Under the pieces are notes generated by a model, which was given only the letters and a program-made list of their open reading frames with translations, had not been told where the DNA came from and did not search any database. A program made the position numbers and the translations under genes. A DNA stretch of 64,000 nucleotides from an uncultured bacterium (GTDB lineage Bacteria > Cyanobacteriota > Vampirovibrionia > Gastranaerophilales > Gastranaerophilaceae), in assembly GCA_949292185.1 (NCBI GenBank), contig CASEYP010000031.1, positions 62,001 to 126,000 of the forward strand, read 5' to 3'. Within the stretch, counting starts at the first letter, position 1. Each line of letters begins with the position of its first letter. Shown here piece by piece: positions 1 through 64,000 of the stretch.

Positions 1-1
1 A

Positions 2-841
2 TTAAATGAATTTATACCAATAGAATATCCTCAAGATATTTTCAAATCTATGAAATACACAGTAACACTTCCTGGCAAAAGATTACGACCAATATTATGT
101 CTTGAAACCTGTCGTGTACTTGGCGGTGAAATTGAATCTGCAATTCCAACTGCCTGTGCAATAGAAATGTTACACACTCAAACACTTATCCACGACGATT
201 TACCTTGTATGGATAATGACGATTACAGAAGAGGCAAATTAACAAATCACAAAGTTTTTGGAGAAGCTATTGCGGTTTTAGCCGGAGATGCTCTATTAAC
301 TTTTGCACCTCAAATTATTACAAAATATTCAGAGAACTTAGAACCCTCAACGATTATAAGAATTTTAAATGAATATTTCCATTTTGCAGGAGCAAGAGGG
401 GTTATTGCAGGACAAGTAGTCGATATTGAATCTGAAAATAATCAAAATATTTCTGACAAAGAAAAAACTCTTGAGTATCTACATATTCACAAAACATCTG
501 ACTTATTTAAACTTGCTATGAGAACAGGTGCAATAATCGCTAATGCAGAAGATGAAAAGCTTAATGCAGTAACAGAATTTGCACATAATTTTGGATTAGC
601 ATTTCAAATTGCAGATGACATCTTAGATGAAATTTCAACTTTTGAAGAAATGGGAAAAACACTGGGAAAAGATAAAGCTGAAGGCAAACTTACATATGTT
701 TCTTTATATGGAATTGATGAAGCTAAATGTAAATTATCTTGCTTATTTGAAAAATGCTGTGATATAATGGAAACACAGAACATCCAATCTGAAATATTTA
801 ATGATATGATTAAGAGTATAAAAAAGAGAGTAGGTATTTAA
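2..841 (+). CDS. ispA: Polyprenyl diphosphate synthase, 5' end cut by window edge
   Basis: Trans-prenyltransferase that condenses IPP with allylic diphosphates (farnesyl/geranylgeranyl range) for quinone and lipid-carrier synthesis. The frame is open from base 2 and its first residues already match the family (a KSMKYTV...GKRLRP block, where many homologues have M-R-Y-S...GGKRLRP), so the true start lies left of the window and the internal ATG at 50 is not the start. Both aspartate-rich motifs are present: HDDLPCMDNDD (first, Mg-binding) and DDILD (second), with GQVVDIE between them. The stop overlaps the ATG of the next gene by one base, so the two are probably translationally coupled. The chain length of the product cannot be told from the sequence. 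Confidence 0.9.
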   Translation, partial: LNEFIPIEYPQDIFKSMKYTVTLPGKRLRPILCLETCRVLGGEIESAIPTACAIEMLHTQTLIHDDLPCMDNDDYRRGKLTNHKVFGEAIAVLAGDALLTFAPQIITKYSENLEPSTIIRILNEYFHFAGARGVIAGQVVDIESENNQNISDKEKTLEYLHIHKTSDLFKLAMRTGAIIANAEDEKLNAVTEFAHNFGLAFQIADDILDEISTFEEMGKTLGKDKAEGKLTYVSLYGIDEAKCKLSCLFEKCCDIMETQNIQSEIFNDMIKSIKKRVGI

Positions 842-1317
842 TGGACTTAGCCACAGCTAAACATCTAATTATGAATAACGGATATGAAGTTATAATTTGT
901 GCTGTTACATCAGCTTTCTTTGCACAGGTTATTAAGTTTATACTATTCACAATAAAAAATAAAAAAGTTAATTTTAAAATATTTTCAACAACAGGAGGAA
1001 TGCCTAGTTCTCATTCAGCAGGAGTAATGGCACTATCAACAATTATTGGTATTTTAAAAGGTTATGATTCTTGCTTATTTGCTACATCTTTAGGGTTTTC
1101 ACTAATTATCATGTATGATGCAGCAGGTTTAAGACGTGCAGCAGGTAAAACTGCAGCTTGTTTAAATAGAATGATGGATGATTTTTATCATCATGATATG
1201 CAAGCAGCTGGTGGTAAATTAAAAGAACTTTTAGGACATACTCCATTAGAAGTTTTTGTCGGTGCAATTTTTGGTATTTGTTACGCTTATTTGTTCCATT
1301 CATTTGTTTTAGGCTAA
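841..1317 (+). CDS. Divergent PAP2 family (DUF212/YuiD-like) membrane protein
   Basis: A 158-residue integral membrane protein of the divergent PAP2 family. The phosphatase-like GGMPSSHSAG motif is clear at about residues 51-60, and hydrophobic helices lie at about 17-35, 62-100 and 135-155. Family members resemble acid phosphatases acting on lipid diphosphates, but their substrate is generally unknown. Its position directly after the prenyl diphosphate synthase (start codon overlapping that stop by one base) suggests a role in isoprenoid or undecaprenyl lipid handling; that role is inferred. Confidence 0.85.
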   Translation: MDLATAKHLIMNNGYEVIICAVTSAFFAQVIKFILFTIKNKKVNFKIFSTTGGMPSSHSAGVMALSTIIGILKGYDSCLFATSLGFSLIIMYDAAGLRRAAGKTAACLNRMMDDFYHHDMQAAGGKLKELLGHTPLEVFVGAIFGICYAYLFHSFVLG

Positions 1318-1323
1318 TAAATT

Positions 1324-1340
1324 TGGTATAAAATATTAGT
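1324..1340 (+). promoter_or_regulatory. Extended -10 promoter (TGG-TATAAA) abutting the TIGR02757 start
   Basis: TATAAA lies at 1327-1332, preceded by TGG, with 8 nt to the ATG at 1341. No Shine-Dalgarno sequence precedes that ATG. The promoter probably gives a leaderless or nearly leaderless mRNA and lies just after the stop of the PAP2-like gene. Confidence 0.5.
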
Positions 1341-2090
1341 ATGATTACAAAAAATGAATTAGATAATCTTGTTAAAACTTATGAAACAAAAGATTTCATA
1401 AAAGATGATCCTATACAATTCCCGAACAGATTCAAGAACAAAAAAGATATTGAAATTGCAGGATTTATAGCATCACTTGTAGCTTATGGCAGAAGAGAAC
1501 TTTTTATAAAAAAATTAGAAGAATTATTCTCTATTGCTCAAAATGAACCGCTTAATTTTATCCTAAATTTTGAACCAAAACTTATCGGAAATTTTAATTA
1601 TCGTTTTGGCAAGCCTCAAGATTTTTCAATGATTTTTAATATACTAAAAGAGCTATATCAAAAAGATGGCGGATTGGAAGAACTTTTCAAATACGGTTAT
1701 AATAACCAAGTTGAAAATAATATGTTCATCCCTGTTACTGATTATTTTTACGCAAGAGTAAAAGAAAATGCACAACAAGGTTTTTACTTTATGATACCAA
1801 ATCCTAGAAATGGCGGAGCAATGAAGAGGATGTGTATGTTTTTACGCTGGATGGTAAGGAAAGAACCTGTTGATTTTGGTATTTGGAAATTTATGCCAGC
1901 TTCAGACTTACTTATCCCGTTAGATGTTCATGTTGCAAGGATTTCAAGGCAAATGGGATTATTAACCAGAAATGCAAATGATTTTAAAGCAGTTTTGGAA
2001 TTGACAAATAACCTGAAAAAATTTGACTCACAAGATCCGACAAAATATGACTTTGCAATGTTTGGATACGGAGTCAATAATAAAGTCTAG
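1341..2090 (+). CDS. TIGR02757 family protein (DUF2400)
   Basis: A 249-residue protein of the TIGR02757/DUF2400 family, common in Bacteroidetes and other lineages and of unknown function; it resembles helix-hairpin-helix DNA glycosylases in fold. Family blocks visible are LVAYGRRE near residue 50, NPRNGGAMKR..MFLRWMVRK at about 154-175, the LIPLDVHVARISRQMGL block at about 195, and the C-terminal DPTKYDFAMFGYGV. No Shine-Dalgarno precedes the ATG; a -10-like box sits 8 nt upstream. It follows the PAP2-like gene by 23 bases but may have its own promoter. Confidence 0.85.
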   Translation: MITKNELDNLVKTYETKDFIKDDPIQFPNRFKNKKDIEIAGFIASLVAYGRRELFIKKLEELFSIAQNEPLNFILNFEPKLIGNFNYRFGKPQDFSMIFNILKELYQKDGGLEELFKYGYNNQVENNMFIPVTDYFYARVKENAQQGFYFMIPNPRNGGAMKRMCMFLRWMVRKEPVDFGIWKFMPASDLLIPLDVHVARISRQMGLLTRNANDFKAVLELTNNLKKFDSQDPTKYDFAMFGYGVNNKV

Positions 2091-2148
2091 GACAAATACG
2101 TGACATAATATTTATTATTTATATTAAAACAATTATTATCAAAATAAT

Positions 2149-2559
2149 TAGCATCAGTTAATGAAACGATATCAAGCCGAGTTTTGTTTGAGCGAAAGCG
2201 AGTTAACTCGGCTCAGGTTGAATTTTACTGATGCTATTTGGTCAAATAGTTTTTCTTTCTTTGCTTAGTTTCTTTCTTTTTGCTTATCCAAAAAGAAAGA
2301 AATTAAGTGCGGGTTTGGGTACGCATAGTACCCAATATATAAATATGATAATAAGCAAAATTATCAGTACGTCTCCGACGGGTCCTGCCCGGACAGGGGA
2401 AACTTTTGGTGGCAAAAGTTTCACAAAACCAAGCCCCGAACTTCGCTCGTTAATCAAATGTAAAAGCTCAACTTGTGCGTGCATAACTCGCTTTCGCTCA
2501 AACAAATGCACGCTTGTTATTGTTTCGCTTACATTGATTACTCGCTTTCGTTAGGGGCT
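2149..2559. repeat. Mosaic of nested inverted repeats (palindromic element)
   Basis: Perfect inverted arms: 2149-2158 with 2227-2236 (10 bp) enclosing 2175-2183 with 2205-2213 (9 bp); 2269-2281 with 2290-2302 (13 bp, extendable to about 18 with a G-T pair); 2315-2322 with 2328-2335 (8 bp); 2399-2408 with 2413-2422 (10 bp, loop GTGG); 2432-2437 with 2554-2559 (6 bp) enclosing 2477-2484 with 2506-2513 (8 bp). A 20-base segment at 2186-2205 recurs in exact inverse orientation at 2484-2503. The region is visibly richer in G and C than its flanks. It has the look of a dispersed non-coding palindromic element, but no second copy is in this window. Confidence 0.75.
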
Positions 2560-2611
2560 GAGAGTTTTAAATTTTAATTTTTTAATTTTTAATTCAAATA
2601 ATAAATATTAT

Positions 2612-2644
2612 GTAAAATAAAAGGCGATACATGAAATACCGCCT
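2612..2644 (-). terminator. Rho-independent terminator for the GGDEF regulator
   Basis: AGGCG (2622-2626) pairs with CGCCT (2640-2644); read on the minus strand the second arm is followed by TTTATTTTA. It lies about 70 bases past the regulator's stop codon. Confidence 0.55.
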
Positions 2645-2715
2645 ATTAACCAGATTTACACTATGTAAGTGTTCAGAAAGGATCTTTTTTACATCCTATA
2701 TTTAGGTTGTTATAT

Positions 2716-3588
2716 TTACTCTCCAAGATTTAGGTGAGAGAATTGTACAATTTTATTTTTACCGCGTTTTTTAGCATTGTACAAAGCATGTTCAGCGTAT
2801 CTAATGATAGTATTTGCATCTTCTTCTGTGTCAGGTAGACAAGGGAATGTTGCAATACCACCTGATATTGTAATTGGATGACGTTCTTCCTCACCTGCAG
2901 GAATAAATTCCATTTTTTCAATATCTTTTCTAAATCTTTCTGCAAATAAGAATGCATTATCTTCAGAAGTATTAGGAAGAACTACAATAAATTCTTCATC
3001 ACCATAACGAGTTAAAATATCTTCTTTTCTAATTAATTGTTTCAATTTATCAGCTATAGAACGAAGTAAAACATCTCCCCATTCATAACCATAAATATCA
3101 TTAACAACTTTAAAGAAATCTAAATCAAACAACAACAAAGATAATGGAGTTGTATAACGTTTAGCACGAGAAATTTCTTGTTCCATACGTTCCAACAAAT
3201 ATCTTCTGTTATGTAAACCTGTTAATTCATCAGTTGTAGAAAGAGTTTTCAATTTATCTCTCAACTCTTTAATCTTCAACATATTTCTAACACGAACAAC
3301 CAATTCCTGATTATCAACAGGAGTCTTGATATAATCAAATGCAACTGCTCTAACAGTACAACCTTTAAAAGTTTCACCAATAAATAATATAGGGAACTTA
3401 AATTTTGTAACCATCAAAACATCTTTAATATTAGGAACGCTTTCAATAATAATAACGCCCGGATTTAATGTTTCATAATCTTTAAGATTAGCTGCATTTT
3501 CTAATCTTACATTTGAATCTTCAATAGAAGACACAACATCAGCTATTGCTGAAGAATTTTTATCTGTATATATAACAATATTTTTCAT
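2716..3588 (-). CDS. Response-regulator-like diguanylate cyclase (REC-like + GGDEF)
   Basis: A 290-residue protein. The N-terminal ~115 residues look like a degenerate receiver domain (MKNIVIYTDKN... with VIIIESVP and DYIKTPV, the latter resembling the conserved K-P of receivers). The GGDEF domain runs from about residue 125 (LTGLHNRR) to 280. The active-site signature is GDEEF at 196-200 instead of the usual GG(D/E)EF. An RxxD motif (RKED, 187-190), the usual c-di-GMP inhibitory site, lies five residues before it. Most of the domain is intact (FDLDFFKVVND, ISGGIA, YAKK-like NAKKRGKN). It probably makes c-di-GMP, although the second glycine is replaced. The start has a GAGGATAG ribosome site. 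Confidence 0.85.
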   Translation of the reverse strand: MKNIVIYTDKNSSAIADVVSSIEDSNVRLENAANLKDYETLNPGVIIIESVPNIKDVLMVTKFKFPILFIGETFKGCTVRAVAFDYIKTPVDNQELVVRVRNMLKIKELRDKLKTLSTTDELTGLHNRRYLLERMEQEISRAKRYTTPLSLLLFDLDFFKVVNDIYGYEWGDVLLRSIADKLKQLIRKEDILTRYGDEEFIVVLPNTSEDNAFLFAERFRKDIEKMEFIPAGEEERHPITISGGIATFPCLPDTEEDANTIIRYAEHALYNAKKRGKNKIVQFSHLNLGE

Positions 3589-3738
3589 AAACTATCCTCT
3601 CTTTAACAAATTAACATATTGTTCACATTCAAGCAAAAATGTTACGAATGTTAATATTTAAAATCGACTAAAAAGATGGGTAGATTTATACCTGAAGATG
3701 CTAAAATAATTATTATTTTATTATAAAAAGGAATATTT

Positions 3739-5610
3739 ATGGATTTTTCAATAGAAAACAATAAAGAACGAGAATATCTGAAACAAGACTTTACACCGAT
3801 AAAAGAACTTATGCAAAGGATAAGACAAGCCTTTTTAAATAACGGGAAAGTCAACACAAAAGACTTAGACTTAAACAACATAATAAAATATGATAAATCT
3901 TTTACTTATATATACATAACATTGTTTCAAGAAGGGGAATCTCAAATTCGCTGGGGAGCTTGCCGCAGTACACTTGAAGAATCCATAAATCGCGACATAG
4001 AAAAAATAAAACAGAATAAAAGATTTTCACAATTTGACATTCAAAATAATGAAAAATGCAGAATTCTATTTGAAATTATAACAGAACAAACACCTGTCAA
4101 AATAGACGAGATAAAATATGCAACTTTCACACCAAAAAGATTTGAACCTGGGATCACAGGGATAAAAATAATTTTAGACAAAACCCCATATATTTATATG
4201 CCGACAGATGCATGGACACTAAGCCAAATGGATTTAAAATCTGCACTTAATACAATCTTAAGAAAAACTCCAATAAAAGATAAAACAAACAAGATTTCAG
4301 AGCGAATAAACATACTAAAACAATCGAATTATGAATGTTACCTGACAAAAAGTCACGCCTTCATAACATACAAAGATGATGTTTTAGCGCTCTATAGAGG
4401 AAATCAATTATACGAATACTCACCGGAAAAGATAAAAGACATAGCACTTCAAGGAGCAGAATGGATAATAAAATATCAAAAAGAAGACGGAAGATATTTG
4501 TATTATTACGATGCCAAAGAAGATAACTACAAAGACCACGAGCATCCAAACGCACCTGAAGATAACTTATATTATAACGATTTAAGACACTGCGGCGGAA
4601 TAGTAACCCTAATCAGAGCATATCAATTAACAAAGGATAAAAAATATTTAGACTCCGCCAAACGAGGAATAGATTTTATCACAACAATAACAAAAGAACA
4701 TACCGTAGACGGAGAAACAGCAGCCTACGCATTTTATAATAAAAAAGCTAAACTAGGCGGCACAGGTATGATCCTAATTGCAATGATGAAATACCGAACC
4801 GAAACAGGCGACAACTCTTATGATGAATACATAAAAAAATATTCAAGACATCTTCTATCAAGAATTTATAAAACAGGAGAAATGCTAGGTTACTACATAA
4901 ACCCAAACTACCACAACGGTGAACCTCTAAATGATATGACAGATGAAGAAAGACGCAAAACTTTTTCATTCTATTATCCCGGAGAAGCCTTACTTGGACT
5001 TGGACTTGTAGCAAATAATTTCAAAGATGATGAACAACTTGTAAATAAAATCATAGAAAAAAGTAAACTTGCCCTAGATTGGATAGTAGATGAAAGACCA
5101 AAATTATATGCAGATTTATTTACATCACTTCCATCAGATGCTTGGTTAATGCAAGCAATAGAAGAATGGTGCAAAAATCCTGAATTTAGAAAAGATAACT
5201 ATATAAATTTTGTCTATAACGACGCCAAAACAATGATGAGTAAAATGTATAAAAAAGATGATTCTCCATACTTAGACTACGAAGGAAGCTACTATTATAA
5301 TTATGGAGATCACTTCTACCCGGACGGTTCAAGATCAGAAGGTTTAATTGGTGCATACTATCTTGCTCATAATCTAAATAACAAAGAATTAGCAGAAGAA
5401 ATACTTGAAGCTTGCAGAAAAACCGCAAAATCGCAAATGGTACTATTTAATACCGATAAAAATAATTACGCCCACAAAAATCCGCAAAAATCAAAAGGAG
5501 CAATACGCTTTAAAGCTACAAGACAATGGATCAGAGTAGATTCAATCCAACACGTTGCTTGCTTTTATTTTAGACTCTATTTTGCAGAAAATAATATCGA
5601 TGTAGCATAA
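3739..5610 (+). CDS. AMMECR1-like domain fused to an alpha/alpha-barrel (six-hairpin-like) domain
   Basis: A 623-residue soluble protein without a signal peptide. Residues ~20-165 resemble the AMMECR1 fold: IRWGACRSTLEESINRDI matches the GCIGTLE...V..NAI block, and RFEPGITGIKI...YMPTDAW matches the PGVHG...FLPQVW block, with the catalytic-like GCIG changed to GACR. Residues ~225-620 contain repeated helical hairpins with aromatic loops (GAEWIIKYQKEDGRY, NDLRHCGGIVTLIRAY, FSFYYPGEALLGL, DYEGSYYYNYGDHFYPDGSRSEG), the pattern of an alpha/alpha toroid as in unsaturated glucuronyl hydrolases and related carbohydrate enzymes. The AAGGAA ribosome site sits 6 nt before the ATG. Substrate unknown; domain assignments are by eye. 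Confidence 0.55.
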   Translation: MDFSIENNKEREYLKQDFTPIKELMQRIRQAFLNNGKVNTKDLDLNNIIKYDKSFTYIYITLFQEGESQIRWGACRSTLEESINRDIEKIKQNKRFSQFDIQNNEKCRILFEIITEQTPVKIDEIKYATFTPKRFEPGITGIKIILDKTPYIYMPTDAWTLSQMDLKSALNTILRKTPIKDKTNKISERINILKQSNYECYLTKSHAFITYKDDVLALYRGNQLYEYSPEKIKDIALQGAEWIIKYQKEDGRYLYYYDAKEDNYKDHEHPNAPEDNLYYNDLRHCGGIVTLIRAYQLTKDKKYLDSAKRGIDFITTITKEHTVDGETAAYAFYNKKAKLGGTGMILIAMMKYRTETGDNSYDEYIKKYSRHLLSRIYKTGEMLGYYINPNYHNGEPLNDMTDEERRKTFSFYYPGEALLGLGLVANNFKDDEQLVNKIIEKSKLALDWIVDERPKLYADLFTSLPSDAWLMQAIEEWCKNPEFRKDNYINFVYNDAKTMMSKMYKKDDSPYLDYEGSYYYNYGDHFYPDGSRSEGLIGAYYLAHNLNNKELAEEILEACRKTAKSQMVLFNTDKNNYAHKNPQKSKGAIRFKATRQWIRVDSIQHVACFYFRLYFAENNIDVA

Positions 5611-5727
5611 CAAAAATAAATGTTACAAATTTTTAACAAACACCCATAAATTTCTAAAGTTCCAACTCAAATAATCCGTATATAAGAATACTAGATACGA
5701 AAATTATTGAAAGGAACTGTTAACAAA

Positions 5728-7194
5728 ATGGGAATGGCAGCATCACAAGCTAGATTATTAAGTATAACTGCTCGTTTATCCAACAACGAAATGGAACAGC
5801 AGTCTATAGCTTATTCTAAGCAACGTCTTTCTGATAACTCAGAACAGATAAATGATGCATACCTTGACGCATTAAGCGCAACAAAATATCAAGTATTAAC
5901 AGGCTACAACGGGGCAGATGCAACCTACGCAGATTTAACATACAATAATTTAACAGGATTAAACTCTGTTGCAAACGGAAAACAATACCTTGTAAAAGAT
6001 AATAAAGGTAAAGTTTTAGTAACATCTGCAATAAAGAAAGCATTCGAAGCTGGAAATGGTGATTTCAATATATTCTTAAAATCTTTAGGTTATACTCAAT
6101 CTAATATTGATGTAACAAAACATTCAGATTCAGAAGAAGCTATCCACGATGCTTGGGATCAATATTTAGCATCTGTAGGAAAAAGCATAAATGACTATGA
6201 CAGCCAACACATTTTAAACTTTGATTACACATCCTTCAGCCAAGATTCATTTGACGGATATGTAACATACAACACTGCATATACAACAACTGCAAATGGT
6301 CAAACAGTTAACTTATACAAAGATAGCGACGGATATTATAAAGAAAGATATCTACTTCAAGCCTACAAAACAGAAGATCCTACAACTGGAGATACCATAG
6401 TTCAAGTAGGATATCAAACAGAAGCTCAACAAGGAACTGAAAATTATAACGTAGTTAATGGTGTAACTTACAATACAGAAACAGGAAAATTCACCTATAC
6501 AAACATGGACGGTGAAGAAGTTGAAACTGATGTATTATATGCTGATTCAAGCCAAGATGGTACAACAGCTTACCTTAGTGAAGAACAGAAAAATTACCTG
6601 ACTCTACAAAGCGGAAATACATATACTGACGAAAACGGAGTTAGCTACGATATTACAAAAGAATCAAAAGCCTTAAACTATGAAGGTACAACAACTGCAC
6701 AAAGAGAATTATACGATTATGCAGTAGCTTTAACAGAAGCTTACTACAATAACTCAAATTCAAACAGTTCAGAAACTCTAAAATATGATGCTGAAACCGT
6801 AAATTATTATAAGAATATCTTTAATGCAATGAGCACAAGCGGATATACAACAACACAAAATGAAACAAATTTAAAAGATACAGATTGGTTTGTTGAACAA
6901 TTAAAATCAGGTGCCCTAACATTATCATACTATTCAACCACAGACAAAGCTTTTGTTGGCACAACACTAAATAGCGATGAATCAATAACAGAACAAGAAG
7001 ATTCATCAGCAATGGTAATAGCAGAACAAGTTTACCAAAATCAAATGGATCAACTTGAAAGTCAAGATAAACAATTTGACCTTCAATTAAACAAATTAGA
7101 ATCAGAACATAATGCTCTACAAACAGAATATGATTCAGTTAAGAGCGTAATAAGTAAAAACGTTGAAAAATCATTTAATATATTTAATGCATAA
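5728..7194 (+). CDS. Flagellin-architecture coiled-coil surface protein, function unknown
   Basis: A 488-residue protein starting at the ATG at 5728 (MGMAASQARLL), preceded by AAGGA at 5711-5715; the TTG at 5707 is in frame but lies before that ribosome site. Residues 1-60 form an amphipathic helix region (ITARLSNNEMEQQSIAYSKQRLS) and the last ~65 form another heptad-rich helix (QMDQLESQDKQFDLQLNKLESEHNALQTEY). The Tyr/Thr/Asn/Asp-rich middle is probably beta-rich. Conserved helical ends around a variable centre is the layout of flagellin, hook-associated and other self-assembling export substrates. No Sec signal is present. I recall similar N- and C-termini in Gastranaerophilales proteins, but no function is known to me. 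A strong terminator follows. Confidence 0.75.
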   Translation: MGMAASQARLLSITARLSNNEMEQQSIAYSKQRLSDNSEQINDAYLDALSATKYQVLTGYNGADATYADLTYNNLTGLNSVANGKQYLVKDNKGKVLVTSAIKKAFEAGNGDFNIFLKSLGYTQSNIDVTKHSDSEEAIHDAWDQYLASVGKSINDYDSQHILNFDYTSFSQDSFDGYVTYNTAYTTTANGQTVNLYKDSDGYYKERYLLQAYKTEDPTTGDTIVQVGYQTEAQQGTENYNVVNGVTYNTETGKFTYTNMDGEEVETDVLYADSSQDGTTAYLSEEQKNYLTLQSGNTYTDENGVSYDITKESKALNYEGTTTAQRELYDYAVALTEAYYNNSNSNSSETLKYDAETVNYYKNIFNAMSTSGYTTTQNETNLKDTDWFVEQLKSGALTLSYYSTTDKAFVGTTLNSDESITEQEDSSAMVIAEQVYQNQMDQLESQDKQFDLQLNKLESEHNALQTEYDSVKSVISKNVEKSFNIFNA

Positions 7195-7243
7195 ACGAAA
7201 AATTTTATAATTCCCCTACAATTAATTTTCGTAACTTTTCCCT

Positions 7244-7270
7244 ACCACTTGATAAAAGTGGTTTTTTTTT
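7244..7270 (+). terminator. Rho-independent terminator after the flagellin-like gene
   Basis: ACCACTT (7244-7250) pairs with AAGTGGT (7256-7262) across a 5-base loop, followed by nine Ts (7262-7270). Confidence 0.85.
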
Positions 7271-7289
7271 GCAAAGCCGATCAAATAAC

Positions 7290-7310
7290 GTTAACAAATA
7301 TTAACAAATT
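7290..7310 (+). promoter_or_regulatory. Tandem TTAACAAAT repeats upstream of the first glycine-rich paralogue
   Basis: TTAACAAATA (7291-7300) is followed directly by TTAACAAATT (7301-7310). The 13-base string at 7290-7302 recurs in inverse orientation at 8248-8260, upstream of the paralogous gene. It may be a regulator site; its role is inferred only from position and repetition. Confidence 0.3.
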
Positions 7311-7392
7311 TTATAAATTAATCAAATTCACAAAAGAAAAATTTTTTATAAAGATGTAGGTTATTTTAAATTGTGTAAAAGGTAGGTAAATT

Positions 7393-8187
7393 ATGGGTAT
7401 AGCAGCAATTGTACCAAAGGTTTTAGGTTATGGTAAAAGAATAGCAAAAGTAATGCCTGAGGCAATTTTAGGAAACGGAGCAGAAGTTGCAGGCGCAGCA
7501 ATGCGTTCTACTAAAGGTTCTGTATTAACAAGAGGTAAAGCGGGATTCAAAGCTTTAGAAGCAGATATAGCAGCAAAAAAAGCATTACACGGTAATTTCT
7601 TCAAAAGAATAACAGCAAATTTAGGAGACATCCCAAAACTTGCCAAAGAAGGATATAAAGCAGCAAAAGCCGCAGGAAAAAGTTCAATCTGGGGCGGCAT
7701 AAAAGGAACATTTAAAGGTTTAGGAAAGAATATGCCATTTCTTGCAGCTGCATCAACATTACTATTTGAATTACCAAATATCTGGACTGCAACAAAAGAA
7801 CAAGGTATCGGACAAGGTGTAAAAGAAATTGCAAAAGCCGGTGCAAGATTAGTAGGCGGTGCCGCACTTGCAGCAGTAGGCTCAGCAATTTGTCCGGGAA
7901 TTGGATCAGTTATAGGTTGGTTTGCAGGTGATTGGCTAACAAGTAAAGTAGTAGGTAAATCATACACACAAAAGAAAGAAGAAGCTCAAGCAATTGCTCA
8001 AGCTCAAGCTGAACAAGCTGCACAACAAGCTCAACAAACTGCATTCACCGGAAATCCATACGGAACAAACCCATACGGTTATGATCCATACGGAATGACA
8101 AATCCAATGTATAGCTACAACGCTTTTGGAAACCCTTACTCAGACGATATAATGATGCAAGGTATGAATTTTAATACTGTAGCCTAA
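7393..8187 (+). CDS. Glycine-rich membrane-associated protein, paralogue 1
   Basis: A 264-residue protein of unknown function. The N-terminal half is Ala/Gly/Lys-rich and amphipathic. Residues ~110-190 carry small-residue hydrophobic segments (ARLVGGAALAAVGSAICPGIGSVIGWFAGDWL) with glycine-zipper spacing, suggesting membrane insertion or helix packing. An Ala/Gln run (AQAIAQAQAEQAAQQAQQ) precedes a C-terminal Asn-Pro-Tyr-Gly repeat (NPYGTNPYGYDPYGM). It is clearly paralogous to the gene at 8335: both begin MGI..I..K.L.YGKR..KV.PE..LG and share AKAAGKS, GLGKNMPF/GIAKKMPF and AICPGIG. No Sec signal is seen. The AGGTAGG ribosome site decides the ATG. It lies between two strong terminators, so it is monocistronic. 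Confidence 0.8.
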   Translation: MGIAAIVPKVLGYGKRIAKVMPEAILGNGAEVAGAAMRSTKGSVLTRGKAGFKALEADIAAKKALHGNFFKRITANLGDIPKLAKEGYKAAKAAGKSSIWGGIKGTFKGLGKNMPFLAAASTLLFELPNIWTATKEQGIGQGVKEIAKAGARLVGGAALAAVGSAICPGIGSVIGWFAGDWLTSKVVGKSYTQKKEEAQAIAQAQAEQAAQQAQQTAFTGNPYGTNPYGYDPYGMTNPMYSYNAFGNPYSDDIMMQGMNFNTVA

Positions 8188-8217
8188 AACTATAAATATA
8201 TATATAATACCCCAAGC

Positions 8218-8247
8218 AAACGAGTCTTTTTAAAAAGACTCGTTTTT
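8218..8247 (+). terminator. Rho-independent terminator after paralogue 1
   Basis: AAACGAGTCTTTTT (8218-8231) and AAAAAGACTCGTTT (8232-8245) form a near-perfect hairpin ending in a T tract at 8243-8247. Confidence 0.9.
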
Positions 8248-8260
8248 AATATTTGTTAAC
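8248..8260 (-). promoter_or_regulatory. Inverse copy of the GTTAACAAATATT site
   Basis: This is the exact reverse complement of 7290-7302. It lies 74 bases before the start of paralogue 2, whereas the other copy lies about 100 bases before paralogue 1. Confidence 0.25.
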
Positions 8261-8334
8261 AATTAATCAATTTTCCAAAATAAAAAAACTTAAATAAAAT
8301 ATAGGGGAAAATATTAATACACAGAGGAAAAATT

Positions 8335-9420
8335 ATGGGAATTATGTCAATTGCCTTAAAAGCATTATCTTATGGAAAAAGAGCACTAAAAGTTGCTCCT
8401 GAATTCTTTTTAGGAGATAGTGCAGAACTCGTTGGTATTGCAATGAGAAAAAAATCCGGCTCAATATTTACCAAAGCAAAAGCCGGAGCAAAAGCATTAG
8501 AAAAAAGTGTTATAAAAAAATCTGCAACTCAAGGTAATTTTGCCAAACGAGTATTAAACAATTTATTTTCAACTCCTAGTACAATAAAACATTTTGCGAA
8601 AATGGAAGCTCAAGCGGCAAAAGCAGCAGGGAAAAGTGCCTTATTAGGAGGTTTGAAAGGTGTCGGCAAGGGCATAGCTAAGAAAATGCCATTTATTGGT
8701 GCTGCAATAACTATCGCAATGGAAGCTCCAAATATCTATAGAGCATTTAAAGATGGAGGTGTCGGTGCCGGATTAAAAGAAATAGGCGGAGCAGCCGTAG
8801 AACTAGGTGGTATGGCAGCCGGTGCCGCAATCGGAACCGCAATATGCCCAGGAATTGGAACTATTATTGGAGGTATTATTGGTGGTATTGCAGGAACCTT
8901 AATCCGAGGTAAAACATTTACTGAAAAACAAGCAGAAGCAAAAGCGCAAGAACAACTTCCACAATATACACCAGAAGATATCGCAAGACTTCAAGAATAT
9001 GGATTCACAATGGAAGAAATTCAAAAAATGCAAGAAAGCGGCTACACTATTGAACAAATAGAAAAAGTAGTTCAAGAAGAAATGGGAAAAACTGATCCTA
9101 ACGAAGATGTAGCCCCAAAAGATAACACCCAAGTTGAAAAACCTGAGATTTCAGAAGTAACTCCAGCTGTAGATCCGGAAAAGAATAATTCAAATAATCC
9201 ATTTTTCAATCCAAATCCAAACTATACAGCTAATATGATGAATCCATTCTCAATGGGAATGAACTCTTATATGAGTGGAATGATGAATCCTTACTCTATG
9301 GGAATGAACACTTATATGAGTGGAATGATGAATCCTTACTCAGGTTCTTTATTCCAAATGAATTATTCAAATCCATTTTCATTCAATCCACAAAACCAAT
9401 ATTTTAGATACACTTGTTAA
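8335..9420 (+). CDS. Glycine-rich membrane-associated protein, paralogue 2, with Met/Asn/Pro repeats
   Basis: A 361-residue protein of unknown function, paralogous to the gene at 7393 over residues ~1-200. The glycine-zipper hydrophobic stretch is longer here (about 145-195: GGAAVELGGMAAGAAIGTAI followed by a GTIIGGIIGGIAGTL segment). Residues ~205-250 form a charged helical pair reminiscent of UBA/EF-Ts-like helices (LQEYGFTMEEIQKMQESGYTIEQIEK). The tail carries a 15-residue tandem repeat (MNPFSMGMNSYMSGM, then MNPYSMGMNTYMSGM, residues 302-331, followed by a third partial copy), encoded by nearly identical 45-base units at 9238-9327. The GAGG ribosome site sits before the ATG. The repetitive tail suggests a surface or assembly role, which is inferred. 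Confidence 0.8.
   Translation: MGIMSIALKALSYGKRALKVAPEFFLGDSAELVGIAMRKKSGSIFTKAKAGAKALEKSVIKKSATQGNFAKRVLNNLFSTPSTIKHFAKMEAQAAKAAGKSALLGGLKGVGKGIAKKMPFIGAAITIAMEAPNIYRAFKDGGVGAGLKEIGGAAVELGGMAAGAAIGTAICPGIGTIIGGIIGGIAGTLIRGKTFTEKQAEAKAQEQLPQYTPEDIARLQEYGFTMEEIQKMQESGYTIEQIEKVVQEEMGKTDPNEDVAPKDNTQVEKPEISEVTPAVDPEKNNSNNPFFNPNPNYTANMMNPFSMGMNSYMSGMMNPYSMGMNTYMSGMMNPYSGSLFQMNYSNPFSFNPQNQYFRYTC
9238..9346 (+). repeat. 45-base tandem repeat inside paralogue 2
   Basis: Units at 9238-9282 and 9283-9327, plus a partial third from 9328, encode 15-residue repeats differing at only two residues (Phe/Tyr and Ser/Thr). Recent in-frame duplication is the simplest explanation. Confidence 0.85.
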
Positions 9421-9445
9421 TAAAATATAATATCTAATATCACTA

Positions 9446-9473
9446 GGAGCCGTATTTATAAAAATACGGCTCC
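9446..9473. terminator. Strong hairpin between convergent genes
   Basis: GGAGCCGTATTT (9446-9457) pairs perfectly with 9462-9473 across a 4-base loop. It lies between the stop of paralogue 2 (plus) and that of the 57-aa gene (minus). No long T run follows on either strand, so termination may be factor-assisted or the hairpin may protect 3' ends. Confidence 0.6.
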
Positions 9474-9484
9474 ACTAATTTGTA

Positions 9485-9658
9485 CTAGACGCTGGTGACG
9501 TGAAAATCACGTTCAGAAACTGATGAAGTACATTCTAAAAGCTGGGTTAATAATCTTTCTATAACAGCTTCCATTGTTTTAACTTCACCTTTTAAAGCTT
9601 TAAAACTTTCATCCCTAGTTTCTTTTAAAGCACCTTCAAATATTTCGTCTTCATACAT
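9485..9658 (-). CDS. Small 57-residue acidic helical protein
   Basis: A short gene with sequence MYEDEIFEGALKETRDES..., then a helical stretch with KALKGEVKTMEAVIERLLTQ and a tail ending in HVTSV. An AGGAG ribosome site lies 8 nt before the ATG (9658) and codon use matches the neighbours. It is convergent with paralogue 2, with a hairpin between the two. No family is recognised. The heptad-like spacing suggests a small dimeric coiled coil. Confidence 0.65.
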   Translation of the reverse strand: MYEDEIFEGALKETRDESFKALKGEVKTMEAVIERLLTQLLECTSSVSERDFHVTSV

Positions 9659-9816
9659 AAACTATACTCCTATTTAATCTCAACAATATTATATTCGGCA
9701 TAAGTTCATAAAAACTTTAATAATATTAAAGTTTTTGTTACAAAATTTCATTATTTGTGGTGGAATAAACTCTTTTAAAGTACAATATTACTATGTTTTT
9801 TGAAAAGGATGTATGA

Positions 9817-10653
9817 ATGTTGAAAGACTTAGATTTAACAAGTTATAACTACTATTCAAACCGACGAGATATGGAAATTATCTCAACTATAGTTGATAGT
9901 TTGAAAAAGATTTTGGAAGAAGATAAAAAACAAGAACAACCTCTATTTTTAAGAATTTCAGATAACTTAATTCTTAATATAGCAAGAAAAGTTGTTCAAG
10001 AAAAAAAACAAACATTTTTAATCGGAATTACAGGAGAAAGTGCATCCGGAAAAACTGTTTTTGTTGATAATACAATCAAAGCTTGTGTTAAAGACAAAAC
10101 TCAAGGAATTTATACCGTAATCAGATGTGATGATTATTATAAAGACACTTCAAAAGAACTTAAAGAAGCCGGTAGTTATGAAGAGTTATTCAAAACAGGA
10201 TTTAGTTTTGATACACCTAATGCAATAGATTTAGATTTAATGAAATCTCACCTTGTTGCATTAAAAGAAGGTCTTACAATAAAATCTCCAAGATATAACT
10301 TTGTAACTTGCGAATCTGACCCAAACGGAGATGAAAAGAAACCTGCAAAAGTTATATTAACAGAAGGTTTATACGTTCTAAACGAAAACGTAAGAGATAT
10401 TATGGATGTAAAAGTTTATGTATTTACACCATTAGAAGTTATAAAAGACAGATGGTATAAAAGAGCAGCTCAAAGAGGTAAAACAGGAAAAGCTGCTGAT
10501 ATGCAATTTGCTGATGTAAATAAAACAGCTCAAGAATATATCAGACCAACATACCAAATATCAGATGCAGTTATAAATGGAATGGTCAGCCAAGAATATA
10601 TTCAAGAAATAACAGATAATATTTTTCAAACACTTAAAAATATCGAATACTAA
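9817..10653 (+). CDS. Uridine kinase/phosphoribulokinase-family P-loop kinase
   Basis: A 278-residue cytoplasmic NTP-dependent kinase. The P-loop GITGESASGKT is at about residues 68-78, followed by the family features CDDYYK (about 107-112), FDTPNAIDLDLM and TEGLYVLNE. Classical uridine kinases are about 210 residues, so the ~65-residue N-terminal extension (YYSNRRDMEIISTIVDSLKK...) is extra. The substrate could be uridine/cytidine or another small metabolite. An AAAAGGATG ribosome site precedes the start. A hairpin at 10687-10710 ends the transcript. Confidence 0.75.
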   Translation: MLKDLDLTSYNYYSNRRDMEIISTIVDSLKKILEEDKKQEQPLFLRISDNLILNIARKVVQEKKQTFLIGITGESASGKTVFVDNTIKACVKDKTQGIYTVIRCDDYYKDTSKELKEAGSYEELFKTGFSFDTPNAIDLDLMKSHLVALKEGLTIKSPRYNFVTCESDPNGDEKKPAKVILTEGLYVLNENVRDIMDVKVYVFTPLEVIKDRWYKRAAQRGKTGKAADMQFADVNKTAQEYIRPTYQISDAVINGMVSQEYIQEITDNIFQTLKNIEY

Positions 10654-10686
10654 GAGTTTTAAAAATTAAAAATTAAAAATTTAAAA

Positions 10687-10716
10687 AGGCAGGGTATAAA
10701 TACCCTGCCTCCTTTA
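10687..10716. terminator. Bidirectional terminator between the kinase and cysteine-rich genes
   Basis: GGCAGGGTA (10688-10696) pairs with TACCCTGCC (10701-10709) across TAAA. It is followed by TCCTTTATTATT on the plus strand and by TTTTTAA on the minus strand. Confidence 0.75.
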
Positions 10717-10727
10717 TTATTATATAA

Positions 10728-11027
10728 CTAGAATGCTCTTTCACAATTTGGACAATTATTATTTTCATTTGGATAAACCTTAATATATTCAATAGGTGCA
10801 GCACAACCACAAGAAACACCTTCAATTTTTACACCTTTAAGTTTTTCACATTTAGTTAATTTTGGTTTCTTACATTTCTCTTTTTTAACTTTTACACATT
10901 TGTTACACTGCTGAAAACCTGTAAATGGATTTAAACTATTAGGTCCTTCATAAGTCCAAGCAAAAGCTCCTTGAGCCGGAATTGCTAAAAATGCTAATAA
11001 TGTTAATGTTGTAAATAAATTTTTCAT
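10728..11027 (-). CDS. Secreted cysteine-rich small protein
   Basis: A 99-residue protein starting at the ATG at 11027, which has an AGGAG site five bases upstream; the in-frame ATG at 11060 lacks one. The signal peptide MKNLFTTLTLLAFLAIPAQGAFA ends in an A-F-A-type cleavage site. The mature ~75 residues contain nine cysteines, including CNKCVKVKKEKCKKPKLTKC, CGC and CPNC pairs with many lysines. Such pairs can bind metal or heme-like cofactors or form disulfides; CxxCH heme sites are absent. No family is recognised. It ends at a bidirectional terminator. Confidence 0.7.
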   Translation of the reverse strand: MKNLFTTLTLLAFLAIPAQGAFAWTYEGPNSLNPFTGFQQCNKCVKVKKEKCKKPKLTKCEKLKGVKIEGVSCGCAAPIEYIKVYPNENNNCPNCERAF

Positions 11028-11159
11028 ACTATCTCCTATAAATAACTTGAGTAAACACATTGGCTACATTATTAGTTTAAAAGTTTTAAATTAAAATACT
11101 ATACCCAAATAGAGATATAAATTTAGAAAAAAGGACTAAGCATAAATAATAAAATTTAC

Positions 11160-11197
11160 AAAAAAATAAGGTTAGAAAATAATTTTCTAACCTTATT
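11160..11197 (-). terminator. Terminator of the SLH gene
   Basis: A perfect inverted repeat, 11165-11179 with 11183-11197 (15-bp arms around a 3-base centre), is followed on the minus strand by a run of seven Ts (11166 down to 11160). Confidence 0.9.
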
Positions 11198-11219
11198 TCA
11201 AAAATTTCGCTATATCTTA

Positions 11220-12491
11220 CTATTTATTGATACTTGCATCTTCTAATAAGATAACACGAACAGCTTCACCTTGTTTAGCGCTGTAATTTAAACCAGGAGT
11301 AACTAAACCTGTAATTAAACCAACAGCAGCACCAACAGGAGTACCTATTGCAATACCAGTACCAACTTTATCAGGTGATGGGATGAATGAGAAACCTACA
11401 CCTGCACCGGTACCGATAGCAGTACCACCAACTGTGTATAATGCAACTTTTCCTGCAGTCATCCAAGGACCTTCTTTTAATGAATAATCTTTAGAGAAAG
11501 GTTTTGCATTCAATGCAACAGTTTGACCGTTTGGAGTTGTAACTTGATCTATTTGAACATATACTCTAGCGTTTTTGTTAAACCATTGTGGATCTTTAAT
11601 ATCCAAAACTTTTCCGCTAAATACAGAATTTGCAGGGATTAATAATGTTCCTTCATCTGTACAAATATCTTCAGGATTTGTAAAGGTTACAGCATCACCA
11701 GCTGCATGTAATTTAGATTTAAATTGTTCACCAAATGCAACTTCTAAAACATTACCTTCTAAAATAATATTTCTAATATTTGTTATAGTAACGTCATGGT
11801 TAGGAGCTTTCTTAACCATTGTAAGGTGTTCAGTACCTAAAACTGTTTCATTTTTATATTGAGATTTAACAAGATTTAATTTTTGGCTTAATCTGTATAA
11901 CAATACAGCAGCTTCAGCTCTTGTTAAAGTATCTTCCGGTCTTAATTCTTTTTCATCCGGATGATTTACGTAAATTCCGTAAGATAAAGTTTTTGCATAA
12001 ATATGTTTAGCCCAAGCTGGAACTTTTGCTGCATCTGAATAATTTGATAAAACATTATCATCATCGACTTCACCTTCAATTGTAATATGGCTAATTACAG
12101 ATTGAGCTTCATCTCTCAACATTGCGTGATTTGGTTGGAAAGTTCCATCCGGATATCCGTATACTAAACCGATTTGTTGAGATCTAGCGATTGCATTATA
12201 TGCGTAATATGATGTTGGAACATCTGAATATTTAAGTTTTGTTGTAACTTCTAACTTGTCATTACCTAAGACCTTTAATAATGCACTAACGAAATCTGCT
12301 CTTGAAATTGTACCTTCTGGTTTAAAATTACCATTAGTTAAAGACATTACAGAATCACTAACCACACTTGCGATTTCAGTTTGAGCCCAATAATCTTTGC
12401 TTACATCTTCAATACCTTGGTAAGCAAAAGCAGGAACAACATTCACTGATAACATCCCGCAAACCAATAAACTTGCTAATAATTTTTTCAT
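11220..12491 (-). CDS. S-layer-homology (SLH) domain surface protein
   Basis: A 423-residue exported protein. A signal peptide ends at about residue 23 (VNVVPAFA). Three SLH repeats follow: ~26-85 (DYWAQTEIASVV...GTISRADFVSALLKV), ~86-145 (YYAYNAIARSQQIGLVYGYPDG) and ~150-205 (WAKHIYAKTLSYGIYV...TRAEAAVLLYRL). SLH domains bind pyruvylated cell-wall polymers or anchor porins to peptidoglycan. The C-terminal ~200 residues are beta-rich with two Gly-rich hydrophobic hairpins (about 350-400), perhaps membrane-inserted. A GAGGAAG ribosome site is present. It is transcribed divergently from pyruvate kinase. Confidence 0.85.
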   Translation of the reverse strand: MKKLLASLLVCGMLSVNVVPAFAYQGIEDVSKDYWAQTEIASVVSDSVMSLTNGNFKPEGTISRADFVSALLKVLGNDKLEVTTKLKYSDVPTSYYAYNAIARSQQIGLVYGYPDGTFQPNHAMLRDEAQSVISHITIEGEVDDDNVLSNYSDAAKVPAWAKHIYAKTLSYGIYVNHPDEKELRPEDTLTRAEAAVLLYRLSQKLNLVKSQYKNETVLGTEHLTMVKKAPNHDVTITNIRNIILEGNVLEVAFGEQFKSKLHAAGDAVTFTNPEDICTDEGTLLIPANSVFSGKVLDIKDPQWFNKNARVYVQIDQVTTPNGQTVALNAKPFSKDYSLKEGPWMTAGKVALYTVGGTAIGTGAGVGFSFIPSPDKVGTGIAIGTPVGAAVGLITGLVTPGLNYSAKQGEAVRVILLEDASINK

Positions 12492-12623
12492 TTTACTTCC
12501 TCGCTTTTTGTTTTAGTAAAATCCTTACTATTTGATTTTATGATTATAGTATAATATTAATAGTAATGTCAATAGAGTAAGCATGGAAGCATGTTTTTAC
12601 CCCAATAGATAAGGAGAATGAAA

Positions 12624-14072
12624 ATGCGAAAGTTAACAGCTACAAAAATCGTATCTACATTGGGTCCTGCTTCAAATAACGAAGATATGATACGCAAATT
12701 ATATCGAGCAGGGGTCACCATGTTCAGAATAAATTCTTCACATGGCGATATGGAAACCCACAAAAAAACATTAGATATTATTCGTAAAGTAGAAAAAGAA
12801 GAAAAAACAATTATCCCAGTATTGCTTGATTTACAAGGACCTAAAATTAGAGTCGGCAAATTAGAAGAACCAATCAAAATCACATCAGGAGAAGTTTTAA
12901 AATTCAGACATCAGCAAGATTATGTTGACGGTATTATACCTGTTGACTATGAAGGTATTGCCAAAGATGTTACTCCTGGCGAAAAAATATTAATTGATGA
13001 CGGGAAAATTCAATTAACAGTTGAAAAAATTGAAGGCGATATTGTTTTTGCGAAAGTTTTGACATCCGGCGAAATTAAACCGAGAAAAGGATTGAATATC
13101 CCTGGAGGAACCGGAAGTATTGATATTTTAACAGATTCAGACCGTAAATATGTTGAATTTGCTATGGCAAATGATATCGACTATCTTGGACTTTCTTTTG
13201 TTCGAAATAAAGAAGATTTATTAAAACTTCGTGAAATTTTATGTAAAAACGGATCTCACTTAAGAATTATTTCTAAAATTGAAAAACCTCAAGCTATCGA
13301 AAATATTGATGATATTATCGAACACTCAGACGGCATAATGGTCGCAAGAGGAGATTTAGGTATCGAAATTCAAACAGAAATGTTGCCAATCGCACAAAAA
13401 ACAATTATAAAGAAAGCAAATATTGCAAGAAAACCTGTTATTGTTGCGACACAAATGCTTGAAAGTATGACTGAAAATCCAATTCCAACACGAGCAGAAA
13501 CTTCAGATGTCGCAAATGCAATTGTTGATGGTGCAGATGCAGTTATGCTATCAGGTGAAACTGCTATGGGAAAATATCCAGTTGAAGCTGTTACCGTAAT
13601 GGAAAAAATTGCAGAAGAAATAAACGCAAGTCAATTTATCAGAAAGAATGAATTTGTACAACATCTTTCAAGTTGTACAAACGGTATACCTAAAGCAATT
13701 GCACTTTCAGTTGCTGATGCATTAAGAAACTTACCTGGAGTCAAAGGTGTTGTTACTTTAACGGCAACAGGATATACTTCTGCATTAATGTCAGAATGCA
13801 GACCTACAGTTCCTATATATTCACTTTGTTCAGATTTCAAAACCTGTAGAGCTATGCAATTATTCAGTAATGTACATTCTGTTTTAGTCGATAAAAATAT
13901 TGAAAGTGATATGAATGTCGATGATAATTCACTAATAATGCTAAATGACTTCTTAATAAAAGGATTAAAAATGCACCCGGGTGATATTGTTATCGTAACA
14001 GGTTCTATTCCTCACTTGATGTCAGGTGAATCTACAAACTTCTTGAAAATTCATACTGTTTCCGATAAATAA
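12624..14072 (+). CDS. pyk: Pyruvate kinase
   Basis: A 482-residue glycolytic enzyme converting phosphoenolpyruvate and ADP to pyruvate and ATP. The start is the ATG at 12624 (MRKLTATKIVSTLGPAS): the AAGGAG at 12611-12616 is 7 nt before it but only one base before the in-frame ATG at 12618. Signatures seen are RINSSHG, LLDLQGPKIRVG, LSFVRNKED, IISKIEKPQAIENIDDI with the catalytic lysine, MVARGDLGIE and TRAETSDVANA. The C-terminal allosteric domain is complete (VVTLTATGYTSALMS). Length is normal for bacterial type. A strong terminator follows. Confidence 0.97.
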   Translation: MRKLTATKIVSTLGPASNNEDMIRKLYRAGVTMFRINSSHGDMETHKKTLDIIRKVEKEEKTIIPVLLDLQGPKIRVGKLEEPIKITSGEVLKFRHQQDYVDGIIPVDYEGIAKDVTPGEKILIDDGKIQLTVEKIEGDIVFAKVLTSGEIKPRKGLNIPGGTGSIDILTDSDRKYVEFAMANDIDYLGLSFVRNKEDLLKLREILCKNGSHLRIISKIEKPQAIENIDDIIEHSDGIMVARGDLGIEIQTEMLPIAQKTIIKKANIARKPVIVATQMLESMTENPIPTRAETSDVANAIVDGADAVMLSGETAMGKYPVEAVTVMEKIAEEINASQFIRKNEFVQHLSSCTNGIPKAIALSVADALRNLPGVKGVVTLTATGYTSALMSECRPTVPIYSLCSDFKTCRAMQLFSNVHSVLVDKNIESDMNVDDNSLIMLNDFLIKGLKMHPGDIVIVTGSIPHLMSGESTNFLKIHTVSDK

Positions 14073-14092
14073 GCTAAACAATTTATAAAAAT

Positions 14093-14132
14093 AAAAACCT
14101 CTGTTAAATTTAAACAGAGGTTTTTATTTTTT
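14093..14132 (+). terminator. Terminator after pyk
   Basis: AAAAACCTCTGTT (14093-14105) pairs with 14113-14125 and ends in Ts. The minus-strand small gene ends inside its right arm (stop at 14124-14126), so it probably serves both directions. Confidence 0.85.
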
Positions 14133-14273
14133 GTTTGAAAAATTCTCAGGATGTGCCGAATTTGATAAAATAATTTCATAATACTCATTTTTATCAATAT
14201 TCACACCCATTGTCTTTACATCACAATATTTTTTCTTCTTTTTATTTAATAATTTCTTATAATCTTGTCCCAT
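14124..14273 (-). CDS. Small 49-residue basic protein, probably leaderless
   Basis: Begins MGQDYKKLLNKKKKKYCDVK and continues TMGVNIDKNEYYEII...NSAHPENFSNKK. There is no Shine-Dalgarno sequence, but TATACT (14285-14280 on the minus strand) sits exactly 6 nt before the ATG, the same arrangement as the starts of mlaE, mutS2 and hemW here. That arrangement and protein-like codons support a real gene. It is convergent with pyk and shares its terminator. No family is recognised. Confidence 0.5.
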   Translation of the reverse strand: MGQDYKKLLNKKKKKYCDVKTMGVNIDKNEYYEIILSNSAHPENFSNKK

Positions 14274-14287
14274 AAAATTAGTATACA
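14274..14287 (-). promoter_or_regulatory. -10 box 6 nt before the 49-aa gene
   Basis: TATACT on the minus strand at 14285-14280, spacer AATTTT, then ATG. It predicts a leaderless transcript. Confidence 0.45.
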
Positions 14288-14339
14288 ATAAATTTTTTCT
14301 CTGAAAACTTTACATTAAAAATAATTACAAAAATAATAG

Positions 14340-14517
14340 TGTAACAATTAGTAATATAAAGTTTTACCACCGCTTGCAAAATAATCTTATTTATTATACG
14401 ATAACAGGTACGAACGTGCGTCGGTGAACTTTGTGTGGAAAAGTTATTCAAACACCGATTAAGGAATTACACTTTATAAATGTTAGTAACAGATTAGAAA
14501 TATAAAGGAAAGCAAAG
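14340..14517 (+). promoter_or_regulatory. Structured leader of rplS (possible L19 autoregulatory element)
   Basis: The stretch before rplS contains a well-formed nested hairpin. TCGGTG (14421-14426) pairs with CACCGA (14453-14458), and directly inside it AACTTT (14427-14432) pairs with AAAGTT (14440-14445) around GTGTGGA, leaving an internal asymmetric loop ATTCAAA. The region is richer in GC and less simple than ordinary spacers here. Ribosomal protein operons often carry such leaders for feedback control; that this one binds L19 is inferred. A normal AAAGGAAAG ribosome site follows near 14505. Confidence 0.5.
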
Positions 14518-14874
14518 ATGAATAATCCAATCATTGATGAATTAGAAAAAGAATATTTAGGTAAAGAATTACCTAAACTTAATGCTGGAGATACAGTAAA
14601 AGTTTTCGTAAAAATCGTTGAAGGAAACAAAGAAAGAATCCAGGCATTTGAAGGAACAATTATTAAAATGCACGGTTCAGGTTTAAATAAAACTATTACC
14701 GTAAGAAAAGTATTCCAAGGTGTAGGTGTTGAACGTGTATTCTTAGTTAACTCACCAAGAATCGACAAAATCAACGTTATCAGACATGGTGATGTTAAGC
14801 GTGCAAAATTATATTACTTGAGAGAACGTTCAGGTAAAGCAACTCGTATTAAGGAAAAAATTGAAAAAAGATAA
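14518..14874 (+). CDS. rplS: 50S ribosomal protein L19
   Basis: 118 residues, normal length for L19, located at the 30S-50S interface. Family blocks: [76 protein letters not shown]. It overlaps the next gene by 14 bases. The trmD/rimM genes often found next to rplS are not adjacent here. Confidence 0.97.
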
Positions 14875-15718
14875 GACTCATATTCACTGGTATCCGGGAC
14901 ATATTGCAAAAGCAGAAAAGAAGTTGAAAGAACAACTATCTTTAGTGGATGCCGTAATAGAAGTTCTTGATGCGAGATTACCGCTTTCAAGTTGCTATGA
15001 AGATATTACGAGGCTTTTAGGTCAAAAGCCTCGTTTAATTTTGCTTAATAAATCAGATTTAGTTGAAAAATCCGAGCTAAATAAATTCATCAAATATATT
15101 GAAGAAAAAACAAATTGCCCTGTAATTCCAACAGATGCAAAACATTCAAAAGACTTAAACCTTATAATAAAAAAAGCTGTAGAGTTATCTGAACCTAGAA
15201 TTCAAGCATTAATAGCAAAAGGATTATTGAGAAGAGCCGCAAGAGTAATGGTTGTTGGACTTCCTAATGTTGGGAAATCAAGTATTATAAACAAATTAAC
15301 AAGATCATCCAAAACAAAAATCGGTGCAAAAGCAGGGGTTACACGTCAGCAGCAATGGGTTAGAATAAATCCTCAACTAGAACTTCTTGACACCCCAGGT
15401 ATTATCCCAATGAGGCAAGAAGACCAAGAACGAGCAAAAAAATTAGCCTTTGTTAATTCAATTTCAGAAAATGCATATTCAAATGAAATAGTTGCACAAG
15501 ACCTTTTAGATATATTAAATGAGTCGCAAGCTAAAGTCTTTCGAGAATATTATAAACTTCCTGATGACAAAGAACTAAATATTGATAATATTTCACTTGA
15601 AAGAAACTGGCTTTTAACAGGCGGTTCTACAGATAGAGAAAGAACATCTGTTTATATCTTAAGAGATTTTAGAGAAGGCAAAATCGGAAAATTTATCTTA
15701 GATAAAATAAATCAATAA
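14861..15718 (+). CDS. rbgA: Ribosome biogenesis GTPase RbgA/YlqF
   Basis: A 285-residue circularly permuted GTPase that matures the 50S subunit. The motif order is permuted as expected: NKSD (G4, ~60), then GLPNVGKSS (G1, ~127-135), then DTPG (G3, ~172-175). The N-terminus [14 protein letters not shown] is the family's usual start. The likely start is the TTG at 14861, placed 5 nt after an AAGGA inside the rplS coding sequence, so translation is coupled to L19, a sensible pairing for a 50S assembly factor. The C-terminal acidic/helical region is present. Confidence 0.92.
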
Positions 15719-15724
15719 ATAATA

Positions 15725-15753
15725 AAAATGCCGGGTGCACACATCGCTCCGGC
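15725..15753 (-). terminator. Minus-strand terminator-like hairpin without an assigned gene
   Basis: GCCGG (15730-15734) pairs with CCGGC (15749-15753); on the minus strand the hairpin is followed by ATTTTTATT. No minus-strand gene upstream of it is convincing. Confidence 0.4.
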
Positions 15754-15862
15754 TATATTATTAAAATACTCTCTTTTCTTATCTTTTAATTGATAGGTTA
15801 TTTAACAACGGCTATGTTAGCCTTGATACCTGCATCTGAATTTATCATAGCAGCATTTGAAT

Positions 15863-15885
15863 ACGCCATCATACGGCGTTTTTTT
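15863..15885 (+). terminator. Terminator of the rplS-rbgA transcript
   Basis: ACGCC (15863-15867) pairs with GGCGT (15875-15879), followed by a run of Ts to 15885. It lies about 145 bases after the rbgA stop. Confidence 0.55.
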
Positions 15886-16094
15886 GCTCCTCTTAATATT
15901 AATTCAACACTTTCGCATCTATTATTTGATGGTGTTGTTATCTTCTTTATCATAATTATTATCCTTACTCCATAGATTTCTGATTACAAATTTAATATCG
16001 GCAGAAGTAAAAAAAAACTTTAGTTTTGTTTTTAAAATATTAACAAATATTAATACATTCATCTTGCTAAAGTATGACAAGCCACAAAATAACC

Positions 16095-16109
16095 TGTAAA
16101 ATATAAACA
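16095..16109 (+). promoter_or_regulatory. -10 box 7 nt before the 268-aa membrane protein
   Basis: TG followed by TAAAAT (16097-16102), then ATAAACA and the ATG at 16110. No Shine-Dalgarno is present. Confidence 0.4.
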
Positions 16110-16916
16110 ATGAATCAATATTTTAGCTATACAACAACACCACAAATTGATGCAAGATTATACAGAGATATTCTGGACAACGAAGACAAAATAATAAAAA
16201 TCTGCATTATAGTGTTTTTTATACTTATATTCCTCTTTCGAGGATGGATAGATTATTGGTTAAAATTTGGAATTGCAATACCTACAAAATTTGACAACAC
16301 TCCAATAAATACAAATATTGATCCTATTCAGAAAAATTACACTATTGAAGAGCAAAAAAATAAAACATTTATCTACAAATCACTAATTAACGATAAACAA
16401 ATAAAACTTATACCTCAAGCACATTACAAATTATCCGGCTTAACAGTTGCTTATAACTACAACTTTGTATTTAAGCAAAGCTTTTTTGACAGTGCAGCAC
16501 TTTACGACCTTGGTTCAAGTTGGGGGAAACTAGGAGATAGAAATTTTTACGATAGTTATTTTTCAAGCTACAGTGCCAAAACAGAAATAACAGGTTCAAG
16601 AGTTTTATGGACAGAATTCAAAACTCGACAAAGACCAGTAACTATTGAATATGCTACATCACACTGGGCTCATTCACATATAATTCCTGCAAATAGAAAT
16701 ATTATGGCTGCTTTGCTAAAAATAAAAAAATGGGATAATGTTCAAATCGAAGGTGAACTTGTCGATATGGAATATACAAATCCCCGTGGAAAAATTTTTG
16801 AATACTACACAAGTATGTCAAGAACAGATACAGGTTCAAGCGGTGATAGAGGGAACGGTTCTTGCGAGCTTGTATACGTAACAAGTGTTAAAATTGGAAA
16901 TGTAATATATCAATAA
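16110..16916 (+). CDS. Single-pass membrane protein of unknown function
   Basis: 268 residues. The N-terminal ~27 residues are cytoplasmic, a transmembrane helix lies at about 30-45 (KICIIVFFILIFLFRGW), and a large outer domain follows with alternating aromatic/polar beta-like strands. The C-terminus (NVQIEGELVDMEY... SRTDTGSSGDRGNGSCELVYVTSVKIG) resembles the end of bacterial proteins with a conserved R-x-D-T-G...G-x-C-E-x-x-x-V motif whose function I do not know. The lone cysteine in that motif is notable. It is convergent with rnhB with no room for a terminator (stops adjacent at 16916/16917). Confidence 0.75.
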   Translation: MNQYFSYTTTPQIDARLYRDILDNEDKIIKICIIVFFILIFLFRGWIDYWLKFGIAIPTKFDNTPINTNIDPIQKNYTIEEQKNKTFIYKSLINDKQIKLIPQAHYKLSGLTVAYNYNFVFKQSFFDSAALYDLGSSWGKLGDRNFYDSYFSSYSAKTEITGSRVLWTEFKTRQRPVTIEYATSHWAHSHIIPANRNIMAALLKIKKWDNVQIEGELVDMEYTNPRGKIFEYYTSMSRTDTGSSGDRGNGSCELVYVTSVKIGNVIYQ

Positions 16917-17549
16917 CTAAAATAAACTTAACTGTTTTTCAAAATGTTTTTTCAAAAATGAAGGCCTGTGATACTTGCATAACCCAAACTTATCAATTGC
17001 ATTTAGATGTTCTTTAGTTAAATATCCTGCATTATGTTCCCACCCATATTGCGGAAATTCTTGTGCTAATCTATCCATATAAAAATCTCTTTCAACTTTT
17101 GCTAAAATACTTGCAGCCGCAATTGATGCTGATGAGCCATCTCCCTTTATTACATATTTTTGCGGATAGGAATAATTTTTTATCAATTTATTACCATCTA
17201 CCAAAGTAATAAATTTTGATAACTTTGCCTCATTTATAACAGCTTCACAAGATAATTTCATAGCTTTTAATGAAGAATTTAATATATTATTTTTCTCAAT
17301 TTCATCAACCTCAATACAAACCACAGAATTTATTGAATTTTCTTTTATAACATTATATAAAACTTCTCGAACTTTCCTTGATAACTTTTTAGAATCATTT
17401 AATCTGGATAAATCCGATACCAAACCTTTTGTAACCTCAGGAAAATAAACAGCGGCAGCAAAAACTCCACCCGCAGCAGGCCCCCTTCCAGCCTCATCTG
17501 TTCCAACTACAGTCCCATATTTTTTATCAAATTCGAATAAACAATCCAT
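16917..17549 (-). CDS. rnhB: Ribonuclease HII
   Basis: 210 residues. It removes RNA from RNA-DNA hybrids and misincorporated ribonucleotides. The metal-binding signature GTDEAGRGPAAGGVFAAAVYF is at residues ~16-36, with LNDSKKLSRKVRE at ~66 and the catalytic DGN in TLVDGNKL. Length is typical. The start has no Shine-Dalgarno; an extended -10 (TGG-TATAAT) ends 7 nt before the ATG. Confidence 0.95.
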   Translation of the reverse strand: MDCLFEFDKKYGTVVGTDEAGRGPAAGGVFAAAVYFPEVTKGLVSDLSRLNDSKKLSRKVREVLYNVIKENSINSVVCIEVDEIEKNNILNSSLKAMKLSCEAVINEAKLSKFITLVDGNKLIKNYSYPQKYVIKGDGSSASIAAASILAKVERDFYMDRLAQEFPQYGWEHNAGYLTKEHLNAIDKFGLCKYHRPSFLKKHFEKQLSLF

Positions 17550-17565
17550 AAATTGTATTATACCA
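17550..17565 (-). promoter_or_regulatory. Extended -10 promoter abutting rnhB
   Basis: On the minus strand TGG-TATAAT has its hexamer at 17562-17557, spacer ACAATTT, then the ATG at 17549. A perfect TATAAT with an extended TGn element predicts transcription starting at or next to the start codon. Confidence 0.6.
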
Positions 17566-17596
17566 TAATTTTTATTACTACCTCGTAAAATTTTGC

Positions 17597-17624
17597 AAAA
17601 AAAAAGTTGCCAGATTATGGCAAC
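17597..17624 (-). terminator. Strong minus-strand terminator just before rnhB
   Basis: GTTGCC (17606-17611) pairs with GGCAAC (17619-17624); read on the minus strand it is followed by nine Ts (17605-17597). It would isolate rnhB from upstream transcription, and it may end an unrecognised minus-strand RNA. Confidence 0.75.
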
Positions 17625-17878
17625 ATTAAATAAACACGAGGATATTAAGAGAGAGAGTATAAAAAACTTATTTTAAATATCCTATTAAATCTTACAGACC
17701 ATTAACTTTTTCTTTTAATGATTTATTTATTTCCCTTACATATATATAAACGATTTTTATTTTAAAGAATTGCCTTTTTGTTTTAATTGTTGTTAATAAT
17801 TCTTAAAGGTGCTACCAGCGTATATTTCAGGTATATATTAGATATATAAAAAACATGTAAAAATGATACTTTTGCTTA

Positions 17879-17928
17879 ACAAAAAAGCCCGACTTAATTT
17901 CTACTAATCAGAAAATCAAATCGGACTT
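17879..17928 (-). terminator. Terminator of the GGGtGRT operon
   Basis: On the minus strand AAGTCCGA (17928-17921) pairs with TCGGGCTT (17892-17885, one G-U pair), followed by a T run. Confidence 0.7.
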
Positions 17929-17952
17929 TAATAAAATTAACTATAAAAGAAA

Positions 17953-18954
17953 CTATTTATTCATAGCTTCAGCAACAGCAACAGCACATGCTACAGTAGC
18001 ACCTACCATTGGGTTGTTACCCATACCGATAACGCCCATCATTTCAACGTGAGCAGGAACTGAAGATGAACCTGCGAATTGAGCATCACCGTGCATTCTA
18101 CCCATAGTATCAGTCATACCATAAGAAGCTGGACCAGCTGCAACGTTATCTGGGTGAAGAGTTCTACCAGTACCACCACCAGATGCAACTGAGAAGTATT
18201 TTCTACCATTTTCCCAGCACCATTTTTTGTAAGTTCCTGCTACAGGGTGTTGGAAACGAGTTGGGTTAGTTGAATTACCAGTAATAGATACATCAACACC
18301 TTCATGAATCATAATTGCAACACCTTCTGATACATCATCTGCACCATAGCATTTAACTTTAGCTCTTTCACCATCTGAGAATGGAGTTTCTTTAACAATC
18401 TTTAATTCGCCAGTCTTATAATTATATTCAGTTTCAACAGAAGTAAATCCGTTAATTCTTGAAATAATATAAGCAGCATCCTTACCTAAACCGTTTAAGA
18501 TAACTCTTAAAGGTTCTTTTCTAACTTTGTTAGCGTTTCTTGCGATACCAATAGCACCTTCAGCAGCTGCGAATGATTCGTGACCAGCTAAGAAACAGAA
18601 ACATTTTGTTTCTTCTCTTAATAACATAGCACCTAAGTTACCATGACCAAGACCAACTTTTCTTGTGTCACCAACTGAACCAGGTACTGCAAATGCTTGT
18701 AAACCTAAACCAATTGCTTCAGCTGCATCAGCTGCATTTTTAATACCTTTTTTAATTGCGATAGCGCAACCTAATGTATATGCCCATGATGCGTTATCAA
18801 ATGCGATAGGTTGAATACCTTTTACAATCGCATCTACATCAATTCCTTTTGATAAACATAAGTCACGAGCTTCGTCTAAGTTTTTAAAACCATATTCTGG
18901 TAAAACTTTTTTCAAAGTAGATTCACGTCTATCTTTTCCTTCAAAATTTGCCAT
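17953..18954 (-). CDS. GGGtGRT protein
   Basis: 333 residues. Named in databases for the glycine-rich signature seen here as ASGGGTGRTLHPDN (~260-273). It is widespread in anaerobes and nearly always adjacent to a NifU-like scaffold protein, as here; its biochemical role is not established to my knowledge. The sequence is highly regular (VGDTRKVGLGHGNLGAM, FLAGHESFAAAEGAIGIARNA, GMTDTMGRMHGDAQFAG) with no membrane segments. Adjacent conserved glycines and histidines suggest a cofactor- or metal-binding enzyme. It is the second gene of a two-gene operon, starting 33 bases after the scaffold gene with a GAGGAAAAA ribosome site. Confidence 0.9.
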   Translation of the reverse strand: MANFEGKDRRESTLKKVLPEYGFKNLDEARDLCLSKGIDVDAIVKGIQPIAFDNASWAYTLGCAIAIKKGIKNAADAAEAIGLGLQAFAVPGSVGDTRKVGLGHGNLGAMLLREETKCFCFLAGHESFAAAEGAIGIARNANKVRKEPLRVILNGLGKDAAYIISRINGFTSVETEYNYKTGELKIVKETPFSDGERAKVKCYGADDVSEGVAIMIHEGVDVSITGNSTNPTRFQHPVAGTYKKWCWENGRKYFSVASGGGTGRTLHPDNVAAGPASYGMTDTMGRMHGDAQFAGSSSVPAHVEMMGVIGMGNNPMVGATVACAVAVAEAMNK

Positions 18955-18987
18955 AATATTTTTCCTCTTAATTAAAATTTACTACAA

Positions 18988-19689
18988 CTACTCTTTTCTT
19001 GGATCGATAGTTTTAACTGCATCAGCAAATCTACCGTAAGTACCAATATTCTTTTCGTAAGCTTCCTTAGGATCAACACCTGATTTGATAGCATCCATAA
19101 CTTTGCCTAAGTTTACGAATTTATATCCGATAACTTCATCATTTTTGTCTAATCCTAATTCTAAGATATAACCTTCAGTTAATGAAAGATATCTAACACC
19201 TTTTTGTTTAGTTGAGTGAATTGTACCGCACATTGAGCATAAGCCTTTTCCTAAATCTTCAAGACCAGCACCAACCGGTAAACCGTTTTCAGAAAAAGCA
19301 GTTTGTGTTCTACCATAAACGATTTGTAAGAATAATTCTCTCATTGCAACGTTGATTGCGTCACAAACTAAGTCTGTATTTAATGCTTCTAAGATAGTTT
19401 TACCAGGAAGGATTTCACCAGCCATAGCAGCTGAGTGTGTCATACCTGAACATCCGATAGTTTCAACCAAAGCTTCTTGGATTATACCATCTTTTACATT
19501 TAATGTTAATTTACAAGTACCTTGTTGAGGTGCACAGCATCCACAACCGTGTGTAAGACCTGAAATATCTTTAATTTCTTTACACTTTGTCCATTCACCT
19601 TCTTGAGGAATTGGAGCAGGTACTCCTTTTACACCACGTCTTACGCAGCATTTTTCTTGAATTTCTTGTGAAACTTGTATATTAGTCAT
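18988..19689 (-). CDS. NifU-like iron-sulfur cluster assembly scaffold protein
   Basis: 233 residues. Cysteine motifs: an N-terminal EKCCVRRG, GCGCCAPQQGTC (~50-61), ETIGCSGMTHSAAMAG (NifU/IscU-like ligand region, ~77-92) and GKGLCSMCGTIHSTKQKG (~148). These support a role as a cluster-assembly or cluster-carrying protein in the cytoplasm. It is the partner of the downstream GGGtGRT gene; in many anaerobes the pair is conserved. The start has GGGAG seven bases upstream. The substrate protein is unknown. Confidence 0.85.
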   Translation of the reverse strand: MTNIQVSQEIQEKCCVRRGVKGVPAPIPQEGEWTKCKEIKDISGLTHGCGCCAPQQGTCKLTLNVKDGIIQEALVETIGCSGMTHSAAMAGEILPGKTILEALNTDLVCDAINVAMRELFLQIVYGRTQTAFSENGLPVGAGLEDLGKGLCSMCGTIHSTKQKGVRYLSLTEGYILELGLDKNDEVIGYKFVNLGKVMDAIKSGVDPKEAYEKNIGTYGRFADAVKTIDPRKE

Positions 19690-19754
19690 TTTCTACTCCC
19701 TTCACCTTATATACACTTAAATTTTAACTTGCTCAAAATCTTCCGTCAAGAAGA

Positions 19755-19783
19755 TTGAACTTTTTGCAAAATAATGTTAAAAT
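19755..19783 (+). promoter_or_regulatory. Promoter of the first prepilin operon
   Basis: TTGAAC (19755-19760), 17-base spacer ending in TGT, then TAAAAT (19778-19783). The area resembles the promoters at 32734 and 50527 that drive the other prepilin genes (AAAATA-TGTTA-AAT core). Confidence 0.55.
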
Positions 19784-19813
19784 AGTAATATAACTTATAA
19801 TGAGGATTGGTTT

Positions 19814-20533
19814 ATGATTAAGAGAAAACTCGACGGCTTTACGCTATCTGAAGTTCTTATAACGCTTTCTATCGTTGGAATTCTTGCTATTTTAGTTTTA
19901 CCTGGATTGATTAAAGACACTAATAATAAAGCTATGATGGCTAATTTACAAAGTTCTGTATCTACATTAAACAATGCTGTACAAAATGAAATTTTAAGCA
20001 AGGGAGCAAGAACAATTGATGATACAAATATAAAATCAAATCCTGAAGAATTTTTACAAACACTGGATATTATGAATTTATCAAAAACAGATATTTTCGC
20101 AGATTCATATAAATCATTAAGTGGAAATAATATAGCTAAACCTCAAAGTCTGGAAGCAGGCGCAACTTTAAAAAATGGGGTGGCTGTTGGTTTAAAAACT
20201 TACAAAAGTATAATATCATCAGCATTAGCTATTAATAACTCATCATGCACTATTGTTTACTTAGATATAAACGGGAAAAACCCTCCAAATATTGTAGGTG
20301 TAGATTTATTTGCGCTAAAGCTTTCTTGGACAAATCTAGCATTTGAAGCTTCTGATATGGTTCAACATTTTGGAGAATTAGGTGCATTCCCTGGAGGAAC
20401 AATAGGAGCAACAAATGATAATGCTACTATTGATTCAATCAAAACTAAATGCAAAAATGGAGATCCGGCAGCTTGTTATTATTTAGCAGAAAGAACAAGT
20501 TTTGATCCAAATTATATTGAAACCGCAGAATAA
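19814..20533 (+). CDS. Type IV prepilin-like protein (N-methylation signal)
   Basis: 239 residues. The N-terminus MIKRKLDG|FTLSEVLITLSIVGILAIL is a classic class III signal: cleavage after Gly, Phe at +1, Glu at +5, then the hydrophobic assembly helix. The C-terminal half carries DINGKNPPNIVGVDLF, the D-x-N-G...P-N...G-x-D motif shared by all four prepilins in the window, which may form a calcium-type loop as in type II pseudopilins. The GAGGATTGG ribosome site sits before the ATG. It is first in an operon with the prepilin at 20545 (11-base gap). No prepilin peptidase lies in the window. Confidence 0.88.
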   Translation: MIKRKLDGFTLSEVLITLSIVGILAILVLPGLIKDTNNKAMMANLQSSVSTLNNAVQNEILSKGARTIDDTNIKSNPEEFLQTLDIMNLSKTDIFADSYKSLSGNNIAKPQSLEAGATLKNGVAVGLKTYKSIISSALAINNSSCTIVYLDINGKNPPNIVGVDLFALKLSWTNLAFEASDMVQHFGELGAFPGGTIGATNDNATIDSIKTKCKNGDPAACYYLAERTSFDPNYIETAE

Positions 20534-20544
20534 AGGAGTTTATA

Positions 20545-21234
20545 ATGAAAAATAATAAATTCGCATTTACTTTAACTGAATTACTTATTGCTTTAGGCAT
20601 AGTTGGGGCAATCGCAGCTTTATCTATTCCTAGCCTTTTAAATTCTATTAATAAAAAAGTATTTGCAACACAGTTAAAAAGTACGGTTAATTCAATTCAA
20701 CAACTTGCTGTTGATCAAATGTTAGCCTATAAGACAAAAGACTTAGAACTTACCGATTTTAAATCAACAAATATCCTAACATCCGGCGGATTTGATGTTG
20801 CTATGGCTTGCGCTGCCGGAAGTTATGACTGTTGGGAAACTGCTGATTATAATACAATTGATACACCTATAAATTCAGGTTTAAAAAGAGTGACTTATTC
20901 TAGTATAAAACTTAAAAATGGCTCAACATTGATGTATCGTTACTGTGGAAATGAAAAAAGCGGACTAATTAACAGTGGAAAGCCAAATGAAGATTACGCT
21001 ATTGGAGAATTTTTAGTTGACTTAAACGGAGATGAGGGTCCTAATATATATGGAAGAGACTTTTTTGGATTTTATATTAGTAAAAAAGGTGTAATTATAC
21101 CTTCTCCTGAATTTCTTGATATAAAAAACACTCAATTCAAAATTAATGATGCAAATAAAGCGACTTGTAAAAGCGGAAGGTACAGTTACTGTTTTGGCTT
21201 AGTTATGAATAACGGATGGGTAATGGATTACTAA
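20545..21234 (+). CDS. Type IV prepilin-like protein
   Basis: 229 residues. N-terminus MKNNKFA|FTLTELLIALGIVGAIAAL: the residue before the predicted cut is Ala rather than Gly, as in the prepilin at 32792. It contains DLNGDEGPNIYGRDFFGF, the shared motif. Several cysteines in the globular part (CAAGSYDCWE, CGNE, CKSGRYSYC) may form disulfides after export. The AAGGAG site is 7 nt before the ATG. It is the second gene after the prepilin at 19814, then a strong terminator. Confidence 0.87.
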   Translation: MKNNKFAFTLTELLIALGIVGAIAALSIPSLLNSINKKVFATQLKSTVNSIQQLAVDQMLAYKTKDLELTDFKSTNILTSGGFDVAMACAAGSYDCWETADYNTIDTPINSGLKRVTYSSIKLKNGSTLMYRYCGNEKSGLINSGKPNEDYAIGEFLVDLNGDEGPNIYGRDFFGFYISKKGVIIPSPEFLDIKNTQFKINDANKATCKSGRYSYCFGLVMNNGWVMDY

Positions 21235-21257
21235 AATCTAAATATAAATTAAATCGG

Positions 21258-21293
21258 AACGCACCTTTTAGTTGAACTAAAAGGTGCGTTTTA
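21258..21293. terminator. Terminator between the prepilin operon and the 80-aa gene
   Basis: AACGCACCTTTTAGT (21258-21272) pairs perfectly with 21276-21290 across TGA, followed by TT. It lies between convergent genes. Confidence 0.85.
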
Positions 21294-21320
21294 AACTTAT
21301 ATCCATCGCTAAATATTAGA

Positions 21321-21563
21321 TTAAACTTCAATAAATAAACGTCTGCCAACGATATTTTGTTTACCATTGTAATAACCTGCGAAATATCCACCTTTTACAG
21401 GCTTATTTTGCGCATAAAATTGATTAAATCTATTTCCGTTATAATTAACAAATGGATTATTACTATAAGGGTTATTGCTTTGAGCTTGTCTTACAACCGG
21501 AGATGTTGTATTGATACTCGGAGCTTGGAACACATTTGATAAAAAATTAACTAAACTTGCCAT
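21321..21563 (-). CDS. Small conserved-looking protein, 80 aa
   Basis: Asn/Tyr/Gln-rich protein (NPYSNNPFVNYNGNRFNQFY) ending in GYYNGKQNIVGRRLFIEV. I recall this kind of C-terminus from small proteins of the same lineage, but no function is known. No membrane segment or signal peptide is evident. The start is preceded by GAAAGG, about 11 nt before the ATG. It is convergent with the prepilin operon. Confidence 0.65.
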   Translation of the reverse strand: MASLVNFLSNVFQAPSINTTSPVVRQAQSNNPYSNNPFVNYNGNRFNQFYAQNKPVKGGYFAGYYNGKQNIVGRRLFIEV

Positions 21564-21718
21564 ACTTACGCTAACCTTTCTATTTGGGCTTAAAGAAATT
21601 TAAAATTATACTACTACGCTACAAGTTATTTAATTAAAATTTTCATTTTGTCATAATTATAACATACCTTTCCCTATTTTCTTAAAATAATTTAACAAAA
21701 ATCATCTATTTTATGTAG

Positions 21719-21730
21719 TATAATTTTCTT
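21719..21730 (+). promoter_or_regulatory. -10 box 6 nt before the PurD-like gene
   Basis: TATAAT (21719-21724), spacer TTTCTT, then the ATG at 21731. No Shine-Dalgarno precedes it, so the mRNA is probably leaderless. Confidence 0.6.
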
Positions 21731-22972
21731 ATGGATAAAGAGAAAAATATACTAATCATAGGGAATAATGCGGCAGCATCTGCAATTTGTAAAAAGCTTT
21801 ACACGATAGATAATGTAGGGAAAATATTTGTTGCACCAGGGCTCTGCCTAAAATCCGACAAATTTACCTCAGTTGATATTAGAGAAGAAGACTTAACGGG
21901 ACTATTAAAATTTGCCATAGAAAATGACATTTATTTAACTATTCCGACATCTGCTAAAGCTTTAAAAGCTGATGTTGTTTCATTTTTTCAAACAAATGGT
22001 CAAAGAATATTTGGCCCCACAAAAGAAGCCTGCAATATTGCTTTAAATAATAATTTAGGAAAAAAATTTTTATATAAAATTCATGCACAAACTTCAAAAT
22101 TTGGAATTTTTGATAAACTTCAACAAGCAGAAGAATATTTAAGAACTTCAAATTTCCCTGTTACAATCAAATGTAGTGAATATAACCATCTTGATGATAT
22201 GTTAGTATGTCCTACAGTAACAATTGCAAGAGAATTTCTTGATAAGTTATTTTCTCAAAACGAAACAAATATTCTCATTGAAGATTTTACATACGGTCAT
22301 AATTTCACTATTTACTATATAACAGACGGATACAGCGCAATTCCGATATCAATAAATGCAAATTACAAATTTATGGAAGATGGTGATGGCGGAATTTATA
22401 CAAATGGAATGGGGTGCTTTACACCCGATTATAAAATTTCAGAAACTATCAAATCCAGAGTTGGAAATATAATTATTAACACCTTAAAAGCTCTTGATAA
22501 AAAAGGTTCTCCATACGTTGGAATATTAGGAATTGAATGCACCATAACAGGAGAAGATAAATTTTATGTCAATGAATTTAAACCATTTCTTCAAGATTAT
22601 GATGCTTCCGCAGTTTTAAATTCTATAGATGATGATTTAATCAAAATTTTTACAGCCTGCGTTGAAGGATTTTTCTCAGATGAATATGAACAAATTGCCC
22701 AAAACAATTTAAGTTCAGTTTCTGCCTTAGTGTATTCAAGACAGAATAACCAAATTATAAAAGGGCTTGAAAATATTGAAGATATTGAAAATATTGATTT
22801 CATAAATATAAAAGAATCCTCTGATGACAAATTTATAACTCAAAAAGGAAATTCTTTTGTCTTAACCCGTTGTGCTTCAACAATTACAAGAGCAAAAAAT
22901 TATTTATATGAAGACCTTGAACAAATAAAATTTAACGGGATGAAATACCGCAAAGATATTGGTCTAAATTAA
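21731..22972 (+). CDS. Divergent PurD-like ATP-grasp protein
   Basis: 413 residues, with the layout of phosphoribosylamine-glycine ligase: NILIIGNNAAASAICKKLYTIDNVGKIFVAPG (PurD N-domain, but GREHA is replaced by NAAAS), IFGPTKEA (for FGP...A), an ATP-grasp core, and DGDGGIYTNGMGCF corresponding to the DG..TGGMG loop. The usual VRFGDPE metal/ATP motif is replaced by VNEFKPFLQDYD. Either this is a fast-evolving PurD or a paralogue that uses another acceptor; the catalytic changes favour caution. It is leaderless (TATAAT 6 nt before the ATG). Confidence 0.7.
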   Translation: MDKEKNILIIGNNAAASAICKKLYTIDNVGKIFVAPGLCLKSDKFTSVDIREEDLTGLLKFAIENDIYLTIPTSAKALKADVVSFFQTNGQRIFGPTKEACNIALNNNLGKKFLYKIHAQTSKFGIFDKLQQAEEYLRTSNFPVTIKCSEYNHLDDMLVCPTVTIAREFLDKLFSQNETNILIEDFTYGHNFTIYYITDGYSAIPISINANYKFMEDGDGGIYTNGMGCFTPDYKISETIKSRVGNIIINTLKALDKKGSPYVGILGIECTITGEDKFYVNEFKPFLQDYDASAVLNSIDDDLIKIFTACVEGFFSDEYEQIAQNNLSSVSALVYSRQNNQIIKGLENIEDIENIDFINIKESSDDKFITQKGNSFVLTRCASTITRAKNYLYEDLEQIKFNGMKYRKDIGLN

Positions 22973-23041
22973 AAACCAAATACAAATAACTAAGTAACAA
23001 AGAGATGTTGAAATTTGTAAATATATCATTAGATATATTAT

Positions 23042-24121
23042 ATGAGTGTTAATGCAACAAAAAATTATTATGAAATATTAGGAGTTTCAACAGATGCAAC
23101 CGCTGCTGAAATAAAATCAGCATACAGAAAACTTGCCAGAAAATATCATCCTGATATCAATAAAAGTCCTGAAGCAATAAACATATTCAAAGACATAACA
23201 GAAGCTTATGAAACACTTTACGATACACAAAAAAGAGAACAATATAATATTTTAAAAGGCTTTTTTAAAAACGAAAAAACAACAACCTCACCAAAAACAG
23301 CCGAAGAAAATTATAAAAATACACAAGCAAAATCTCAAAATTATTCACAAAGTTCAACTCAACAAAACTCAAATAATACAAAAACAAATCAAACAAAAGA
23401 ACCCAAGAAAAACAGAAACTCAATATTTAAAATTTTCAAATATTGGAGTGCAAAATTTAAAAAGAATAAACGAGCAAAAGAAAATACAAAACCTCAAAAA
23501 GGTGAAACAATAACAACAGATGTAACGATTACCCCTGAAGAAGTAATCACTGGCAGCAAAAGAATAATTCACGTCCTAACAACACAAACATGCCCGACCT
23601 GTCACGGACACAGGTTTATAAATGGCGGAAAATGTTCTCATTGTAACGGCTCCGGTGAAATTTCAAAAAGAAAAAAAATCACAGTAACTATTCCAAAAGG
23701 AATAAAAGAAGGTACAAAATTAAGACTTAAAAACGAAGGCGGCTCAGGAAAAAATGGCGGTCCGAACGGTGATTTGTATATAATCATAAAAATTGAAACA
23801 AAAACAAAAATAAATTTTGACAAACTAAATATCTACTATAATGTTCCGATCTCTCCTGTTGAAGCTGCACTTGGAGAAGAAATAAAAATTCCGACTTTTG
23901 ACGGAACAATCAAACTTAAACTTCCGCCAAACACCTCCTCAGGTCAAAAATTCCGTATTGCAAAACAAGGAATAAAAAAGAACGGCAAAATTGGAGATTT
24001 AATAATTACTGTAAGTATTGAATTTTCTCATGATTTGTCAGAAGATGAAATTAAGCTTTATAAAAAGCTCAAAAATTTATCTACGGACGATATGAGAAAG
24101 AACTTGATGAATGAAAACTAA
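23042..24121 (+). CDS. DnaJ-family co-chaperone with a single zinc site
   Basis: 359 residues. J domain at ~8-70 with the HPD tripeptide ([10 protein letters not shown]), a ~75-residue Asn/Gln/Thr/Lys-rich linker with no glycine-rich character, then the C-terminal substrate domains (~160-345). The zinc module is reduced: only two CxxC repeats (CPTCHG and CSHCNG), where canonical DnaJ has four. It should stimulate DnaK and bind clients but may lack the full zinc-finger function. No clear ribosome site precedes the ATG. It overlaps queE by 11 bases, indicating coupling. Confidence 0.85.
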
Positions 24122-24782
24122 AATTAATGAAATATTTGCCTCAATACAAGGCGAAGGACCTGTAGTAGGATACAAACAATTATTTATAAGATTTTGCGGT
24201 TGTAACTTAAACTGCGATTATTGTGATACACAATTTCAAACAGGAATAGAATATTCCCCGATTGAACTCGCAAATAAAATAATTAAAGAATATAATCTTG
24301 AAACTTTTCACTCTATCTCATTAACAGGTGGAGAACCTTTGTTATCAACAGATTTTCTAGCTGAATTTCTACCGCTTATCAAAGGTAAAACTAAAATATA
24401 CCTTGAAACCAATGCAACTTTATCAGACAAATTGAATAAAATTAAAAATTATATTGATATAATTTCTGCTGACATAAAACTTGAATCATCTTCAGGTAAA
24501 AATACTTTTGCTCAACACGAAGAATTTTTTAAACAGTGCAACGGAATTTATACATTTGCCAAAATAGTTTTTGACAAAAATATTACCCAAAACGAAATAG
24601 AAACTTGTGCAAAACTTGGTAAAAAATACAATATAGAACTTGTACTTCAACCAAAAATGGAACAACAAAACAAAATGAGTGTTAATTCAGATTTTTGTAA
24701 TTCCATATTAGATAAATTTACAACCATTTATCCAAATACAAGATTAATTCCTCAAGTTCATAAATTTATTGATGTAAGATAA
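24111..24782 (+). CDS. queE: 7-carboxy-7-deazaguanine synthase (radical SAM)
   Basis: 223 residues. It catalyses ring contraction to CDG in the queuosine/preQ0 pathway. Cluster motif [14 protein letters not shown] (CxxxCxxC; ~33-46), N-terminal [22 protein letters not shown] and SLTGGEPLL (SAM-binding GGE) are all characteristic. It overlaps the end of the dnaJ-like gene by 11 bases. Other queuosine genes are not in the window. Confidence 0.92.
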
Positions 24783-24786
24783 AACA

Positions 24787-24814
24787 AGGTTGCAAAACTA
24801 ATATATTGCAACCT
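24787..24814. terminator. Hairpin after queE
   Basis: AGGTTGCAA (24787-24795) pairs with TTGCAACCT (24806-24814). Only a weak T-rich tail follows (GTTAAATTTA). Confidence 0.5.
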
Positions 24815-24840
24815 GTTAAATTTATCATAAACTTATAAAT

Positions 24841-24966
24841 TTATTTATTTTTTTGTTTTCTAAGTTGTGATGCTTTATGCATATCTTGCGTAAATGCATC
24901 GGAATCCGTAAAATACAATATTGTTCCACGGCGCTCATAATATATTTTTCTACTTATTTTACACTT
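24841..24966 (-). pseudogene. Orphan protein-like reading frame without a start codon
   Basis: A 41-codon minus-strand frame ending at TAA (24843-24841) reads ...KIYYERRGTILYFTDSDAF then TQDMHKASQLRKQKNK. It looks like a real protein C-terminus in composition. It has no ATG, GTG or TTG and begins in the +1 frame just as the TPR gene ends (stop at 24954). It may be a gene remnant or the relic of a longer or shifted C-terminus of the TPR protein. Confidence 0.3.
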
Positions 24967-25460
24967 TCATCAAATAACTTATTTGCAATTTCTAAATCTT
25001 CATTAGCACCTTTCAAATCTCCTAATGAAATCTTTACACAAGCTCTCATTGAATATGCTGAACTATCTTTAGGATCTAATTTAATTGCATGATTTAAATC
25101 ACTCATAGCTCCATCATTATCATTTAAATAAGATTTTGATATTCCTCGCATAACATAAAGGCTTGACATATCAGGCTTCAATTCAATAGCTTTATCTAAA
25201 TCCTTTATAGCCAATTCGTGTTCACCTAAATCACTTTCTATGGCACCTTTCCAATAATATAATTCATAATCATCCGGGTACTGCTTCATTGCACTATTAC
25301 ATTTTTCCAAAGCTTCATTGTAATCTTTAGCATTTACTAATGTACCAATTTCAGTAATAACCTGAACTTTAGCAACTGAATTTTCTTGACAATAAGCAGA
25401 TCCGCTTACACCTATACATAAACCGATAACCAACCCTGCAATTACTAAATATTTTTTCAA
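24954..25460 (-). CDS. Exported TPR-repeat protein
   Basis: 168 residues. An N-terminal signal (MKKYLVIAGLVIGLCIGVSGSAYC) includes a cysteine at the end of the hydrophobic stretch, compatible with either signal peptidase I or a poor lipobox. About four TPR units follow (~38-160): YNEALEKCNSAMKQYPDDYELYYWKG, HELAIKDLDKAIELKPD, and NDGAMSDLNHAIKLDPKDS. The start is TTG at 25460: AGGAG lies 7 nt before it and no ATG is in reach. It probably acts as a periplasmic scaffold; partners are unknown. Confidence 0.8.
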   Translation of the reverse strand: MKKYLVIAGLVIGLCIGVSGSAYCQENSVAKVQVITEIGTLVNAKDYNEALEKCNSAMKQYPDDYELYYWKGAIESDLGEHELAIKDLDKAIELKPDMSSLYVMRGISKSYLNDNDGAMSDLNHAIKLDPKDSSAYSMRACVKISLGDLKGANEDLEIANKLFDESVK

Positions 25461-25606
25461 ATTTACCGCTCCTAAATAAAAATAACCGTCCTTGATTATA
25501 ACATATTATTTGAAGAAAAACTATCCTTATATAAAAATTTATTAATTGCCAATGAGTAGTATTTATAGTACACTATAAGAGATATATAAATAAGCGGAAG
25601 GTAATT

Positions 25607-26173
25607 ATGGCAATAAAAAAAGTTTTAAAATATGGTGAAAAATCATTAAGAGAACCTTCAAAAGAAGTTCATAAAGTTTCAAAAAAAATAACAGAATTAG
25701 TAAGAGATTTATTAGATACAATGTATGCTCAAAACGGCGTTGGTCTTGCAGCTCCTCAAATTGGCGAAAATGTTAGAGTATTTGTCGTTGATGTTTCTAC
25801 AAACAACGAACCTCTAAATCCTATAGTTTTTATTAACCCAAAAATTATTAAAAAAAGTGGTGCTATAAAAAGCAATGAAGGATGTTTAAGTTTCCCGGAA
25901 GCATACACAGATGTTAAACGTTATAAAAATATTATGATTAAAGCTCTAAATGAACACGGAAAATCTTTTGTATTGGAAGCAAAAGACGGTTCATTACTTG
26001 CAAGAGCAATCCAACACGAAAATGATCACCTGGACGGAATTTTATTTATAGATCATTGCCTCAACAGATTTGAAACTGAAGAAATTCTAAAAAAACACAA
26101 CCTTCCAAATTTAGATCCTGACAAACTTATTGATGAAAAGAACCTAGAGGAAGAAATAGCTAAGAATGATTAA
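25607..26173 (+). CDS. def: Peptide deformylase
   Basis: 188 residues. It removes the formyl group from nascent proteins. The three motifs are intact: GVGLAAPQIG (~44-53), EGCLSFPEA (~95) and QHENDHLDGILFID (~139-152; His-Glu-x-x-His metal site). The GGAAGG ribosome site is clear. It overlaps fmt by 8 bases; the def-fmt pairing couples formylation and deformylation, as in many bacteria. Confidence 0.97.
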   Translation: MAIKKVLKYGEKSLREPSKEVHKVSKKITELVRDLLDTMYAQNGVGLAAPQIGENVRVFVVDVSTNNEPLNPIVFINPKIIKKSGAIKSNEGCLSFPEAYTDVKRYKNIMIKALNEHGKSFVLEAKDGSLLARAIQHENDHLDGILFIDHCLNRFETEEILKKHNLPNLDPDKLIDEKNLEEEIAKND

Positions 26174-27074
26174 AATTGTATTTTTTGGAACTCCTGATAT
26201 TGGACTAAAATCTTTAGAATATCTATACAACTCAGACAAAATAGATGTTCTTGCTGTAGTAACTCAACCTGACAAACCAGCAGGAAGAGGACATAAATTG
26301 CAAATGTCACCTATAAAAAAATTTGCCATCGAAAAAAATATTCCGGTATTACAGCCAAAATCAATACGAAAAGAACCGGAAATACAAAAAGAATTAAAAA
26401 AATTAGAACCTGACTTTTTTGTAACATTTGCTTTCGGGCAGATTTTATCTCAAGAAGTTTTGGATATTCCTAAATATGAAACAATAAATCTTCATGCCTC
26501 ATTATTACCTAAATACAGAGGTGCAAATCCTATTCAGCGAGCAATTATTAACGGAGATAAAGAAACAGGCATATGTACAATGATTACCGAACTTGGTTTA
26601 GATTGCGGAGATATATGCCAAAAATTAGTTATTCCTATATCAGATACAATGAATTGTGAACAATTATGGAAAGAAATTGCCCAAAAATCTCCGCAAATGA
26701 TTGAAGAAACACTTATCGGATTGAAAAACGGAACTCTAAACCCACAAAAACAATGTGAAGACGGGTTATGTATGGCAAATAAACTTACAAAAGAAGAATG
26801 CCAAATTGACTGGTCAAAATCTAACATTGAAATTCATAATTTAGTAAGAGGTATCTGCAGGTGTCCAAGTGCATATTTTTATTACAACGAAAAAATGATT
26901 AAAATCATAGAAGCAAAACCCATAGATGGAACCGCAGAATTAGGGCAAATTACAGCATCCAAAGAAGGTCTTGATATAGGCTGCGGCAAAGGGTTGTTAA
27001 GACTCATTACCGTAAAACCTGAAGGAAAAAGCGAAATGTCTGCAAAAGATTGGTACAACGGAGTAAAAAAATAA
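26166..27074 (+). CDS. fmt: Methionyl-tRNA formyltransferase
   Basis: 302 residues. It formylates initiator Met-tRNA using 10-formyl-THF. Motifs: FFGTPDIGLKSLEYL at the start, PDKPAGRGHKLQMSPIKKFA, INLHASLLPKYRGANPIQRAI (the catalytic Asn/His region SLLPxYRG, with Asp in ITELGLDCGDI), and WSKSNIEIHNLVRG at the C-terminal domain. It is translationally coupled to def (overlap) and followed two bases later by aroH. Confidence 0.96.
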   Translation: MIKIVFFGTPDIGLKSLEYLYNSDKIDVLAVVTQPDKPAGRGHKLQMSPIKKFAIEKNIPVLQPKSIRKEPEIQKELKKLEPDFFVTFAFGQILSQEVLDIPKYETINLHASLLPKYRGANPIQRAIINGDKETGICTMITELGLDCGDICQKLVIPISDTMNCEQLWKEIAQKSPQMIEETLIGLKNGTLNPQKQCEDGLCMANKLTKEECQIDWSKSNIEIHNLVRGICRCPSAYFYYNEKMIKIIEAKPIDGTAELGQITASKEGLDIGCGKGLLRLITVKPEGKSEMSAKDWYNGVKK

Positions 27075-27076
27075 CA

Positions 27077-27424
27077 ATGGCAACAAAAGGTATCAGAGGA
27101 GCTATTACAGTTGATTATAATTCTGAAGGAGATATAAAAAATGCGACTTTGGAATTATTAAATGAAATGATTAAGAAAAATAATATTGATAAAGATAGGA
27201 TTTCGCATGTAATTTTTACAACAACAGACGATTTAAATGCGGCATTTCCTGCAAAATTTCCAAGATTAGAACTTGGATGGACAGATGTTGCAATGATGTG
27301 CTTCCACGAACTCGACGTTCCTAATTCATTAAAAATGTGCTTAAGAATTATGATTGTAGTTAACTGTGACGTAAATTTTGAACCTGAATTTGTATATTTA
27401 AAAGGTGCATCTGGCCTAAGATAA
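27077..27424 (+). CDS. aroH: Chorismate mutase, AroH type
   Basis: 115 residues starting at the ATG at 27077 (MATKGIRGAITVD), two bases past the fmt stop. This is the monofunctional AroH class: RGAITVD..SEGDIKNATLELLNEMIKKN, FTTTDDLNAAFPAK, LGWTDVAMMCFHELDV, SLKMCLRIMI and the final VYLKGASGLR all match the Bacillus-type trimer. It converts chorismate to prephenate for Phe/Tyr synthesis. Its place at the end of a def-fmt operon is metabolically unrelated; co-expression is probably positional. Confidence 0.95.
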   Translation: MATKGIRGAITVDYNSEGDIKNATLELLNEMIKKNNIDKDRISHVIFTTTDDLNAAFPAKFPRLELGWTDVAMMCFHELDVPNSLKMCLRIMIVVNCDVNFEPEFVYLKGASGLR

Positions 27425-27472
27425 AAATAAATATAATATCTGTCGGACAATTATTAATAAGGAGTTTCCTAA

Positions 27473-27853
27473 ATGAAAAAAAATACTTTAATTATATTGG
27501 CATTGATGTTAGCAACTTGTTTATCTGCCGCCGCATGGCAAGAATTAAAAATTGAAGATGGAATAAGCATAACAAATATAACAAACATTGAAAACTACAA
27601 AAAAGTTACAGTTAAAATGCTTGATTCAGACGGTCTTTTAGGAGATTTTAAAGGGAAAAAGATAGACCATGAAATACATTCATGGGGTATTAAATGTGAT
27701 ACAAAAGAAAGCCGGCTTATCAGTTCTGAGATATACGGAGAAAACAATCAATTATTATACAACCTTGAATTAGAACATAACCAATGGGCAAAAATAGACG
27801 GTAAAGAAGGAAAAAAATTTGCACAAACATTATATAACAAAGTCTGCAAATAA
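27473..27853 (+). CDS. Small exported protein, tandem copy 1
   Basis: 126 residues. Signal peptide MKKNTLIILALMLATCLSAAA, then a mature ~105-residue domain: ISITNI...KKVTVKMLDSDGLL..FKGKKIDHEIHSWGIKCDTKESR..SSEIYGENNQLLYNLE. There are two mature cysteines (in IKCDTKES and the final KVCK). The domain is strongly similar to the next gene, a tandem duplication. The AAGGAG ribosome site is clear. Function unknown; the repeated alternation suggests a small beta-sandwich periplasmic protein. Confidence 0.75.
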   Translation: MKKNTLIILALMLATCLSAAAWQELKIEDGISITNITNIENYKKVTVKMLDSDGLLGDFKGKKIDHEIHSWGIKCDTKESRLISSEIYGENNQLLYNLELEHNQWAKIDGKEGKKFAQTLYNKVCK

Positions 27854-27891
27854 AATTTATCTGTAATACATCAAACTATAAAGGGTAATTT

Positions 27892-28275
27892 ATGAAAAAG
27901 ATTCTTATTGCAGTAATACTACTTACAACAATAGTATTGACAGCGAAAGCTCAACAGAATATTCAACTGGATAAAAGTGTAAGCATAACAAATGTTTCAA
28001 ATACGGGAAATATAAAAAAAGTTACAATTAAAATACTTGATTCAAACGGAATTATGAGTGAAGTCAATAAAAGAAAAATCTCGCATGAATTAACTTTCTG
28101 GGGAATAAAATGCGATACAAAAGAAAGTATATACTACGGCTCAGAACTGTATGGAGAAAATAATCAAATAGTCGATAAACATCATTTACCTCAAGCTTTT
28201 ACCTCATGGATAAAAATTAACATAAATGATAAAACTGACTTTGCCAAAATTCTATATGATAATGTCTGCAAATAA
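27892..28275 (+). CDS. Small exported protein, tandem copy 2
   Basis: 127 residues with signal peptide MKKILIAVILLTTIVLTAKA. It is paralogous to the gene at 27473: shared blocks are SVSITNVSN...KKVTIKILDSNG, WGIKCDTKES, SELYGENNQ and a C-terminal YDNVCK. Its own AAAGGG ribosome site lies in the 38-base spacer. Both cysteines are conserved between the copies, suggesting a disulfide. Function unknown. Confidence 0.75.
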   Translation: MKKILIAVILLTTIVLTAKAQQNIQLDKSVSITNVSNTGNIKKVTIKILDSNGIMSEVNKRKISHELTFWGIKCDTKESIYYGSELYGENNQIVDKHHLPQAFTSWIKININDKTDFAKILYDNVCK

Positions 28276-28333
28276 AAACTTCACCTGCAAATAGCAATCC
28301 GGACGGGAAACTATCTTTCTTTAGTAAATAAAC

Positions 28334-30454
28334 TTACCCTTCTTTTGACAATTCAGAAATTGACGGATCCAGCAGACGTCTGCCAACATTATCAAAAGCT
28401 ATAGAGCAAAGAGTTTTATTACCATACTTGATAATTTTTTCAATTACCCCTCTGCCATATCTTGGATGTGAAACAGTATCACCTTGTTTAAAATCAGTAC
28501 CATTGTCATCTCCAAGATCTTCTGAACCTGCAGGATATACAGGTACAACAGGTGGCTTATCTCCAACAAAAGGCGATTCTTGATATGAATTATCCTCTTC
28601 AACCGGTTCTGAGATAATATCATCATTTAAAAATTCATTTGGCTGAACAACTTGGTTATCTTCAATAAAATTCAAATCATCTTCTGTTAATGGAGAAACT
28701 TGGTCAAAATCATCAGATATAGACGTATCATCCATCAAATCGCTTTCTTGAAGATCAGCTGACGGCTCCAAATGGTCTTCATTATATGATAAATCATCTA
28801 ATTCTAAGTCAGGTTCATCTATTGAACTTTCCATAGGATCTTCTTCCATAATATTTCCAACAGGTTCAACTATTGTTGGAGAAGAAGGAACTTCAACATC
28901 AGGAACATCTACATCAGGTACATCAACAACTGATGAGTCAACAACAGGTTCAGACAGAACTGTTTTCTCCTCATCATTTACTTCAACTGCCTGATCCACA
29001 TTTACTGACGGAGATTCTACAACTTCAATTGGAGGTTGTGATATTTCAGGAATACTTGATTGATTTTCTATTGATTGTTCCTTTGAATTAGAGTCAACAT
29101 GGTTTGCTTCACCTTCTTGGTGTTCATCTACAGGAACAAAAGAATCATCTATTAATATTCTATCCCCATTTTCGTCAATTCTAACTAATATTGTATCTTC
29201 TGTTTTTGGAACAAATTGATACTTTTCACCCAATACATCATCTTTTGTCAAATCTAAATCTAAATCTGACATTTCTACAATAAATGGAATTCCTTGAGTC
29301 AATTTGCCGTAAACTACACACTCGTCATAATTTAATTTATTTAAAAATGTATTATATGCAGCAAAATCATTCGTTGCAATTTGAGGCGCAAATAAAATCA
29401 TATTTTGAGCATGCTGCTTCAATTCAGAAGCATATTTGTATGAACATGTCGTCAATATCGTTGTAAATACATGATTATGATTTATAATTTGCTTTAACAG
29501 TTTTTTATCAGAATTATCATCAGTTAATGGCAAAAATAAATATATATATTTATCCATACCCTCTAATGTGCTATGAATAAATGATATTACCTCTTTTTGT
29601 AATGACTCATGAATATCTTTAAGATTAATTATTGAACAATTCTTTTCTTCCAGTCTTTCTTTTAAAGCTAAAACTTCTTCTTTTGTATTTGCAAAAACAT
29701 TTGCATCACGATATTTTAGCAATTTATTTTTCAAAAGAGCTAACTCAGGCATTTGCATCTCTTTATATTGATTTGCAACAACATCCACAAAGTTATCAAT
29801 AGGCAAAAATTCAAAATCCAAAGTCTTTATATACTGCTCAACTGCATAAAAAATATCTTGAATAACAGCCTTTGTAGAAGGTTCAACTTCAGCCAAATCA
29901 TACTCAAAAATATATTCGATCATTTTTGAATTTAATGGAAGTTTAAAATCCTTTGTAAATTCTATCTTTGGATAATCTTCAAAATAATTATTTGTATCAA
30001 TAATAACACTTTTTTCTTTCATCTGGAAAAGCTGTCTGATACAATTTGAGATAAATGAAACCCTGTGAGAATCTTTATCAGCAAAAATTGTAAGATTACG
30101 TTCAAAAACAGAGATATCAAGATTTAACATATCTTCTTGCTGTGCAAGATTTCCGATTTTAATAGCAGTTTCTAATGGCAATAAATGCAAAAGTTCTTCT
30201 GCCGGCAAAAATGAAAGTTCTGAATTTATATTCGGAATAGAACCATCATAATTATCAACAACACCATCTGAAGTAAAAGTAAACAATAATTTTGCAATTG
30301 CAAAATTATTCACAGTATCAGATTTTAAATTCACAAATTGAGCGACATAAGATTTCTCACCTGAAGCTAATACAATAAATCTTCCTAATATAGGATTTTC
30401 AGTTTCCGTATAGGATAACTTTACCAAATTATTCTTAATCTCAAGTAATTTCAT
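28334..30454 (-). CDS. Large acidic cytoplasmic protein with UvrD-like C-terminal domain
   Basis: 706 residues. The N-terminal ~430 residues are alpha/beta and globular (LVKLSYTETENPILGRFIVLASGEKSYVAQFVN...) with no motif I recognise. Residues ~440-640 form a long low-complexity acidic linker rich in Asp, Glu, Val, Pro and Ser. The final ~50 residues (FKQGDTVSHPRYGRGVIEKIIKYGNKTLCSIAFDNVGRRLLDPSI) match the Tudor-like tail of UvrD/PcrA helicases, a module that binds RNA polymerase. A link to transcription is inferred from that tail only. The GAGAGGGC ribosome site precedes the ATG. Confidence 0.7.
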   Translation of the reverse strand: MKLLEIKNNLVKLSYTETENPILGRFIVLASGEKSYVAQFVNLKSDTVNNFAIAKLLFTFTSDGVVDNYDGSIPNINSELSFLPAEELLHLLPLETAIKIGNLAQQEDMLNLDISVFERNLTIFADKDSHRVSFISNCIRQLFQMKEKSVIIDTNNYFEDYPKIEFTKDFKLPLNSKMIEYIFEYDLAEVEPSTKAVIQDIFYAVEQYIKTLDFEFLPIDNFVDVVANQYKEMQMPELALLKNKLLKYRDANVFANTKEEVLALKERLEEKNCSIINLKDIHESLQKEVISFIHSTLEGMDKYIYLFLPLTDDNSDKKLLKQIINHNHVFTTILTTCSYKYASELKQHAQNMILFAPQIATNDFAAYNTFLNKLNYDECVVYGKLTQGIPFIVEMSDLDLDLTKDDVLGEKYQFVPKTEDTILVRIDENGDRILIDDSFVPVDEHQEGEANHVDSNSKEQSIENQSSIPEISQPPIEVVESPSVNVDQAVEVNDEEKTVLSEPVVDSSVVDVPDVDVPDVEVPSSPTIVEPVGNIMEEDPMESSIDEPDLELDDLSYNEDHLEPSADLQESDLMDDTSISDDFDQVSPLTEDDLNFIEDNQVVQPNEFLNDDIISEPVEEDNSYQESPFVGDKPPVVPVYPAGSEDLGDDNGTDFKQGDTVSHPRYGRGVIEKIIKYGNKTLCSIAFDNVGRRLLDPSISELSKEG

Positions 30455-30519
30455 CTTTGCCCTCTCTGCTTTAGAAAAATTGTACCATGAAAAATAAAGA
30501 AATATGTCTGTTTATTAAG

Positions 30520-31116
30520 TTACTTAACATTTAAAACATCTTCCAAATGATTATATATATCAATAGTCATTGGACAAATTTTCAAATTCCTGTCAACCAA
30601 ACTCTTTATTGTTAATTTATAAGATTGCAACATTGCTTTATCTAATCCATTTGTACCAACTAAACATTCTCTTATCGGATCAGCATATTCTGCCTCTCTG
30701 GTTTTAAGTTCGATTTTATCTGCCAAATATATAATCTTTTCAAAATCTGTCATTTCAATTTTACCTATAGTATGCCATCTTATTGCCGATAAAATTTCTT
30801 CATCATCTACCCCAAATTCAGTTTTGGCAACATAAGCACTAACAGGTGCGTGAAGTGTTTTATAATTCATTTTTTCTATAGGATCTACATCAAGTTTTTT
30901 ATCATCTATAATTTTTAGCAACTTTTCAACAGGGAAACATTTAGCACAATCATGAAGCAATCCTGCAAAATAAGCTCTTTGCTCATCTTGTGAATATTCT
31001 TTTGCTAACTTTGCTGCCATTTCAGCAGTCCCTATCGAATGCTCATATCTTTCATCATTTAAGTTATCTTTTAACCAAGCTAACAACTCTTCCTTACTTA
31101 TTTTTGTATAATTCAT
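30520..31116 (-). CDS. yqeK: HD-domain phosphohydrolase YqeK (Ap4A hydrolase-like)
   Basis: 198 residues. HD-superfamily hydrolase; the YqeK group splits diadenosine tetraphosphate symmetrically. Metal motif H...HD...D: YEHSIGTAEMAAKLA (~19-33), GLLHDCAKCFP (~51-61), LHAPVSAYVA and IRWHTIGKIEMTDFEKIIYLADKIE (~111-135). It overlaps nadD by 23 bases, the same nadD-yqeK order found in Firmicutes. Confidence 0.93.
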   Translation of the reverse strand: MNYTKISKEELLAWLKDNLNDERYEHSIGTAEMAAKLAKEYSQDEQRAYFAGLLHDCAKCFPVEKLLKIIDDKKLDVDPIEKMNYKTLHAPVSAYVAKTEFGVDDEEILSAIRWHTIGKIEMTDFEKIIYLADKIELKTREAEYADPIRECLVGTNGLDKAMLQSYKLTIKSLVDRNLKICPMTIDIYNHLEDVLNVK

Positions 31117-31687
31117 GTTCTTTTATATATTCCTCTACTTTTTTAGGCACTAATTGACTTATATCTTCACCTTTTTGAATTTTCTCTCTCAATTCCGTTG
31201 ATGAAATATCTTTATATGATAAAGGTTGAATTTCAAAATCTACACCTTTGTCTTTTAAATAATCATACTTTGAATTAGTAAAATTGTCCTCCCTAACAAA
31301 GACGATATATTTCACTAACTCTTTCAATTTATCAAATTCATACCAAGATTCCAAATGTTTAAATGCATCTGTTCCGATTAAAAAATTAATATTACCTTCC
31401 GGGTTATATAATTTATAAAGTTCTAAAATAGTTAAATACGTATAAGATTTGCCACCTCGCCTATATTCAATATCAGAAACTTCAAACTTTGGATAATCTG
31501 ATACGGCAAGTTTAACCATTTCCAGCCTGTCATTTGAATGTGCTAAATCGCAATGTTTATGAGGCGGATTATACGCAGGGATAAACAAAATTTTGTCAAA
31601 ATTATAATGATTCACAATATAATCAGCAACTCTTATATGAGCATTGTGAATTGGATTAAATGTACCTTGAAAAACACACAACTTCAT
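31094..31687 (-). CDS. nadD: Nicotinate-nucleotide adenylyltransferase
   Basis: 197 residues. NAD synthesis: NaMN + ATP to NaAD. The nucleotidyltransferase signature reads FQGTFNPIHNAHIRVADY (G-T-F-x-P-I-H-x-x-H), with the second motif ISSTELREKI near residue 166 and FLIGTDAFKHLESWYEF at ~101. Length is usual. It lacks a Shine-Dalgarno but has a TAAAAT/TATGAT -10 region 6-11 nt before the ATG. First gene of the nadD-yqeK pair. Confidence 0.94.
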   Translation of the reverse strand: MKLCVFQGTFNPIHNAHIRVADYIVNHYNFDKILFIPAYNPPHKHCDLAHSNDRLEMVKLAVSDYPKFEVSDIEYRRGGKSYTYLTILELYKLYNPEGNINFLIGTDAFKHLESWYEFDKLKELVKYIVFVREDNFTNSKYDYLKDKGVDFEIQPLSYKDISSTELREKIQKGEDISQLVPKKVEEYIKEHELYKNK

Positions 31688-31707
31688 ATCTAAATTTTAT
31701 CATACCA
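31688..31707 (-). promoter_or_regulatory. Promoter abutting nadD
   Basis: Read on the minus strand: TGG-TATGAT (hexamer 31704-31699) and, overlapping, TAAAAT (31699-31694) with exactly six bases TTAGAT before the ATG. No Shine-Dalgarno. Confidence 0.45.
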
Positions 31708-31727
31708 AACGATATTGGTAAATATCT

Positions 31728-32645
31728 TTAAAATAATCCGCAACTTAAATAATGATCACCACAATCAGGAATAATAGTTACAATATTTTTACCAAAATTT
31801 TCGTCACGTTTAGAAAGTTCAATAGCAGCCCAAACATTCGCACCACCTGAAATTCCTGACAAAACCCCTTCCTTTTTAGGCAACTCTTTTGTTACAGAAA
31901 TTGCATCTTCATCTTTTACAGGAATAATTTCATCTGTCAAACTTGCATCATAATTTCCGGGAACAAAATTTGCCCCAATACCTTGAAGTTTATGAGCCCC
32001 TGCATTTTTACCACCTAAAACTTGAGAATTGTATGGCTCAACTGCAACAATTTTAATTTTAGGATTTTTATTTTTCAAATTTTTTCCAACCCCTGACAAA
32101 GTTCCCCCTGTTCCAACTCCTGACACAAAAATATCAACACACCCGTCAGTATCTTTCCAGATTTCTTCTGATGTTGTTAAAATATGAGCCTTTGGATTTG
32201 AAGGATTATCAAATTGTGAGGGGATAAATGAATTTTTATATACATTTTTATGTAAATCAAATGCCTTATCTACAGCACCTTGCATACCTTTATCTGCAGG
32301 TGTTAAAACAAGTTCTGCGCCATAAGCTCTTAATAACATTCTACGTTCCATACTCATAGATTCAGGCATTGTAAGGATAAGTTTATAACCATTGATTGCA
32401 CAAATCATAGCTAACCCTATACCTGTATTTCCACTTGTTGGTTCTATTATCACAGTATCTTGATTTATTTTTCCGTCATTTTGAGCATCCAATATCATTT
32501 GCAAAGCTGCCCTATCTTTTATTGAATTTGCAGGGTTAAAATATTCAAGTTTTAAATAAATATTAGCACCTCCGGTATTTAACTTATTTAACTTTACCAT
32601 TGGAGTTTTTCCTATTAATTCAATTAAATTATTTGCAATATTCAT
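31728..32645 (-). CDS. cysK: Cysteine synthase A (O-acetylserine sulfhydrylase)
   Basis: 305 residues from the ATG at 32645, which has GGGGGAAT upstream; the in-frame ATG at 32687 has no ribosome site. PLP enzyme: the lysine of SIKDRAALQM (~42), PTSGNTGIGLAMICAINGYK (asparagine loop, ~71), SGVGTGGTLSGVGKNLKN (phosphate-binding glycine loop, ~176) and SGISGGANVWAA are all intact. It makes cysteine from O-acetylserine and sulfide. It stands alone between nadD and a prepilin. Confidence 0.95.
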   Translation of the reverse strand: MNIANNLIELIGKTPMVKLNKLNTGGANIYLKLEYFNPANSIKDRAALQMILDAQNDGKINQDTVIIEPTSGNTGIGLAMICAINGYKLILTMPESMSMERRMLLRAYGAELVLTPADKGMQGAVDKAFDLHKNVYKNSFIPSQFDNPSNPKAHILTTSEEIWKDTDGCVDIFVSGVGTGGTLSGVGKNLKNKNPKIKIVAVEPYNSQVLGGKNAGAHKLQGIGANFVPGNYDASLTDEIIPVKDEDAISVTKELPKKEGVLSGISGGANVWAAIELSKRDENFGKNIVTIIPDCGDHYLSCGLF

Positions 32646-32733
32646 AAAACATTCCCCCACTTTTATCCAATAACAAAATAATACCACAAAACCAATATTC
32701 TAAAAATTTATAATTATACTTTGTATTATGTAT

Positions 32734-32761
32734 TGAGGAGACTTTTAAAATATGTTATAAT
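32734..32761 (+). promoter_or_regulatory. Promoter of the third prepilin
   Basis: TTGAGG (32734-32739), 16-base spacer ending in TGT, then TATAAT (32756-32761). The 24 bases at 32744-32767 are identical to 50538-50561 upstream of another prepilin. Confidence 0.65.
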
Positions 32762-32791
32762 TAGAAAAAGGAATAAGCGAGGATAATTTAT

Positions 32792-33412
32792 ATGATATCA
32801 AAAAAAGTAGCCTTTACTTTAGCTGAAGTACTAATCACAATGACTATTGTAGGTACAGTTGCAGCCCTAACAATTCCGACTCTACATTATCAAAGAATTA
32901 AAAAAGAATATACAGCAAAACTTAAAAATTTCTATAGCAAAATGAATAATGCCATACTTGATATGGAAATGGATAAAGGCTCTTTTAGAGATATGCGATT
33001 ACCAACTCAAGGCAATGGATACGACTGGTACATAGACAACATAGATCCATATCTTGGACATTCTTATGTAGATAGCAATAATAAAAAAGTTTACTATAAA
33101 GACGGCTCAACAATTTTAACATTCTACACCGGAGGATGCCTTGATGTAGATTATGATGTTAATGGTGATAAAAGTCCGAATAGAGCCGGATATGACAGAT
33201 ATAGATTTTTATACTGTTTTACTGACGCTAATAGAACAAGTTGGTTTGGAAACAAAGATATTTTCTTTGGGACATACGGTTCCGGACTATCTGGAGCCGG
33301 AACAACTAGAAATAGCATGATTCAAAAATGTCAAAACGAACCTATTTGGTGCACAAGATTGTTACAAAACGACCAGTGGGAATTTAAATCTGATTATCCA
33401 TTCAAATTCTAA
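32792..33412 (+). CDS. Type IV prepilin-like protein
   Basis: 206 residues. N-terminus MISKKVA|FTLAEVLITMTIVGTVAAL with Ala before the predicted cut, Phe +1, Glu +5. A DVNGDKSPNRAGYDRYRF block matches the shared prepilin motif. Several aromatic residues and four or five cysteines (GGCLDVDYD, LYCF, KCQNEPIWC) are in the globular part. The GAGGATAA ribosome site is followed by an ATG at 32792. It is monocistronic with its own promoter and bidirectional terminator. Confidence 0.87.
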   Translation: MISKKVAFTLAEVLITMTIVGTVAALTIPTLHYQRIKKEYTAKLKNFYSKMNNAILDMEMDKGSFRDMRLPTQGNGYDWYIDNIDPYLGHSYVDSNNKKVYYKDGSTILTFYTGGCLDVDYDVNGDKSPNRAGYDRYRFLYCFTDANRTSWFGNKDIFFGTYGSGLSGAGTTRNSMIQKCQNEPIWCTRLLQNDQWEFKSDYPFKF

Positions 33413-33420
33413 TAATAAAA

Positions 33421-33451
33421 AAAGAACTATTCTACTATAGAATAGTTCTTT
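33421..33451. terminator. Bidirectional terminator after the third prepilin
   Basis: Perfect 14-bp arms 33421-33434 and 33438-33451 around CTA, A-rich before and T-rich after. It serves the prepilin and the convergent aminotransferase. Confidence 0.9.
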
Positions 33452-33473
33452 TTTATTTAAAATTTACTGTTAT

Positions 33474-34715
33474 TTAATACTTAAACCCATCAGCCTTCAT
33501 TCTATCAATAACTTCTTGTAATTTTTCATCACTGCATACAAAAGAAATTCTAAAATATCCTTGTCCACAAGCTCCAAAAGCATCTCCAGGAACCACTACG
33601 ACTCCTGACTTTTCAAGTAAGTCTTCACAGAACTTAAATGAAGAATCATACTTTCTAGGAATTGGAAGCCACAAATAAAATGTTGTATGAGGCAACATTT
33701 CATCCTCAATTTGCCAACCTAATTCTCTAAAACCTTTAACCATAATAGCCTGCTTACGTTTGTAATCCAAATTACCTTGGGCAATATATTCATCCCCCTC
33801 AGGTGAATTCATAATATAAGCACAAGCTTTTTGTAGGGCTTTAAATACACCATTATCAATAGTAGATTTTCCTTTAGCAAATCTTCCTACGACTTCAGAA
33901 TTTCCACAAAGCCAGCCCAATCTCCAACCTGTTATTGAATATGGTTTTGATAAGCTGAAAAATTCAACTGCAATATCCTTTGCTCCTTTAAATTCTAATA
34001 CACTAAATGGTTTTTCATTATCATCAAAATAAATATCACAATATGCAGCATCTGAAATTAGTAAAATATCATGTTTTTTACAAAATTCTATTACACTTTC
34101 AACATACTGTCTTGATGCTGAAACCCCCAAAGGATTATTTGGATAATTTATAATCATTGCCTTAATTTTAGCTGGATCATAACCATCTTCAACTAATTTT
34201 GCTAAGACACCTTCCATATCCGGTTGATAATTATTTTCTTTTGTCAAAGGTATCGGATAAGCTTTCCCGCCTGAACATTGTATCATTTGTCCATAAGAAG
34301 CATACCCCGGATCAGGAATTAAAATTATATCCTTTTGCTTATCTTCATGTACTGGTGTAATAATAAATCTTATTAAATTTGCTAAACCGTCTTTTGAACC
34401 TAATAGCAAACAAATTTCACTATTTATATCTAATTCTACTCCAAATCGAGTTTTCATTCTTTCAGCAACTGCCTGACGGAAATATACTTCCCCTCTTGTT
34501 ACAGAATAAGTATGAATATTATCCTCTGTTAAGAATTCTTTTAACTTATCAATCAATACAGCAGGAGGATTTGCTGTTGGTGCTCCCATTGCTAATGATA
34601 TAGGTCTTCTATTTTTCTTTTCCAAAGTTTCTGCAAGTTGAGCAGTCTTTTCCTTTAGTTTTACCATTATATAAGTATCAATAGCCATTACATCTTCGTT
34701 AAATAAATTCTTCAT
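33474..34715 (-). CDS. Class I/II aminotransferase, LL-diaminopimelate aminotransferase-like
   Basis: 413 residues. Fold-type I PLP enzyme: ISLAMGAPTANPP near the N-terminus, PDPGYASYG (~138), IINYPNNPLGVSA (~190) and the PLP-lysine site FFSLSKPYSITGWRLGWLCG (~253-272), then the C-terminal RISFVCSDEKL. The sequence is closest in feel to DapL/aspartate-type aminotransferases; cyanobacteria-related lineages use DapL for lysine and peptidoglycan precursors, but aspartate or alanine transaminase remains possible. A GAGGAAATT ribosome site is present. Confidence 0.85.
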   Translation of the reverse strand: MKNLFNEDVMAIDTYIMVKLKEKTAQLAETLEKKNRRPISLAMGAPTANPPAVLIDKLKEFLTEDNIHTYSVTRGEVYFRQAVAERMKTRFGVELDINSEICLLLGSKDGLANLIRFIITPVHEDKQKDIILIPDPGYASYGQMIQCSGGKAYPIPLTKENNYQPDMEGVLAKLVEDGYDPAKIKAMIINYPNNPLGVSASRQYVESVIEFCKKHDILLISDAAYCDIYFDDNEKPFSVLEFKGAKDIAVEFFSLSKPYSITGWRLGWLCGNSEVVGRFAKGKSTIDNGVFKALQKACAYIMNSPEGDEYIAQGNLDYKRKQAIMVKGFRELGWQIEDEMLPHTTFYLWLPIPRKYDSSFKFCEDLLEKSGVVVVPGDAFGACGQGYFRISFVCSDEKLQEVIDRMKADGFKY

Positions 34716-34750
34716 ACTTTAATTTCCTCAATCTATATTACTATACCATT

Positions 34751-35470
34751 CTAAGCCTTCATTTTCATTGGACCATCCAATGAAGCTGTTACAAATTGTT
34801 TTGTATAAGGAGTATCTTGTTTTAACAACTCTGCAGGGGTTCCTTCAAAAACAATTTTACCATCATATAACATTATAACTCTATCTGCCGTTCTTGTTAT
34901 CGTTGACATTTGGTGAGTTACAACAATTGATGCTGCATTGATTTCTCTTTTTAAACTTACAATATAATCTTCTATTAAAGTTGATGACATAGGGTCTAAG
35001 CCTGCTGTAGGTTCATCATACAAAATTGTATTTGGCTTTGTTACAATCGCCCTTGCAAAACTTACCCTTTTTTGCATACCGCCGGAAAGTTCTGACGGGT
35101 ATTTATTTTCAATTCCCTTTAAACCTACCAATTCTAATTTCTGTGAAACTATTTGTTTTATCTCACTATCAGTGTATTTTTTTCTTAAATCTTTTCTTTC
35201 TCTAAGTGCAAATGATATATTATCCGCAACCGTCAACGAATCAAACAATGCAGAATACTGAAATACCATCGCAATATCACCTTCTGATGTAATAATTTCA
35301 CCGCTATCATGAGGTATCAAGCCGCAAATGAGCTTTAAGACAGTACTTTTTCCTGATCCGGAAAACCCAACTATCGCCAATATTTCGCCGTTTGCGACTT
35401 TGAATGATATATCATTTATAACTATTTTATCATCAAATTTTTTTACTAAATGTCTGACTTCTATACTCAT
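34751..35470 (-). CDS. mlaF: MlaF-like ABC transporter ATPase
   Basis: 239 residues from the ATG at 35470 (AAGGATA ribosome site); an upstream in-frame ATG overlaps mlaE and lacks one. ATPase of a phospholipid/resistance-to-organic-solvent transporter: Walker A GFSGSGKST (~35-43), Q-loop MVFQYSALFDSLTV, signature LSGGMQKR (~135) and Walker B TILYDEPTAGLDP (~154). It pairs with the permease 20 bases upstream. The MlaD-type substrate-binding protein is not adjacent. Confidence 0.9.
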   Translation of the reverse strand: MSIEVRHLVKKFDDKIVINDISFKVANGEILAIVGFSGSGKSTVLKLICGLIPHDSGEIITSEGDIAMVFQYSALFDSLTVADNISFALRERKDLRKKYTDSEIKQIVSQKLELVGLKGIENKYPSELSGGMQKRVSFARAIVTKPNTILYDEPTAGLDPMSSTLIEDYIVSLKREINAASIVVTHQMSTITRTADRVIMLYDGKIVFEGTPAELLKQDTPYTKQFVTASLDGPMKMKA

Positions 35471-35489
35471 AACTATATCCTTACACAAA

Positions 35490-36299
35490 TTAAAAGAAAA
35501 ATAAAATCGCAAATATCATATCCCAAACAACAATAGCAATAAATGACCAAACTACTGCTTTCGTAGTCGCAAGACCTACCCCCTTAGCTCCACCTGAGGC
35601 AAAATACCCGCAAGTGCAACTTATAAGAGAAATTGTAGCTCCAAAAACTATTGCTTTTAGAATACATACGCTCAAGTCTTTCATATATAAACCAAGCCAC
35701 GCAGAATCAAAATATGCTCTATAAGTTAATCCTGCAAACATATCTGAAGTAACAGCACCCAACAAAACACCAACAATAGATGCTAAAATTACAACAAACG
35801 GCATCATTATGGCACCGGATAAAACTCTTGGCACAAATAAATACCTAATAGAATCTACTCCCAAAACATCAATTGCATCAATCTGTTCTGTAACTCTCAT
35901 TGTAGCAAGTTCAGAAGCTAAAGATGAACCGATCATAGAAGTTATAGCAAAACCTGACATAATTGCTCCGACTTCACGAACAATTAATATAGTCATCAAT
36001 AACCCTACAAAATTTCCGCCACCTTGCTTTACCATTTCATGCGCAACTTGAGAAGCCACAATTATAGAGGTCATACCAACAATAGATAATGTTATAGGAA
36101 GTGAACTTACACCAAATCTATCACATTGTGAGATTAATTCATTCCATGAAATCTCACCCCTTAATATACATTTCAAAACATGAAAACCAAGTTGAGCAAT
36201 GTGCCCCAAAGTATCCAAAAAATCTGCAAAAGTAACCCAAAAATGAGAAAAAACCTTATATGTAGCAGATTGCTTTAAATATTTCTGTAAAGTTATCAT
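35490..36299 (-). CDS. mlaE: MlaE-like ABC transporter permease
   Basis: 269 residues. Inner-membrane permease of the MlaE/YrbE family that moves phospholipids between membranes. The start chosen is the ATG at 36299 (MITLQKYLKQSATYKVF) because TATAAT ends 6 nt before it; the more upstream codon would lie inside that promoter. Family segments: SSLPITLSIVGMTSIIVASQVAHEMVKQGGGNFVG, VREVGAIMSGFAITSMIGSSLASELATMRVTEQIDAIDVLGVD and VPRVLSGAIMMP. It is first in an operon with mlaF. Confidence 0.92.
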   Translation of the reverse strand: MITLQKYLKQSATYKVFSHFWVTFADFLDTLGHIAQLGFHVLKCILRGEISWNELISQCDRFGVSSLPITLSIVGMTSIIVASQVAHEMVKQGGGNFVGLLMTILIVREVGAIMSGFAITSMIGSSLASELATMRVTEQIDAIDVLGVDSIRYLFVPRVLSGAIMMPFVVILASIVGVLLGAVTSDMFAGLTYRAYFDSAWLGLYMKDLSVCILKAIVFGATISLISCTCGYFASGGAKGVGLATTKAVVWSFIAIVVWDMIFAILFFF

Positions 36300-36314
36300 A
36301 AAGGAATTATACCA
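36300..36314 (-). promoter_or_regulatory. Extended -10 promoter exactly 6 nt before mlaE
   Basis: Minus strand: TGG-TATAAT (hexamer 36311-36306), spacer TCCTTT, then the ATG at 36299. It is a textbook case of the arrangement repeated across this window. Confidence 0.65.
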
Positions 36315-36351
36315 CAAGGAGCAAATATTAGCACTAAGTTAATTATTATGA

Positions 36352-36378
36352 CAAAAAAAAAACGGACAAAATGCCCGC
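36352..36378 (-). terminator. Terminator of cobO
   Basis: On the minus strand GCGGGC (36378-36373) pairs with GTCCGT (36367-36362, with G-U pairs), followed by eight or more Ts. Confidence 0.65.
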
Positions 36379-36435
36379 TATTTCATTTCTGAAACAAAAA
36401 AGGATTCACATTAACCTAAATTTTTTATTTCAAAA

Positions 36436-36969
36436 CTAATATTCAATACCTTGTCGTGCCATAACACCCATATCAAAGTAGTGCTTAACAGGCTTCATCT
36501 CAGTAACAAGATGTGCCATTGCAATCAATTCCGGGTGAGCATAACGACCGGTCAAAACTATCTCCAAATTCTCAGGTTTGTGAAGTAAAGTATCCTTTAC
36601 ATCACTTACTTTAATCATATTCATTGATGTGCAAATATTGATTTCATCTAAAATAATTAATTGATATTTACCTGAATTGATTGCAGCCTTTGCATATTCC
36701 CAACCTTTTTTAGCTTCTTTATAATCATCTAAACAAACATTGTGAGAATAACAAACTCTATCCATCCCAAATTGAACAACTTCTAAATTGTCCTTAAATT
36801 TTGAAGATGATGCAATTTCTCCATAAGTAGTAGCACCGTCACCTTTTGTAAACTGGATAATCAAAACTTTCCAATCATGTCCCAATGCTCTCATCGCAAG
36901 ACCTAACGCAGCAGTTGTTTTACCTTTTCCGTCTCCTGTATAGATCTGTATATATCCATGTTCTAACAC
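36436..36969 (-). CDS. cobO: Cob(I)yrinic acid a,c-diamide adenosyltransferase
   Basis: 177 residues of the CobO/BtuR/CobA class; it adenosylates corrinoids to make adenosylcobalamin. The P-loop IYTGDGKGKTTAALGLAMRALG is at ~8-29, with the family blocks FTKGDG, WEYAKAAINSGKYQLIILDEI (~90-110), LTGRYAHPELIAMAHLVTEM and KHYFDMGVMARQGIEY at the C-terminus. The start is GTG at 36969, 10 nt after GGAGG; no ATG fits. No other B12 genes are nearby, suggesting salvage. Confidence 0.93.
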   Translation of the reverse strand: MLEHGYIQIYTGDGKGKTTAALGLAMRALGHDWKVLIIQFTKGDGATTYGEIASSSKFKDNLEVVQFGMDRVCYSHNVCLDDYKEAKKGWEYAKAAINSGKYQLIILDEINICTSMNMIKVSDVKDTLLHKPENLEIVLTGRYAHPELIAMAHLVTEMKPVKHYFDMGVMARQGIEY

Positions 36970-37386
36970 TGCTAACTAACCTCCAAAAAAAATACACTTT
37001 TCTTCCACCTAATATAATGATAACGTATCTTTGAACAAACCTTAATCGTTCAAAAGATTGAAAATTATATTAAGGGGATTTTTACTATCTCCAAAATCTC
37101 GTTCCCGATTTGTATTATTATCATAGACTAAATTTTAACTTTTGACTAATGTTTTATTGTCTGCATGCCAAAGTTTTTACAATTATTTTTTACCAATTTC
37201 ATAAATAGCCTAATCATAACCATTTCAGCACTATTCAAAATCGCCAAAAAATTTACAATATTTTTGTTAATGAAAATTAAAAAACACTTGCAAAACTCCA
37301 AACAACTCCTCATCATTGAGTTTCCAGAATTAGTAATTTTATGAAGAAAATTAACATCACGCTAATAAATAAAAATCAATACGAAA
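36970..37386. other. Intergenic gap upstream of cobO with a structured segment
   Basis: A 417-base AT-rich spacer, mostly featureless. A nested hairpin at 37040-37075 lies about 70 bases before cobO. No cobalamin riboswitch core that I can recognise is present, and no gene or tRNA is seen. Confidence 0.5.
37040..37075 (-). promoter_or_regulatory. Nested hairpin in the cobO leader
   Basis: CCTTAAT (37040-37046) pairs with ATTAAGG (37069-37075), enclosing TTCAA (37049-37053) with TTGAA (37058-37062). Position before cobO on the minus strand suggests a leader structure or attenuator; function unknown. Confidence 0.35.
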
Positions 37387-39156
37387 TTAAGATAATTTTC
37401 TTATTAATTCTTGAGCTTCTTCACAATCTGCAAATGTATCAGTAATTTTTTCAGCACATTTTAAAGCTTCATCTTTATTACCAAGCTTTTCATAACATTT
37501 TGCCAAATTTAATAATACATTGATATTCAATGGAGCTTTTTCTCGCATATTTTCAAATATTGTTTTTGCCTGTTCGTAATTTCCCAATTCGAAATAACAC
37601 AAGCCTAATAGATTTTGAACATCCGGCATTTTTTCAAGTTCGTAAGCCTTGACTAAATACATTTTGGCAGTTTCATAATCACCTGCCAAATGATAAATTC
37701 TTCCGGCAATAAATAGCAAAAATGCAGAATCTGAACACTTTTTCAAAACTTTATCGATTTGTTCTTTAGCTTGATCTATCTGTTTTAAATGAGTTTTATT
37801 TAAAGCTGAAAAAGCTAAGCCGTTTGGATTTTCAGGATCAATTGATATTGCTCGTTGATATAATTCATCTGCTTTTTCAAAATCAGATGTTGCATGAAAA
37901 TAATTTGCATACTCTAAAACTATAGAATAATTATTCGGATCATCCTTATAAGCTTGGCTAAATTCACCCTTGGCATAATCAAATAATCGTTTATTTAAAT
38001 AAATTACACCCAAATCCTTATGTGCCAATGCAAATTCCGGTTTTAATTTACAAACTTTTTTCAATATTTGTTCTGCTCTATCTAAATCACCTGTTTTTAC
38101 ACACAAAATTGCCAATTCATAATACAACTCGTATGATGTTGAACCTTGCTTTATTATTTTTTCAAAAATTTCTTTTGCATTTGCTAACTGACCTGTTTTT
38201 ATATAAATACCTGCAAGTTTTTTCAATATATTTGAAGCCTTTGGAGTCAACATTACTAACTGCTTTAACAAAGATATTGCAATTTCATATTCTCCAATAA
38301 CCTGATAACAACAAGCCAAATTGTATTTATAATTTGTTTTTTGCGGATAAGCAGAAGCCAAATATTTATAATGCTCAATAGCTTCTTTTATCTTTCCGGC
38401 TTTTACTTCTGAAAGTGCCCAAGCAACTATATAACTATCTTCATTCGGTTCACATTCATGAGCTTTTGCAAAATATTCACAAGCCTCAGCATGTTTATCT
38501 TGAAGTTGCAAAATTGACGCGATATTAAAATATGTCAACGAATCCTTATCATCAATTTCCAAGGCTTTTTGATATGTTTCATAAGCCTTATCCAAATTCC
38601 CGATAGTTAAATATGAAGTTCCCAAATTGTTATACAGTTGAAGATTATCCGGATTTAATTCTATAGCTTTTTCTATATATTCAACACTCTCATCAAACTT
38701 TTTACCTGCCATACAAGCAGTTCCTAATATATAATATATAGAATAATCATCACTTGTATATTCCAAAGCTTTTTTAGCTGTTTCTATTGCATTATCAAAC
38801 TCTTCTGACTTAATATAAACTATAGAAAGACTTTTATAGGCATCCACATATTCAGGACGTAACTCAAGAACTTTTAAATATGCGTGTTTTGCTTCTATAA
38901 GTTCACCCATATTGTCATAGCAACATCCCAAATAATACCAGCATAAAGCATCATCCTGACGATACTTTATAACTTCTTCCAGTATATTTCTTGCATTATG
39001 ATAATTTTCAAGATTAACTTCACACAAAGCCAATAACCTTTGTGCATCTATATCTGAAGGCTCTTTTTCAATAATTTCTAAAATTAAAGTTTTAGCATCT
39101 TCATACTTTGATGAATCAATTAATTCATATATTTTATCAATATCCTTATCTTCCAT
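37387..39156 (-). CDS. Large tetratricopeptide-repeat protein
   Basis: 589 residues from the ATG at 39156 (MEDKDIDKIYELI). Almost the whole length is TPR repeats, roughly 15-16 units of 34 residues with the W/L-G-Y-A-P pattern (ALCWYYLGCCYDNMGELIEAKHAYLKVLELRPEYVDAYK; NLQLYNNLGTSYLTIGNLDKAYETYQKALEIDDKD). No signal peptide, membrane segment or extra catalytic domain is present, so it should be a cytoplasmic superhelical scaffold. The start has no ribosome site; TGG-TATAAT ends 9 nt before it. Partners unknown. Confidence 0.9.
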   Translation of the reverse strand: MEDKDIDKIYELIDSSKYEDAKTLILEIIEKEPSDIDAQRLLALCEVNLENYHNARNILEEVIKYRQDDALCWYYLGCCYDNMGELIEAKHAYLKVLELRPEYVDAYKSLSIVYIKSEEFDNAIETAKKALEYTSDDYSIYYILGTACMAGKKFDESVEYIEKAIELNPDNLQLYNNLGTSYLTIGNLDKAYETYQKALEIDDKDSLTYFNIASILQLQDKHAEACEYFAKAHECEPNEDSYIVAWALSEVKAGKIKEAIEHYKYLASAYPQKTNYKYNLACCYQVIGEYEIAISLLKQLVMLTPKASNILKKLAGIYIKTGQLANAKEIFEKIIKQGSTSYELYYELAILCVKTGDLDRAEQILKKVCKLKPEFALAHKDLGVIYLNKRLFDYAKGEFSQAYKDDPNNYSIVLEYANYFHATSDFEKADELYQRAISIDPENPNGLAFSALNKTHLKQIDQAKEQIDKVLKKCSDSAFLLFIAGRIYHLAGDYETAKMYLVKAYELEKMPDVQNLLGLCYFELGNYEQAKTIFENMREKAPLNINVLLNLAKCYEKLGNKDEALKCAEKITDTFADCEEAQELIRKLS

Positions 39157-39174
39157 AGCAATAAAATTATACCA
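39157..39174 (-). promoter_or_regulatory. Extended -10 promoter 9 nt before the TPR gene
   Basis: Minus strand TGG-TATAAT (hexamer 39171-39166), spacer TTTATTGCT, then the ATG at 39156. No Shine-Dalgarno. Confidence 0.55.
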
Positions 39175-39231
39175 CAGTGACACTATATGGCAAATACCAA
39201 GATTGTATGAGAATAACTTTGGGCAAATATA

Positions 39232-40035
39232 CTATTTTCTAAAACGATATTCCATACCTTTTTTCATCATAAAATTTATAAAATCTTGCGGGAAATATGA
39301 AAAGAACTGTGCCATTTTTGCATCAAAACCTATAGTATAAGAGGATTTAGGTTTCTTTGAGAATGCAACTTTTTGAATAAATTTAGCAACTTCTCTAACA
39401 TCTAATCCTCTATTAGAATTTTTCAGAGCATTATCTTTCAAAAATTCCAATTCCCTCTCATATCCAGCATAATTTTCAAATTGCGGCATATTATTATCAA
39501 CAGATTTTTTCCACAAAGGAGTTGCAATTACCCCTGGTTTTATAGAAATAACTTTTATATTCTTATGAGTTTCAAGTTCAAAAGCATTAAAAAATATATC
39601 CAAAGCTCTTTTTGAGGCACAATAAGGACTAATAAACGGGAATAGGCCAAAACTCGCCATTGAACTTAAATTTATAACTCTACTATCATCTAATACAGGC
39701 AAAAGTTTTTGAGTAAACTCAATATGTGAAAATGTATTCACCTCAAACTGTTCTCTTAACCTATCCGTATCTAACATTTCAACAGGACCGGCAACAACAC
39801 AACCTGCAACATTTATCAAAATATCGATTTTATCGACTTTTGATTTTATATATTCTGCAGCATCATTTATTGATTGCCTATTGGTCATATCGATATAAAA
39901 GTAATCAACATTAGTCCTATCAGAAATTAAAGTTTTATTTCTATAACCAGCAAATACTTTATTATCAACAGACAATAACTCTGTCAATTCTTTACCAATA
40001 CCTGATGTAGAACCTGTTATAACTATATTTTTCAT
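39232..40035 (-). CDS. Short-chain dehydrogenase/reductase
   Basis: 267 residues. Classical SDR: cofactor loop TGSTSGIGKEL (~7-17), DMTNRQS, NVAGCVV (~75), catalytic Ser in NLSSMASFG and Tyr-Lys in SPYCASKRAL (~147-156). An NAD(P)H oxidoreductase of unknown substrate; a C-terminal basic segment (MMKKGMEYRFRK) is slightly longer than typical. The upstream spacer shows no good ribosome site. Confidence 0.9.
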   Translation of the reverse strand: MKNIVITGSTSGIGKELTELLSVDNKVFAGYRNKTLISDRTNVDYFYIDMTNRQSINDAAEYIKSKVDKIDILINVAGCVVAGPVEMLDTDRLREQFEVNTFSHIEFTQKLLPVLDDSRVINLSSMASFGLFPFISPYCASKRALDIFFNAFELETHKNIKVISIKPGVIATPLWKKSVDNNMPQFENYAGYERELEFLKDNALKNSNRGLDVREVAKFIQKVAFSKKPKSSYTIGFDAKMAQFFSYFPQDFINFMMKKGMEYRFRK

Positions 40036-40093
40036 AAGACTGATTTCTATATATCAACGAGCTTTTATTTTTGTTCGAAACAGATAGAATTTT

Positions 40094-41311
40094 CTACATA
40101 CCCATATAAGAAGCGAACAATGGTAAATACAAAGCTGCTGCCAATACCAATACGATAGAACCAATTACAATCAACATGATCGGCTCAATCATCTTTGTCA
40201 TAATATCAATAATTGTATCTAATTGCTTATCAATATAATTAGTTGCCTGACCTAACATATCACCTAAACGACCTGATTGCTCACCTGTTGCAATCATGAA
40301 CAAAATCATTTTAGGCATTGTTCTTGTCGCTCTTAATGCTGCAGATAAGTGCTGACCTTGTTGAACCCTAACTGTTGCTTCTTCAACTCTGGTTTCTAAT
40401 GTGTGATTGGTTAATGTCATATTTGATAAATATAAACATTCCAAAATCGGTACACCTGCATCATATGCAACCTGCATTACAGCAATAAAGTTAGCAAAAT
40501 TTGAATATTGAATTAAATCTGTTAATACCGGAACTTTTAAAACAATATCATCGATTTTCCATTTACTAGGTTTCCATCTGAATAGAAAACTTATAAATGC
40601 AGATATTGCAAAAAATGCAATTGGAATACCATACCAATTGTGTTTTAGGAAAAGACCCATTTCCATCAAAACTCTTGTAATCCAAGGTAATTGCATACCC
40701 ATAGAATCAAACATTTCTTTAAATACAGGGAATACAAATACTAACATGACAATTACAATGAACACAGCCAATAAAATAACGAATACCGGATACATCAATG
40801 TACCAATAACCTTACTTCTAATAGCTGCCTGTTTATTTAACAATTCCAATAAACGGTCCAAAGTTTTTTCCAATTCACCGGAATCTTCACCGGCTCTAAC
40901 CAGACCAATATAAACTTGACCAAACTGTTCAGGATATTTTGCAACCGTACCGGCAAATGTACCACCATTCATAATTTGTCGTCTTAACTCTGTTGCAACC
41001 TGTCTGATTTTTAATTTAGCAGCATCGTTTTCGATGAACAGTAAAGATTCAATAATCGGAATACCTGCAGCTGACAAAATTTGAAGAGTAGAAGTGAAAT
41101 CAATCTGATCACTCAAACCCAGTTTTGGCATCTTACCTGTAGGCTTTTTCTTCTCTTCTTTTTTTACAGCTTGCTCTTCAACAATATTAGTAGGGGTAAA
41201 ACCTAATGCTCTAACAGCAGCTCTGGCTTCTCGAAGATCATCAGCTTCAACTTTACCCTTTACAATCTCGCTTGTTCCATCTTTTAATGCTGTATAATTA
41301 AAAATTGTCAT
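40094..41311 (-). CDS. gspF: Type II secretion/type IV pilus inner-membrane platform protein
   Basis: 405 residues. Two homologous T2SF domains (~65-190 and ~270-395), each with the FxxxLxxLLxAGIPIxEAL-type pattern (DFTSTLQILSAAGIPIIESLLF; NFIAVMQVAYDAGVPILECL), and three hydrophobic helices (~170-190, ~220-240, ~380-400). The platform recruits the ATPase and drives pseudopilus growth. It overlaps or abuts gspE (7-base gap) with an AGGTGA ribosome site. Confidence 0.95.
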   Translation of the reverse strand: MTIFNYTALKDGTSEIVKGKVEADDLREARAAVRALGFTPTNIVEEQAVKKEEKKKPTGKMPKLGLSDQIDFTSTLQILSAAGIPIIESLLFIENDAAKLKIRQVATELRRQIMNGGTFAGTVAKYPEQFGQVYIGLVRAGEDSGELEKTLDRLLELLNKQAAIRSKVIGTLMYPVFVILLAVFIVIVMLVFVFPVFKEMFDSMGMQLPWITRVLMEMGLFLKHNWYGIPIAFFAISAFISFLFRWKPSKWKIDDIVLKVPVLTDLIQYSNFANFIAVMQVAYDAGVPILECLYLSNMTLTNHTLETRVEEATVRVQQGQHLSAALRATRTMPKMILFMIATGEQSGRLGDMLGQATNYIDKQLDTIIDIMTKMIEPIMLIVIGSIVLVLAAALYLPLFASYMGM

Positions 41312-41318
41312 ACTTCAC

Positions 41319-43418
41319 CTATTCACCTGCCATACCTAAGACTCTGACAAATTCTTCTATAGTTGTTTGACCATTTAAAATATGATTCAAACATGACCTT
41401 TGTAATGTTGTCATACCATTTGCAACTGCACTTTCTTCGATTTCCAAATCGTGTGCACCTTGTGCAATAAGTTTTTTAATTTCTTTTGTAATTTGCATGA
41501 TTTCATAAACACCCAATCGGCCTTTATAACCTTGGAATCCGCATTTGTTGCAACCTTTTGCTCGATATAAAGGTGTTTTCATTAATTTTTCAATTTCTTC
41601 AGGATCGGTCGTAATCATTGAAACTTCTTCTCTAGTTGGATAGTATTCTTCTTTACAATCATCGCATAATTTTCTAACTAGACGTTGTGCAATTACACCT
41701 GATAATGTTGAAGATACCAAATAATCTTTTGCACCCATTTCAATTAAACGAGTAACTGTTGCAGCTGCTGAGTTTGTGTGGACTGTACTTAATACCAAGT
41801 GACCTGTTAATGCAGCTGAAATCGCAATTTCCAAAGTCTCATAGTCACGAATTTCACCGACCAGGATAATATCAGGGTCCTGACGTAAAATTGCACGCAT
41901 ACAAGATGCAAATGTGATACCTGCTTTCGCGTTAATTTGCGACTGGTTAATACCTTCCAATTTAATTTCTATCGGATCCTCAATTGTTGTAATGTTTACA
42001 GACTCATCATTTAAACTTTTTAATACAGAATACAAAGTTGTAGTTTTACCTGAACCTGTAGGACCTGATGTTAAAATAATACCGTTTGGACAAGATACCA
42101 TCTGTTTTACTTTTTGGATATCTTTATCATTCGCACCTACTAATTTTATTTCTTTATCATTAGAAGCTAATGATACTGCTGGTGCTAAGATACGAATACA
42201 AACCTTTTCTTTTCCTGATACCGGCAACGTGTTGATACGGAAGTCGTATGAACAATTTTTATATGATATTGAGAAAGTACCATCTTGAGGTCTTCTATTT
42301 TCTGCAATGTTCATTCTTGCCATAACTTTAAAACGAGCAATTACAGAAGATTCTACCTTTTGAGGTACATCCAAAACTTTTTGCAACATACCATCTTTTC
42401 TGTATCGAACAATATATCCATTCAATCTAGGCTCGATGTGAATATCGGAAACTTTATTATCAATACCGTTTGTAATAATTTGGTTAACAAATTTAGCTAC
42501 AGAACCTGTTGAATCTTGTAACTCTGCATCTACCTGTTCCCACAAGGTAGCTTCTTCTTCAGAATCAAGCGTTTCGGTTTTGATTTGTTCCAAAATTTCA
42601 TCAGTTTGTTTTTTCTGTAATGAGAAGAATGTATTTAATGAGTTTTGGAACTCATAATGGGTCATCAATAATTGTTTAGGGTTTTGCCCTGTCAAATAGA
42701 TGATTTCTTTCATTACATCCATTTTTATAGGTTTTACAACCCCTAAAATAAGAGTTTTTCCATCAGATGAAATCGGTATTACAGAATTTGCTCTGATAAA
42801 ATCTTCAGGTAATATATTAACAAACTTCTTTTGATCAACTAACTGATCTGCAGTAACCAAATCATAACCGGTTTGGTCGTGCAAAACTTCTTTTAACTGA
42901 TCTAAAGAAACCAAACCCATTTCAAATAACGTTGAACCAATTGGAACATTCTTACGTTTTGATGCTGCTAGGGCTTTCATCAAATCTACTTCTGTGATTA
43001 TGCCCTTTGCAACTAACATTTCACCAAGTTTGCCTTGATGAGCATTAGCACCATCAGCTCCAGCAGCAGGCTGACCAGCTCCAACACCTGGGCTACTTAC
43101 AGATTGAGCAGGCGCTGCAGCAGGAGCACTAACTTCATTTGCTGGTTCCGGAGCTATTGAATCTTTTGGTAAAAATGATTCTAATAATTCCTTTAAATCA
43201 TCCTCTCCAACCAACATAAATTTAATTGATTGGCTAAATGTTTGTTTTAATATTCCATTAATATCATCTTTATTTGAATTTTTAGAAACCGCAACAAAGA
43301 GAAAGTCATTCTTTATACTGATAGGAACAAAATGATGTTGTCCCATCAGAGCCTTGTCGACACTATTTAGTATATTTTGATCTATGCTGTTTTTTAATCT
43401 TAATATTAATGCGTTCAT
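41319..43418 (-). CDS. gspE: Type II secretion/pilus assembly ATPase
   Basis: 699 residues. Residues ~1-85 are a divergent N-domain, ~86-128 an Ala/Pro/Gly-rich linker, ~130-270 an MshEN-type domain (LGEMLVAKGIITEVDLMKAL...), then the ATPase: Walker A GPTGSGKTTT (~452), aspartate box near IEDPIEI, Walker B DPDIILVGEIRDYET and the His-box LVLSTVHTNSAA. A four-cysteine zinc module (CDDC...CNKC, ~593-645) is present, as in GspE/PilB. It hexamerises on GspF and powers filament assembly. It lies between gspD and gspF in one operon. Confidence 0.95.
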   Translation of the reverse strand: MNALILRLKNSIDQNILNSVDKALMGQHHFVPISIKNDFLFVAVSKNSNKDDINGILKQTFSQSIKFMLVGEDDLKELLESFLPKDSIAPEPANEVSAPAAAPAQSVSSPGVGAGQPAAGADGANAHQGKLGEMLVAKGIITEVDLMKALAASKRKNVPIGSTLFEMGLVSLDQLKEVLHDQTGYDLVTADQLVDQKKFVNILPEDFIRANSVIPISSDGKTLILGVVKPIKMDVMKEIIYLTGQNPKQLLMTHYEFQNSLNTFFSLQKKQTDEILEQIKTETLDSEEEATLWEQVDAELQDSTGSVAKFVNQIITNGIDNKVSDIHIEPRLNGYIVRYRKDGMLQKVLDVPQKVESSVIARFKVMARMNIAENRRPQDGTFSISYKNCSYDFRINTLPVSGKEKVCIRILAPAVSLASNDKEIKLVGANDKDIQKVKQMVSCPNGIILTSGPTGSGKTTTLYSVLKSLNDESVNITTIEDPIEIKLEGINQSQINAKAGITFASCMRAILRQDPDIILVGEIRDYETLEIAISAALTGHLVLSTVHTNSAAATVTRLIEMGAKDYLVSSTLSGVIAQRLVRKLCDDCKEEYYPTREEVSMITTDPEEIEKLMKTPLYRAKGCNKCGFQGYKGRLGVYEIMQITKEIKKLIAQGAHDLEIEESAVANGMTTLQRSCLNHILNGQTTIEEFVRVLGMAGE

Positions 43419-43482
43419 TTACTACTTTATACTTTTCTTACTCTTTGTTTACTCAGGTTATATATTACTTACCATTCCAATA

Positions 43483-45408
43483 TTAAAGCATGTTATCATT
43501 TGCAACTGCATCTTCAGTATCGACAACAATCTGAGGAGTTATCATAATAACCATTTCTTGACGATCCTTTGATGTACTTGTACTTCTAAAGAACATACCA
43601 ATAACAGGTAAATCACCTAAGAACGGAATCTTTGAAACTTCTTTATTTTCAATTTCTTGAATCATACCACCAATTACCAAAGTTTCGCCATCTTTGATTC
43701 TAACACCTTTTAAATCAAGATCTCGTCTTTGTAATAATGTAGCTGCCAAACTTTGTCGACCTGTATCATCTGTATCATAAATTTGTGATGCAATAGTTTT
43801 ATATTCTGGTTTGATATCCAAAGTTACATAACCATCAGGACTGATGAATGGAGTAATATTAACTTTTATACCATTATCATCCTTGATATCATAATCCTTT
43901 TGAACCTGTGCTCCAGAAGTTGTACCATTATCCAAGTATTGAGATGTTACTTTTGAAACATAATCTTGAGACAAATCTATAGTTGATGTTTGACCACTTG
44001 TTAATAAAACTCTAGGATTTGCTAAAACTCTACCTTTTTTGTTTTCAACCAAGTAGTTTACAGAATAAACTAACTGAGGTGAACGACTCCATTTTGTAAC
44101 TTGTCCACTTGTTTCGTATTTTTTCTCAGTATCATCCCAAGTTTCTTTGTCATAAGATTCAAACCCATGCCCTGCAAAAAATACAGGGAAGAATTCATTT
44201 GTTGCAAAACCAGAACCACCATCGGCGTTGAATGAGAAATTCTTACTCAAGAATTGCCAAGTGTTATCAAATGTTTTTGAACCTTCTTCTGATAATGTAA
44301 CAATTTGAACTTCCAAATATGCTTGTGGAGTTTTCTTATCATTGGTTGCAATGTAATCTCTAATCATTTCAATTTGAGAATCAGATCCACCGATAATCTG
44401 TATAGTACCAACAGTTGGGAAATATGAAACAGATAAGTTCATAAATGGTAAACTTTCTAAATCTCCACTATTAGTGGATACTGATGTAGAACATACTAAT
44501 TGTCCACCACCAACAGAGATTGAGCCGCCTCCGCCTTCACCTCCACCAGAAGAATCGCCACCTTCATCAGAAGCAAAACCTGTAGGAATACCTGCAGCAA
44601 AACCTGAAGCTGAAGAAGAACTGCTTCCTCCACCGCCAGAACCTCCTGAACCACTAGTTGCACCACTTGAAATTGTTGATGGTATCAAAGTTGAACATAT
44701 CATATTTGCCATTTCAGCTGGAGTTGTATGATTTACTTTAAACGTTGTTATTGTCGGCTTTTTATCAAATTGATCTACAATTTTTCTTACAAGAGCAACG
44801 TCATTTTGAGTACCCATTACAATTAAATCATTTGTTGCAGGGTTAACAGTAACTACCGGTTTTATTGAATAACCTGGATTTACACCATCTTTTTTAAAGA
44901 TATTTGAATTCAAAAATGATGCCATAGCACCGGCATTTACATATTTAACAGGAACTAAAGTCATACTTTTATTAGCAGATAAAGATAATGCCGCATCATC
45001 AGTAGAAACAACCAATGTATTTGCATCAATATCATAGAATAATTTGTTTGTTGTGATTACTAAATTTAAAGCTTCACTTAGAGGGATATCAACCAAATCC
45101 ATTGTTACTGTGCCTTCAACACCTGATGCAAAAATTATATTCATGCCTGCTTGATCTGCAAACATTCTTAAAACTTGTTTTACATCAGCATCTCTCAAGC
45201 TTAAATTTACAATTGAATCTCCATTTGGAATTGCAACTTTTGGCTTAAATTCTAATGAAGATATTTCAGTAGATGATCTAAGCATTGGTTTATTTGCACT
45301 GTATGCAGTGTAATCTTCCATTGCAAAAGATGCTGTCATTGAATTTGTTATCACGAAGGCTGATAACATCACACTTGCAACAAATTTTTCTCTAATCTTA
45401 TTTTTCAT
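43483..45408 (-). CDS. gspD: Secretin (GspD/PilQ family)
   Basis: 641 residues with signal peptide (MKNKIREKFVASVMLSAFVITNSMTASFA). An N0/STN-like domain (~58-125: LRDADVKQVLRMFADQAGMNIIF), an N1-like domain (~130-210) and the conserved secretin beta-barrel domain (~430-620) with VLANPRVLLTSGQT and VKVNITPFIS, ending ...QEMVIMITPQIV. Residues ~235-305 form an unusual Gly/Ser-rich insert (GSGGSGGGGSSSSSASG..., then SSGGGEGGGGSISVGGG) inside the N-domain region. The pore forms in the outer membrane for filament or protein export. Confidence 0.95.
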   Translation of the reverse strand: MKNKIREKFVASVMLSAFVITNSMTASFAMEDYTAYSANKPMLRSSTEISSLEFKPKVAIPNGDSIVNLSLRDADVKQVLRMFADQAGMNIIFASGVEGTVTMDLVDIPLSEALNLVITTNKLFYDIDANTLVVSTDDAALSLSANKSMTLVPVKYVNAGAMASFLNSNIFKKDGVNPGYSIKPVVTVNPATNDLIVMGTQNDVALVRKIVDQFDKKPTITTFKVNHTTPAEMANMICSTLIPSTISSGATSGSGGSGGGGSSSSSASGFAAGIPTGFASDEGGDSSGGGEGGGGSISVGGGQLVCSTSVSTNSGDLESLPFMNLSVSYFPTVGTIQIIGGSDSQIEMIRDYIATNDKKTPQAYLEVQIVTLSEEGSKTFDNTWQFLSKNFSFNADGGSGFATNEFFPVFFAGHGFESYDKETWDDTEKKYETSGQVTKWSRSPQLVYSVNYLVENKKGRVLANPRVLLTSGQTSTIDLSQDYVSKVTSQYLDNGTTSGAQVQKDYDIKDDNGIKVNITPFISPDGYVTLDIKPEYKTIASQIYDTDDTGRQSLAATLLQRRDLDLKGVRIKDGETLVIGGMIQEIENKEVSKIPFLGDLPVIGMFFRSTSTSKDRQEMVIMITPQIVVDTEDAVANDNML

Positions 45409-45432
45409 ATCTGCTCCTGCTTATATATTTTA

Positions 45433-46245
45433 TTAACCTTTTCTACCACCAAATCTATTTCTCAAGTTATATAAATCATTTTGCGTCTTGTTAAACTCAT
45501 CTTTAGAAAACAATTCACCGATACTTGCGGAATAAACATTTGATCCTAAACTCACTGTTATCCAAGATGGGTTTATTTCTACAACTTTATATTCTTGACC
45601 GATAATTTTATCGCCTTGACGAACTAAATAATCTTTATCATCAACATTAATAATTGCTGAAGGATTTGCTTGATTATACATAATACCAACAACTTTTGTA
45701 CGAGTAATTTTTGCTGCTGCTGCAGTTGATGGAGCCATACTTGTCGGAGGAACCGGCAAATTAAAGCTATATGGACTTATATCGTCAGGCTGACGAATTA
45801 CAACATTTTTTAATTTTTCTAACTCTGCAACTTTTGCATTATGACGATTAGCTTCAGCTATAGCGGAATTTCTAGCCTGTTCGAAAGCTGCAATTTCACC
45901 AGATGGCATGAATGGATCCGCCCTCCCTATAGAGGTAACATCATAAGATACCATAGAACTAGCTTGATCAGATTCAACATCGATCTCTGAAGTGTTTTCT
46001 GCCGGAACATTTACTTCTTCCTTTGCTTCCGGAGCCGGCTGATTTGCTGCTGGAACTGCTGTATTTTCAGATGTTGCATTATTATTTCCCCCTATATTTT
46101 GCAACATTCCACAACCTCCGGCAATAATACCTACAGAAAACACAACAACAAGAAGTGTTAATACTAACTTCCCGCGCTTACTGAATGTATTATCTACCCA
46201 GTTCTCATTCCTATAATAATTTGTGTTCACGTTATTCCCACCCAT
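45433..46245 (-). CDS. PilP/GspC-like inner-membrane lipoprotein-type protein
   Basis: 270 residues with a single N-terminal transmembrane helix (KLVLTLLVVVFSVGIIAGGC, ~24-43; the cysteine gives a possible lipid site), an Ala/Pro/Glu-rich linker (~50-95), then a small beta domain whose pattern matches PilP/GspC HR domains (IGRADPFMPSGE... KITRTKVVGIMYNQANPSAIINVDDKDYLVRQGDKI..EYKVVEINPSWITVSL). It probably connects the inner-membrane platform with the secretin next to it. A GTG 15 bases downstream with GGGTGGGAA upstream is an alternative start. Confidence 0.75.
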   Translation of the reverse strand: MGGNNVNTNYYRNENWVDNTFSKRGKLVLTLLVVVFSVGIIAGGCGMLQNIGGNNNATSENTAVPAANQPAPEAKEEVNVPAENTSEIDVESDQASSMVSYDVTSIGRADPFMPSGEIAAFEQARNSAIAEANRHNAKVAELEKLKNVVIRQPDDISPYSFNLPVPPTSMAPSTAAAAKITRTKVVGIMYNQANPSAIINVDDKDYLVRQGDKIIGQEYKVVEINPSWITVSLGSNVYSASIGELFSKDEFNKTQNDLYNLRNRFGGRKG

Positions 46246-46258
46246 CTAGTTATTTATA
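46246..46258 (-). promoter_or_regulatory. -10 box 7 nt before the PilP-like gene
   Basis: Minus strand TATAAA (46258-46253), spacer TAACTAG, then the ATG at 46245. It heads the secretion operon unless the GTG start is used. Confidence 0.45.
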
Positions 46259-46411
46259 GTAATAATAATAACATTATATTAAAGCTCTTCTTTTTGTGTA
46301 TCAGTTATTTAATGTATTTCCTATTTAAAAAAGTAACTGTATACCATACATGATGATATCATAATCTCAACTTTTAGGCAAAATTCAACAACTTGTTACA
46401 AATTTTATATA

Positions 46412-46447
46412 AAAAAGCCCTCAAATACTTGTATTTAAAGGCTTTTT
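46412..46447. terminator. Terminator after yqeG
   Basis: AAAAAGCC (46412-46419) pairs with GGCTTTTT (46440-46447), with an inner AAATAC/GTATTT stem. U-rich on the minus strand; it also separates the secretion operon. Confidence 0.8.
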
Positions 46448-46512
46448 ACTTGTTTATATTTTGTAACAGTTTAAAAATTTGCTAAAATTTCAATCTTTAG
46501 ATTTACACCATT

Positions 46513-46995
46513 TTAATGACGTATACTTAATCTTTCCAATTTTCTAACAAATCTTACTAACTTGGACTCGCTATCTGCAGTAATAGAATCAACTAATATC
46601 GTTTTACATCCTAAACGTTTTCCGCATAATATATCAGTTAGAGGTCTATCTCCAACTAAAACACAATCTTTTGCATCTTTAAAACCATGTTCTTTTAAAA
46701 ATTCTATTATACGCTTTGTATCAGGTTTAGCTGCCCTAAATAACAATGGAAAATCAGATATTTGCTTTACTTGTTCTATATACTTTTCATTTTTATTATT
46801 TGATACAACCGCAATAAAAAAATTTGATTGAACTTTTTTCAACCAATCCTGCATTTCTTTTGAATATTCACCTGATTTTGATGCCATTATCGTGCTATCC
46901 AAATCAAATAACATTGCCTTGATACCTGAGGATTTTAACTCATCTAAATCTATATCGTATATTCTTTTTAAATTATAATCCGGCTTAAGAAACAT
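46513..46995 (-). CDS. yqeG: YqeG-family HAD IIIA phosphatase
   Basis: 160 residues. HAD motifs: AMLFDLDSTIMAS (~31-43, catalytic Asp-x-Asp), VVSNNKNEKY (~72) and CVLVGDRPLTDILCGKRLGCKTILV (~112-135), the usual YqeG pattern. Members appear to act on phosphatidylglycerophosphate or other small phosphates; the substrate here is unknown. It overlaps the U32 gene by 11 bases with its own AGGAG ribosome site. Confidence 0.92.
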   Translation of the reverse strand: MFLKPDYNLKRIYDIDLDELKSSGIKAMLFDLDSTIMASKSGEYSKEMQDWLKKVQSNFFIAVVSNNKNEKYIEQVKQISDFPLLFRAAKPDTKRIIEFLKEHGFKDAKDCVLVGDRPLTDILCGKRLGCKTILVDSITADSESKLVRFVRKLERLSIRH

Positions 46996-48259
46996 GCTCT
47001 TTTACTCCTATTGTCCTTGCCAATGCAACTTCATAATCTTTAGGGGCTTTTTCTAATTTTAAATATACATCAGCATTGGTATTTGCAACATCTATAGAAT
47101 TTCCTTTTTCATCAAGAATTTCTATAACTTTTGTTACAAATTGTTCTTTCGGAGTTATAATTTCTACTTCATCATTTAACAAAACTTTATTTTTAATTTT
47201 TACAAAATATAAATCATCAACTCTATCTGATGCAAAATCTATATCTGAAAATTTCTTTTTACCTCTGAATTCAAACAAAAAATCTGCTCCGGCTAAGCCT
47301 TTTGATATGTCATAACTATAACTGTCAGGAGTATTTTCACCCAATGCAAAACCTGTAGTATAACCTCTATTACCAACTTTTTTCAATTCTTGATAATATT
47401 TTTCCATATCAGCATTTGGATTTGATAATATTTCATCAATAGCATTTCTATAAGTTTTTGCAACTGCTGATACATAGTATAAACTTTTCGTTCTGCCTTC
47501 AACTTTAAATGAATCTACACCGGCATCGATCATTTCTTTCAAATGTTTTACTAAGCACAAATCTTTTGGACTCAAAATATGAGAACCACGCTCATCTTGA
47601 TTTATTTCATAATATTGACCAGGACGAGTACTTTCTACTAATTTATAACTCCATCTGCATGGCTGAGAACAATTACCATGATTTGCTTTTCTTTCACCGT
47701 TTGTAAAATAATCACTTAATAAACATCTGCCCGAAAATGATACGCATTGTGAACCATGCACAAAACATTCTATTTCCATATCAGGAACTTGTTTTTTTAT
47801 TTCAGCAATTTCAGGAATTGAAAGTTCTCTTGCCAATACAACTCTTTTTGCTCCCATATCTTGCCAAAATTTTACACACTCATAGTTTAAAATATTTGTT
47901 TGAGTACTTATATGCAAATCTGTATCAGGCATATATTTTTTTAATAATCGCAAAATGCCAAAATCACTTACTAATATTGCATCCGGGTTTGCGTCTTTTA
48001 TAATATCCATGCAACCTTCCAAATGCTTTATATCAGAATTAAATGCAAATATATTTAATGTCATATAAGCCTTAGCTCCTAAACTATGAGCCAAATCTAT
48101 TGCACGTTTTAAATTCTCAAGAGTAATAATTTCACCCTTTCTCATAGCCCTTAAGCTAAAATCAACAACGCCTAAATATACAGCATCTGCACCATATCTT
48201 ACGGCATATTTTAATTTTTCCAAATTGCCCGCAGGCATCAATAATTCAACATTTCGCAT
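46985..48259 (-). CDS. U32-family peptidase (TrhP/RlhA-like RNA hydroxylase family)
   Basis: 424 residues. N-terminal ELLMPAGNLEKLKYAVRYGADAVYLG and the four-cysteine cluster motif SGRCLLSDYF...GNCSQPCRWSYKL (~170-207) define the U32 group, whose TrhP/RlhA members use prephenate or related compounds to hydroxylate RNA with an iron-sulfur cluster. It ends with a C-terminal beta domain (~330-415). Leaderless start: TATGAT ends 6 nt before the ATG. It is coupled to yqeG downstream. Confidence 0.9.
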   Translation of the reverse strand: MRNVELLMPAGNLEKLKYAVRYGADAVYLGVVDFSLRAMRKGEIITLENLKRAIDLAHSLGAKAYMTLNIFAFNSDIKHLEGCMDIIKDANPDAILVSDFGILRLLKKYMPDTDLHISTQTNILNYECVKFWQDMGAKRVVLARELSIPEIAEIKKQVPDMEIECFVHGSQCVSFSGRCLLSDYFTNGERKANHGNCSQPCRWSYKLVESTRPGQYYEINQDERGSHILSPKDLCLVKHLKEMIDAGVDSFKVEGRTKSLYYVSAVAKTYRNAIDEILSNPNADMEKYYQELKKVGNRGYTTGFALGENTPDSYSYDISKGLAGADFLFEFRGKKKFSDIDFASDRVDDLYFVKIKNKVLLNDEVEIITPKEQFVTKVIEILDEKGNSIDVANTNADVYLKLEKAPKDYEVALARTIGVKEHVS

Positions 48260-48271
48260 AATTCAATCATA
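48260..48271 (-). promoter_or_regulatory. -10 box exactly 6 nt before the U32 gene
   Basis: Minus strand TATGAT (48271-48266), spacer TGAATT, then the ATG at 48259. Confidence 0.55.
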
Positions 48272-48370
48272 AGCTAAACTAAATTAATAATCAACCGAAT
48301 AGGTGATGTAGTTTTTTCGTAAATATAGAAAATAGAATATATAAGAAAAGAGTTTAGTGGAGAAATTTAT

Positions 48371-48505
48371 ATGCGAGCTATTAACAATGCAACCAGCACT
48401 ATTAAAGAAATATGGTCTTATCAACATCCTGTTATGCACACTTGGTTTTTATTCAGTGCAGCATCTTTAGGTTGCATGTTTACTTTGCTATTTTTCGCAT
48501 TTTAA
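48371..48505 (+). CDS. Small 44-residue single-pass membrane protein
   Basis: MRAINNATSTIKEIWSYQHP followed by VMHTWFLFSAASLGCMFTLLFFAF. A short polar N-terminus is followed by one hydrophobic helix. A TGGAGAAA ribosome site sits 9 nt before the ATG, and codon use fits the genome. It sits alone between two minus-strand genes, followed by a hairpin at 48545. Function unknown; possibly a regulatory membrane micropeptide. Confidence 0.6.
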   Translation: MRAINNATSTIKEIWSYQHPVMHTWFLFSAASLGCMFTLLFFAF

Positions 48506-48544
48506 ATTTTAAAACTTATTGTATACAAATTACCCCAAATAATG

Positions 48545-48573
48545 ACAAGAACTGTATTAAAGTTCTTGTTTTT
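48545..48573. terminator. Hairpin after the 44-aa gene
   Basis: ACAAGAACT (48545-48553) pairs with AGTTCTTGT (48561-48569) and is followed by TTTTC on the plus strand. It overlaps the last codons of the convergent MATE gene. Confidence 0.7.
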
Positions 48574-49879
48574 CGTATGTAAGCCTGTAATATTTATGTA
48601 GCTTGTAAATCATAATTGCACATAAAAACACGGCTGATGCAACCAATCCTAACCAAAAACCGACTAAATGTAATTTAAATTTAAACGCTAAAATATATCC
48701 TAACGGAATTGACACACACCAATATGCAACAAAATTTGCGAATAATACAATATTAGTTTGTTTTATCCCTTTGCAAATACCTGCAAGCGCAATCTGTAAT
48801 CCGTCAAAAATTTGAAATACAGATAGAATATACATAACAGGAATAGCAATAGCAAATAAATTTTTATCAACAGTAAATATTCCAACAATTGCCTTTGGAA
48901 AACTTGAAAAAATTAATGCACTACACATCATAAATAAAACAGACATAACAATACCGACAAAAGAATATTTCTTTAAATCCGGTAAATTTTTAGCACCATT
49001 TGCAAACCCGACTTTAACAGCAATAGCATTAGATATTGCAAAAGGAACCATAAAGGATATTGTTGTTAATGTGCAAACCAAATTTTGTGCCGCTGCAAAT
49101 ACTCCGGACACTCTTCCCATAATAATCGCTATACTGTTAAATGCAACAAATTCAACAAATACTGCCATTGATATAGGAAATCCTATATTTAATAAATTTT
49201 TATAATAACCTTTTTCATGATAATTTTTAAAAGACATATTAATATAACAATATATTAACAATGCAAATCCCATAAAATATCTAACAAGCAAACTTGCTAT
49301 AGCTAAACCAATAACACCTAGTGAAGGAATAGGACCAAAGCCAAATACCAATATTATATTTAATATTACATTTAGAAAAACACAAATCATTGTTACGATA
49401 TTCGGAAACAAAACAATCTCAAAAGCTTGTAAAAACTCTTTTAAACAAGCATGCAAATATGCACCAAAAATACTCAATGCAGTAATCAACATATAATCTT
49501 GTATTGGTTTAACTAATTTATCTTCAAAACCTATCTTTGGAATTATCGGAACAAATAAGACTGTAAATATTGCAGTTATAGTTGCCAAAATCATTGCAAA
49601 TCTTATTGACGGATAAAAATATTTCTTTATAGATTTTCTTTCTCCCCTATAATTTGACAACAAAGGAGATATCCCTGAAACTAAACCATACCCAAACGTA
49701 ACAATACAATTAACAATAGAAGTTGCAATACTAATTGCTGCAAAAGTATCAGTAGAATGTCTTCCAGCAATTATAACATCACCAACCCCAATTAAAATAA
49801 AACCAAGGTTTCCCATGATTATTGGGGCAGCTATTGTTAATAATTCCCTTACATAATATTTGATATCATGTTTGCTCAT
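48557..49879 (-). CDS. MATE-family efflux transporter
   Basis: 440 residues with twelve hydrophobic helices and the MATE layout of two repeated halves (LTIAAPIIMGNLGFILIGVGDVIIAGRHS; LNIGFPISMAVFVEFVAFNSIAIIMGRVSGVFAAAQN). Such transporters export drugs or metabolites using Na+ or H+ gradients. Start without Shine-Dalgarno: TATGAT lies exactly 6 nt before the ATG. The substrate cannot be inferred. Confidence 0.92.
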   Translation of the reverse strand: MSKHDIKYYVRELLTIAAPIIMGNLGFILIGVGDVIIAGRHSTDTFAAISIATSIVNCIVTFGYGLVSGISPLLSNYRGERKSIKKYFYPSIRFAMILATITAIFTVLFVPIIPKIGFEDKLVKPIQDYMLITALSIFGAYLHACLKEFLQAFEIVLFPNIVTMICVFLNVILNIILVFGFGPIPSLGVIGLAIASLLVRYFMGFALLIYCYINMSFKNYHEKGYYKNLLNIGFPISMAVFVEFVAFNSIAIIMGRVSGVFAAAQNLVCTLTTISFMVPFAISNAIAVKVGFANGAKNLPDLKKYSFVGIVMSVLFMMCSALIFSSFPKAIVGIFTVDKNLFAIAIPVMYILSVFQIFDGLQIALAGICKGIKQTNIVLFANFVAYWCVSIPLGYILAFKFKLHLVGFWLGLVASAVFLCAIMIYKLHKYYRLTYEKQEL

Positions 49880-49891
49880 AATTAAATCATA
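49880..49891 (-). promoter_or_regulatory. -10 box exactly 6 nt before the MATE gene
   Basis: Minus strand TATGAT (49891-49886), spacer TTAATT, then the ATG at 49879. Confidence 0.55.
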
Positions 49892-49909
49892 ACATAAGGA
49901 AAATAAAAA

Positions 49910-50431
49910 CTAAACTTGAGATCCGCTATTTTTAGATTCTTCCAATCTTAAACCTATTACATTTCCCAATACAAAGCCTATTACAGCACCCCAAGCGAAA
50001 TTTGTCCAGCGAATTTTTTGTAATGCTTTTATTGAAACCGGATCAACCAAGGCTTCTGATTTTTTAAAGTCCTTAAAATTTTCTAGAAATTTCTGTTTTA
50101 ACTGTTTTACTGTATCACCATCCGTTAAAGTTTTCTTTAACTCTGCTACTTTTGAATTTATAGATACAACATCTTCTGATACACCCAATTGGGATAAAAA
50201 CAATTTTTGCTCATTGTTTAATTTTTTCCCGGAAATTGCTAAAGCAGCTTCATCTAACAATTCAATATTAGTCTTTGCTTTATTTTTCACCACATCATAA
50301 GAATTTCGAACAAATCTGTCCTTTGTTACTGGTAAATAATAAGCACTCATTCCAGCTAAACCTAACAAAACTCCTGAACCGATTGCATGAGTTCGTTCTC
50401 TTGGTGTAATAACCGGTGTATTTATAGACAT
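49910..50431 (-). CDS. Small two-helix membrane protein of unknown function
   Basis: 173 residues. A hydrophobic segment at ~14-31 (HAIGSGVLLGLAGMSAYYL), a ~110-residue charged helical middle (KNKAKTNIELLDEAALAISGKKLNNEQKLFL...), and a second hydrophobic segment at ~143-165 (RWTNFAWGAVIGFVLGNVIGL). An AGGAG ribosome site is present. The two-anchor layout with soluble middle resembles the pair at 56029/56505, but identity is weak. No function recognised. Confidence 0.7.
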   Translation of the reverse strand: MSINTPVITPRERTHAIGSGVLLGLAGMSAYYLPVTKDRFVRNSYDVVKNKAKTNIELLDEAALAISGKKLNNEQKLFLSQLGVSEDVVSINSKVAELKKTLTDGDTVKQLKQKFLENFKDFKKSEALVDPVSIKALQKIRWTNFAWGAVIGFVLGNVIGLRLEESKNSGSQV

Positions 50432-50526
50432 TTCGTAAAACTCCTGTATTTTTATAAATAAGTGCTCTATCTAAAACTCATAAATTTATTTTTTTGCTAG
50501 CATATTCCTAATTTTATATTTTAATC

Positions 50527-50555
50527 TTGAGTGAATATTTAAAATATGTTATAAT
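50527..50555 (+). promoter_or_regulatory. Promoter of the fourth prepilin
   Basis: TTGAGT (50527-50532), 17-base spacer ending in TGT, then TATAAT (50550-50555). The 24 bases at 50538-50561 are identical to those of the prepilin promoter at 32744-32767. Confidence 0.65.
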
Positions 50556-50588
50556 TAGAAATGAGGATAATTATAGGATTAAGTTTAT

Positions 50589-51323
50589 ATGATGAAAAAG
50601 TTTAAAGGCTTTACTTTGGGTGAAATACTAATTGCAATGTCAGTTATTGGTGTTGTTGCAACATTAGTTTTACCTCAACTTGTAAATGGACAAAAAGCAG
50701 CTCAAGGAAGAGCTCAATTTGATACTGCATATTCACTACTTGCAAAATCTATTGCTGATATGGATGCAGATAATGTTTCTATTCTTCCGACAAGCTACAC
50801 TACAAGCCAATCTTTATATAGAGCTGTAAAAAATTATCACAGAGTAACTATTGACTGTGGTGATTATAGCTCTGCCAATAAAAATACAAGTGTTTGTATA
50901 GGATACTCCGGCGGCAATACTAATGATCAATTTGATAATTACTACACATACAACAAAACATCTAAAACGAAAGCTTATATGAACCTATTTGATGATGGAG
51001 CTTTTGTTATAAATAATGGTATGCTAATTGCGTTCGAAAACCCTGGCGGAGTTTCTGGCGGAAAGCCTAATCCTATGTATATATCTGTAGATATTAATGG
51101 GAAAAATAAACTTCCAAACAAATACGGCTGGGACCTATTTACTTTCGAATTGACAGATAAAGGGCTACTGCCACTTGGTGCAGAAGGCACAAATGCCGCT
51201 TATAGCAACAATCCTGAAGCTTACTGTAATCCAAATGGAAATGGTAATAAAAATGGTGCTACTTGCTCTTATTATGCTCTTACTGATAAAGACTATTTTG
51301 TTAAACTATATAACGGGCACTAA
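50589..51323 (+). CDS. Type IV prepilin-like protein
   Basis: 244 residues. N-terminus MMKKFKG|FTLGEILIAMSVIGVVATLVLP with Gly before the cut, Phe +1 and Glu +5. The shared motif reads DINGKNKLPNKYGWDLFTF. The C-terminal CNPNGNGNKNGATCSYYAL gives a probable disulfide loop. It starts at either of two adjacent ATGs (50589 or 50592). It is monocistronic with its own promoter and terminator. Confidence 0.88.
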   Translation: MMKKFKGFTLGEILIAMSVIGVVATLVLPQLVNGQKAAQGRAQFDTAYSLLAKSIADMDADNVSILPTSYTTSQSLYRAVKNYHRVTIDCGDYSSANKNTSVCIGYSGGNTNDQFDNYYTYNKTSKTKAYMNLFDDGAFVINNGMLIAFENPGGVSGGKPNPMYISVDINGKNKLPNKYGWDLFTFELTDKGLLPLGAEGTNAAYSNNPEAYCNPNGNGNKNGATCSYYALTDKDYFVKLYNGH

Positions 51324-51342
51324 AAATAAATACTGTATTATA

Positions 51343-51377
51343 AAAAAAGACCTCTTTATAATAAAGAGGTCTTTTTT
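51343..51377. terminator. Terminator after the fourth prepilin
   Basis: An almost perfect palindrome with AGACCTCTTTAT and ATAAAGAGGTCT arms, flanked by A and T runs (51343-51377). It is between the prepilin and the convergent rplT. Confidence 0.9.
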
Positions 51378-51401
51378 AATGCTTATTTCCGTAATTAAAA
51401 A

Positions 51402-51746
51402 CTATTTAGAAATAGTTTCAAAAATTACATCAAACGCTTCAGGATCTTTAACAGCTAAATCAGCTAACATTTTTCTATTTACAACGATATTAGCTTTCTT
51501 ACAAGCATTTACAAATCTTGAATAGCTCATACCACGTTGTCTAACAGCAGCGTTGATTCTTACAATCCATAATCTTCTCATATTACGTTTTGTAGTACGT
51601 CTATCTCTGTAAGCGTATTTTAAAGCTTTCATAACTGCAATATTAGCAACTTTGAAGATTCTGCTTCTAGCGCCAATAAAGCCTTTAGCAAGTTTCAATA
51701 TTTTCTTGTGTCTTTTAACACCTGCATTACCACGTCTAATTCTCAT
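51402..51746 (-). CDS. rplT: 50S ribosomal protein L20
   Basis: 114 residues. [101 protein letters not shown] is a full L20. It binds 23S rRNA early in assembly and can autoregulate its operon in other bacteria. An AGGAG ribosome site precedes the ATG. Second gene after rpmI (11-base spacer). Confidence 0.98.
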
Positions 51747-51757
51747 TTTTTATGCTC

Positions 51758-51967
51758 CTATCTTGAATACTTCTTGTATGGTAACTCTTTAGATACCAAT
51801 GCTACATGTGACTCAGAAACGCCAACCATCTTGAAAATTCTGCGTTTTCTAGATGCTGACTTGTGTTGGAGCAAGTGGCCTATACCTGCTTGTCTTTTCA
51901 TAATTTTACCAGTTGCTGTTACTTTGTAACGTTTTGCAGCTGATCTGTGTGTTTTCATTTTTGGCAT
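51758..51967 (-). CDS. rpmI: 50S ribosomal protein L35
   Basis: 69 residues: MPKMKTHRSAAKRYKVTATGKIMKRQAG followed by a typical C-terminus (ALVSKELPYKKYSR). An AAGGAGAAG ribosome site. infC, often first in this operon, is not immediately upstream in the window. Confidence 0.97.
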   Translation of the reverse strand: MPKMKTHRSAAKRYKVTATGKIMKRQAGIGHLLQHKSASRKRRIFKMVGVSESHVALVSKELPYKKYSR

Positions 51968-51994
51968 TTTCTTCTCCTTTTTCTTAAAGTAGTA

Positions 51995-52035
51995 ACTAAA
52001 AAATTACAGGCATACCAAAGCCTATAACTTTCGGC
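51995..52035 (-). promoter_or_regulatory. Possible leader with alternative pairings before rpmI-rplT
   Basis: On the minus strand one pairing uses GCC (52035-52033) with GGC (52022-52020), and a second uses AGGC (52023-52020) with GCCT (52011-52008) just before ATTTTTT. The shared GGC makes them mutually exclusive, an attenuator-like arrangement. The stems are short, so support is weak. Confidence 0.25.
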
Positions 52036-52101
52036 TGATTACATAATATTATGAAAAACTTTTATTTGCAAGTACAGAGTTAATATTTATTAATGTTATG
52101 A

Positions 52102-53280
52102 CTAAATATTTATATCAATATTAAATCTTTCAATCAATTCTGATAGCATATAAATTGAACCGCAAAATACATTCAATTTGCCGTCACTAAAATCAATTTT
52201 TGTATCAGGCATCAATTCCTGAGATTCAACAGGACAACATTCTTGTAAACTTTTAACATCACAAGAATTTTTATGGTGAAATTTATAAAAATAAATTTCA
52301 TCACCATATTCAAAAAGTGCCGGAACCATTTTTTCATAATCTTTATTTTTCAAACACCCAAATACAAATCTACGCCTCATTCCAGGGTAATACATATCCA
52401 AACTTTGTTTTAGCATTTCGATACCATTTGGGTTATGCGCACCATCAATTATTAAATTTTTCTCAGGAATATATTGAAATCTGCAAGGGTGCTTAACTTG
52501 TCTTAAACCTTCATCTATAACAGTTTTAGGAATTTCCGGAAAAACAGTTTCAATAGCCGCCAAAGCTAATGATAAATTTTCTTGTTGATACATACCTTTT
52601 AGCGAAAGATTTGAAATATCTGCCATAGGATTTATCAAAATCAGCATTGCACATTTTGAATCTGCAACATCTTTATAAACTTCTCTACCTTCAGAAACAA
52701 TACAAGGGCAACCGGATTTGATAATTCCAGCCTTTTCAAAAGCTATTTTATCTAAAGTATTACCTAAACGCTCAGTGTGATCATAATCGACATGCGTAAT
52801 CACTGAACATAAATTCTTCTTTATAACATTTGTTGCATCAAATCTTCCGCCTAAACCTGTTTCTAAAACAACAACATCAACATTATTATCTGCAAAATAT
52901 TTAAACATCACAGCCGTTAGTATTTCAAATTCCGTCAAATCTATATTATGCTCATCAGCTAATTTAGAAATTTCAAAAACATAAGATGAAAAATCTTCAT
53001 CCGAAATAGAAACCCCATTAATTTTTATTCGCTCATTATATTTAAAAATATGCGGACTTGAATACAAACCAACTTTTTTACCCGCACATTTTAAAATTGA
53101 TGCTAAAATTGCACAAACAGAACCTTTACCATTTGTTCCCGCAACATGTATACAATTCAACTTATCTTGAGGATTTCCAAGTAACTCTAAAATTTTTGAA
53201 ATTCTTTCTAATCCTAATGAAATATGAAACTTTCCAACAGAAGTCAATAAATTCACAGCATCTTGATATGATTTTGCCAT
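52102..53280 (-). CDS. folC: Folylpolyglutamate/dihydrofolate synthase
   Basis: 392 residues from the ATG at 53280, which has GAGGTGG upstream. ATP-binding loop HVAGTNGKGSVCAILASIL (~48-66), YSSPHIFKYNERIKING, VLETGLGGRFDATNVI (~140-155), SVITHVDYDHTERLGNTLDKIAFEKAGIIK and IDGAHNPNGIEML are typical of the Mur-ligase-like FolC. It adds glutamate to folates. Confidence 0.94.
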   Translation of the reverse strand: MAKSYQDAVNLLTSVGKFHISLGLERISKILELLGNPQDKLNCIHVAGTNGKGSVCAILASILKCAGKKVGLYSSPHIFKYNERIKINGVSISDEDFSSYVFEISKLADEHNIDLTEFEILTAVMFKYFADNNVDVVVLETGLGGRFDATNVIKKNLCSVITHVDYDHTERLGNTLDKIAFEKAGIIKSGCPCIVSEGREVYKDVADSKCAMLILINPMADISNLSLKGMYQQENLSLALAAIETVFPEIPKTVIDEGLRQVKHPCRFQYIPEKNLIIDGAHNPNGIEMLKQSLDMYYPGMRRRFVFGCLKNKDYEKMVPALFEYGDEIYFYKFHHKNSCDVKSLQECCPVESQELMPDTKIDFSDGKLNVFCGSIYMLSELIERFNIDINI

Positions 53281-53300
53281 AATAACCACCTCTTAAAATA

Positions 53301-53326
53301 AAAAGCTCTCAAACCTGAGAGCTTTT
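53301..53326 (-). terminator. Terminator of accC
   Basis: AAAAGCTCTC (53301-53310) pairs with GAGAGCTTTT (53317-53326), extendable by one pair, with A/T-rich flanks. It separates accC from folC. Confidence 0.85.
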
Positions 53327-53333
53327 ATAAAAC

Positions 53334-54692
53334 TTAATTATCTTTTAAACCTTTACGTTTATAAAAGTCTTCAATAAATCCGGTATTAAAATTACCGCTC
53401 ATGAAAACTTCATCTTCAATAATTGCCTGATGGAACGGAATAGTTGTTTCAACACCTGTAACAACGTATTCTTTCAAAGCTCTATACATTCTTCGGCGAG
53501 CTTCATTTCTATCACGGCCCCAGCAAATTAATTTACCAATCATTGAATCATAATAAGGCGGGATAACATAATCTTGGTAAACATGAGAATCTACACGAAC
53601 GCCAAATCCACCAGGTGCCAAATATCCTGAAATTGTTCCAGGGTTAGGCATAAATCCTTTAGCAGGATTTTCAGCATTAATACGACACTCAATAGCGTGA
53701 CCCTTCAAGTGAATATCATCTTGTGTATAACTCAATTTTTCACCTGCAGCAACCATAATCTGCTCTCTTACCAAATCAACACTTGAAATCATTTCAGTAA
53801 CACAATGTTCTACCTGAATTCTGGTATTCATTTCCATAAAATACCATTTTCCATCGTGATCAAGTAAGAATTCACAAGTTCCTGCGCCTTCATAATTTAT
53901 AGCCTTAGCTGCTCTAACAGCTGCAGCACCCATTTCTTTTCTTGTTGCTTCATCAATAGCCGGAGATGGAGCTTCTTCCAACAATTTTTGGTGACGTCTT
54001 TGAATAGAACAATCTCTTTCACCTAAGTGAACTACATTTCCATAACTGTCACCTAAAATTTGAACCTCAATATGTCTTGGATTTTCAAGATATTTTTCAG
54101 CATAAACATCAGGATTTCCAAAGAAATTTTTAGCCTCAGTTTGACAAAGTTCCATATTAACTTTTACATCTTCATCACTGCGGCAAATTCTCATACCTTT
54201 TCCGCCGCCACCGGCTGTAGCTTTTAATATAATCGGATAACCAACTTTATGAGCAAATTCCTGAACTTCTTCTACAGTTTTTACAATACCTGTACCAGGT
54301 GTAACAGGAACATTATTTTCTATCATTGTTTTACGTGCTGTAGCTTTATCTCCCATTTTTCTCATAGCTTCAGCGCTAGGCCCGATAAATTTAATACCTT
54401 GTTTTTCGCAAATTTCCGCAAAATCAGCTCTTTCTGACATAAAGCCATACCCTGGGTGAATTGCATCAGCTCCAGCTACCATAGCTGCTGACATTATTGC
54501 AGGAATACTTAAATAACTATCAGAACTTTTAGCCGGTCCTATACAATATGCCTCAGTTGCCAACCTTACATGAAGAGAATTTGCATCGGCTTGAGAGTAT
54601 ATTGCCACTGTTGGAATTCCAATTTCTCTACAAGCTCTGATTATTCTTACTGCAATTTCGCCTCTGTTTGCGATTAATACTTTTCTAAACAT
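53334..54692 (-). CDS. accC: Acetyl-CoA carboxylase, biotin carboxylase subunit
   Basis: 452 residues starting at the ATG at 54692 (MFRKVLIANRGEIAVRIIRACRE), 9 nt after AAGGGA; a GTG at 54698 would be too close. Carboxylates biotin on AccB with ATP and bicarbonate. Family blocks: ANRGEIAVR, GYGFMSERADFA, ATAGGGGKGMRICRS (ATP grasp, ~160-174), ERDCSIQRRHQK, EMNTRIQVEHCVTE (~286-299). It is 70 bases after accB, with a hairpin between. Confidence 0.97.
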   Translation of the reverse strand: MFRKVLIANRGEIAVRIIRACREIGIPTVAIYSQADANSLHVRLATEAYCIGPAKSSDSYLSIPAIMSAAMVAGADAIHPGYGFMSERADFAEICEKQGIKFIGPSAEAMRKMGDKATARKTMIENNVPVTPGTGIVKTVEEVQEFAHKVGYPIILKATAGGGGKGMRICRSDEDVKVNMELCQTEAKNFFGNPDVYAEKYLENPRHIEVQILGDSYGNVVHLGERDCSIQRRHQKLLEEAPSPAIDEATRKEMGAAAVRAAKAINYEGAGTCEFLLDHDGKWYFMEMNTRIQVEHCVTEMISSVDLVREQIMVAAGEKLSYTQDDIHLKGHAIECRINAENPAKGFMPNPGTISGYLAPGGFGVRVDSHVYQDYVIPPYYDSMIGKLICWGRDRNEARRRMYRALKEYVVTGVETTIPFHQAIIEDEVFMSGNFNTGFIEDFYKRKGLKDN

Positions 54693-54715
54693 TTTCACTT
54701 ATCCCTTATTAAATT

Positions 54716-54750
54716 AAAGAAGTGAACAGCATTTAACTATCCACTTCTTT
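54716..54750 (-). terminator. Hairpin between accB and accC
   Basis: AAAGAAGTG (54716-54724) pairs with CACTTCTTT (54742-54750). Weak T tail. It may set the accB:accC ratio by partial termination. Confidence 0.5.
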
Positions 54751-54762
54751 ATATTTTAAAAT

Positions 54763-55221
54763 TTACTCTACATACATTAAAACTTGACCGAATTCAACAG
54801 GTTGACCGTCTTCAACACAAATTTCAACAACCTTACCTGAGATTTCTGATTCAATTTCATTCATCATCTTCATAGCTTCTACGATACAAACAACATCACC
54901 TTTAGAAATTGTTTGACCTACTGAAACAAACGGATCAGCATCCGGAGATGGTGATTTGTAGAAAGTTCCAACCATTGGAGATGTAATTGGAGTTCCTTTT
55001 TTAGCAGGAGCTTTTGCTTCTTGAGCCGGAGCTGCCGGAGCACTAGCTGCAACAGGAGCTTGAACTGCTTGTGGAGCTGCTACTACTTGAGGAGCTGCTG
55101 AAACTATTACATCTTTTCTTAATGTGATAGCTTGTTCTCCATCTTCCAATGAAATCTCTGTTAAATCAGTATCAGCAAGAATTTTTGCTAACTTTTCTAT
55201 ATAATCTGTTTCAAATTTCAT
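54763..55221 (-). CDS. accB: Biotin carboxyl carrier protein (AccB)
   Basis: 152 residues. N-terminal domain ~1-45, an Ala/Pro/Val/Gln-rich flexible linker (~46-75) and the biotinyl domain with [16 protein letters not shown]; the biotinylated lysine is that of EAMKM (~115). It carries biotin between carboxylase and transferase. A GGAAGTAAG ribosome site is present. Confidence 0.97.
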
Positions 55222-55275
55222 ACTTACTTCCTTTTTACTACCGAATTAAAAACATTTTTAATAAATACTAATAAA

Positions 55276-55833
55276 TTAGCATCTATCTAAGTATTCATTT
55301 GTTCTGGTATCAACTCTTATCATATCTCCGTTAGCAACAAAGAATGGAACGTTTACAACTGCACCAGTTTCTAATGTTGCAGGTTTTGTACCGCCTTGTG
55401 CTGTATTTCCTTTTTCAGCCGGTGGAGTATCTACGACTTGAAGTTCTACGTGTGCAGGAATATCAACACCAATAATTCTACCTTCGTGTGTTAATACCAT
55501 TACATTCATATTTTCTTTTAAATATTTAACGCCGCTACCGATTTGAGCTTCTTCAACGTGGATTTGATCATAAGTTTCATTATCCATCATTACGTATGAA
55601 GAACCTTCTTTATATAAATACTGCATTTCACGTCTGTCTAATGTAGCTTTTGCAACTTTTTCACCGGCTCTGAATGTTTTTTCAACAACTTGACCTGTGA
55701 TAACGTTTTTCAATTTTGACCTTACGAATGCAGCACCTTTACCCGGTTTAACGTGTAAGAATTCTACTACTGTCCATAAACCATTGTCTAATTCTACTGT
55801 TAGACCTGTTTTAAAATCGTTTACTGATATCAT
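55276..55833 (-). CDS. efp: Translation elongation factor P
   Basis: 185 residues. It relieves ribosome stalling at polyproline. The loop [17 protein letters not shown] carries Lys at the position modified in many bacteria (~32-34), followed by [41 protein letters not shown] and the C-terminal [35 protein letters not shown]. No lysine-modifying genes are nearby. GGGG ribosome site. Confidence 0.97.
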
Positions 55834-56028
55834 ATTTTTCCCCTTTTTAACAAAGTATCTTCTTCTAGTGTTTCAATAATAACACAAAAATATATTTTTT
55901 CAAAATTCCCATAAAATGTTGTTACCAAAAATAAATAATTGATAACAAATCTAAATATTTTTGATTAAAAATTAACTATAACACATTTTTAAGTTATGAT
56001 ATTCACATAAGTAAAAGGAGTGTATATT

Positions 56029-56499
56029 ATGAAAATTTCAGCTATCTCGCCAAATTATTCAAACTTAGCATTTTCTGCAAAAAAAGATCATCAATATGAA
56101 AATCCAGTAAATAGAAGTACCGAAAAAGGTCTTGCTATTTGGACTAACATAGGTGGAAGCGCATTAGCAGGAGTTACTGCAGCAGGTATTGGAAGTTGTT
56201 TTATTAAATCAGGTTCTAAAAACAGAGCACTAAAACTTAGTGGTATTGGTGCCGCTGTTGGAATTTTGGCTATGGCTTTAACCCTACCTTCAAAATTGTA
56301 CAATACAAAGTTAAATGCTTTTGCTCGTGAAAAAGAAATGGATGTTTTCTCAAGAGATAAAGAACTTAAATCAAATATCTTGGAACAAGTTGACAAAGAA
56401 GTTAAAGATGAAGATGTTGATTTAGAGCAAAAAATTAACCATTATACAACTGTTCAAATGGCAAACAACGGACAAGGAATTTTGGTTAAAGGAGCATAA
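56029..56499 (+). CDS. Small membrane protein, paralogue A
   Basis: 156 residues from the ATG at 56029; AAAGGAG lies 8 nt before it. An N-terminal Ser/Asn-rich segment, hydrophobic stretches at ~42-60 (IWTNIGGSALAGVTAAGIGS) and ~78-92 (LSGIGAAVGILAMALTL), then a charged helical tail: FAREKEMDVFSRDKELKSNILEQVDKEV... NHYTTVQMANN. The KEMDV and QMA.N blocks recur in the next gene. Function unknown; both precede purB. Confidence 0.7.
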   Translation: MKISAISPNYSNLAFSAKKDHQYENPVNRSTEKGLAIWTNIGGSALAGVTAAGIGSCFIKSGSKNRALKLSGIGAAVGILAMALTLPSKLYNTKLNAFAREKEMDVFSRDKELKSNILEQVDKEVKDEDVDLEQKINHYTTVQMANNGQGILVKGA

Positions 56500-56504
56500 A
56501 ATAA

Positions 56505-57074
56505 GTGTTAGTGAGCCCTATTTCAAATAGTTTTTACTCATTTGAAGCAAATCCCACATCAAAATCAAATAAAAAAAATCCAGACCAAGATAAAAACCCT
56601 GTTTCAAAAGCAGGCGAAAAAGCCAACTTAGTAAAAGCAACATTTATTGCAGGTATCGGCATTGGTGCCAGATTATTATTTGAACTGATGGACGGGGATT
56701 TTGTCGGCGAAAATTTAACTAATACCGCAGGTAAAATTGTTCAAAAGCAACATCAAAACGCATCAAAAAACAAAAAAATTCTAATGTTTTTAGGTGCAAC
56801 CGCAGGGCTACTCGGCTTATTTATCGGAGGTTTTGCACTTTTATATACACTGTTTAAACTTCCTAGCATAAATTACAATGGAAACATCAATACATTTAAA
56901 AAGAAAAAAGAAATGGATGTGTATATAAAAGGCAACAACATAGAAAAGAATTTATACACTCAAATGAATGACAAAGCAAAAACTGCAAACTCAGAAGAAA
57001 AAGAAAAATTAAGAGAACAATACACAAAAATGCAAATGGCAAAAAACAAATTGCCTGATTTTATAAAACTGTAA
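56505..57074 (+). CDS. Small membrane protein, paralogue B
   Basis: 189 residues, probably from the GTG at 56505 preceded by GGAG 10 nt upstream. Polar N-terminus, hydrophobic segments at ~47-60 (VKATFIAGIGIGARLLF) and ~92-118 (KKILMFLGATAGLLGLFIGGFALLYTLF), then FKKKKEMDVYIKGNNIEKNLYTQMNDKA... YTKMQMAKNK. The KEMDV..., Lys-rich helix and QMA-N end match paralogue A; the two probably arose by tandem duplication. Function unknown. Confidence 0.65.
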   Translation: MLVSPISNSFYSFEANPTSKSNKKNPDQDKNPVSKAGEKANLVKATFIAGIGIGARLLFELMDGDFVGENLTNTAGKIVQKQHQNASKNKKILMFLGATAGLLGLFIGGFALLYTLFKLPSINYNGNINTFKKKKEMDVYIKGNNIEKNLYTQMNDKAKTANSEEKEKLREQYTKMQMAKNKLPDFIKL

Positions 57075-57091
57075 AGATAAGGAAAAATAAA

Positions 57092-58381
57092 ATGATAGAT
57101 AGATATTCAAGAGAAGAAATGGCTAAAATTTGGGAATTAAATTCCAAATTCGATTACTATTTAAAAGTTGAATTAGCAGTATGCGATGCTTACGCAGAAC
57201 TTGGAACAATTCCGAAAAAAGCCGCTGAAGAAATCAGACAAAAAGCTTCATTTACAGTCGAAAGAATAGACGAAATTGAAAAAGAAGTAAGACACGATGT
57301 TATTGCATTTTTAACTTGCGTTAATGAAAGTTTAGGCGATTTAGGACGTTATGTACACGTTGGAATGACAAGTTCTGATGTTATTGATACTGCTTTTGCC
57401 CTACAAATTCAAGATAGCGGAAAAATTATAAAAGAAGATTTAGAAAAAACTATTGCGACCCTAAAAAACCTTGCAAAACTTCACAAAGATACAATCTGTA
57501 TTGGAAGATCACACGGAATTCACGCAGAAGTTATGACATTTGGAGTAAAACTTTGCTCTTGGATTGATATATTAGAAAGACAAAAAAATAATTTTGAACA
57601 CGCACTAGAACAAATTAGAGTAGGACAAATTTCCGGACCGGTAGGAACATACAGCAATATTCCGCCAGCAATAGAACAAATAACCTGTAAGAATTTAGGA
57701 TTAAAACCTGCAAGAATTTCAACACAAATTATTGCCAGAGATTATCATGCTTATTTTATGCAGTCACTGGCTCTTATTGCAAGTGTTATTGAACAATTTG
57801 CAACAGAAATAAGACATTTACAAAGAACAGAAGTTTTGGAGCTGGAAGAAGGCTTTGCAGCTCATCAAAAAGGCTCTTCTGCAATGCCTCATAAGAAAAA
57901 TCCTGTTTTGAGCGAAAATTTGTGCGGACTTGCTCGTGTTGTGAGAGCAAATTCTATTGTTGCTCTTGAAAATATTCCGCTCTGGCATGAAAGGGATATT
58001 TCGCATAGTTCTGCAGAAAGAATTATCTTCCCTGACAGCTTAACTCTTGTTGATTTTATGCTTCATCGATTCAACGGCATTATGGAAAATATTGTAGTGC
58101 ATAAAGACAATATGCTTGCAAATACTAATAAATTCGGGGGTATAGTTTTTTCTCAAAAAGTTCTACTATCATTAGTTGCTAAAGGACTTTCTAGAGAAGA
58201 TGCTTATGTTATTGTACAAAGAAATGCACTTGATGCTTTTCAAAATCACGGAAACTTTAAAGAAAATTTACTAAAAGATCAGGATGTTACAAATTTGATT
58301 TCTAATGAAGAAATTGATAAAATATTTGATAAACAGGCAGTTTTACAAAATGTCAACGAAATATACTCAAGAATTTTATAA
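57092..58381 (+). CDS. purB: Adenylosuccinate lyase
   Basis: 429 residues. Acts twice in purine synthesis (SAICAR to AICAR; adenylosuccinate to AMP). Motifs: SREEMAKIWELNSKFDYYLKVELAVCDAYAELG start, TSSDVIDTA (~89-97), GRSHGIHAEVMTFG (~137-150) and the signature GSSAMPHKKNPVLSENLCGLARVVR (~262-286). It follows the two small membrane proteins at 17 bases, suggesting one transcription unit. Confidence 0.97.
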   Translation: MIDRYSREEMAKIWELNSKFDYYLKVELAVCDAYAELGTIPKKAAEEIRQKASFTVERIDEIEKEVRHDVIAFLTCVNESLGDLGRYVHVGMTSSDVIDTAFALQIQDSGKIIKEDLEKTIATLKNLAKLHKDTICIGRSHGIHAEVMTFGVKLCSWIDILERQKNNFEHALEQIRVGQISGPVGTYSNIPPAIEQITCKNLGLKPARISTQIIARDYHAYFMQSLALIASVIEQFATEIRHLQRTEVLELEEGFAAHQKGSSAMPHKKNPVLSENLCGLARVVRANSIVALENIPLWHERDISHSSAERIIFPDSLTLVDFMLHRFNGIMENIVVHKDNMLANTNKFGGIVFSQKVLLSLVAKGLSREDAYVIVQRNALDAFQNHGNFKENLLKDQDVTNLISNEEIDKIFDKQAVLQNVNEIYSRIL

Positions 58382-58395
58382 ATGGAGGTATTCTG

Positions 58396-59067
58396 ATGAA
58401 AAGACTTTTCTACATTCTGATGCTAATGATTTTAACAATAATCCCGGTATCTGCACTTGAAAATTTAGATTTTAAAGCAAAATTCATATCTGATAATGCA
58501 AAAGTTATTACAGAAAGTGATTATGAACAAATAAATAATATAATAGATGAATTACAGAAAAAAACGACAGCAGATATCGCAGTCGTGACATTAAAATCAC
58601 TTCAGGGAAAATCTATTGAAGAAACTGCAGTTGAAATTGGCAGGAAATACAAAGTCGGAGCAAAAGGAAGTAATAACGGCGTAGTAATTCTTGTTGCACC
58701 GAATGAAAGAAAAGCTCGTATTGAAGTAGGTATGGGACTTGAAAGTGAAATTACAAATGATAAAGCCGATACAATTATGAATACAGATATGCTGCCATAT
58801 TTTTCTAAAGGTGATTATTCAAAAGGAATCTACCGAGGAGTTTCATCAACCGCAACTCTTATTGCCCAATCTTACGGCACAACTTTGACAACAACCTCCA
58901 ATACACCTGCAAGAACAACTCCTTCATCCGAAAAGAAAAATGAAAAAATTCCTTTCTGGGCCTGGCCTTTAATTATAATTGCAGGGATTTTAGGTATAGG
59001 TAAAAAAGGCAAATTCGGAGGCGGGGGAGGTTTCTCCGGAGGAAAAGGTTCTACCGGAAGCTGGTAA
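58396..59067 (+). CDS. TPM-domain exported membrane protein (YgcG-like)
   Basis: 223 residues. Signal peptide MKRLFYILMLMILTIIPVSALE, then a TPM domain (~25-150) with DNAKVITESDYEQINNIIDELQKKTTADIAVVTLKSLQGKSIEETAVEIGRKYKVG...NNGVVILVAPNERKARIEVGMGLE, a membrane helix (~180-196, IPFWAWPLIIIAGILGI) and the tell-tale C-terminus GGGGGFSGGKGSTGSW. TPM proteins are membrane-anchored and sometimes have weak phosphatase activity. GGAGGT ribosome site. Confidence 0.92.
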   Translation: MKRLFYILMLMILTIIPVSALENLDFKAKFISDNAKVITESDYEQINNIIDELQKKTTADIAVVTLKSLQGKSIEETAVEIGRKYKVGAKGSNNGVVILVAPNERKARIEVGMGLESEITNDKADTIMNTDMLPYFSKGDYSKGIYRGVSSTATLIAQSYGTTLTTTSNTPARTTPSSEKKNEKIPFWAWPLIIIAGILGIGKKGKFGGGGGFSGGKGSTGSW

Positions 59068-59068
59068 A

Positions 59069-60157
59069 TTATTCCAAAAAATCTGCTAATATAACATTAC
59101 TCACGAGTATACCTTGTGTAGTTAAGGCATATCCATTTTGGGTAGCACAAATAAGATTTAATTTTAAATATTTATCTAAAATAGATTTATATTTTTCTTT
59201 AAAATCAATTCCAAAATCCGAATTTATTTTAGATACATCTATGCCTTTTACAATTCTAAAACCTAAAAATATTGCTTCTTCAAGTCTTTCTTGATTAGAT
59301 AATATTTTAGATTCTTTTTTTGTATAGCAATCTGAGATATAATCTTCAAGCGAAGATTTATTTGCATACCTGATACCATCTTTATAACCATGGGCTCCAG
59401 CACCAAATCCGTAATATTCATTATCAAGCCAATAATTCAAATTATGCTTTGACTCAAAGCCTCTCCTGCAAAAATTACTAACTTCATAATGATTAAAATT
59501 TAACCCCTTTAACAAATCTATTGCACCTAAATACATATCAGCCTGCATATCATCATCAGGTAAATTTTCAGGCATATTATTATAAAAATAACACCCCGGT
59601 TCAATTTTCAATCCATAAAAAGAAATATGTTGAATACCTAAAGATATAGCTTTTTGTATATCGGAATTAAAAATTTCAATAGTCTGATTTGGCAAACCAT
59701 ATATCAAATCCAAACTTATATTTTTAAACCCGGCATCTTGAGCAACCTTAACACTATTTATAACTTGTCCTGCATTATGCCTTCGGTTTATAAGTTTTAA
59801 TATAGATTCATTGAAAGTCTGACACCCTAAACTTATTCTGTTTATACCTAAATCATACAAACCTCTGAAATAATCATAACTGCAATCATCAGGATTTGCT
59901 TCCAGAGTTATTTCTGTATTACTGCTAAATTTAAAAATCCGCAAAATATTTTCCAATTCTGAAATTTCAAGAAGCGACGGAGTTCCGCCGCCAAAATATA
60001 TGGTATTCAGCATTTCTTCTTCATAATAATTATTGATTTCTTTAGCTAATATTTTTAAATATTCTTTTTTTAACTCCAACTTAGGATACGAAACAAATGA
60101 ACAATAATTACATTTTGACCTGCAAAACGGAATATGAATATAAGCACTTCTAACCAT
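59069..60157 (-). CDS. hemW: HemW-like radical SAM protein (heme chaperone family)
   Basis: 362 residues. CRSKCNYCSF (CxxxCxxC, ~12-21), IYFGGGTPSLLEI (~56-68), ITLEANPDD, RISLGCQTFNESIL and SLDLIYGLPNQT fit HemW, the oxygen-independent coproporphyrinogen oxidase relative that acts as a heme-trafficking protein. Its stop lies one base from the convergent TPM gene. Leaderless start: TATAAT 6 nt before the ATG. Confidence 0.93.
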   Translation of the reverse strand: MVRSAYIHIPFCRSKCNYCSFVSYPKLELKKEYLKILAKEINNYYEEEMLNTIYFGGGTPSLLEISELENILRIFKFSSNTEITLEANPDDCSYDYFRGLYDLGINRISLGCQTFNESILKLINRRHNAGQVINSVKVAQDAGFKNISLDLIYGLPNQTIEIFNSDIQKAISLGIQHISFYGLKIEPGCYFYNNMPENLPDDDMQADMYLGAIDLLKGLNFNHYEVSNFCRRGFESKHNLNYWLDNEYYGFGAGAHGYKDGIRYANKSSLEDYISDCYTKKESKILSNQERLEEAIFLGFRIVKGIDVSKINSDFGIDFKEKYKSILDKYLKLNLICATQNGYALTTQGILVSNVILADFLE

Positions 60158-60169
60158 AAATCAATTATA
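60158..60169 (-). promoter_or_regulatory. -10 box exactly 6 nt before hemW
   Basis: Minus strand TATAAT (60169-60164), spacer TGATTT, then the ATG at 60157. No Shine-Dalgarno. Confidence 0.65.
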
Positions 60170-60201
60170 CCGTAAAAATATTCTGAATAACTAAATACCG
60201 C

Positions 60202-60230
60202 TTGACTATATGTTACAAAAATAGTATAAT
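60202..60230 (+). promoter_or_regulatory. Strong sigma-70-type promoter
   Basis: TTGACT (60202-60207), 17-base spacer, TATAAT (60225-60230). It is placed to drive the frameshifted gene starting at 60286 and faces away from the hemW promoter. Confidence 0.75.
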
Positions 60231-60285
60231 AGTATAACCTAGCTGATATTCATTAAATATTGTCCTATTATTAGAAAGGACAAAA

Positions 60286-61733
60286 ATGAACAATATATTT
60301 GAAAATCTTTCAATAAAACTGAAAGATTCTAATTTAACAATCGAACAAAAAAATGAACTTATCAAAAAAGCAGGAGAAGAATATTCTAAACAAATTGATA
60401 ACGAATTAAATCTTTATTTAACAAAACAATACATAGGTGCAGCCTTACAAATTGGCAGTGCTGCAATACCTTTAGGAAATGCCAGCCAATTGGGAGCAAA
60501 ATTAGGAGGGCAATTATTAACAAAAAATCTTGGACGAAAACTGGCACAAGATATCGATCCAATGCAATAGCAGGAGGTGCAGGCAGTGCAATATACGGAC
60601 TTGGAAAAGGAATTTCTGAAGAGAAGAATCCAATATTGACTGCTACTACAGATGGTATTTTAGGATTTGGGACAGGTGCAGCTATAGGAGGGTTAACTGG
60701 GACAATAGAAAAAAATATATTTTTTCAATATCTAGAATACTTAAAAAATCATCCAGAGAAAATTAAAAAACTCAATAAAAAACAAATTACAAAAGATATA
60801 AAACAATACTATAAAAACTACATTCAACAAACGCAAGATTACAAACCTGAAATAGGAAATATTCATTATCCAGCACCTGGCATTAAAGAAACAATAACGC
60901 AACAATTTAAAAAAGCACTTAATATACAAAATCTAAAAAATAATATAAAAGATTCTAAATATCTTGGAACAGAAGCTCCAAATCATTTAAGAAGAAAAAA
61001 TGATATAAAACAATTTCACAGATTTCAATATAAAAATGAAGATTATATTTTAGCTGAACTCAATAATGGTAAGATAAATTACTATATAACAAAGCCTAAC
61101 AAAAAGAATCCGGAAGAGACACTCACCACAATTAGTGCGGCCTCTTCCGGAGATGGGAAAATTCCATCATTTATTAATATAAACGAATATTTACAAAAAA
61201 ACAACCCGGCTCAAAAGATTAATCCACAAATATCCATTCTAGGAACTGCGGCTATAAATAATCTTATAAATCCAGCAAATATAGAAACACAATCAAATAC
61301 ACAATCACCAGTATTTAAAATAGGAATAGAAAAACAAGTATTTCTACCAAATGAAAAGTATTATTCACCCGATCATATATTTACTACTCAGGATATTGAA
61401 AATATGACAACTGAAGAATTTACAAAATATGAGCCTATAATTATGGAACAACTAAAACATGGTATGATTTCTCAAAGCCCGCAAAACTATAAAAATTACA
61501 CAAATCCAATTTCCGGAGAAAATCGAATATATACCAGAGAAGATGTGGAATCAATGACAACTAATGAATTTTCGGAATTAGAATCTCAAATTAATGCTCA
61601 AATAAATACTATTGGACTTCCTGCAACCACAGATTTAGAATATGCCAACAGATTTGGAGACGATATAATATATGTAAATTCTTATTACAGAAAGGATGGA
61701 ACAAAAGTAAGAGGTTATTATCGTTCAAAATAA
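60286..61733 (+). pseudogene. Frameshifted glycine-zipper protein, in two pieces
   Basis: Piece 1 (60286-60570, 94 aa) has an AGAAAGGAC ribosome site and ends ...LGRKLAQDIDPMQ. Piece 2 continues in the -1 frame: SNAIAGGAGSAIYGLGKGIS... from about 60558, running to 61733 (its first ATG-like start near 60636 lies inside a hydrophobic glycine region). Joining them gives a protein of about 480 residues: a polar helix, a glycine-zipper membrane segment (~45-145), a Lys-rich helical region, a central globular part and a tail FGDDIIYVNSYYRKDGTKVRGYYRSK. One base has been lost between 60553 and 60561. No slippery heptamer is visible, so mutation or sequencing error is likelier than programmed shifting. 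Confidence 0.7.
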
Positions 61734-61739
61734 AAAATA

Positions 61740-61776
61740 AAAACCTGCCGGAGTTTTTATTCGGCAGGTTTTTATT
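61740..61776 (+). terminator. Terminator after the frameshifted gene
   Basis: AAAACCTGCCG (61740-61750) pairs with CGGCAGGTTT (61762-61771), followed by TTTATTTTA. Confidence 0.85.
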
Positions 61777-61807
61777 TTACATTACATAAAATTACTTTAA
61801 CCTTTTG

Positions 61808-61822
61808 TGCTATAGTAAATTT
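61808..61822 (+). promoter_or_regulatory. Extended -10 promoter exactly 6 nt before mutS2
   Basis: TGC-TATAGT (hexamer 61811-61816), spacer AAATTT, then the ATG at 61823. No Shine-Dalgarno. Confidence 0.6.
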
Positions 61823-64000
61823 ATGGATATCACATCAAAAAGTTATACGACTCTAGAATTTGATAAAGTTAAAGAAGAACTTTCAAAGTTTGCTAAATTT
61901 AAGCAGAGCAAAACTCTATGTCTTTGTGCTGCTGCATATAATGAGCCTGAGAAAATTCAGCATCAAATCAATCTGACAAGAGAAGCAAAAAAAATTCTTG
62001 ATTTTGCAAAAGATACCCCGACAGAATTTATTGCTGAAATTCAAAAAATCAAAAATAATTTAGCTGTCACTTATTTATCAGAAGAAGAATTGAACGATAT
62101 TGCAAAAACAATGCGTTCTTCAAGGCTTCTGAAAAGATTTATCATTGAAAATTCAGATGATGGCAGCTTATTAAAACAGGCCGCTGCAAATCTTATATCT
62201 GAAAAAGAACTTGAAGACAGAATTTTTAATACATTTGATGAAAGTTTAAATATAAAACAAAATGCAACTCCTGAACTAAAGGGGCTGTATTCTTCTCTGC
62301 GTGACACAGAACAAAATATCAGAGATCAAATATCATCTTTGCTAAACAATCCTAATTTTTCAAAATATTTGCAAGAAAATATTTATACCCAAAGAGATGA
62401 CAGAATTGTATTTCAAGTAATGGCATCTCATAAAACAAAAATCCCTGGAATTGTCCACGATGTTTCATCATCAGCCAAAACTTTTTATATAGAACCTGCT
62501 CAGCTTGTTCCTCTAAATAACAAAATTAGAGAAGTTAAATCAAAAATTCACGCAGAATGTATAAAAATTCTTGTTGAATTAACTGATATGATAAAAATTC
62601 ATATGGGCGAATTGGTAATATGTGAAAATGTAATGGCAGAAATAGATTTTCACTTTGCAAAAGCTCGTTATGCCGTAAAATTACAAGCTTCAGAACCTGA
62701 ATTAACCGATGATAAATACATTTATTTTGAAAATATGAAACACCCGCTACTTTTAAAAGTTAGCGAAAACGTTGTCTCAAACAACTTTGAAATAGGCAAA
62801 GATTATAAATCAATGATTATCACAGGTTCAAACACAGGCGGTAAAACAGTAACCCTAAAAACTATCGGTTTATTTATACTTATGGCAAAAGCTGGAATGT
62901 TTTTACCTTGCACTTATGCAAAATTATACCCGTTTGAAAAAGTTTTTGCAGATATTGGAGATTCTCAAAGTATTCTGCAAAGTTTATCCACTTTTTCATC
63001 TCATATGACAAATATAATCGAAATTATTAAACAAAGTGATGAAAATACATTTGTTCTTTTAGACGAAATTTGTGCGGGAACTGATCCTGTTGAAGGTGCA
63101 GTTTTAGCGCAAGGAATATTAGAAAAACTTGCCCAGAAAAACGTAACCTCTGTAATCACAACCCACTACGGAGAATTAAAAGCATTAGAATATTCAAATA
63201 AATTTTTCAAAAATGCCTCAGTAGAATTTAATACAGAAACTCTAAAACCGACATACAAACTTTTAATCGGGATTCCAGGTTTGAGTAATGCTATATCAAT
63301 CGCGTCAAACCTCGGGTTAGATAAAGATATAGTAGAAAAAGCAAAAAATACCTTAATTACACAAAAAGACCCAACTGTTGCCGTAGTTGAAAAATTGCAA
63401 GAAACTCACCAAGCATTATCTAAAAATCTTGAAAAAGCACAAGAATTAAAAGAATCTTCACTATCAATAAAAAAAGAATACGAAGAAAATCTTAATAAAG
63501 TAAAAAAAGATAAGAAAAAAACAATCAAACATATAAAAGACAAATTTGATACCGAAATGCTTGAAGCTAGAGGCGAAATAAAGCGTATTTTAGATGAATT
63601 AAGAAAAGAAAAATCTGAAAAAATAGCACGCAGAGCATATTCAAGACTTGCAAAACTAGAAAGCGACTTCAGAGATGAACTTGATAAGGTTACAGACAAA
63701 CAAAAATATCTTGAAATAGATTGGGATAAAGTTCAAATTGGTGATACCCTAATGCTTAAAAATCTGCACCAAAAAGTTACAGTTCTTTCACTCCCTGACA
63801 AAAACAAAAGATTATTTGTCGACCTTGGAAATATTAAAATGAAAGTTAAAAAAGACGAATTAGCTATTCTTGATGAAAACTACAAAGAGCCAAATAAAAT
63901 CAAAATTCCTGGAACTTCATTTAAGAAATTTGAATTACGACGTCTTGAAATGTCCCAAACACTTGATCTTAGAGGTTATAGAGCAGAAGAAGCCTTAGAT
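61823..64000 (+). CDS. mutS2: MutS2 endonuclease/ATPase, 3' end cut by window edge
   Basis: 726 residues are visible. Core and clamp regions (~1-300), ATPase with Walker A ITGSNTGGKTVTLKT (~333-347; Ser replaces the usual Pro), ABC-signature region GDSQSILQSLSTFSSHM and Walker B FVLLDEICAGTDPVEG (~410-425), HYGE switch, a long coiled coil (~515-640), a KOW-like insert (~645-700) and the start of the Smr nuclease domain (LDLRGYRAEEALD). MutS2 suppresses homologous recombination and acts on collided ribosomes in some bacteria. Leaderless start. Strong terminator upstream. Confidence 0.95.
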   Translation, partial: MDITSKSYTTLEFDKVKEELSKFAKFKQSKTLCLCAAAYNEPEKIQHQINLTREAKKILDFAKDTPTEFIAEIQKIKNNLAVTYLSEEELNDIAKTMRSSRLLKRFIIENSDDGSLLKQAAANLISEKELEDRIFNTFDESLNIKQNATPELKGLYSSLRDTEQNIRDQISSLLNNPNFSKYLQENIYTQRDDRIVFQVMASHKTKIPGIVHDVSSSAKTFYIEPAQLVPLNNKIREVKSKIHAECIKILVELTDMIKIHMGELVICENVMAEIDFHFAKARYAVKLQASEPELTDDKYIYFENMKHPLLLKVSENVVSNNFEIGKDYKSMIITGSNTGGKTVTLKTIGLFILMAKAGMFLPCTYAKLYPFEKVFADIGDSQSILQSLSTFSSHMTNIIEIIKQSDENTFVLLDEICAGTDPVEGAVLAQGILEKLAQKNVTSVITTHYGELKALEYSNKFFKNASVEFNTETLKPTYKLLIGIPGLSNAISIASNLGLDKDIVEKAKNTLITQKDPTVAVVEKLQETHQALSKNLEKAQELKESSLSIKKEYEENLNKVKKDKKKTIKHIKDKFDTEMLEARGEIKRILDELRKEKSEKIARRAYSRLAKLESDFRDELDKVTDKQKYLEIDWDKVQIGDTLMLKNLHQKVTVLSLPDKNKRLFVDLGNIKMKVKKDELAILDENYKEPNKIKIPGTSFKKFELRRLEMSQTLDLRGYRAEEALD

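Follow-up and report, generated by a model that had tools for sequence, protein, structure and literature searches.

The window analysed here, a stretch of 64,000 nucleotides, comes from the genome of a Candidatus Gastranaerophilales member (Melainabacteria), a gut bacterium and a non-photosynthetic cousin of cyanobacteria. The initial annotation had proposed leaderless transcription for at least 13 of its genes, eight with a -10-like hexamer exactly 6 nt before the ATG and five with a hexamer at 7 to 9 nt. We refer to the number of nucleotides between the end of the hexamer and the ATG as d, an N6 spacing being d=6. The window gave no match to any Rfam family and no tRNA.

On reading the sequence, the eight hexamers assigned to the N6 class were found as claimed. 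Two lie on the forward strand: TATAAT (21719–21724), which precedes the ATG at 21731 of a PurD-like ATP-grasp protein (a match below the curated cut-off), and the extended -10 element TGC-TATAGT (hexamer at 61811–61816), which precedes the ATG at 61823 of mutS2, an ORF that runs off the window. The others are on the reverse strand, before the ATGs of nadD (31687; TGA-TAAAAT, hexamer at 31694–31699), a MlaE-family permease below the curated cut-off (36299; TGG-TATAAT, 36306–36311), a TrhP-like member of the U32 family, also below the cut-off (48259; TATGAT, 48266–48271), a MATE transporter (49879; TGT-TATGAT, 49886–49891) and hemW (60157; TATAAT, 60164–60169), and before an ATG at 14273 (TATACT, 14280–14285) that is a doubtful gene start because its ORF has only 49 codons. 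Four of the five wider spacings held: the reverse-strand rnhB (ATG 17549; TGG-TATAAT, 17557–17562) at 7 nt, the reverse-strand TPR protein gene (ATG 39156; TGG-TATAAT, 39166–39171) at 9 nt with a predicted 3-nt leader GCU, and the starts at 16110 (forward strand; TAAAAT, 16097–16102) and 46245 (reverse strand; TATAAA, 46253–46258), each at 7 nt. The fifth, the forward-strand ATG at 1341 of a TIGR02757 family gene, is better assigned to N6, with TAAAAT at 1329–1334. Since neither 16110 nor 46245 has an NCBIfam family match both are doubtful; the former is a weak case and the hexamer of the latter is itself weak. Overall the 13 starts represent a real observation from which these two and 14273 stand apart. 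Among the 55 ATG genes called in the window, which do not include 14273 and mutS2, seven have a d=6 hexamer; with the rate from shuffled sequence this gives a binomial p of 1.7e-5.

A hexamer peak six nucleotides before the start codon

The genome has a GC content of about 31%, and our sample of it covers 741 kb (39% of the genome) and 562 ATG genes; genes with less than 80 nt upstream and non-ATG starts were left out of the counts (one of the 19 GTG/TTG genes has a hexamer at d=6). A TATAAT-like hexamer occurs at d=6 in 50 of the ATG genes, against 8.3 +/- 2.7 expected from dinucleotide shuffles, and at d=5, 7 and 8 in only 3, 9 and 2. In the part of the sample outside the window (677 kb, about 9 kb of it N) the hexamer is at d=6 in 43 of 507 ATG genes, and every other d between 2 and 13 nt is represented by 2 to 16 genes. 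A -10-like box at a fixed distance of about 6 nt from the ATG is thus present above chance in these genes, and the positional peak that the initial annotation had proposed to look for is sharp at 6 nt, belongs to genes without a Shine-Dalgarno (SD) site and recurs outside the window and in relatives. Core genes with this type of start in the same genome include dnaE, dnaG, era, mnmG, gmk and uvrC.

Chance in an AT-rich genome was rejected on the shuffles and on two further controls: (i) internal Met codons (n=3551) gave no peak at 6 nt, with 33, 36 and 37 hexamers at d=6, 7 and 10, and (ii) in a test free of gene calls, 80 of 257 hexamer-N6-ATG pairs opened at least 100 codons, compared with 7–20% at other distances from 3 to 20 nt and 15.7% of all ATGs. 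A bias in start calling was rejected because hexamers play no part in how the caller chooses starts, and the test without gene calls gave the same picture. The d=11 peak was treated as an echo, since d=6 is also occupied in 20 of its 26 genes.

The hexamer and the SD site are close to mutually exclusive. Outside the window, 42 of the 43 d=6 genes fall among the 213 genes without an SD and one among the 294 with it. When the sample was pooled with relatives (after removal of mostly-N loci and of 8 duplicates among 1486 genes), d=6 was found in 146 of 630 no-SD genes versus 2 of 810 SD genes, so that 146 of the 148 d=6 genes lack an SD (Fisher p 4e-54 for the contrast, a value that ignores relatedness); the random stretches alone gave 98 of 490 no-SD genes. 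By the test used, 235 of the 562 ATG genes in our own sample have no SD. The other 484 of the 630 pooled no-SD genes have no strict hexamer at d=6, and therefore weaker boxes or another explanation are needed for them. No 16S gene was found in the own assembly, and the anti-SD CCTCC is intact in two genomes of the same genus (L083 and L088) and in four others from the order (CACCTCCTTT). The intact anti-SD in relatives, together with the SD genes that are kept, bears out the earlier proposal that SD-led and leaderless-like starts coexist.

Within the family the signal is general. TGNTAWAAT-N5-TATG matched 3339 times in 104 family genomes, versus 322 times with the spacer widened to 12, and exceeded its control in every one of the 104. 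Among 126 genomes outside the class the count was near control overall (206 versus 197), with an excess in one family. The stretches sampled elsewhere in the order, in the class and in the phylum were gene-poor, and their per-genome profiles are not firm. In the sample of one genome of the family (G061) the hexamer was at d=6 in no more than 2 of 77 genes, yet the motif count of this genome was ordinary (39 matches).

Promoter features, spacing and conservation

In sequence the hexamers resemble the -10 boxes of sigma-70 promoters, and other features of such promoters accompany them: TGn, a pyrimidine before the presumed purine start and, in the pool with relatives only, a -35 signal. TGn precedes 19 of 49 hexamers at d=6, versus 63 of 527 distant matches and 323 of 3855 matches in coding sequence. 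A T occupies position -1 in 124 of the 146 pooled d=6 genes, versus 253 of 484 other no-SD genes and 405 of 810 SD genes. TTG lies 23 nt before the hexamer, a 17-nt spacer, in 11 of the 98 d=6 genes of the random stretches (other 24 positions, 0 to 5); no -35 signal was seen in the own-genome sample, where TTG is at 23 nt in 2 of 49.

In the two genes examined, MlaE and HemW, the box is kept across orthologues while the flanks diverge, to a lesser degree in HemW. For MlaE, d=6 was found in 24 of 29 orthologues, a count that leaves out the own locus, and the remaining five boxes are at 7–9 nt; one of the 29 was flagged with an SD, and in the 24 the base at -1 is most often A (11 cases) rather than T. 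For HemW, just 10 of the 23 closest loci have d=6, and 12 have no box at 4–11 nt, one of these having no gene start; in Bacillota, 13 of 35 HemW loci lacked a candidate ATG close to where the gene should begin.

In the own family, where 43 genomes gave 1509, 411 and 203 matches at d=6, 7 and 8 (controls 87, 85 and 107), the spacing centres on 6 nt. It is even in another family of the class (nine genomes), with 65, 68 and 53 matches (controls 3, 15 and 7); for a further set of 38 genomes the total covers d=6 alone. The pool also contains 34 genes with a hexamer at d=9, which are not mainly an echo, as only 7 of them also have d=6 (27 do not); 28 of the 34 have a purine at +7, and TGNTAWAAT-N5-TRYT-ATG occurs 54 times in the 43 family genomes, versus 6 for the reversed pattern.

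Leaderless transcription and its alternatives

The scenario we favor, and regard as very probably correct, is that these are leaderless mRNAs made from sigma-70-type promoters that abut the ATG, with transcription starting at its A, plus a minor class with 3-nt leaders. In some 7–9% of the sampled genes, and in many across the family, a putative sigma-70-type -10 hexamer ends 6 nt before the ATG; RNA polymerase would start at the A of the ATG, position +7 after the hexamer, and the resulting mRNA, lacking an SD, would have its 5'-terminal AUG recognised directly for translation. A minority with the hexamer 7 nt upstream would start at +8, and in another, with the hexamer 9 nt upstream, the first base would be the purine at +7, frequently G, so that the leader has 3 nt, as in GUU-AUG. 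Other genes retain SD sites, and their extended -10 boxes mostly lie at least 17 nt upstream. We infer that the hexamers act as promoters, where exactly the RNA begins and how its 5'-AUG is translated; the RNA start at the A of the ATG, as originally suggested, is supported at the level of sequence by TGn, the T at -1 and the conservation between orthologues.

That the hexamers are chance matches, or an A/U-rich element of low structure that helps ribosomes to load on mRNAs with ordinary leaders, would fit the low GC content and the large share of genes without an SD. We nevertheless give this hardly any credence, as composition cannot yield a peak at one position and internal Met codons have none; a promoter fits TGn, the T at -1, the conservation and, in relatives, the distance of the -35. 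It is very unlikely, if slightly less so, that the boxes are real but secondary, internal promoters of mRNAs that mainly start further upstream. For three of the 50 d=6 genes the preceding gene on the same strand is no more than 25 nt away, and for nine more it is 26–60 nt away, as such an arrangement would have it, but 34 are first in their presumed transcription unit, another four are at stretch ends, and 49 of the 50 have no SD, so that a longer mRNA would have no ribosome site. Starts 1–3 nt before the ATG, and hence very short leaders, could also apply to many d=6 genes; this is compatible with leaderless transcription as the main mode and would be in keeping with the purine at +7 of the d=9 class, the TRYT pattern and the excess at d=7. 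We consider it unlikely on that scale, given the T that usually precedes the ATG at d=6; T is a poor base for starting transcription. A related idea, which draws on the spacing being centred on 6 nt in this family but even in another of the class, is that initiation in the family prefers 5' ends either 0 or 3 nt from the AUG, the second class being 3-nt leaders that mostly start with G (GUU- or GCU-AUG). The ribosome would then seem to recognise the 5' end in a triplet register. This idea is improbable as it stands, and we lowered its probability because the excess at d=7 opposes its strict form.

Comparison with known systems

Leaderless-type starts may be new for Melainabacteria, while the mode itself is already known in other bacteria. 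Among the papers listed by literature searches there was no report on leaderless genes, and no set of mapped RNA 5' ends, for Gastranaerophilales or Melainabacteria, which is weak evidence of absence. According to Zheng et al. 2011 (PMC3160421), the sequences of many Cyanobacteria show neither the SD-led nor the leaderless type of start, which leaves the initiation of these Cyanobacteria largely unexplained; leaderless genes were reported there for 207 genomes, and section 7 of that study names no cyanobacterial group among them. Leaderless-type promoters that are common and precisely placed in a sister lineage, next to an intact anti-SD, would offer many genomes in which to trace gain and loss. 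The -10/ATG signal could also aid start-codon annotation in Gastranaerophilales gut genomes and make promoters of uncultured members readable from their sequence alone.

Leaderless mRNAs, as proposed here, do exist in the sister group, but the mapped numbers are small: 48 in Synechocystis 6714 (PMC5386190) and 19 start sites in Synechococcus UTEX 2973 (PMC6091082). Precedent also comes from Actinobacteria and from low-GC Firmicutes, Lactococcus among them, for which PMC3160421 describes TA-led leaderless genes; the TANNNT signal of those genomes lies about 12 bp upstream from its first T, equivalent to N6, and a TG peak is seen in several of the low-GC ones. In Deinococcus-Thermus, according to the portions of Zhong et al. 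2025 (PMC12340547) drawn on here, leaderless genes have TANNNT about 6–7 bp before the ORF, and reporter and mutation tests support a promoter role for these boxes. As in Gastranaerophilales, the box is close before the ORF, genes with a ribosome-binding site coexist and spacing matters. The same source gives TACACT as the commonest box there and about 30% of ORFs as affected, whereas the low-GC sister lineage of Cyanobacteria studied here has TATAAT with TGn in about 7–9% of genes, a spacing centred on 6 nt and a T at -1.

Position of the hexamer relative to the start codon

The initial annotation had proposed that a -10-like hexamer followed after 6 nt by ATG, where no Shine-Dalgarno (SD) sequence precedes the gene, marks a leaderless mRNA beginning at the A of ATG, and that counting hexamers against distance to the start should give a sharp peak at 6 nt. 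We made this count in 741 kb of stretches, 39% of the genome including the window (about 9 kb reads N), from an assembly of 1,888,546 bases in 33 contigs (GC about 31%), in which the window occupies G000:C31:62001-126000. Open reading frames were called by codon usage, with the hexamer ignored by the caller; the hexamer scored was TATAAT with T1, A2 and T6 fixed and one middle mismatch permitted, and its distance was taken to the ATG. The peak is there: 50 of 562 ATG genes in this 39% of the genome have the box at 6 nt versus 8.3 +/- 2.7 expected from 100 dinucleotide shuffles, and it lies almost entirely in genes without an SD. Distances of 5, 7, 8 and 9 nt gave 3, 9, 2 and 17 genes. With the window left out, 43 of 507 ATG genes remain at 6 nt, divided as 42/213 no-SD versus 1/294 SD genes. 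Internal Met codons of the same sample, a negative control, showed no hexamer peak. Independently of gene calls, 80 of 257 hexamer-N6-ATG pairs open a frame of at least 100 codons, as against 7-20% at the remaining distances from 3 to 20 and 15.7% for all ATGs. After background correction the share of genes at 6 nt is about 7% with the strict hexamer and about 9% with any TANNNT, the latter occurring there in 64/235 no-SD genes. Among first genes of presumed units, 34/343 have the box at 6 nt; all 34 belong to the 144 that lack an SD.

Within the window, all 13 sites of the initial annotation are present in the sequence. Its eight sites with 6 nt hold, and 1341, placed among those with 7-9 nt, becomes a ninth if its box is read as TAAAAT and not TATAAA. 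Of the longer spacings, rnhB (17549, 7 nt) and 39156 (9 nt) stand, and 16110 and 46245 are weak, as their frames match no NCBIfam family; 14273 has the 6-nt spacing but is weak as a gene, its frame having only 49 codons. At least one curated cut-off is passed by nadD, hemW, rnhB, a MATE transporter and a TIGR02757 protein, and mutS2 is likewise above its cut-off; the MlaE-family, PurD-like and U32 proteins fall below theirs. Separately, the frames at 31728-32687 and 37387-39183 start mechanically at GTG, upstream of ATGs 32645 and 39156. The ATGs follow either a -10 box or a purine-rich site and seem more probable as starts.

Promoter-like features and a predicted 3-nt leader

Judged by their sequence, the boxes at 6 nt resemble promoters. 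Aligned, the 49 no-SD genes with this spacing in the own genome tend towards TTATGn-TATAAT; T directly precedes ATG in 92% of them versus 50% of SD genes, and TGn stands ahead of the hexamer in 19/49 versus 63/527 distant and 323/3855 coding matches. Of 98 genes with the box at 6 nt in random stretches from the family, 11 have TTG 23 nt before the hexamer, where a -35 element separated by a 17-nt spacer would lie; the count at the 24 remaining positions is 0-5. With just 2/49 in the own genome, the -35 claim depends on relatives.

We also pooled 1440 ATG genes from this genome, stretches of seven family relatives, HemW loci L002-L024 and 29 MlaE loci. The box is at 6 nt in 146/630 no-SD versus 2/810 SD genes of the pool, whose HemW and MlaE loci were selected via genes having the box and whose HemW loci are not all assigned to the family; random stretches alone give 98/490 no-SD genes. 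T precedes ATG in 124 of the 146. In SD genes, TGnTATAAT occurs twice at 0-16 nt and steadily from 17 nt onward. A class at 9 nt comprises 34 genes, 27 without an additional box at 6 nt. The seventh nucleotide after the hexamer is a purine in 28 of the 34 (G in 11), as expected if RNA begins there with a 3-nt leader. Across 43 family genomes TGNTAWAAT-N5-TRYT-ATG, which requires this purine, has 54 matches (33 with G) versus 6 reversed. A separate class at 11 nt was rejected, being mostly an echo of that at 6 nt.

Genes and lineages using the mode

Core genes do use this start. We compared with NCBIfam 20 of the 42 proteins of the own genome outside the window whose genes have the box at 6 nt, the first ten chosen as conserved-looking (E limit 1e-60; 1e-15 for the rest). 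Above cut-off were DnaE, DnaG, Era, MnmG, guanylate kinase, UvrC, YifB, RlmD, an AgcS-type carrier, a YbgC/FadM thioesterase, a DUF167 protein and acetolactate synthase. MlaE orthologues in the family (62-94% identity to the window protein; one of 29 flagged with an SD) have the box at 6 nt in 24/29, at 7 nt in two, 8 nt in two and 9 nt in one. Upstream of these 24, which were selected by the presence of the box, most columns not belonging to it are variable; 23 share T at -17, and A is the most frequent base at -1 (11/24). The 23 closest HemW loci (49-86% identity) have it at 6 nt in 10; 12 have no box at 4-11 nt, one of them missing the gene start, and upstream of several of the 12 the sequence resembles coding DNA. 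The box is present in 0/35 Bacillota HemW loci, 18 of which have an SD and 13 no ATG candidate.

With TGNTAWAAT-N5-TATG compared to the same motif with its spacer widened to 12 nt, 104 family genomes gave 3339 versus 322 matches (median 32.5 versus 3), the motif exceeding the control in 104/104; genus g95 is low, at 8 to 18 matches in each of seven genomes. Outside the class, 126 genomes of the phylum gave 206 versus 197. One of these, G128, contributes 30 of the 197 control matches, mostly one repeated sequence among the matches listed, which is probably a mobile element inflating the control; without it the counts are 204 versus 167. Family f18, also outside the class (G101, G105, G110, G119, G124), has 20 versus 3 matches in its five genomes and may, from these counts, be a further lineage with this start mode. 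Within the class sample, spacings of 6, 7 and 8 nt were found 1509, 411 and 203 times in 43 genomes of the family, versus 87, 85 and 107 for reversed controls; 22 of the 8-nt matches come from one family genome, G163, and the 12 identical and 5 near-identical copies among them probably belong to a mobile element or multicopy repeat that has a box-ATG start. Family f10 (nine genomes: G042, G048, G054, G060, G066, G071, G077, G082, G087; 65/68/53 versus 3/15/7) is a second lineage of the class with extended -10 boxes near ATG, its spacing relaxed and 6, 7 and 8 nt about equal. Family f12 gave 46/31/39 versus 19/20/12 in 11 genomes, and f8 no excess at 6 nt, the one spacing counted there (18 versus 18, 38 genomes). 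From these counts, the mode is not confined to the family, and 7 nt is a real minority spacing within it; the preference for 6 nt is strongest in the family.

Translation machinery and known systems

Two genomes of the same genus and four of the order have an intact anti-SD CACCTCCTTT, and IF3 was found in 58/59 phylum genomes, the own genome included. S1-like proteins were matched in 60/60 class genomes; the two long ones of this genome (G000) lie at G000:C17:20312-21295 and G000:C7:138295-139332, in open frames of 373 and 365 aa. Each of 12 family genomes likewise has two strong S1-like proteins, and in these and the own genome none passes the rpsA cut-off.

Taken together, the initial observation of a -10-adjacent start architecture without SD is confirmed, and the pattern supports a leaderless reading of the starts at 6 nt. 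There is precedent for such starts. In the parts consulted, Zheng 2011 (PMC3160421) takes TANNNT about 12 bp ahead of the gene to signal a leaderless start, notes that low-GC genomes show a TG peak as well, and mentions no cyanobacterial group as having leaderless genes; in D. radiodurans, reporter and mutation tests by Zhong 2025 (PMC12340547) provide evidence for such boxes, which lie about 6-7 bp from the ORF. Leaderless or S1 modes are suspected in Cyanobacteria in the portion seen of Nakagawa 2017, and leaderless cases, as excerpted, number 19 in Synechococcus UTEX 2973 (PMC6091082) and 48 in Synechocystis 6714 (PMC5386190). Our literature search, covering sources in part, returned nothing joining 'leaderless' with 'Melainabacteria', and the figure of phyla in Zhong 2025 (PMC12340547) may contain an earlier mention. 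The kind of gene start is a known one, in a lineage for which we found no printed report; more novel are the unusually narrow spacing and the subclass with a predicted 3-nt leader.

Follow-up and report, generated by a model that had tools for sequence, protein, structure and literature searches.

We analysed a 64,000-nucleotide stretch (the window) of the 1.89-Mb draft genome of an uncultured member of the Gastranaerophilales (G000). The segment at 2149–2559 of the window lies between two convergent genes, 1341–2090 (+) and 2716–3588 (−), and contains eight non-overlapping perfect inverted repeats with arms of 6–14 bp, the longest being 2269–2282/2289–2302 with 14-bp arms; another, 2399–2408/2413–2422, has 10-bp arms. 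Arms of at least 8 bp were found in five of these repeats, against 0.25 expected and a maximum of three in 300 dinucleotide shuffles, and the tile containing this segment is the most palindromic of the whole window. The GC content is 39.7%, compared with 31.5% for the window. The RNA fold of 2095–2625 gave a z-score of −12.2, and 0 of 100 shuffled sequences were equally stable. The palindromes are therefore real and far beyond chance, and the density of perfect palindromes, the raised GC content and the position between convergent genes, all pointed out in a preliminary description made from the sequence alone, were borne out.

The extent given in that description, 2149–2559, holds for the palindromes but not for the unit to which they belong, because they form the interior of a larger unit at 2103–2613. 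This unit is closed by an outer inverted repeat of 27 bp (2103–2129/2587–2613, 93% identity), which is also its boundary as judged from relatives, and it contains an inner inverted repeat of 64 bp (2163–2226/2463–2526, 75% identity); the two enclose or overlap the hairpins listed in the preliminary description. The features of the locus are as follows.

1341–2090, plus strand: left neighbour gene, 249 aa, used to locate the orthologous locus
2098–2125, minus strand: left dif-like site, a motif common to the terminal repeats of relatives, with arms assigned by comparison with published dif/pdif sites
2098–2108: outer (XerD-like) arm of the left site, ACGTGACATAA
2109–2114: spacer of the left site, TATTTA
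2115–2125: inner (XerC-like) arm of the left site, TTATTTATATT
2103–2613 (511 bp), no strand assigned: whole element, with 27-bp imperfect terminal inverted repeats; boundaries from an inverted copy in the relative G067 and an orthologous copy in the relative G035
2163–2226, no strand assigned: left arm of the inner 64-bp inverted repeat, containing the hairpin 2175–2183/2205–2213
2248–2307, no strand assigned: TTTCTTTCTTTTTG / CAAAAAGAAAGAAA hairpin module with 14-bp arms; positions 154–213 of the query match several families
2315–2335, no strand assigned: hairpin TTGGGTAC / GTACCCAA, from the scan for perfect inverted repeats
2370–2422, no strand assigned: hairpins GTCTCCGAC, GTCC/GGAC and GAAACTTTTG/CAAAAGTTTC, with compensatory changes in relatives
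2463–2526, no strand assigned: right arm of the inner 64-bp inverted repeat, containing the hairpin 2477–2484/2506–2513 and a conserved loop (AACTCGC..GCTCAAACAA)
2591–2618, plus strand: right dif-like site, with the motif common to the terminal repeats of relatives
2591–2601: inner arm of the right site, AATTCAAATAA
2602–2607: spacer of the right site, TAAATA, the reverse complement of the left spacer
2608–2618: outer arm of the right site, TTATGTAAAAT
2622–2644, minus strand: terminator of the right neighbour gene, lying immediately beyond the element; the only terminator-like site of the region, its position being kept in the relative G010, which lacks the element
2716–3588, minus strand: right neighbour gene, 290 aa, with GGDEF-type motifs read from the sequence, used to locate the orthologous locus

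The hairpin module at 2248–2307 is the part of the element most widely common across the order Gastranaerophilales. An ORF of 107 aa at 2231–2554 was considered as a coding sequence and treated as chance, because related copies differ by numerous insertions and deletions as well as compensatory changes. In the region that follows the 290-aa gene on its downstream side (about 2645–2690), a 29-nt stretch at 2655–2683, TTTACACTATGTAAGTGTTCAGAAAGGAT, is identical in six genomes (G000, G067, G035, G010, G022 and G001), among which the surrounding sequence varies; it is single copy in the window and is possibly a conserved 3′ UTR element. Elsewhere in the window, 9235–9342 is a tandem repeat with 2.4 copies of a 45-bp unit (92%).

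We searched for copies of the element in related genomes, all of which are draft assemblies. Matches were detected in 36 of 59 relatives, and many of them stop at contig ends, the usual sign of an assembly-breaking repeat. An exact 24-mer of the element was present in 12 stretches of a species-genome collection, of which eight bear the title Candidatus Gastranaerophilales and the other four that of Cyanobacteria bacterium (UBA MAGs). Plasmid and phage searches gave no relevant match, the sole plasmid match being a 33-bp AT-rich stretch, and a plasmid or phage origin was rejected on this ground. A single copy without conservation had been named beforehand as the outcome that would speak against a repeat; the source genome does hold only one full copy, but the matches in relatives contradict the second half of that statement. 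In G043, a genome of another family, the copies that could be judged were intergenic and lay between six tandem, four divergent and two convergent gene pairs, convergent pairs not being preferred. At one place in this genome, which has dozens of full elements, two end sites are joined head to head, the interior being absent (L149, contig C53 near 244).

Comparison of the same locus among siblings revealed occupied and empty states. The element is absent between the same two genes in G010 and G022, present in the same orientation as in G000 in G035, and present at the identical insertion point in G067, where its interior is inverted relative to G000. The left flank in G067, GTCTAGGACAAATACGTG, is identical to that of G000, but the element next to it starts with its right end (ACATAATATTTATTATTTGAATTAAAA...); its left end adjoins the right flank. 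Because both junction contigs extend 99 bp into the element, these junctions are independent of any joining across the repeat. Therefore, either the interior changed orientation at one insertion point or, less likely, two insertions took place at the same base in opposite directions. The exchange must fall within about ACATAATATTTATTATTT, a common stretch of approximately 18 bp, and the spacers are identical at this locus, which provides the single clear same-locus inversion among the loci compared, with a putative mechanism discussed below.

Further near-identical copies in G067 (97–99% identity) occupy other loci. At the position of the first, G000 and G010 have no element and G035 retains a degenerate remnant; the G000 position matching the second is without the element, but its flanks have diverged. 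These observations show that the element multiplied recently in G067. Taken with the matches in relatives, they identify the region 2103–2613 as a dispersed palindromic element of Gastranaerophilales without coding content, and we are highly confident that it is mobile; the preliminary description had raised both readings, the non-coding repeat in dispersed copies and the mobile element of palindromes, among its possibilities.

To characterize the ends, terminal inverted repeats around the copies in relatives were searched without any motif requirement. Most of the long terminal repeats found contain NTAA-N6-TTAN. In a control with shuffled flanks, none of 192 best repeats reached a score of 14, and the loose motif appeared in three of 192. 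Across the genus, the terminal repeats consist of fixed arms around a variable 6-bp spacer, TTACATAA-N6-TTATCSGWAT, in inverted orientation, and both this layout and the arms appear to be those of Xer (dif/pdif) sites. The end strings of 17 elements were tabulated from the motif-free repeat search and the G067 site comparison. Spacers were the same at both ends in 15 of these elements and differed by one base in two, an agreement that is partly built in, as complementarity was the criterion by which the repeats were picked; the information lies in the fixed arms, the unchanging length of the spacer and the variety of spacers between elements. The XerD-like arm (TTATGTAA) lies outside in 12 of the 17 (C-internal) and inside in the other five (D-internal).

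A pattern of both arms with a free spacer (ACATAANNNNNNTTATCSGWAT) gave 50 matches in 46 genomes of the genus, at least two of which sit in a conserved gene and not in elements, against none for the reversed pattern, and 13 different spacers occurred among the 50. The strict arm pattern was matched in only nine of the 46 genomes, the ends in the source genome being a looser version of it. In the source genome, a strict dif-like pattern matched nowhere but at the right end, TTATGTAAAAT, a match that is illustrative only, that pattern having been written after this end was seen. In G043, about 95 sites of the form GACCGATAA-TATTTT-TTATGTAA were found, with a nearly invariant 23-bp core (the 23-mer is exact in 63 of 91 distinct sites read). 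The outer arms of these sites fall into two classes, and each interior end mainly adjoins one class and sometimes the other (14 to 2; 10 to 5). This mixture fits recombination at the end site, though biased, but could instead mean that copies inserted, in one direction or the other, into a pre-existing palindromic repeat. One subfamily, in G008, is without the dif-like motif and has other ends (GTCAAGCAATTAGTTACATA). Its copies L070, L072 and L073 share the same interior modules and have quite different terminal repeats, which suggests that interiors and ends are exchangeable. Overall, the element ends are probably of Xer type.

Two Xer-like recombinases, of 292 aa and 304 aa, are encoded in G000, and the pattern searches did not identify the chromosomal dif of the host. 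A dif-like site, ATAA-TATATA-TTATGT, occurs on contig C26 of G000 near 23854 (L211; orthologues L220, L341, L343 and L340), its 18-nt invariant run being the longest in the gene alignment. It is not claimed as the chromosomal dif, since it lies inside a conserved gene and the encoded peptide HNIYY is itself conserved; it could be a coincidence of codon use or a dif overlapping the gene. A tyrosine recombinase of 179 aa was considered as the invertase of the element and rejected, as its neighbourhood is without the ends of the element. Its gene, on contig C19 of G000 near 46305, is preceded by two pairs of short inverted repeats (L305, 1018–1076 and 1229–1389), and this locus has the appearance of an invertible switch that carries its own invertase; G067 encodes several recombinases of about this size.

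We then analysed the interior stems. In an alignment of 21 copies of 2370–2546, double changes were found in 17 of 26 stem pairs, and 96.5% of the pairing cells were able to pair, compared with 76% after shuffling and 37–47% when the alignment was slid. All eight stem pairs of the hairpin 2477–2484/2506–2513 covary in relatives. In the two main helices, the 378 cells comprise 372 Watson–Crick pairs, 0 G-U pairs and six mismatches. RNA stems that covary this strongly are expected to pass through G-U pairs. The absence of such pairs from these Watson–Crick stems with paired changes therefore suggests that the stems are kept at the DNA level, and it seems that selection acted on folded DNA, that one arm served to correct the other, or that both took place. 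Under DNA parameters, the interiors of 14 elements folded 3.6 to 12 SD better than shuffled interiors. The end sites also pair in the DNA fold of these 14 elements, an observation that is not discriminating, as shuffled interiors give the same pairing.

We consider it rather likely, though less so than mobility itself, that the unit is a gene-free (non-autonomous) mobile palindromic element, both ends of which are Xer-type sites (arm, 6-bp spacer, arm) that share one spacer and are inversely oriented. Against the Xer part of this reading stand the pattern searches that yielded no dif, the ends of the G008 subfamily, the finding of only one clear same-locus inversion, the hypothetical nature of the movement of a module with inverted sites, and the draft state of all assemblies.

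The best surviving alternative, which we regard as unlikely, is an ordinary MITE, derived from an insertion sequence by shortening and mobilized in trans by a transposase of the classical DDE type, with AT-rich ends that are dif-like by accident. Bacterial MITEs, small mobile repeats (PMC2229807), are likewise short, non-coding, bounded by terminal inverted repeats and dispersed between genes, and the recent activity of the element agrees with such an origin. In contrast to MITEs, the element has dif-like ends, and a spacer that varies in sequence but not in length, between fixed arms, is not expected of transposase ends. Target-site duplication was absent from the window locus and from the first G067 site; at the second G067 site and at the ndk site it could not be judged, because the flanks diverge. 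Moreover, among the copies read, there was no longer, gene-bearing version with the same ends that could serve as a transposase-bearing parent.

Still less probable is a family that is mobile by whatever means, with ends unrelated to Xer, in which the G067 inversion arose because hairpins drove template switching or because the inverted repeats recombined homologously. Short inverted repeats can also flip the sequence between them via template switching during replication or via homologous recombination, long hairpins are prone to such events, and the stems look as if one arm had been corrected from the other, with no G-U pairs. However, the common exchange region is only about 18 bp, and the dif-like arms are found again in elements that differ in spacer and interior.

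A structured non-coding RNA, as also raised in the preliminary description, or a bidirectional terminator between the convergent genes would account for the strong fold and the strong covariation, and the compensatory changes that the description had taken as a sign of RNA were indeed found. Their pattern, practically without G-U pairs, points to DNA palindromes instead. In addition, no Rfam match reached the gathering score in the window, the locus is empty in close relatives, the only terminator-like site of the region falls outside the element, and the G043 copies occur in every gene arrangement. We conclude that the element is neither an RNA nor a terminator, an explanation to which we assign very little probability. 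An assembly chimera, which the breaking of draft contigs at repeats might bring to mind, is refuted for practical purposes by the 318-kb contig that runs through the single-copy element in the source genome and by the independently assembled G035 and G067, occupied at the same locus with the same neighbours.

Returning to the Xer-type reading, the proposed link comes from the sequence of the end sites and from one inversion. Host XerC/XerD, for which the two Xer-like genes are candidates, may act on the end sites, and recombination between the two inverted, spacer-matched ends would flip the interior. Spread may proceed via a single-stranded form, in which the element would fold into a forked hairpin; in the folded strand, both end sites would pair into one duplex dif-like site, which XerC could then exchange with a target, as for CTX-phi at dif. 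This single-strand route, drawn by analogy, is tentative.

Known systems offer several points of comparison. In Acinetobacter, dif modules are stretches of DNA bounded by sites of opposite orientation and come in C-internal and D-internal types, and inversions between sites with like spacers have been detected experimentally; a single module cannot excise alone, because its sites are inverted, and the relocation of modules is still argued (PMC13141974). Published Acinetobacter sites are ACTTCACATAA-GAAATT-TTATGTTAAAT and AATTAACATAA-TACACC-TTATACGAAAT (PMC12907356), and Vibrio cholerae dif1 is AGTGCGTATTA-TGTATG-TTATGTTAAAT (PMC3089051); the arms of the element resemble both the Acinetobacter and the Vibrio sites. 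Like these modules, also termed pdif modules, of plasmids and chromosomes (PMC13141974, PMC12907356), the element has two inversely oriented 28-bp sites of apparent Xer type, each consisting of arm, 6-bp spacer and arm, with XerC/XerD-like arms as far as sequence can tell. The arms are alike (AATTAACATAA-N6-TTATACGAAAT in Acinetobacter and TTACATAA-N6-TTATCSGWAT here), and variable spacers and the C-internal and D-internal types are common to both. Inversion between like-spacer sites, known from Acinetobacter, may have a counterpart in the one same-locus inversion (G000 against G067), and a module without a predicted ORF has also been described in Acinetobacter. Unlike those modules, the element is isolated, gene-free and filled with nested hairpins, and occurs in many copies between chromosomal genes of another phylum. 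Alternating arrays of C and D modules that share sites were absent from the copies examined, in which both types occur as single elements. Because such arrays are absent and Xer action is deduced from the sites, we report the element as dif-module-like: by end layout this family appears nearest, and the element may work like a member of it.

In CTX-phi, inversely oriented dif-like sites can integrate nonetheless: the genome, as a single strand, forms a forked hairpin in which they pair, and one pair of strands is exchanged by XerC (PMC3089051). An element of nested hairpins flanked by such sites would suit this scheme. The element resembles its attP(+) in having two opposite dif-like sites that could pair at the stem of a forked hairpin (PMC3089051, PMC5357621); CTX-phi, however, is a phage genome of several kb that inserts at dif, whereas the element is 511 bp, geneless and found in many non-dif places. 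REP/BIME palindromes are extragenic, as is the element, but REPs measure 20–40 bp and have a GTAG or CGTC tag (PMC3733652), and a 511-bp multi-hairpin unit with 27-bp terminal repeats is not of this kind.

A benefit to the host is not evident, and the element is most likely selfish DNA tolerated between genes. It might, although we hold this with some doubt, represent a new class of selfish DNA, made of geneless nested DNA hairpins and two inverted dif-like sites, which would spread as folded single-stranded DNA via XerC/XerD and flip at its ends. The family explains the repeats that break many draft assemblies of Gastranaerophilales. With chromosomal copies by the dozen, no genes, this end layout and both C and D types, it would provide a clean natural system for the question of module relocation in a different phylum. 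If the proposed reading is true, bacterial MITE-like repeats would be linked to Xer recombination, and hairpin DNA as a transposition intermediate would become directly testable.
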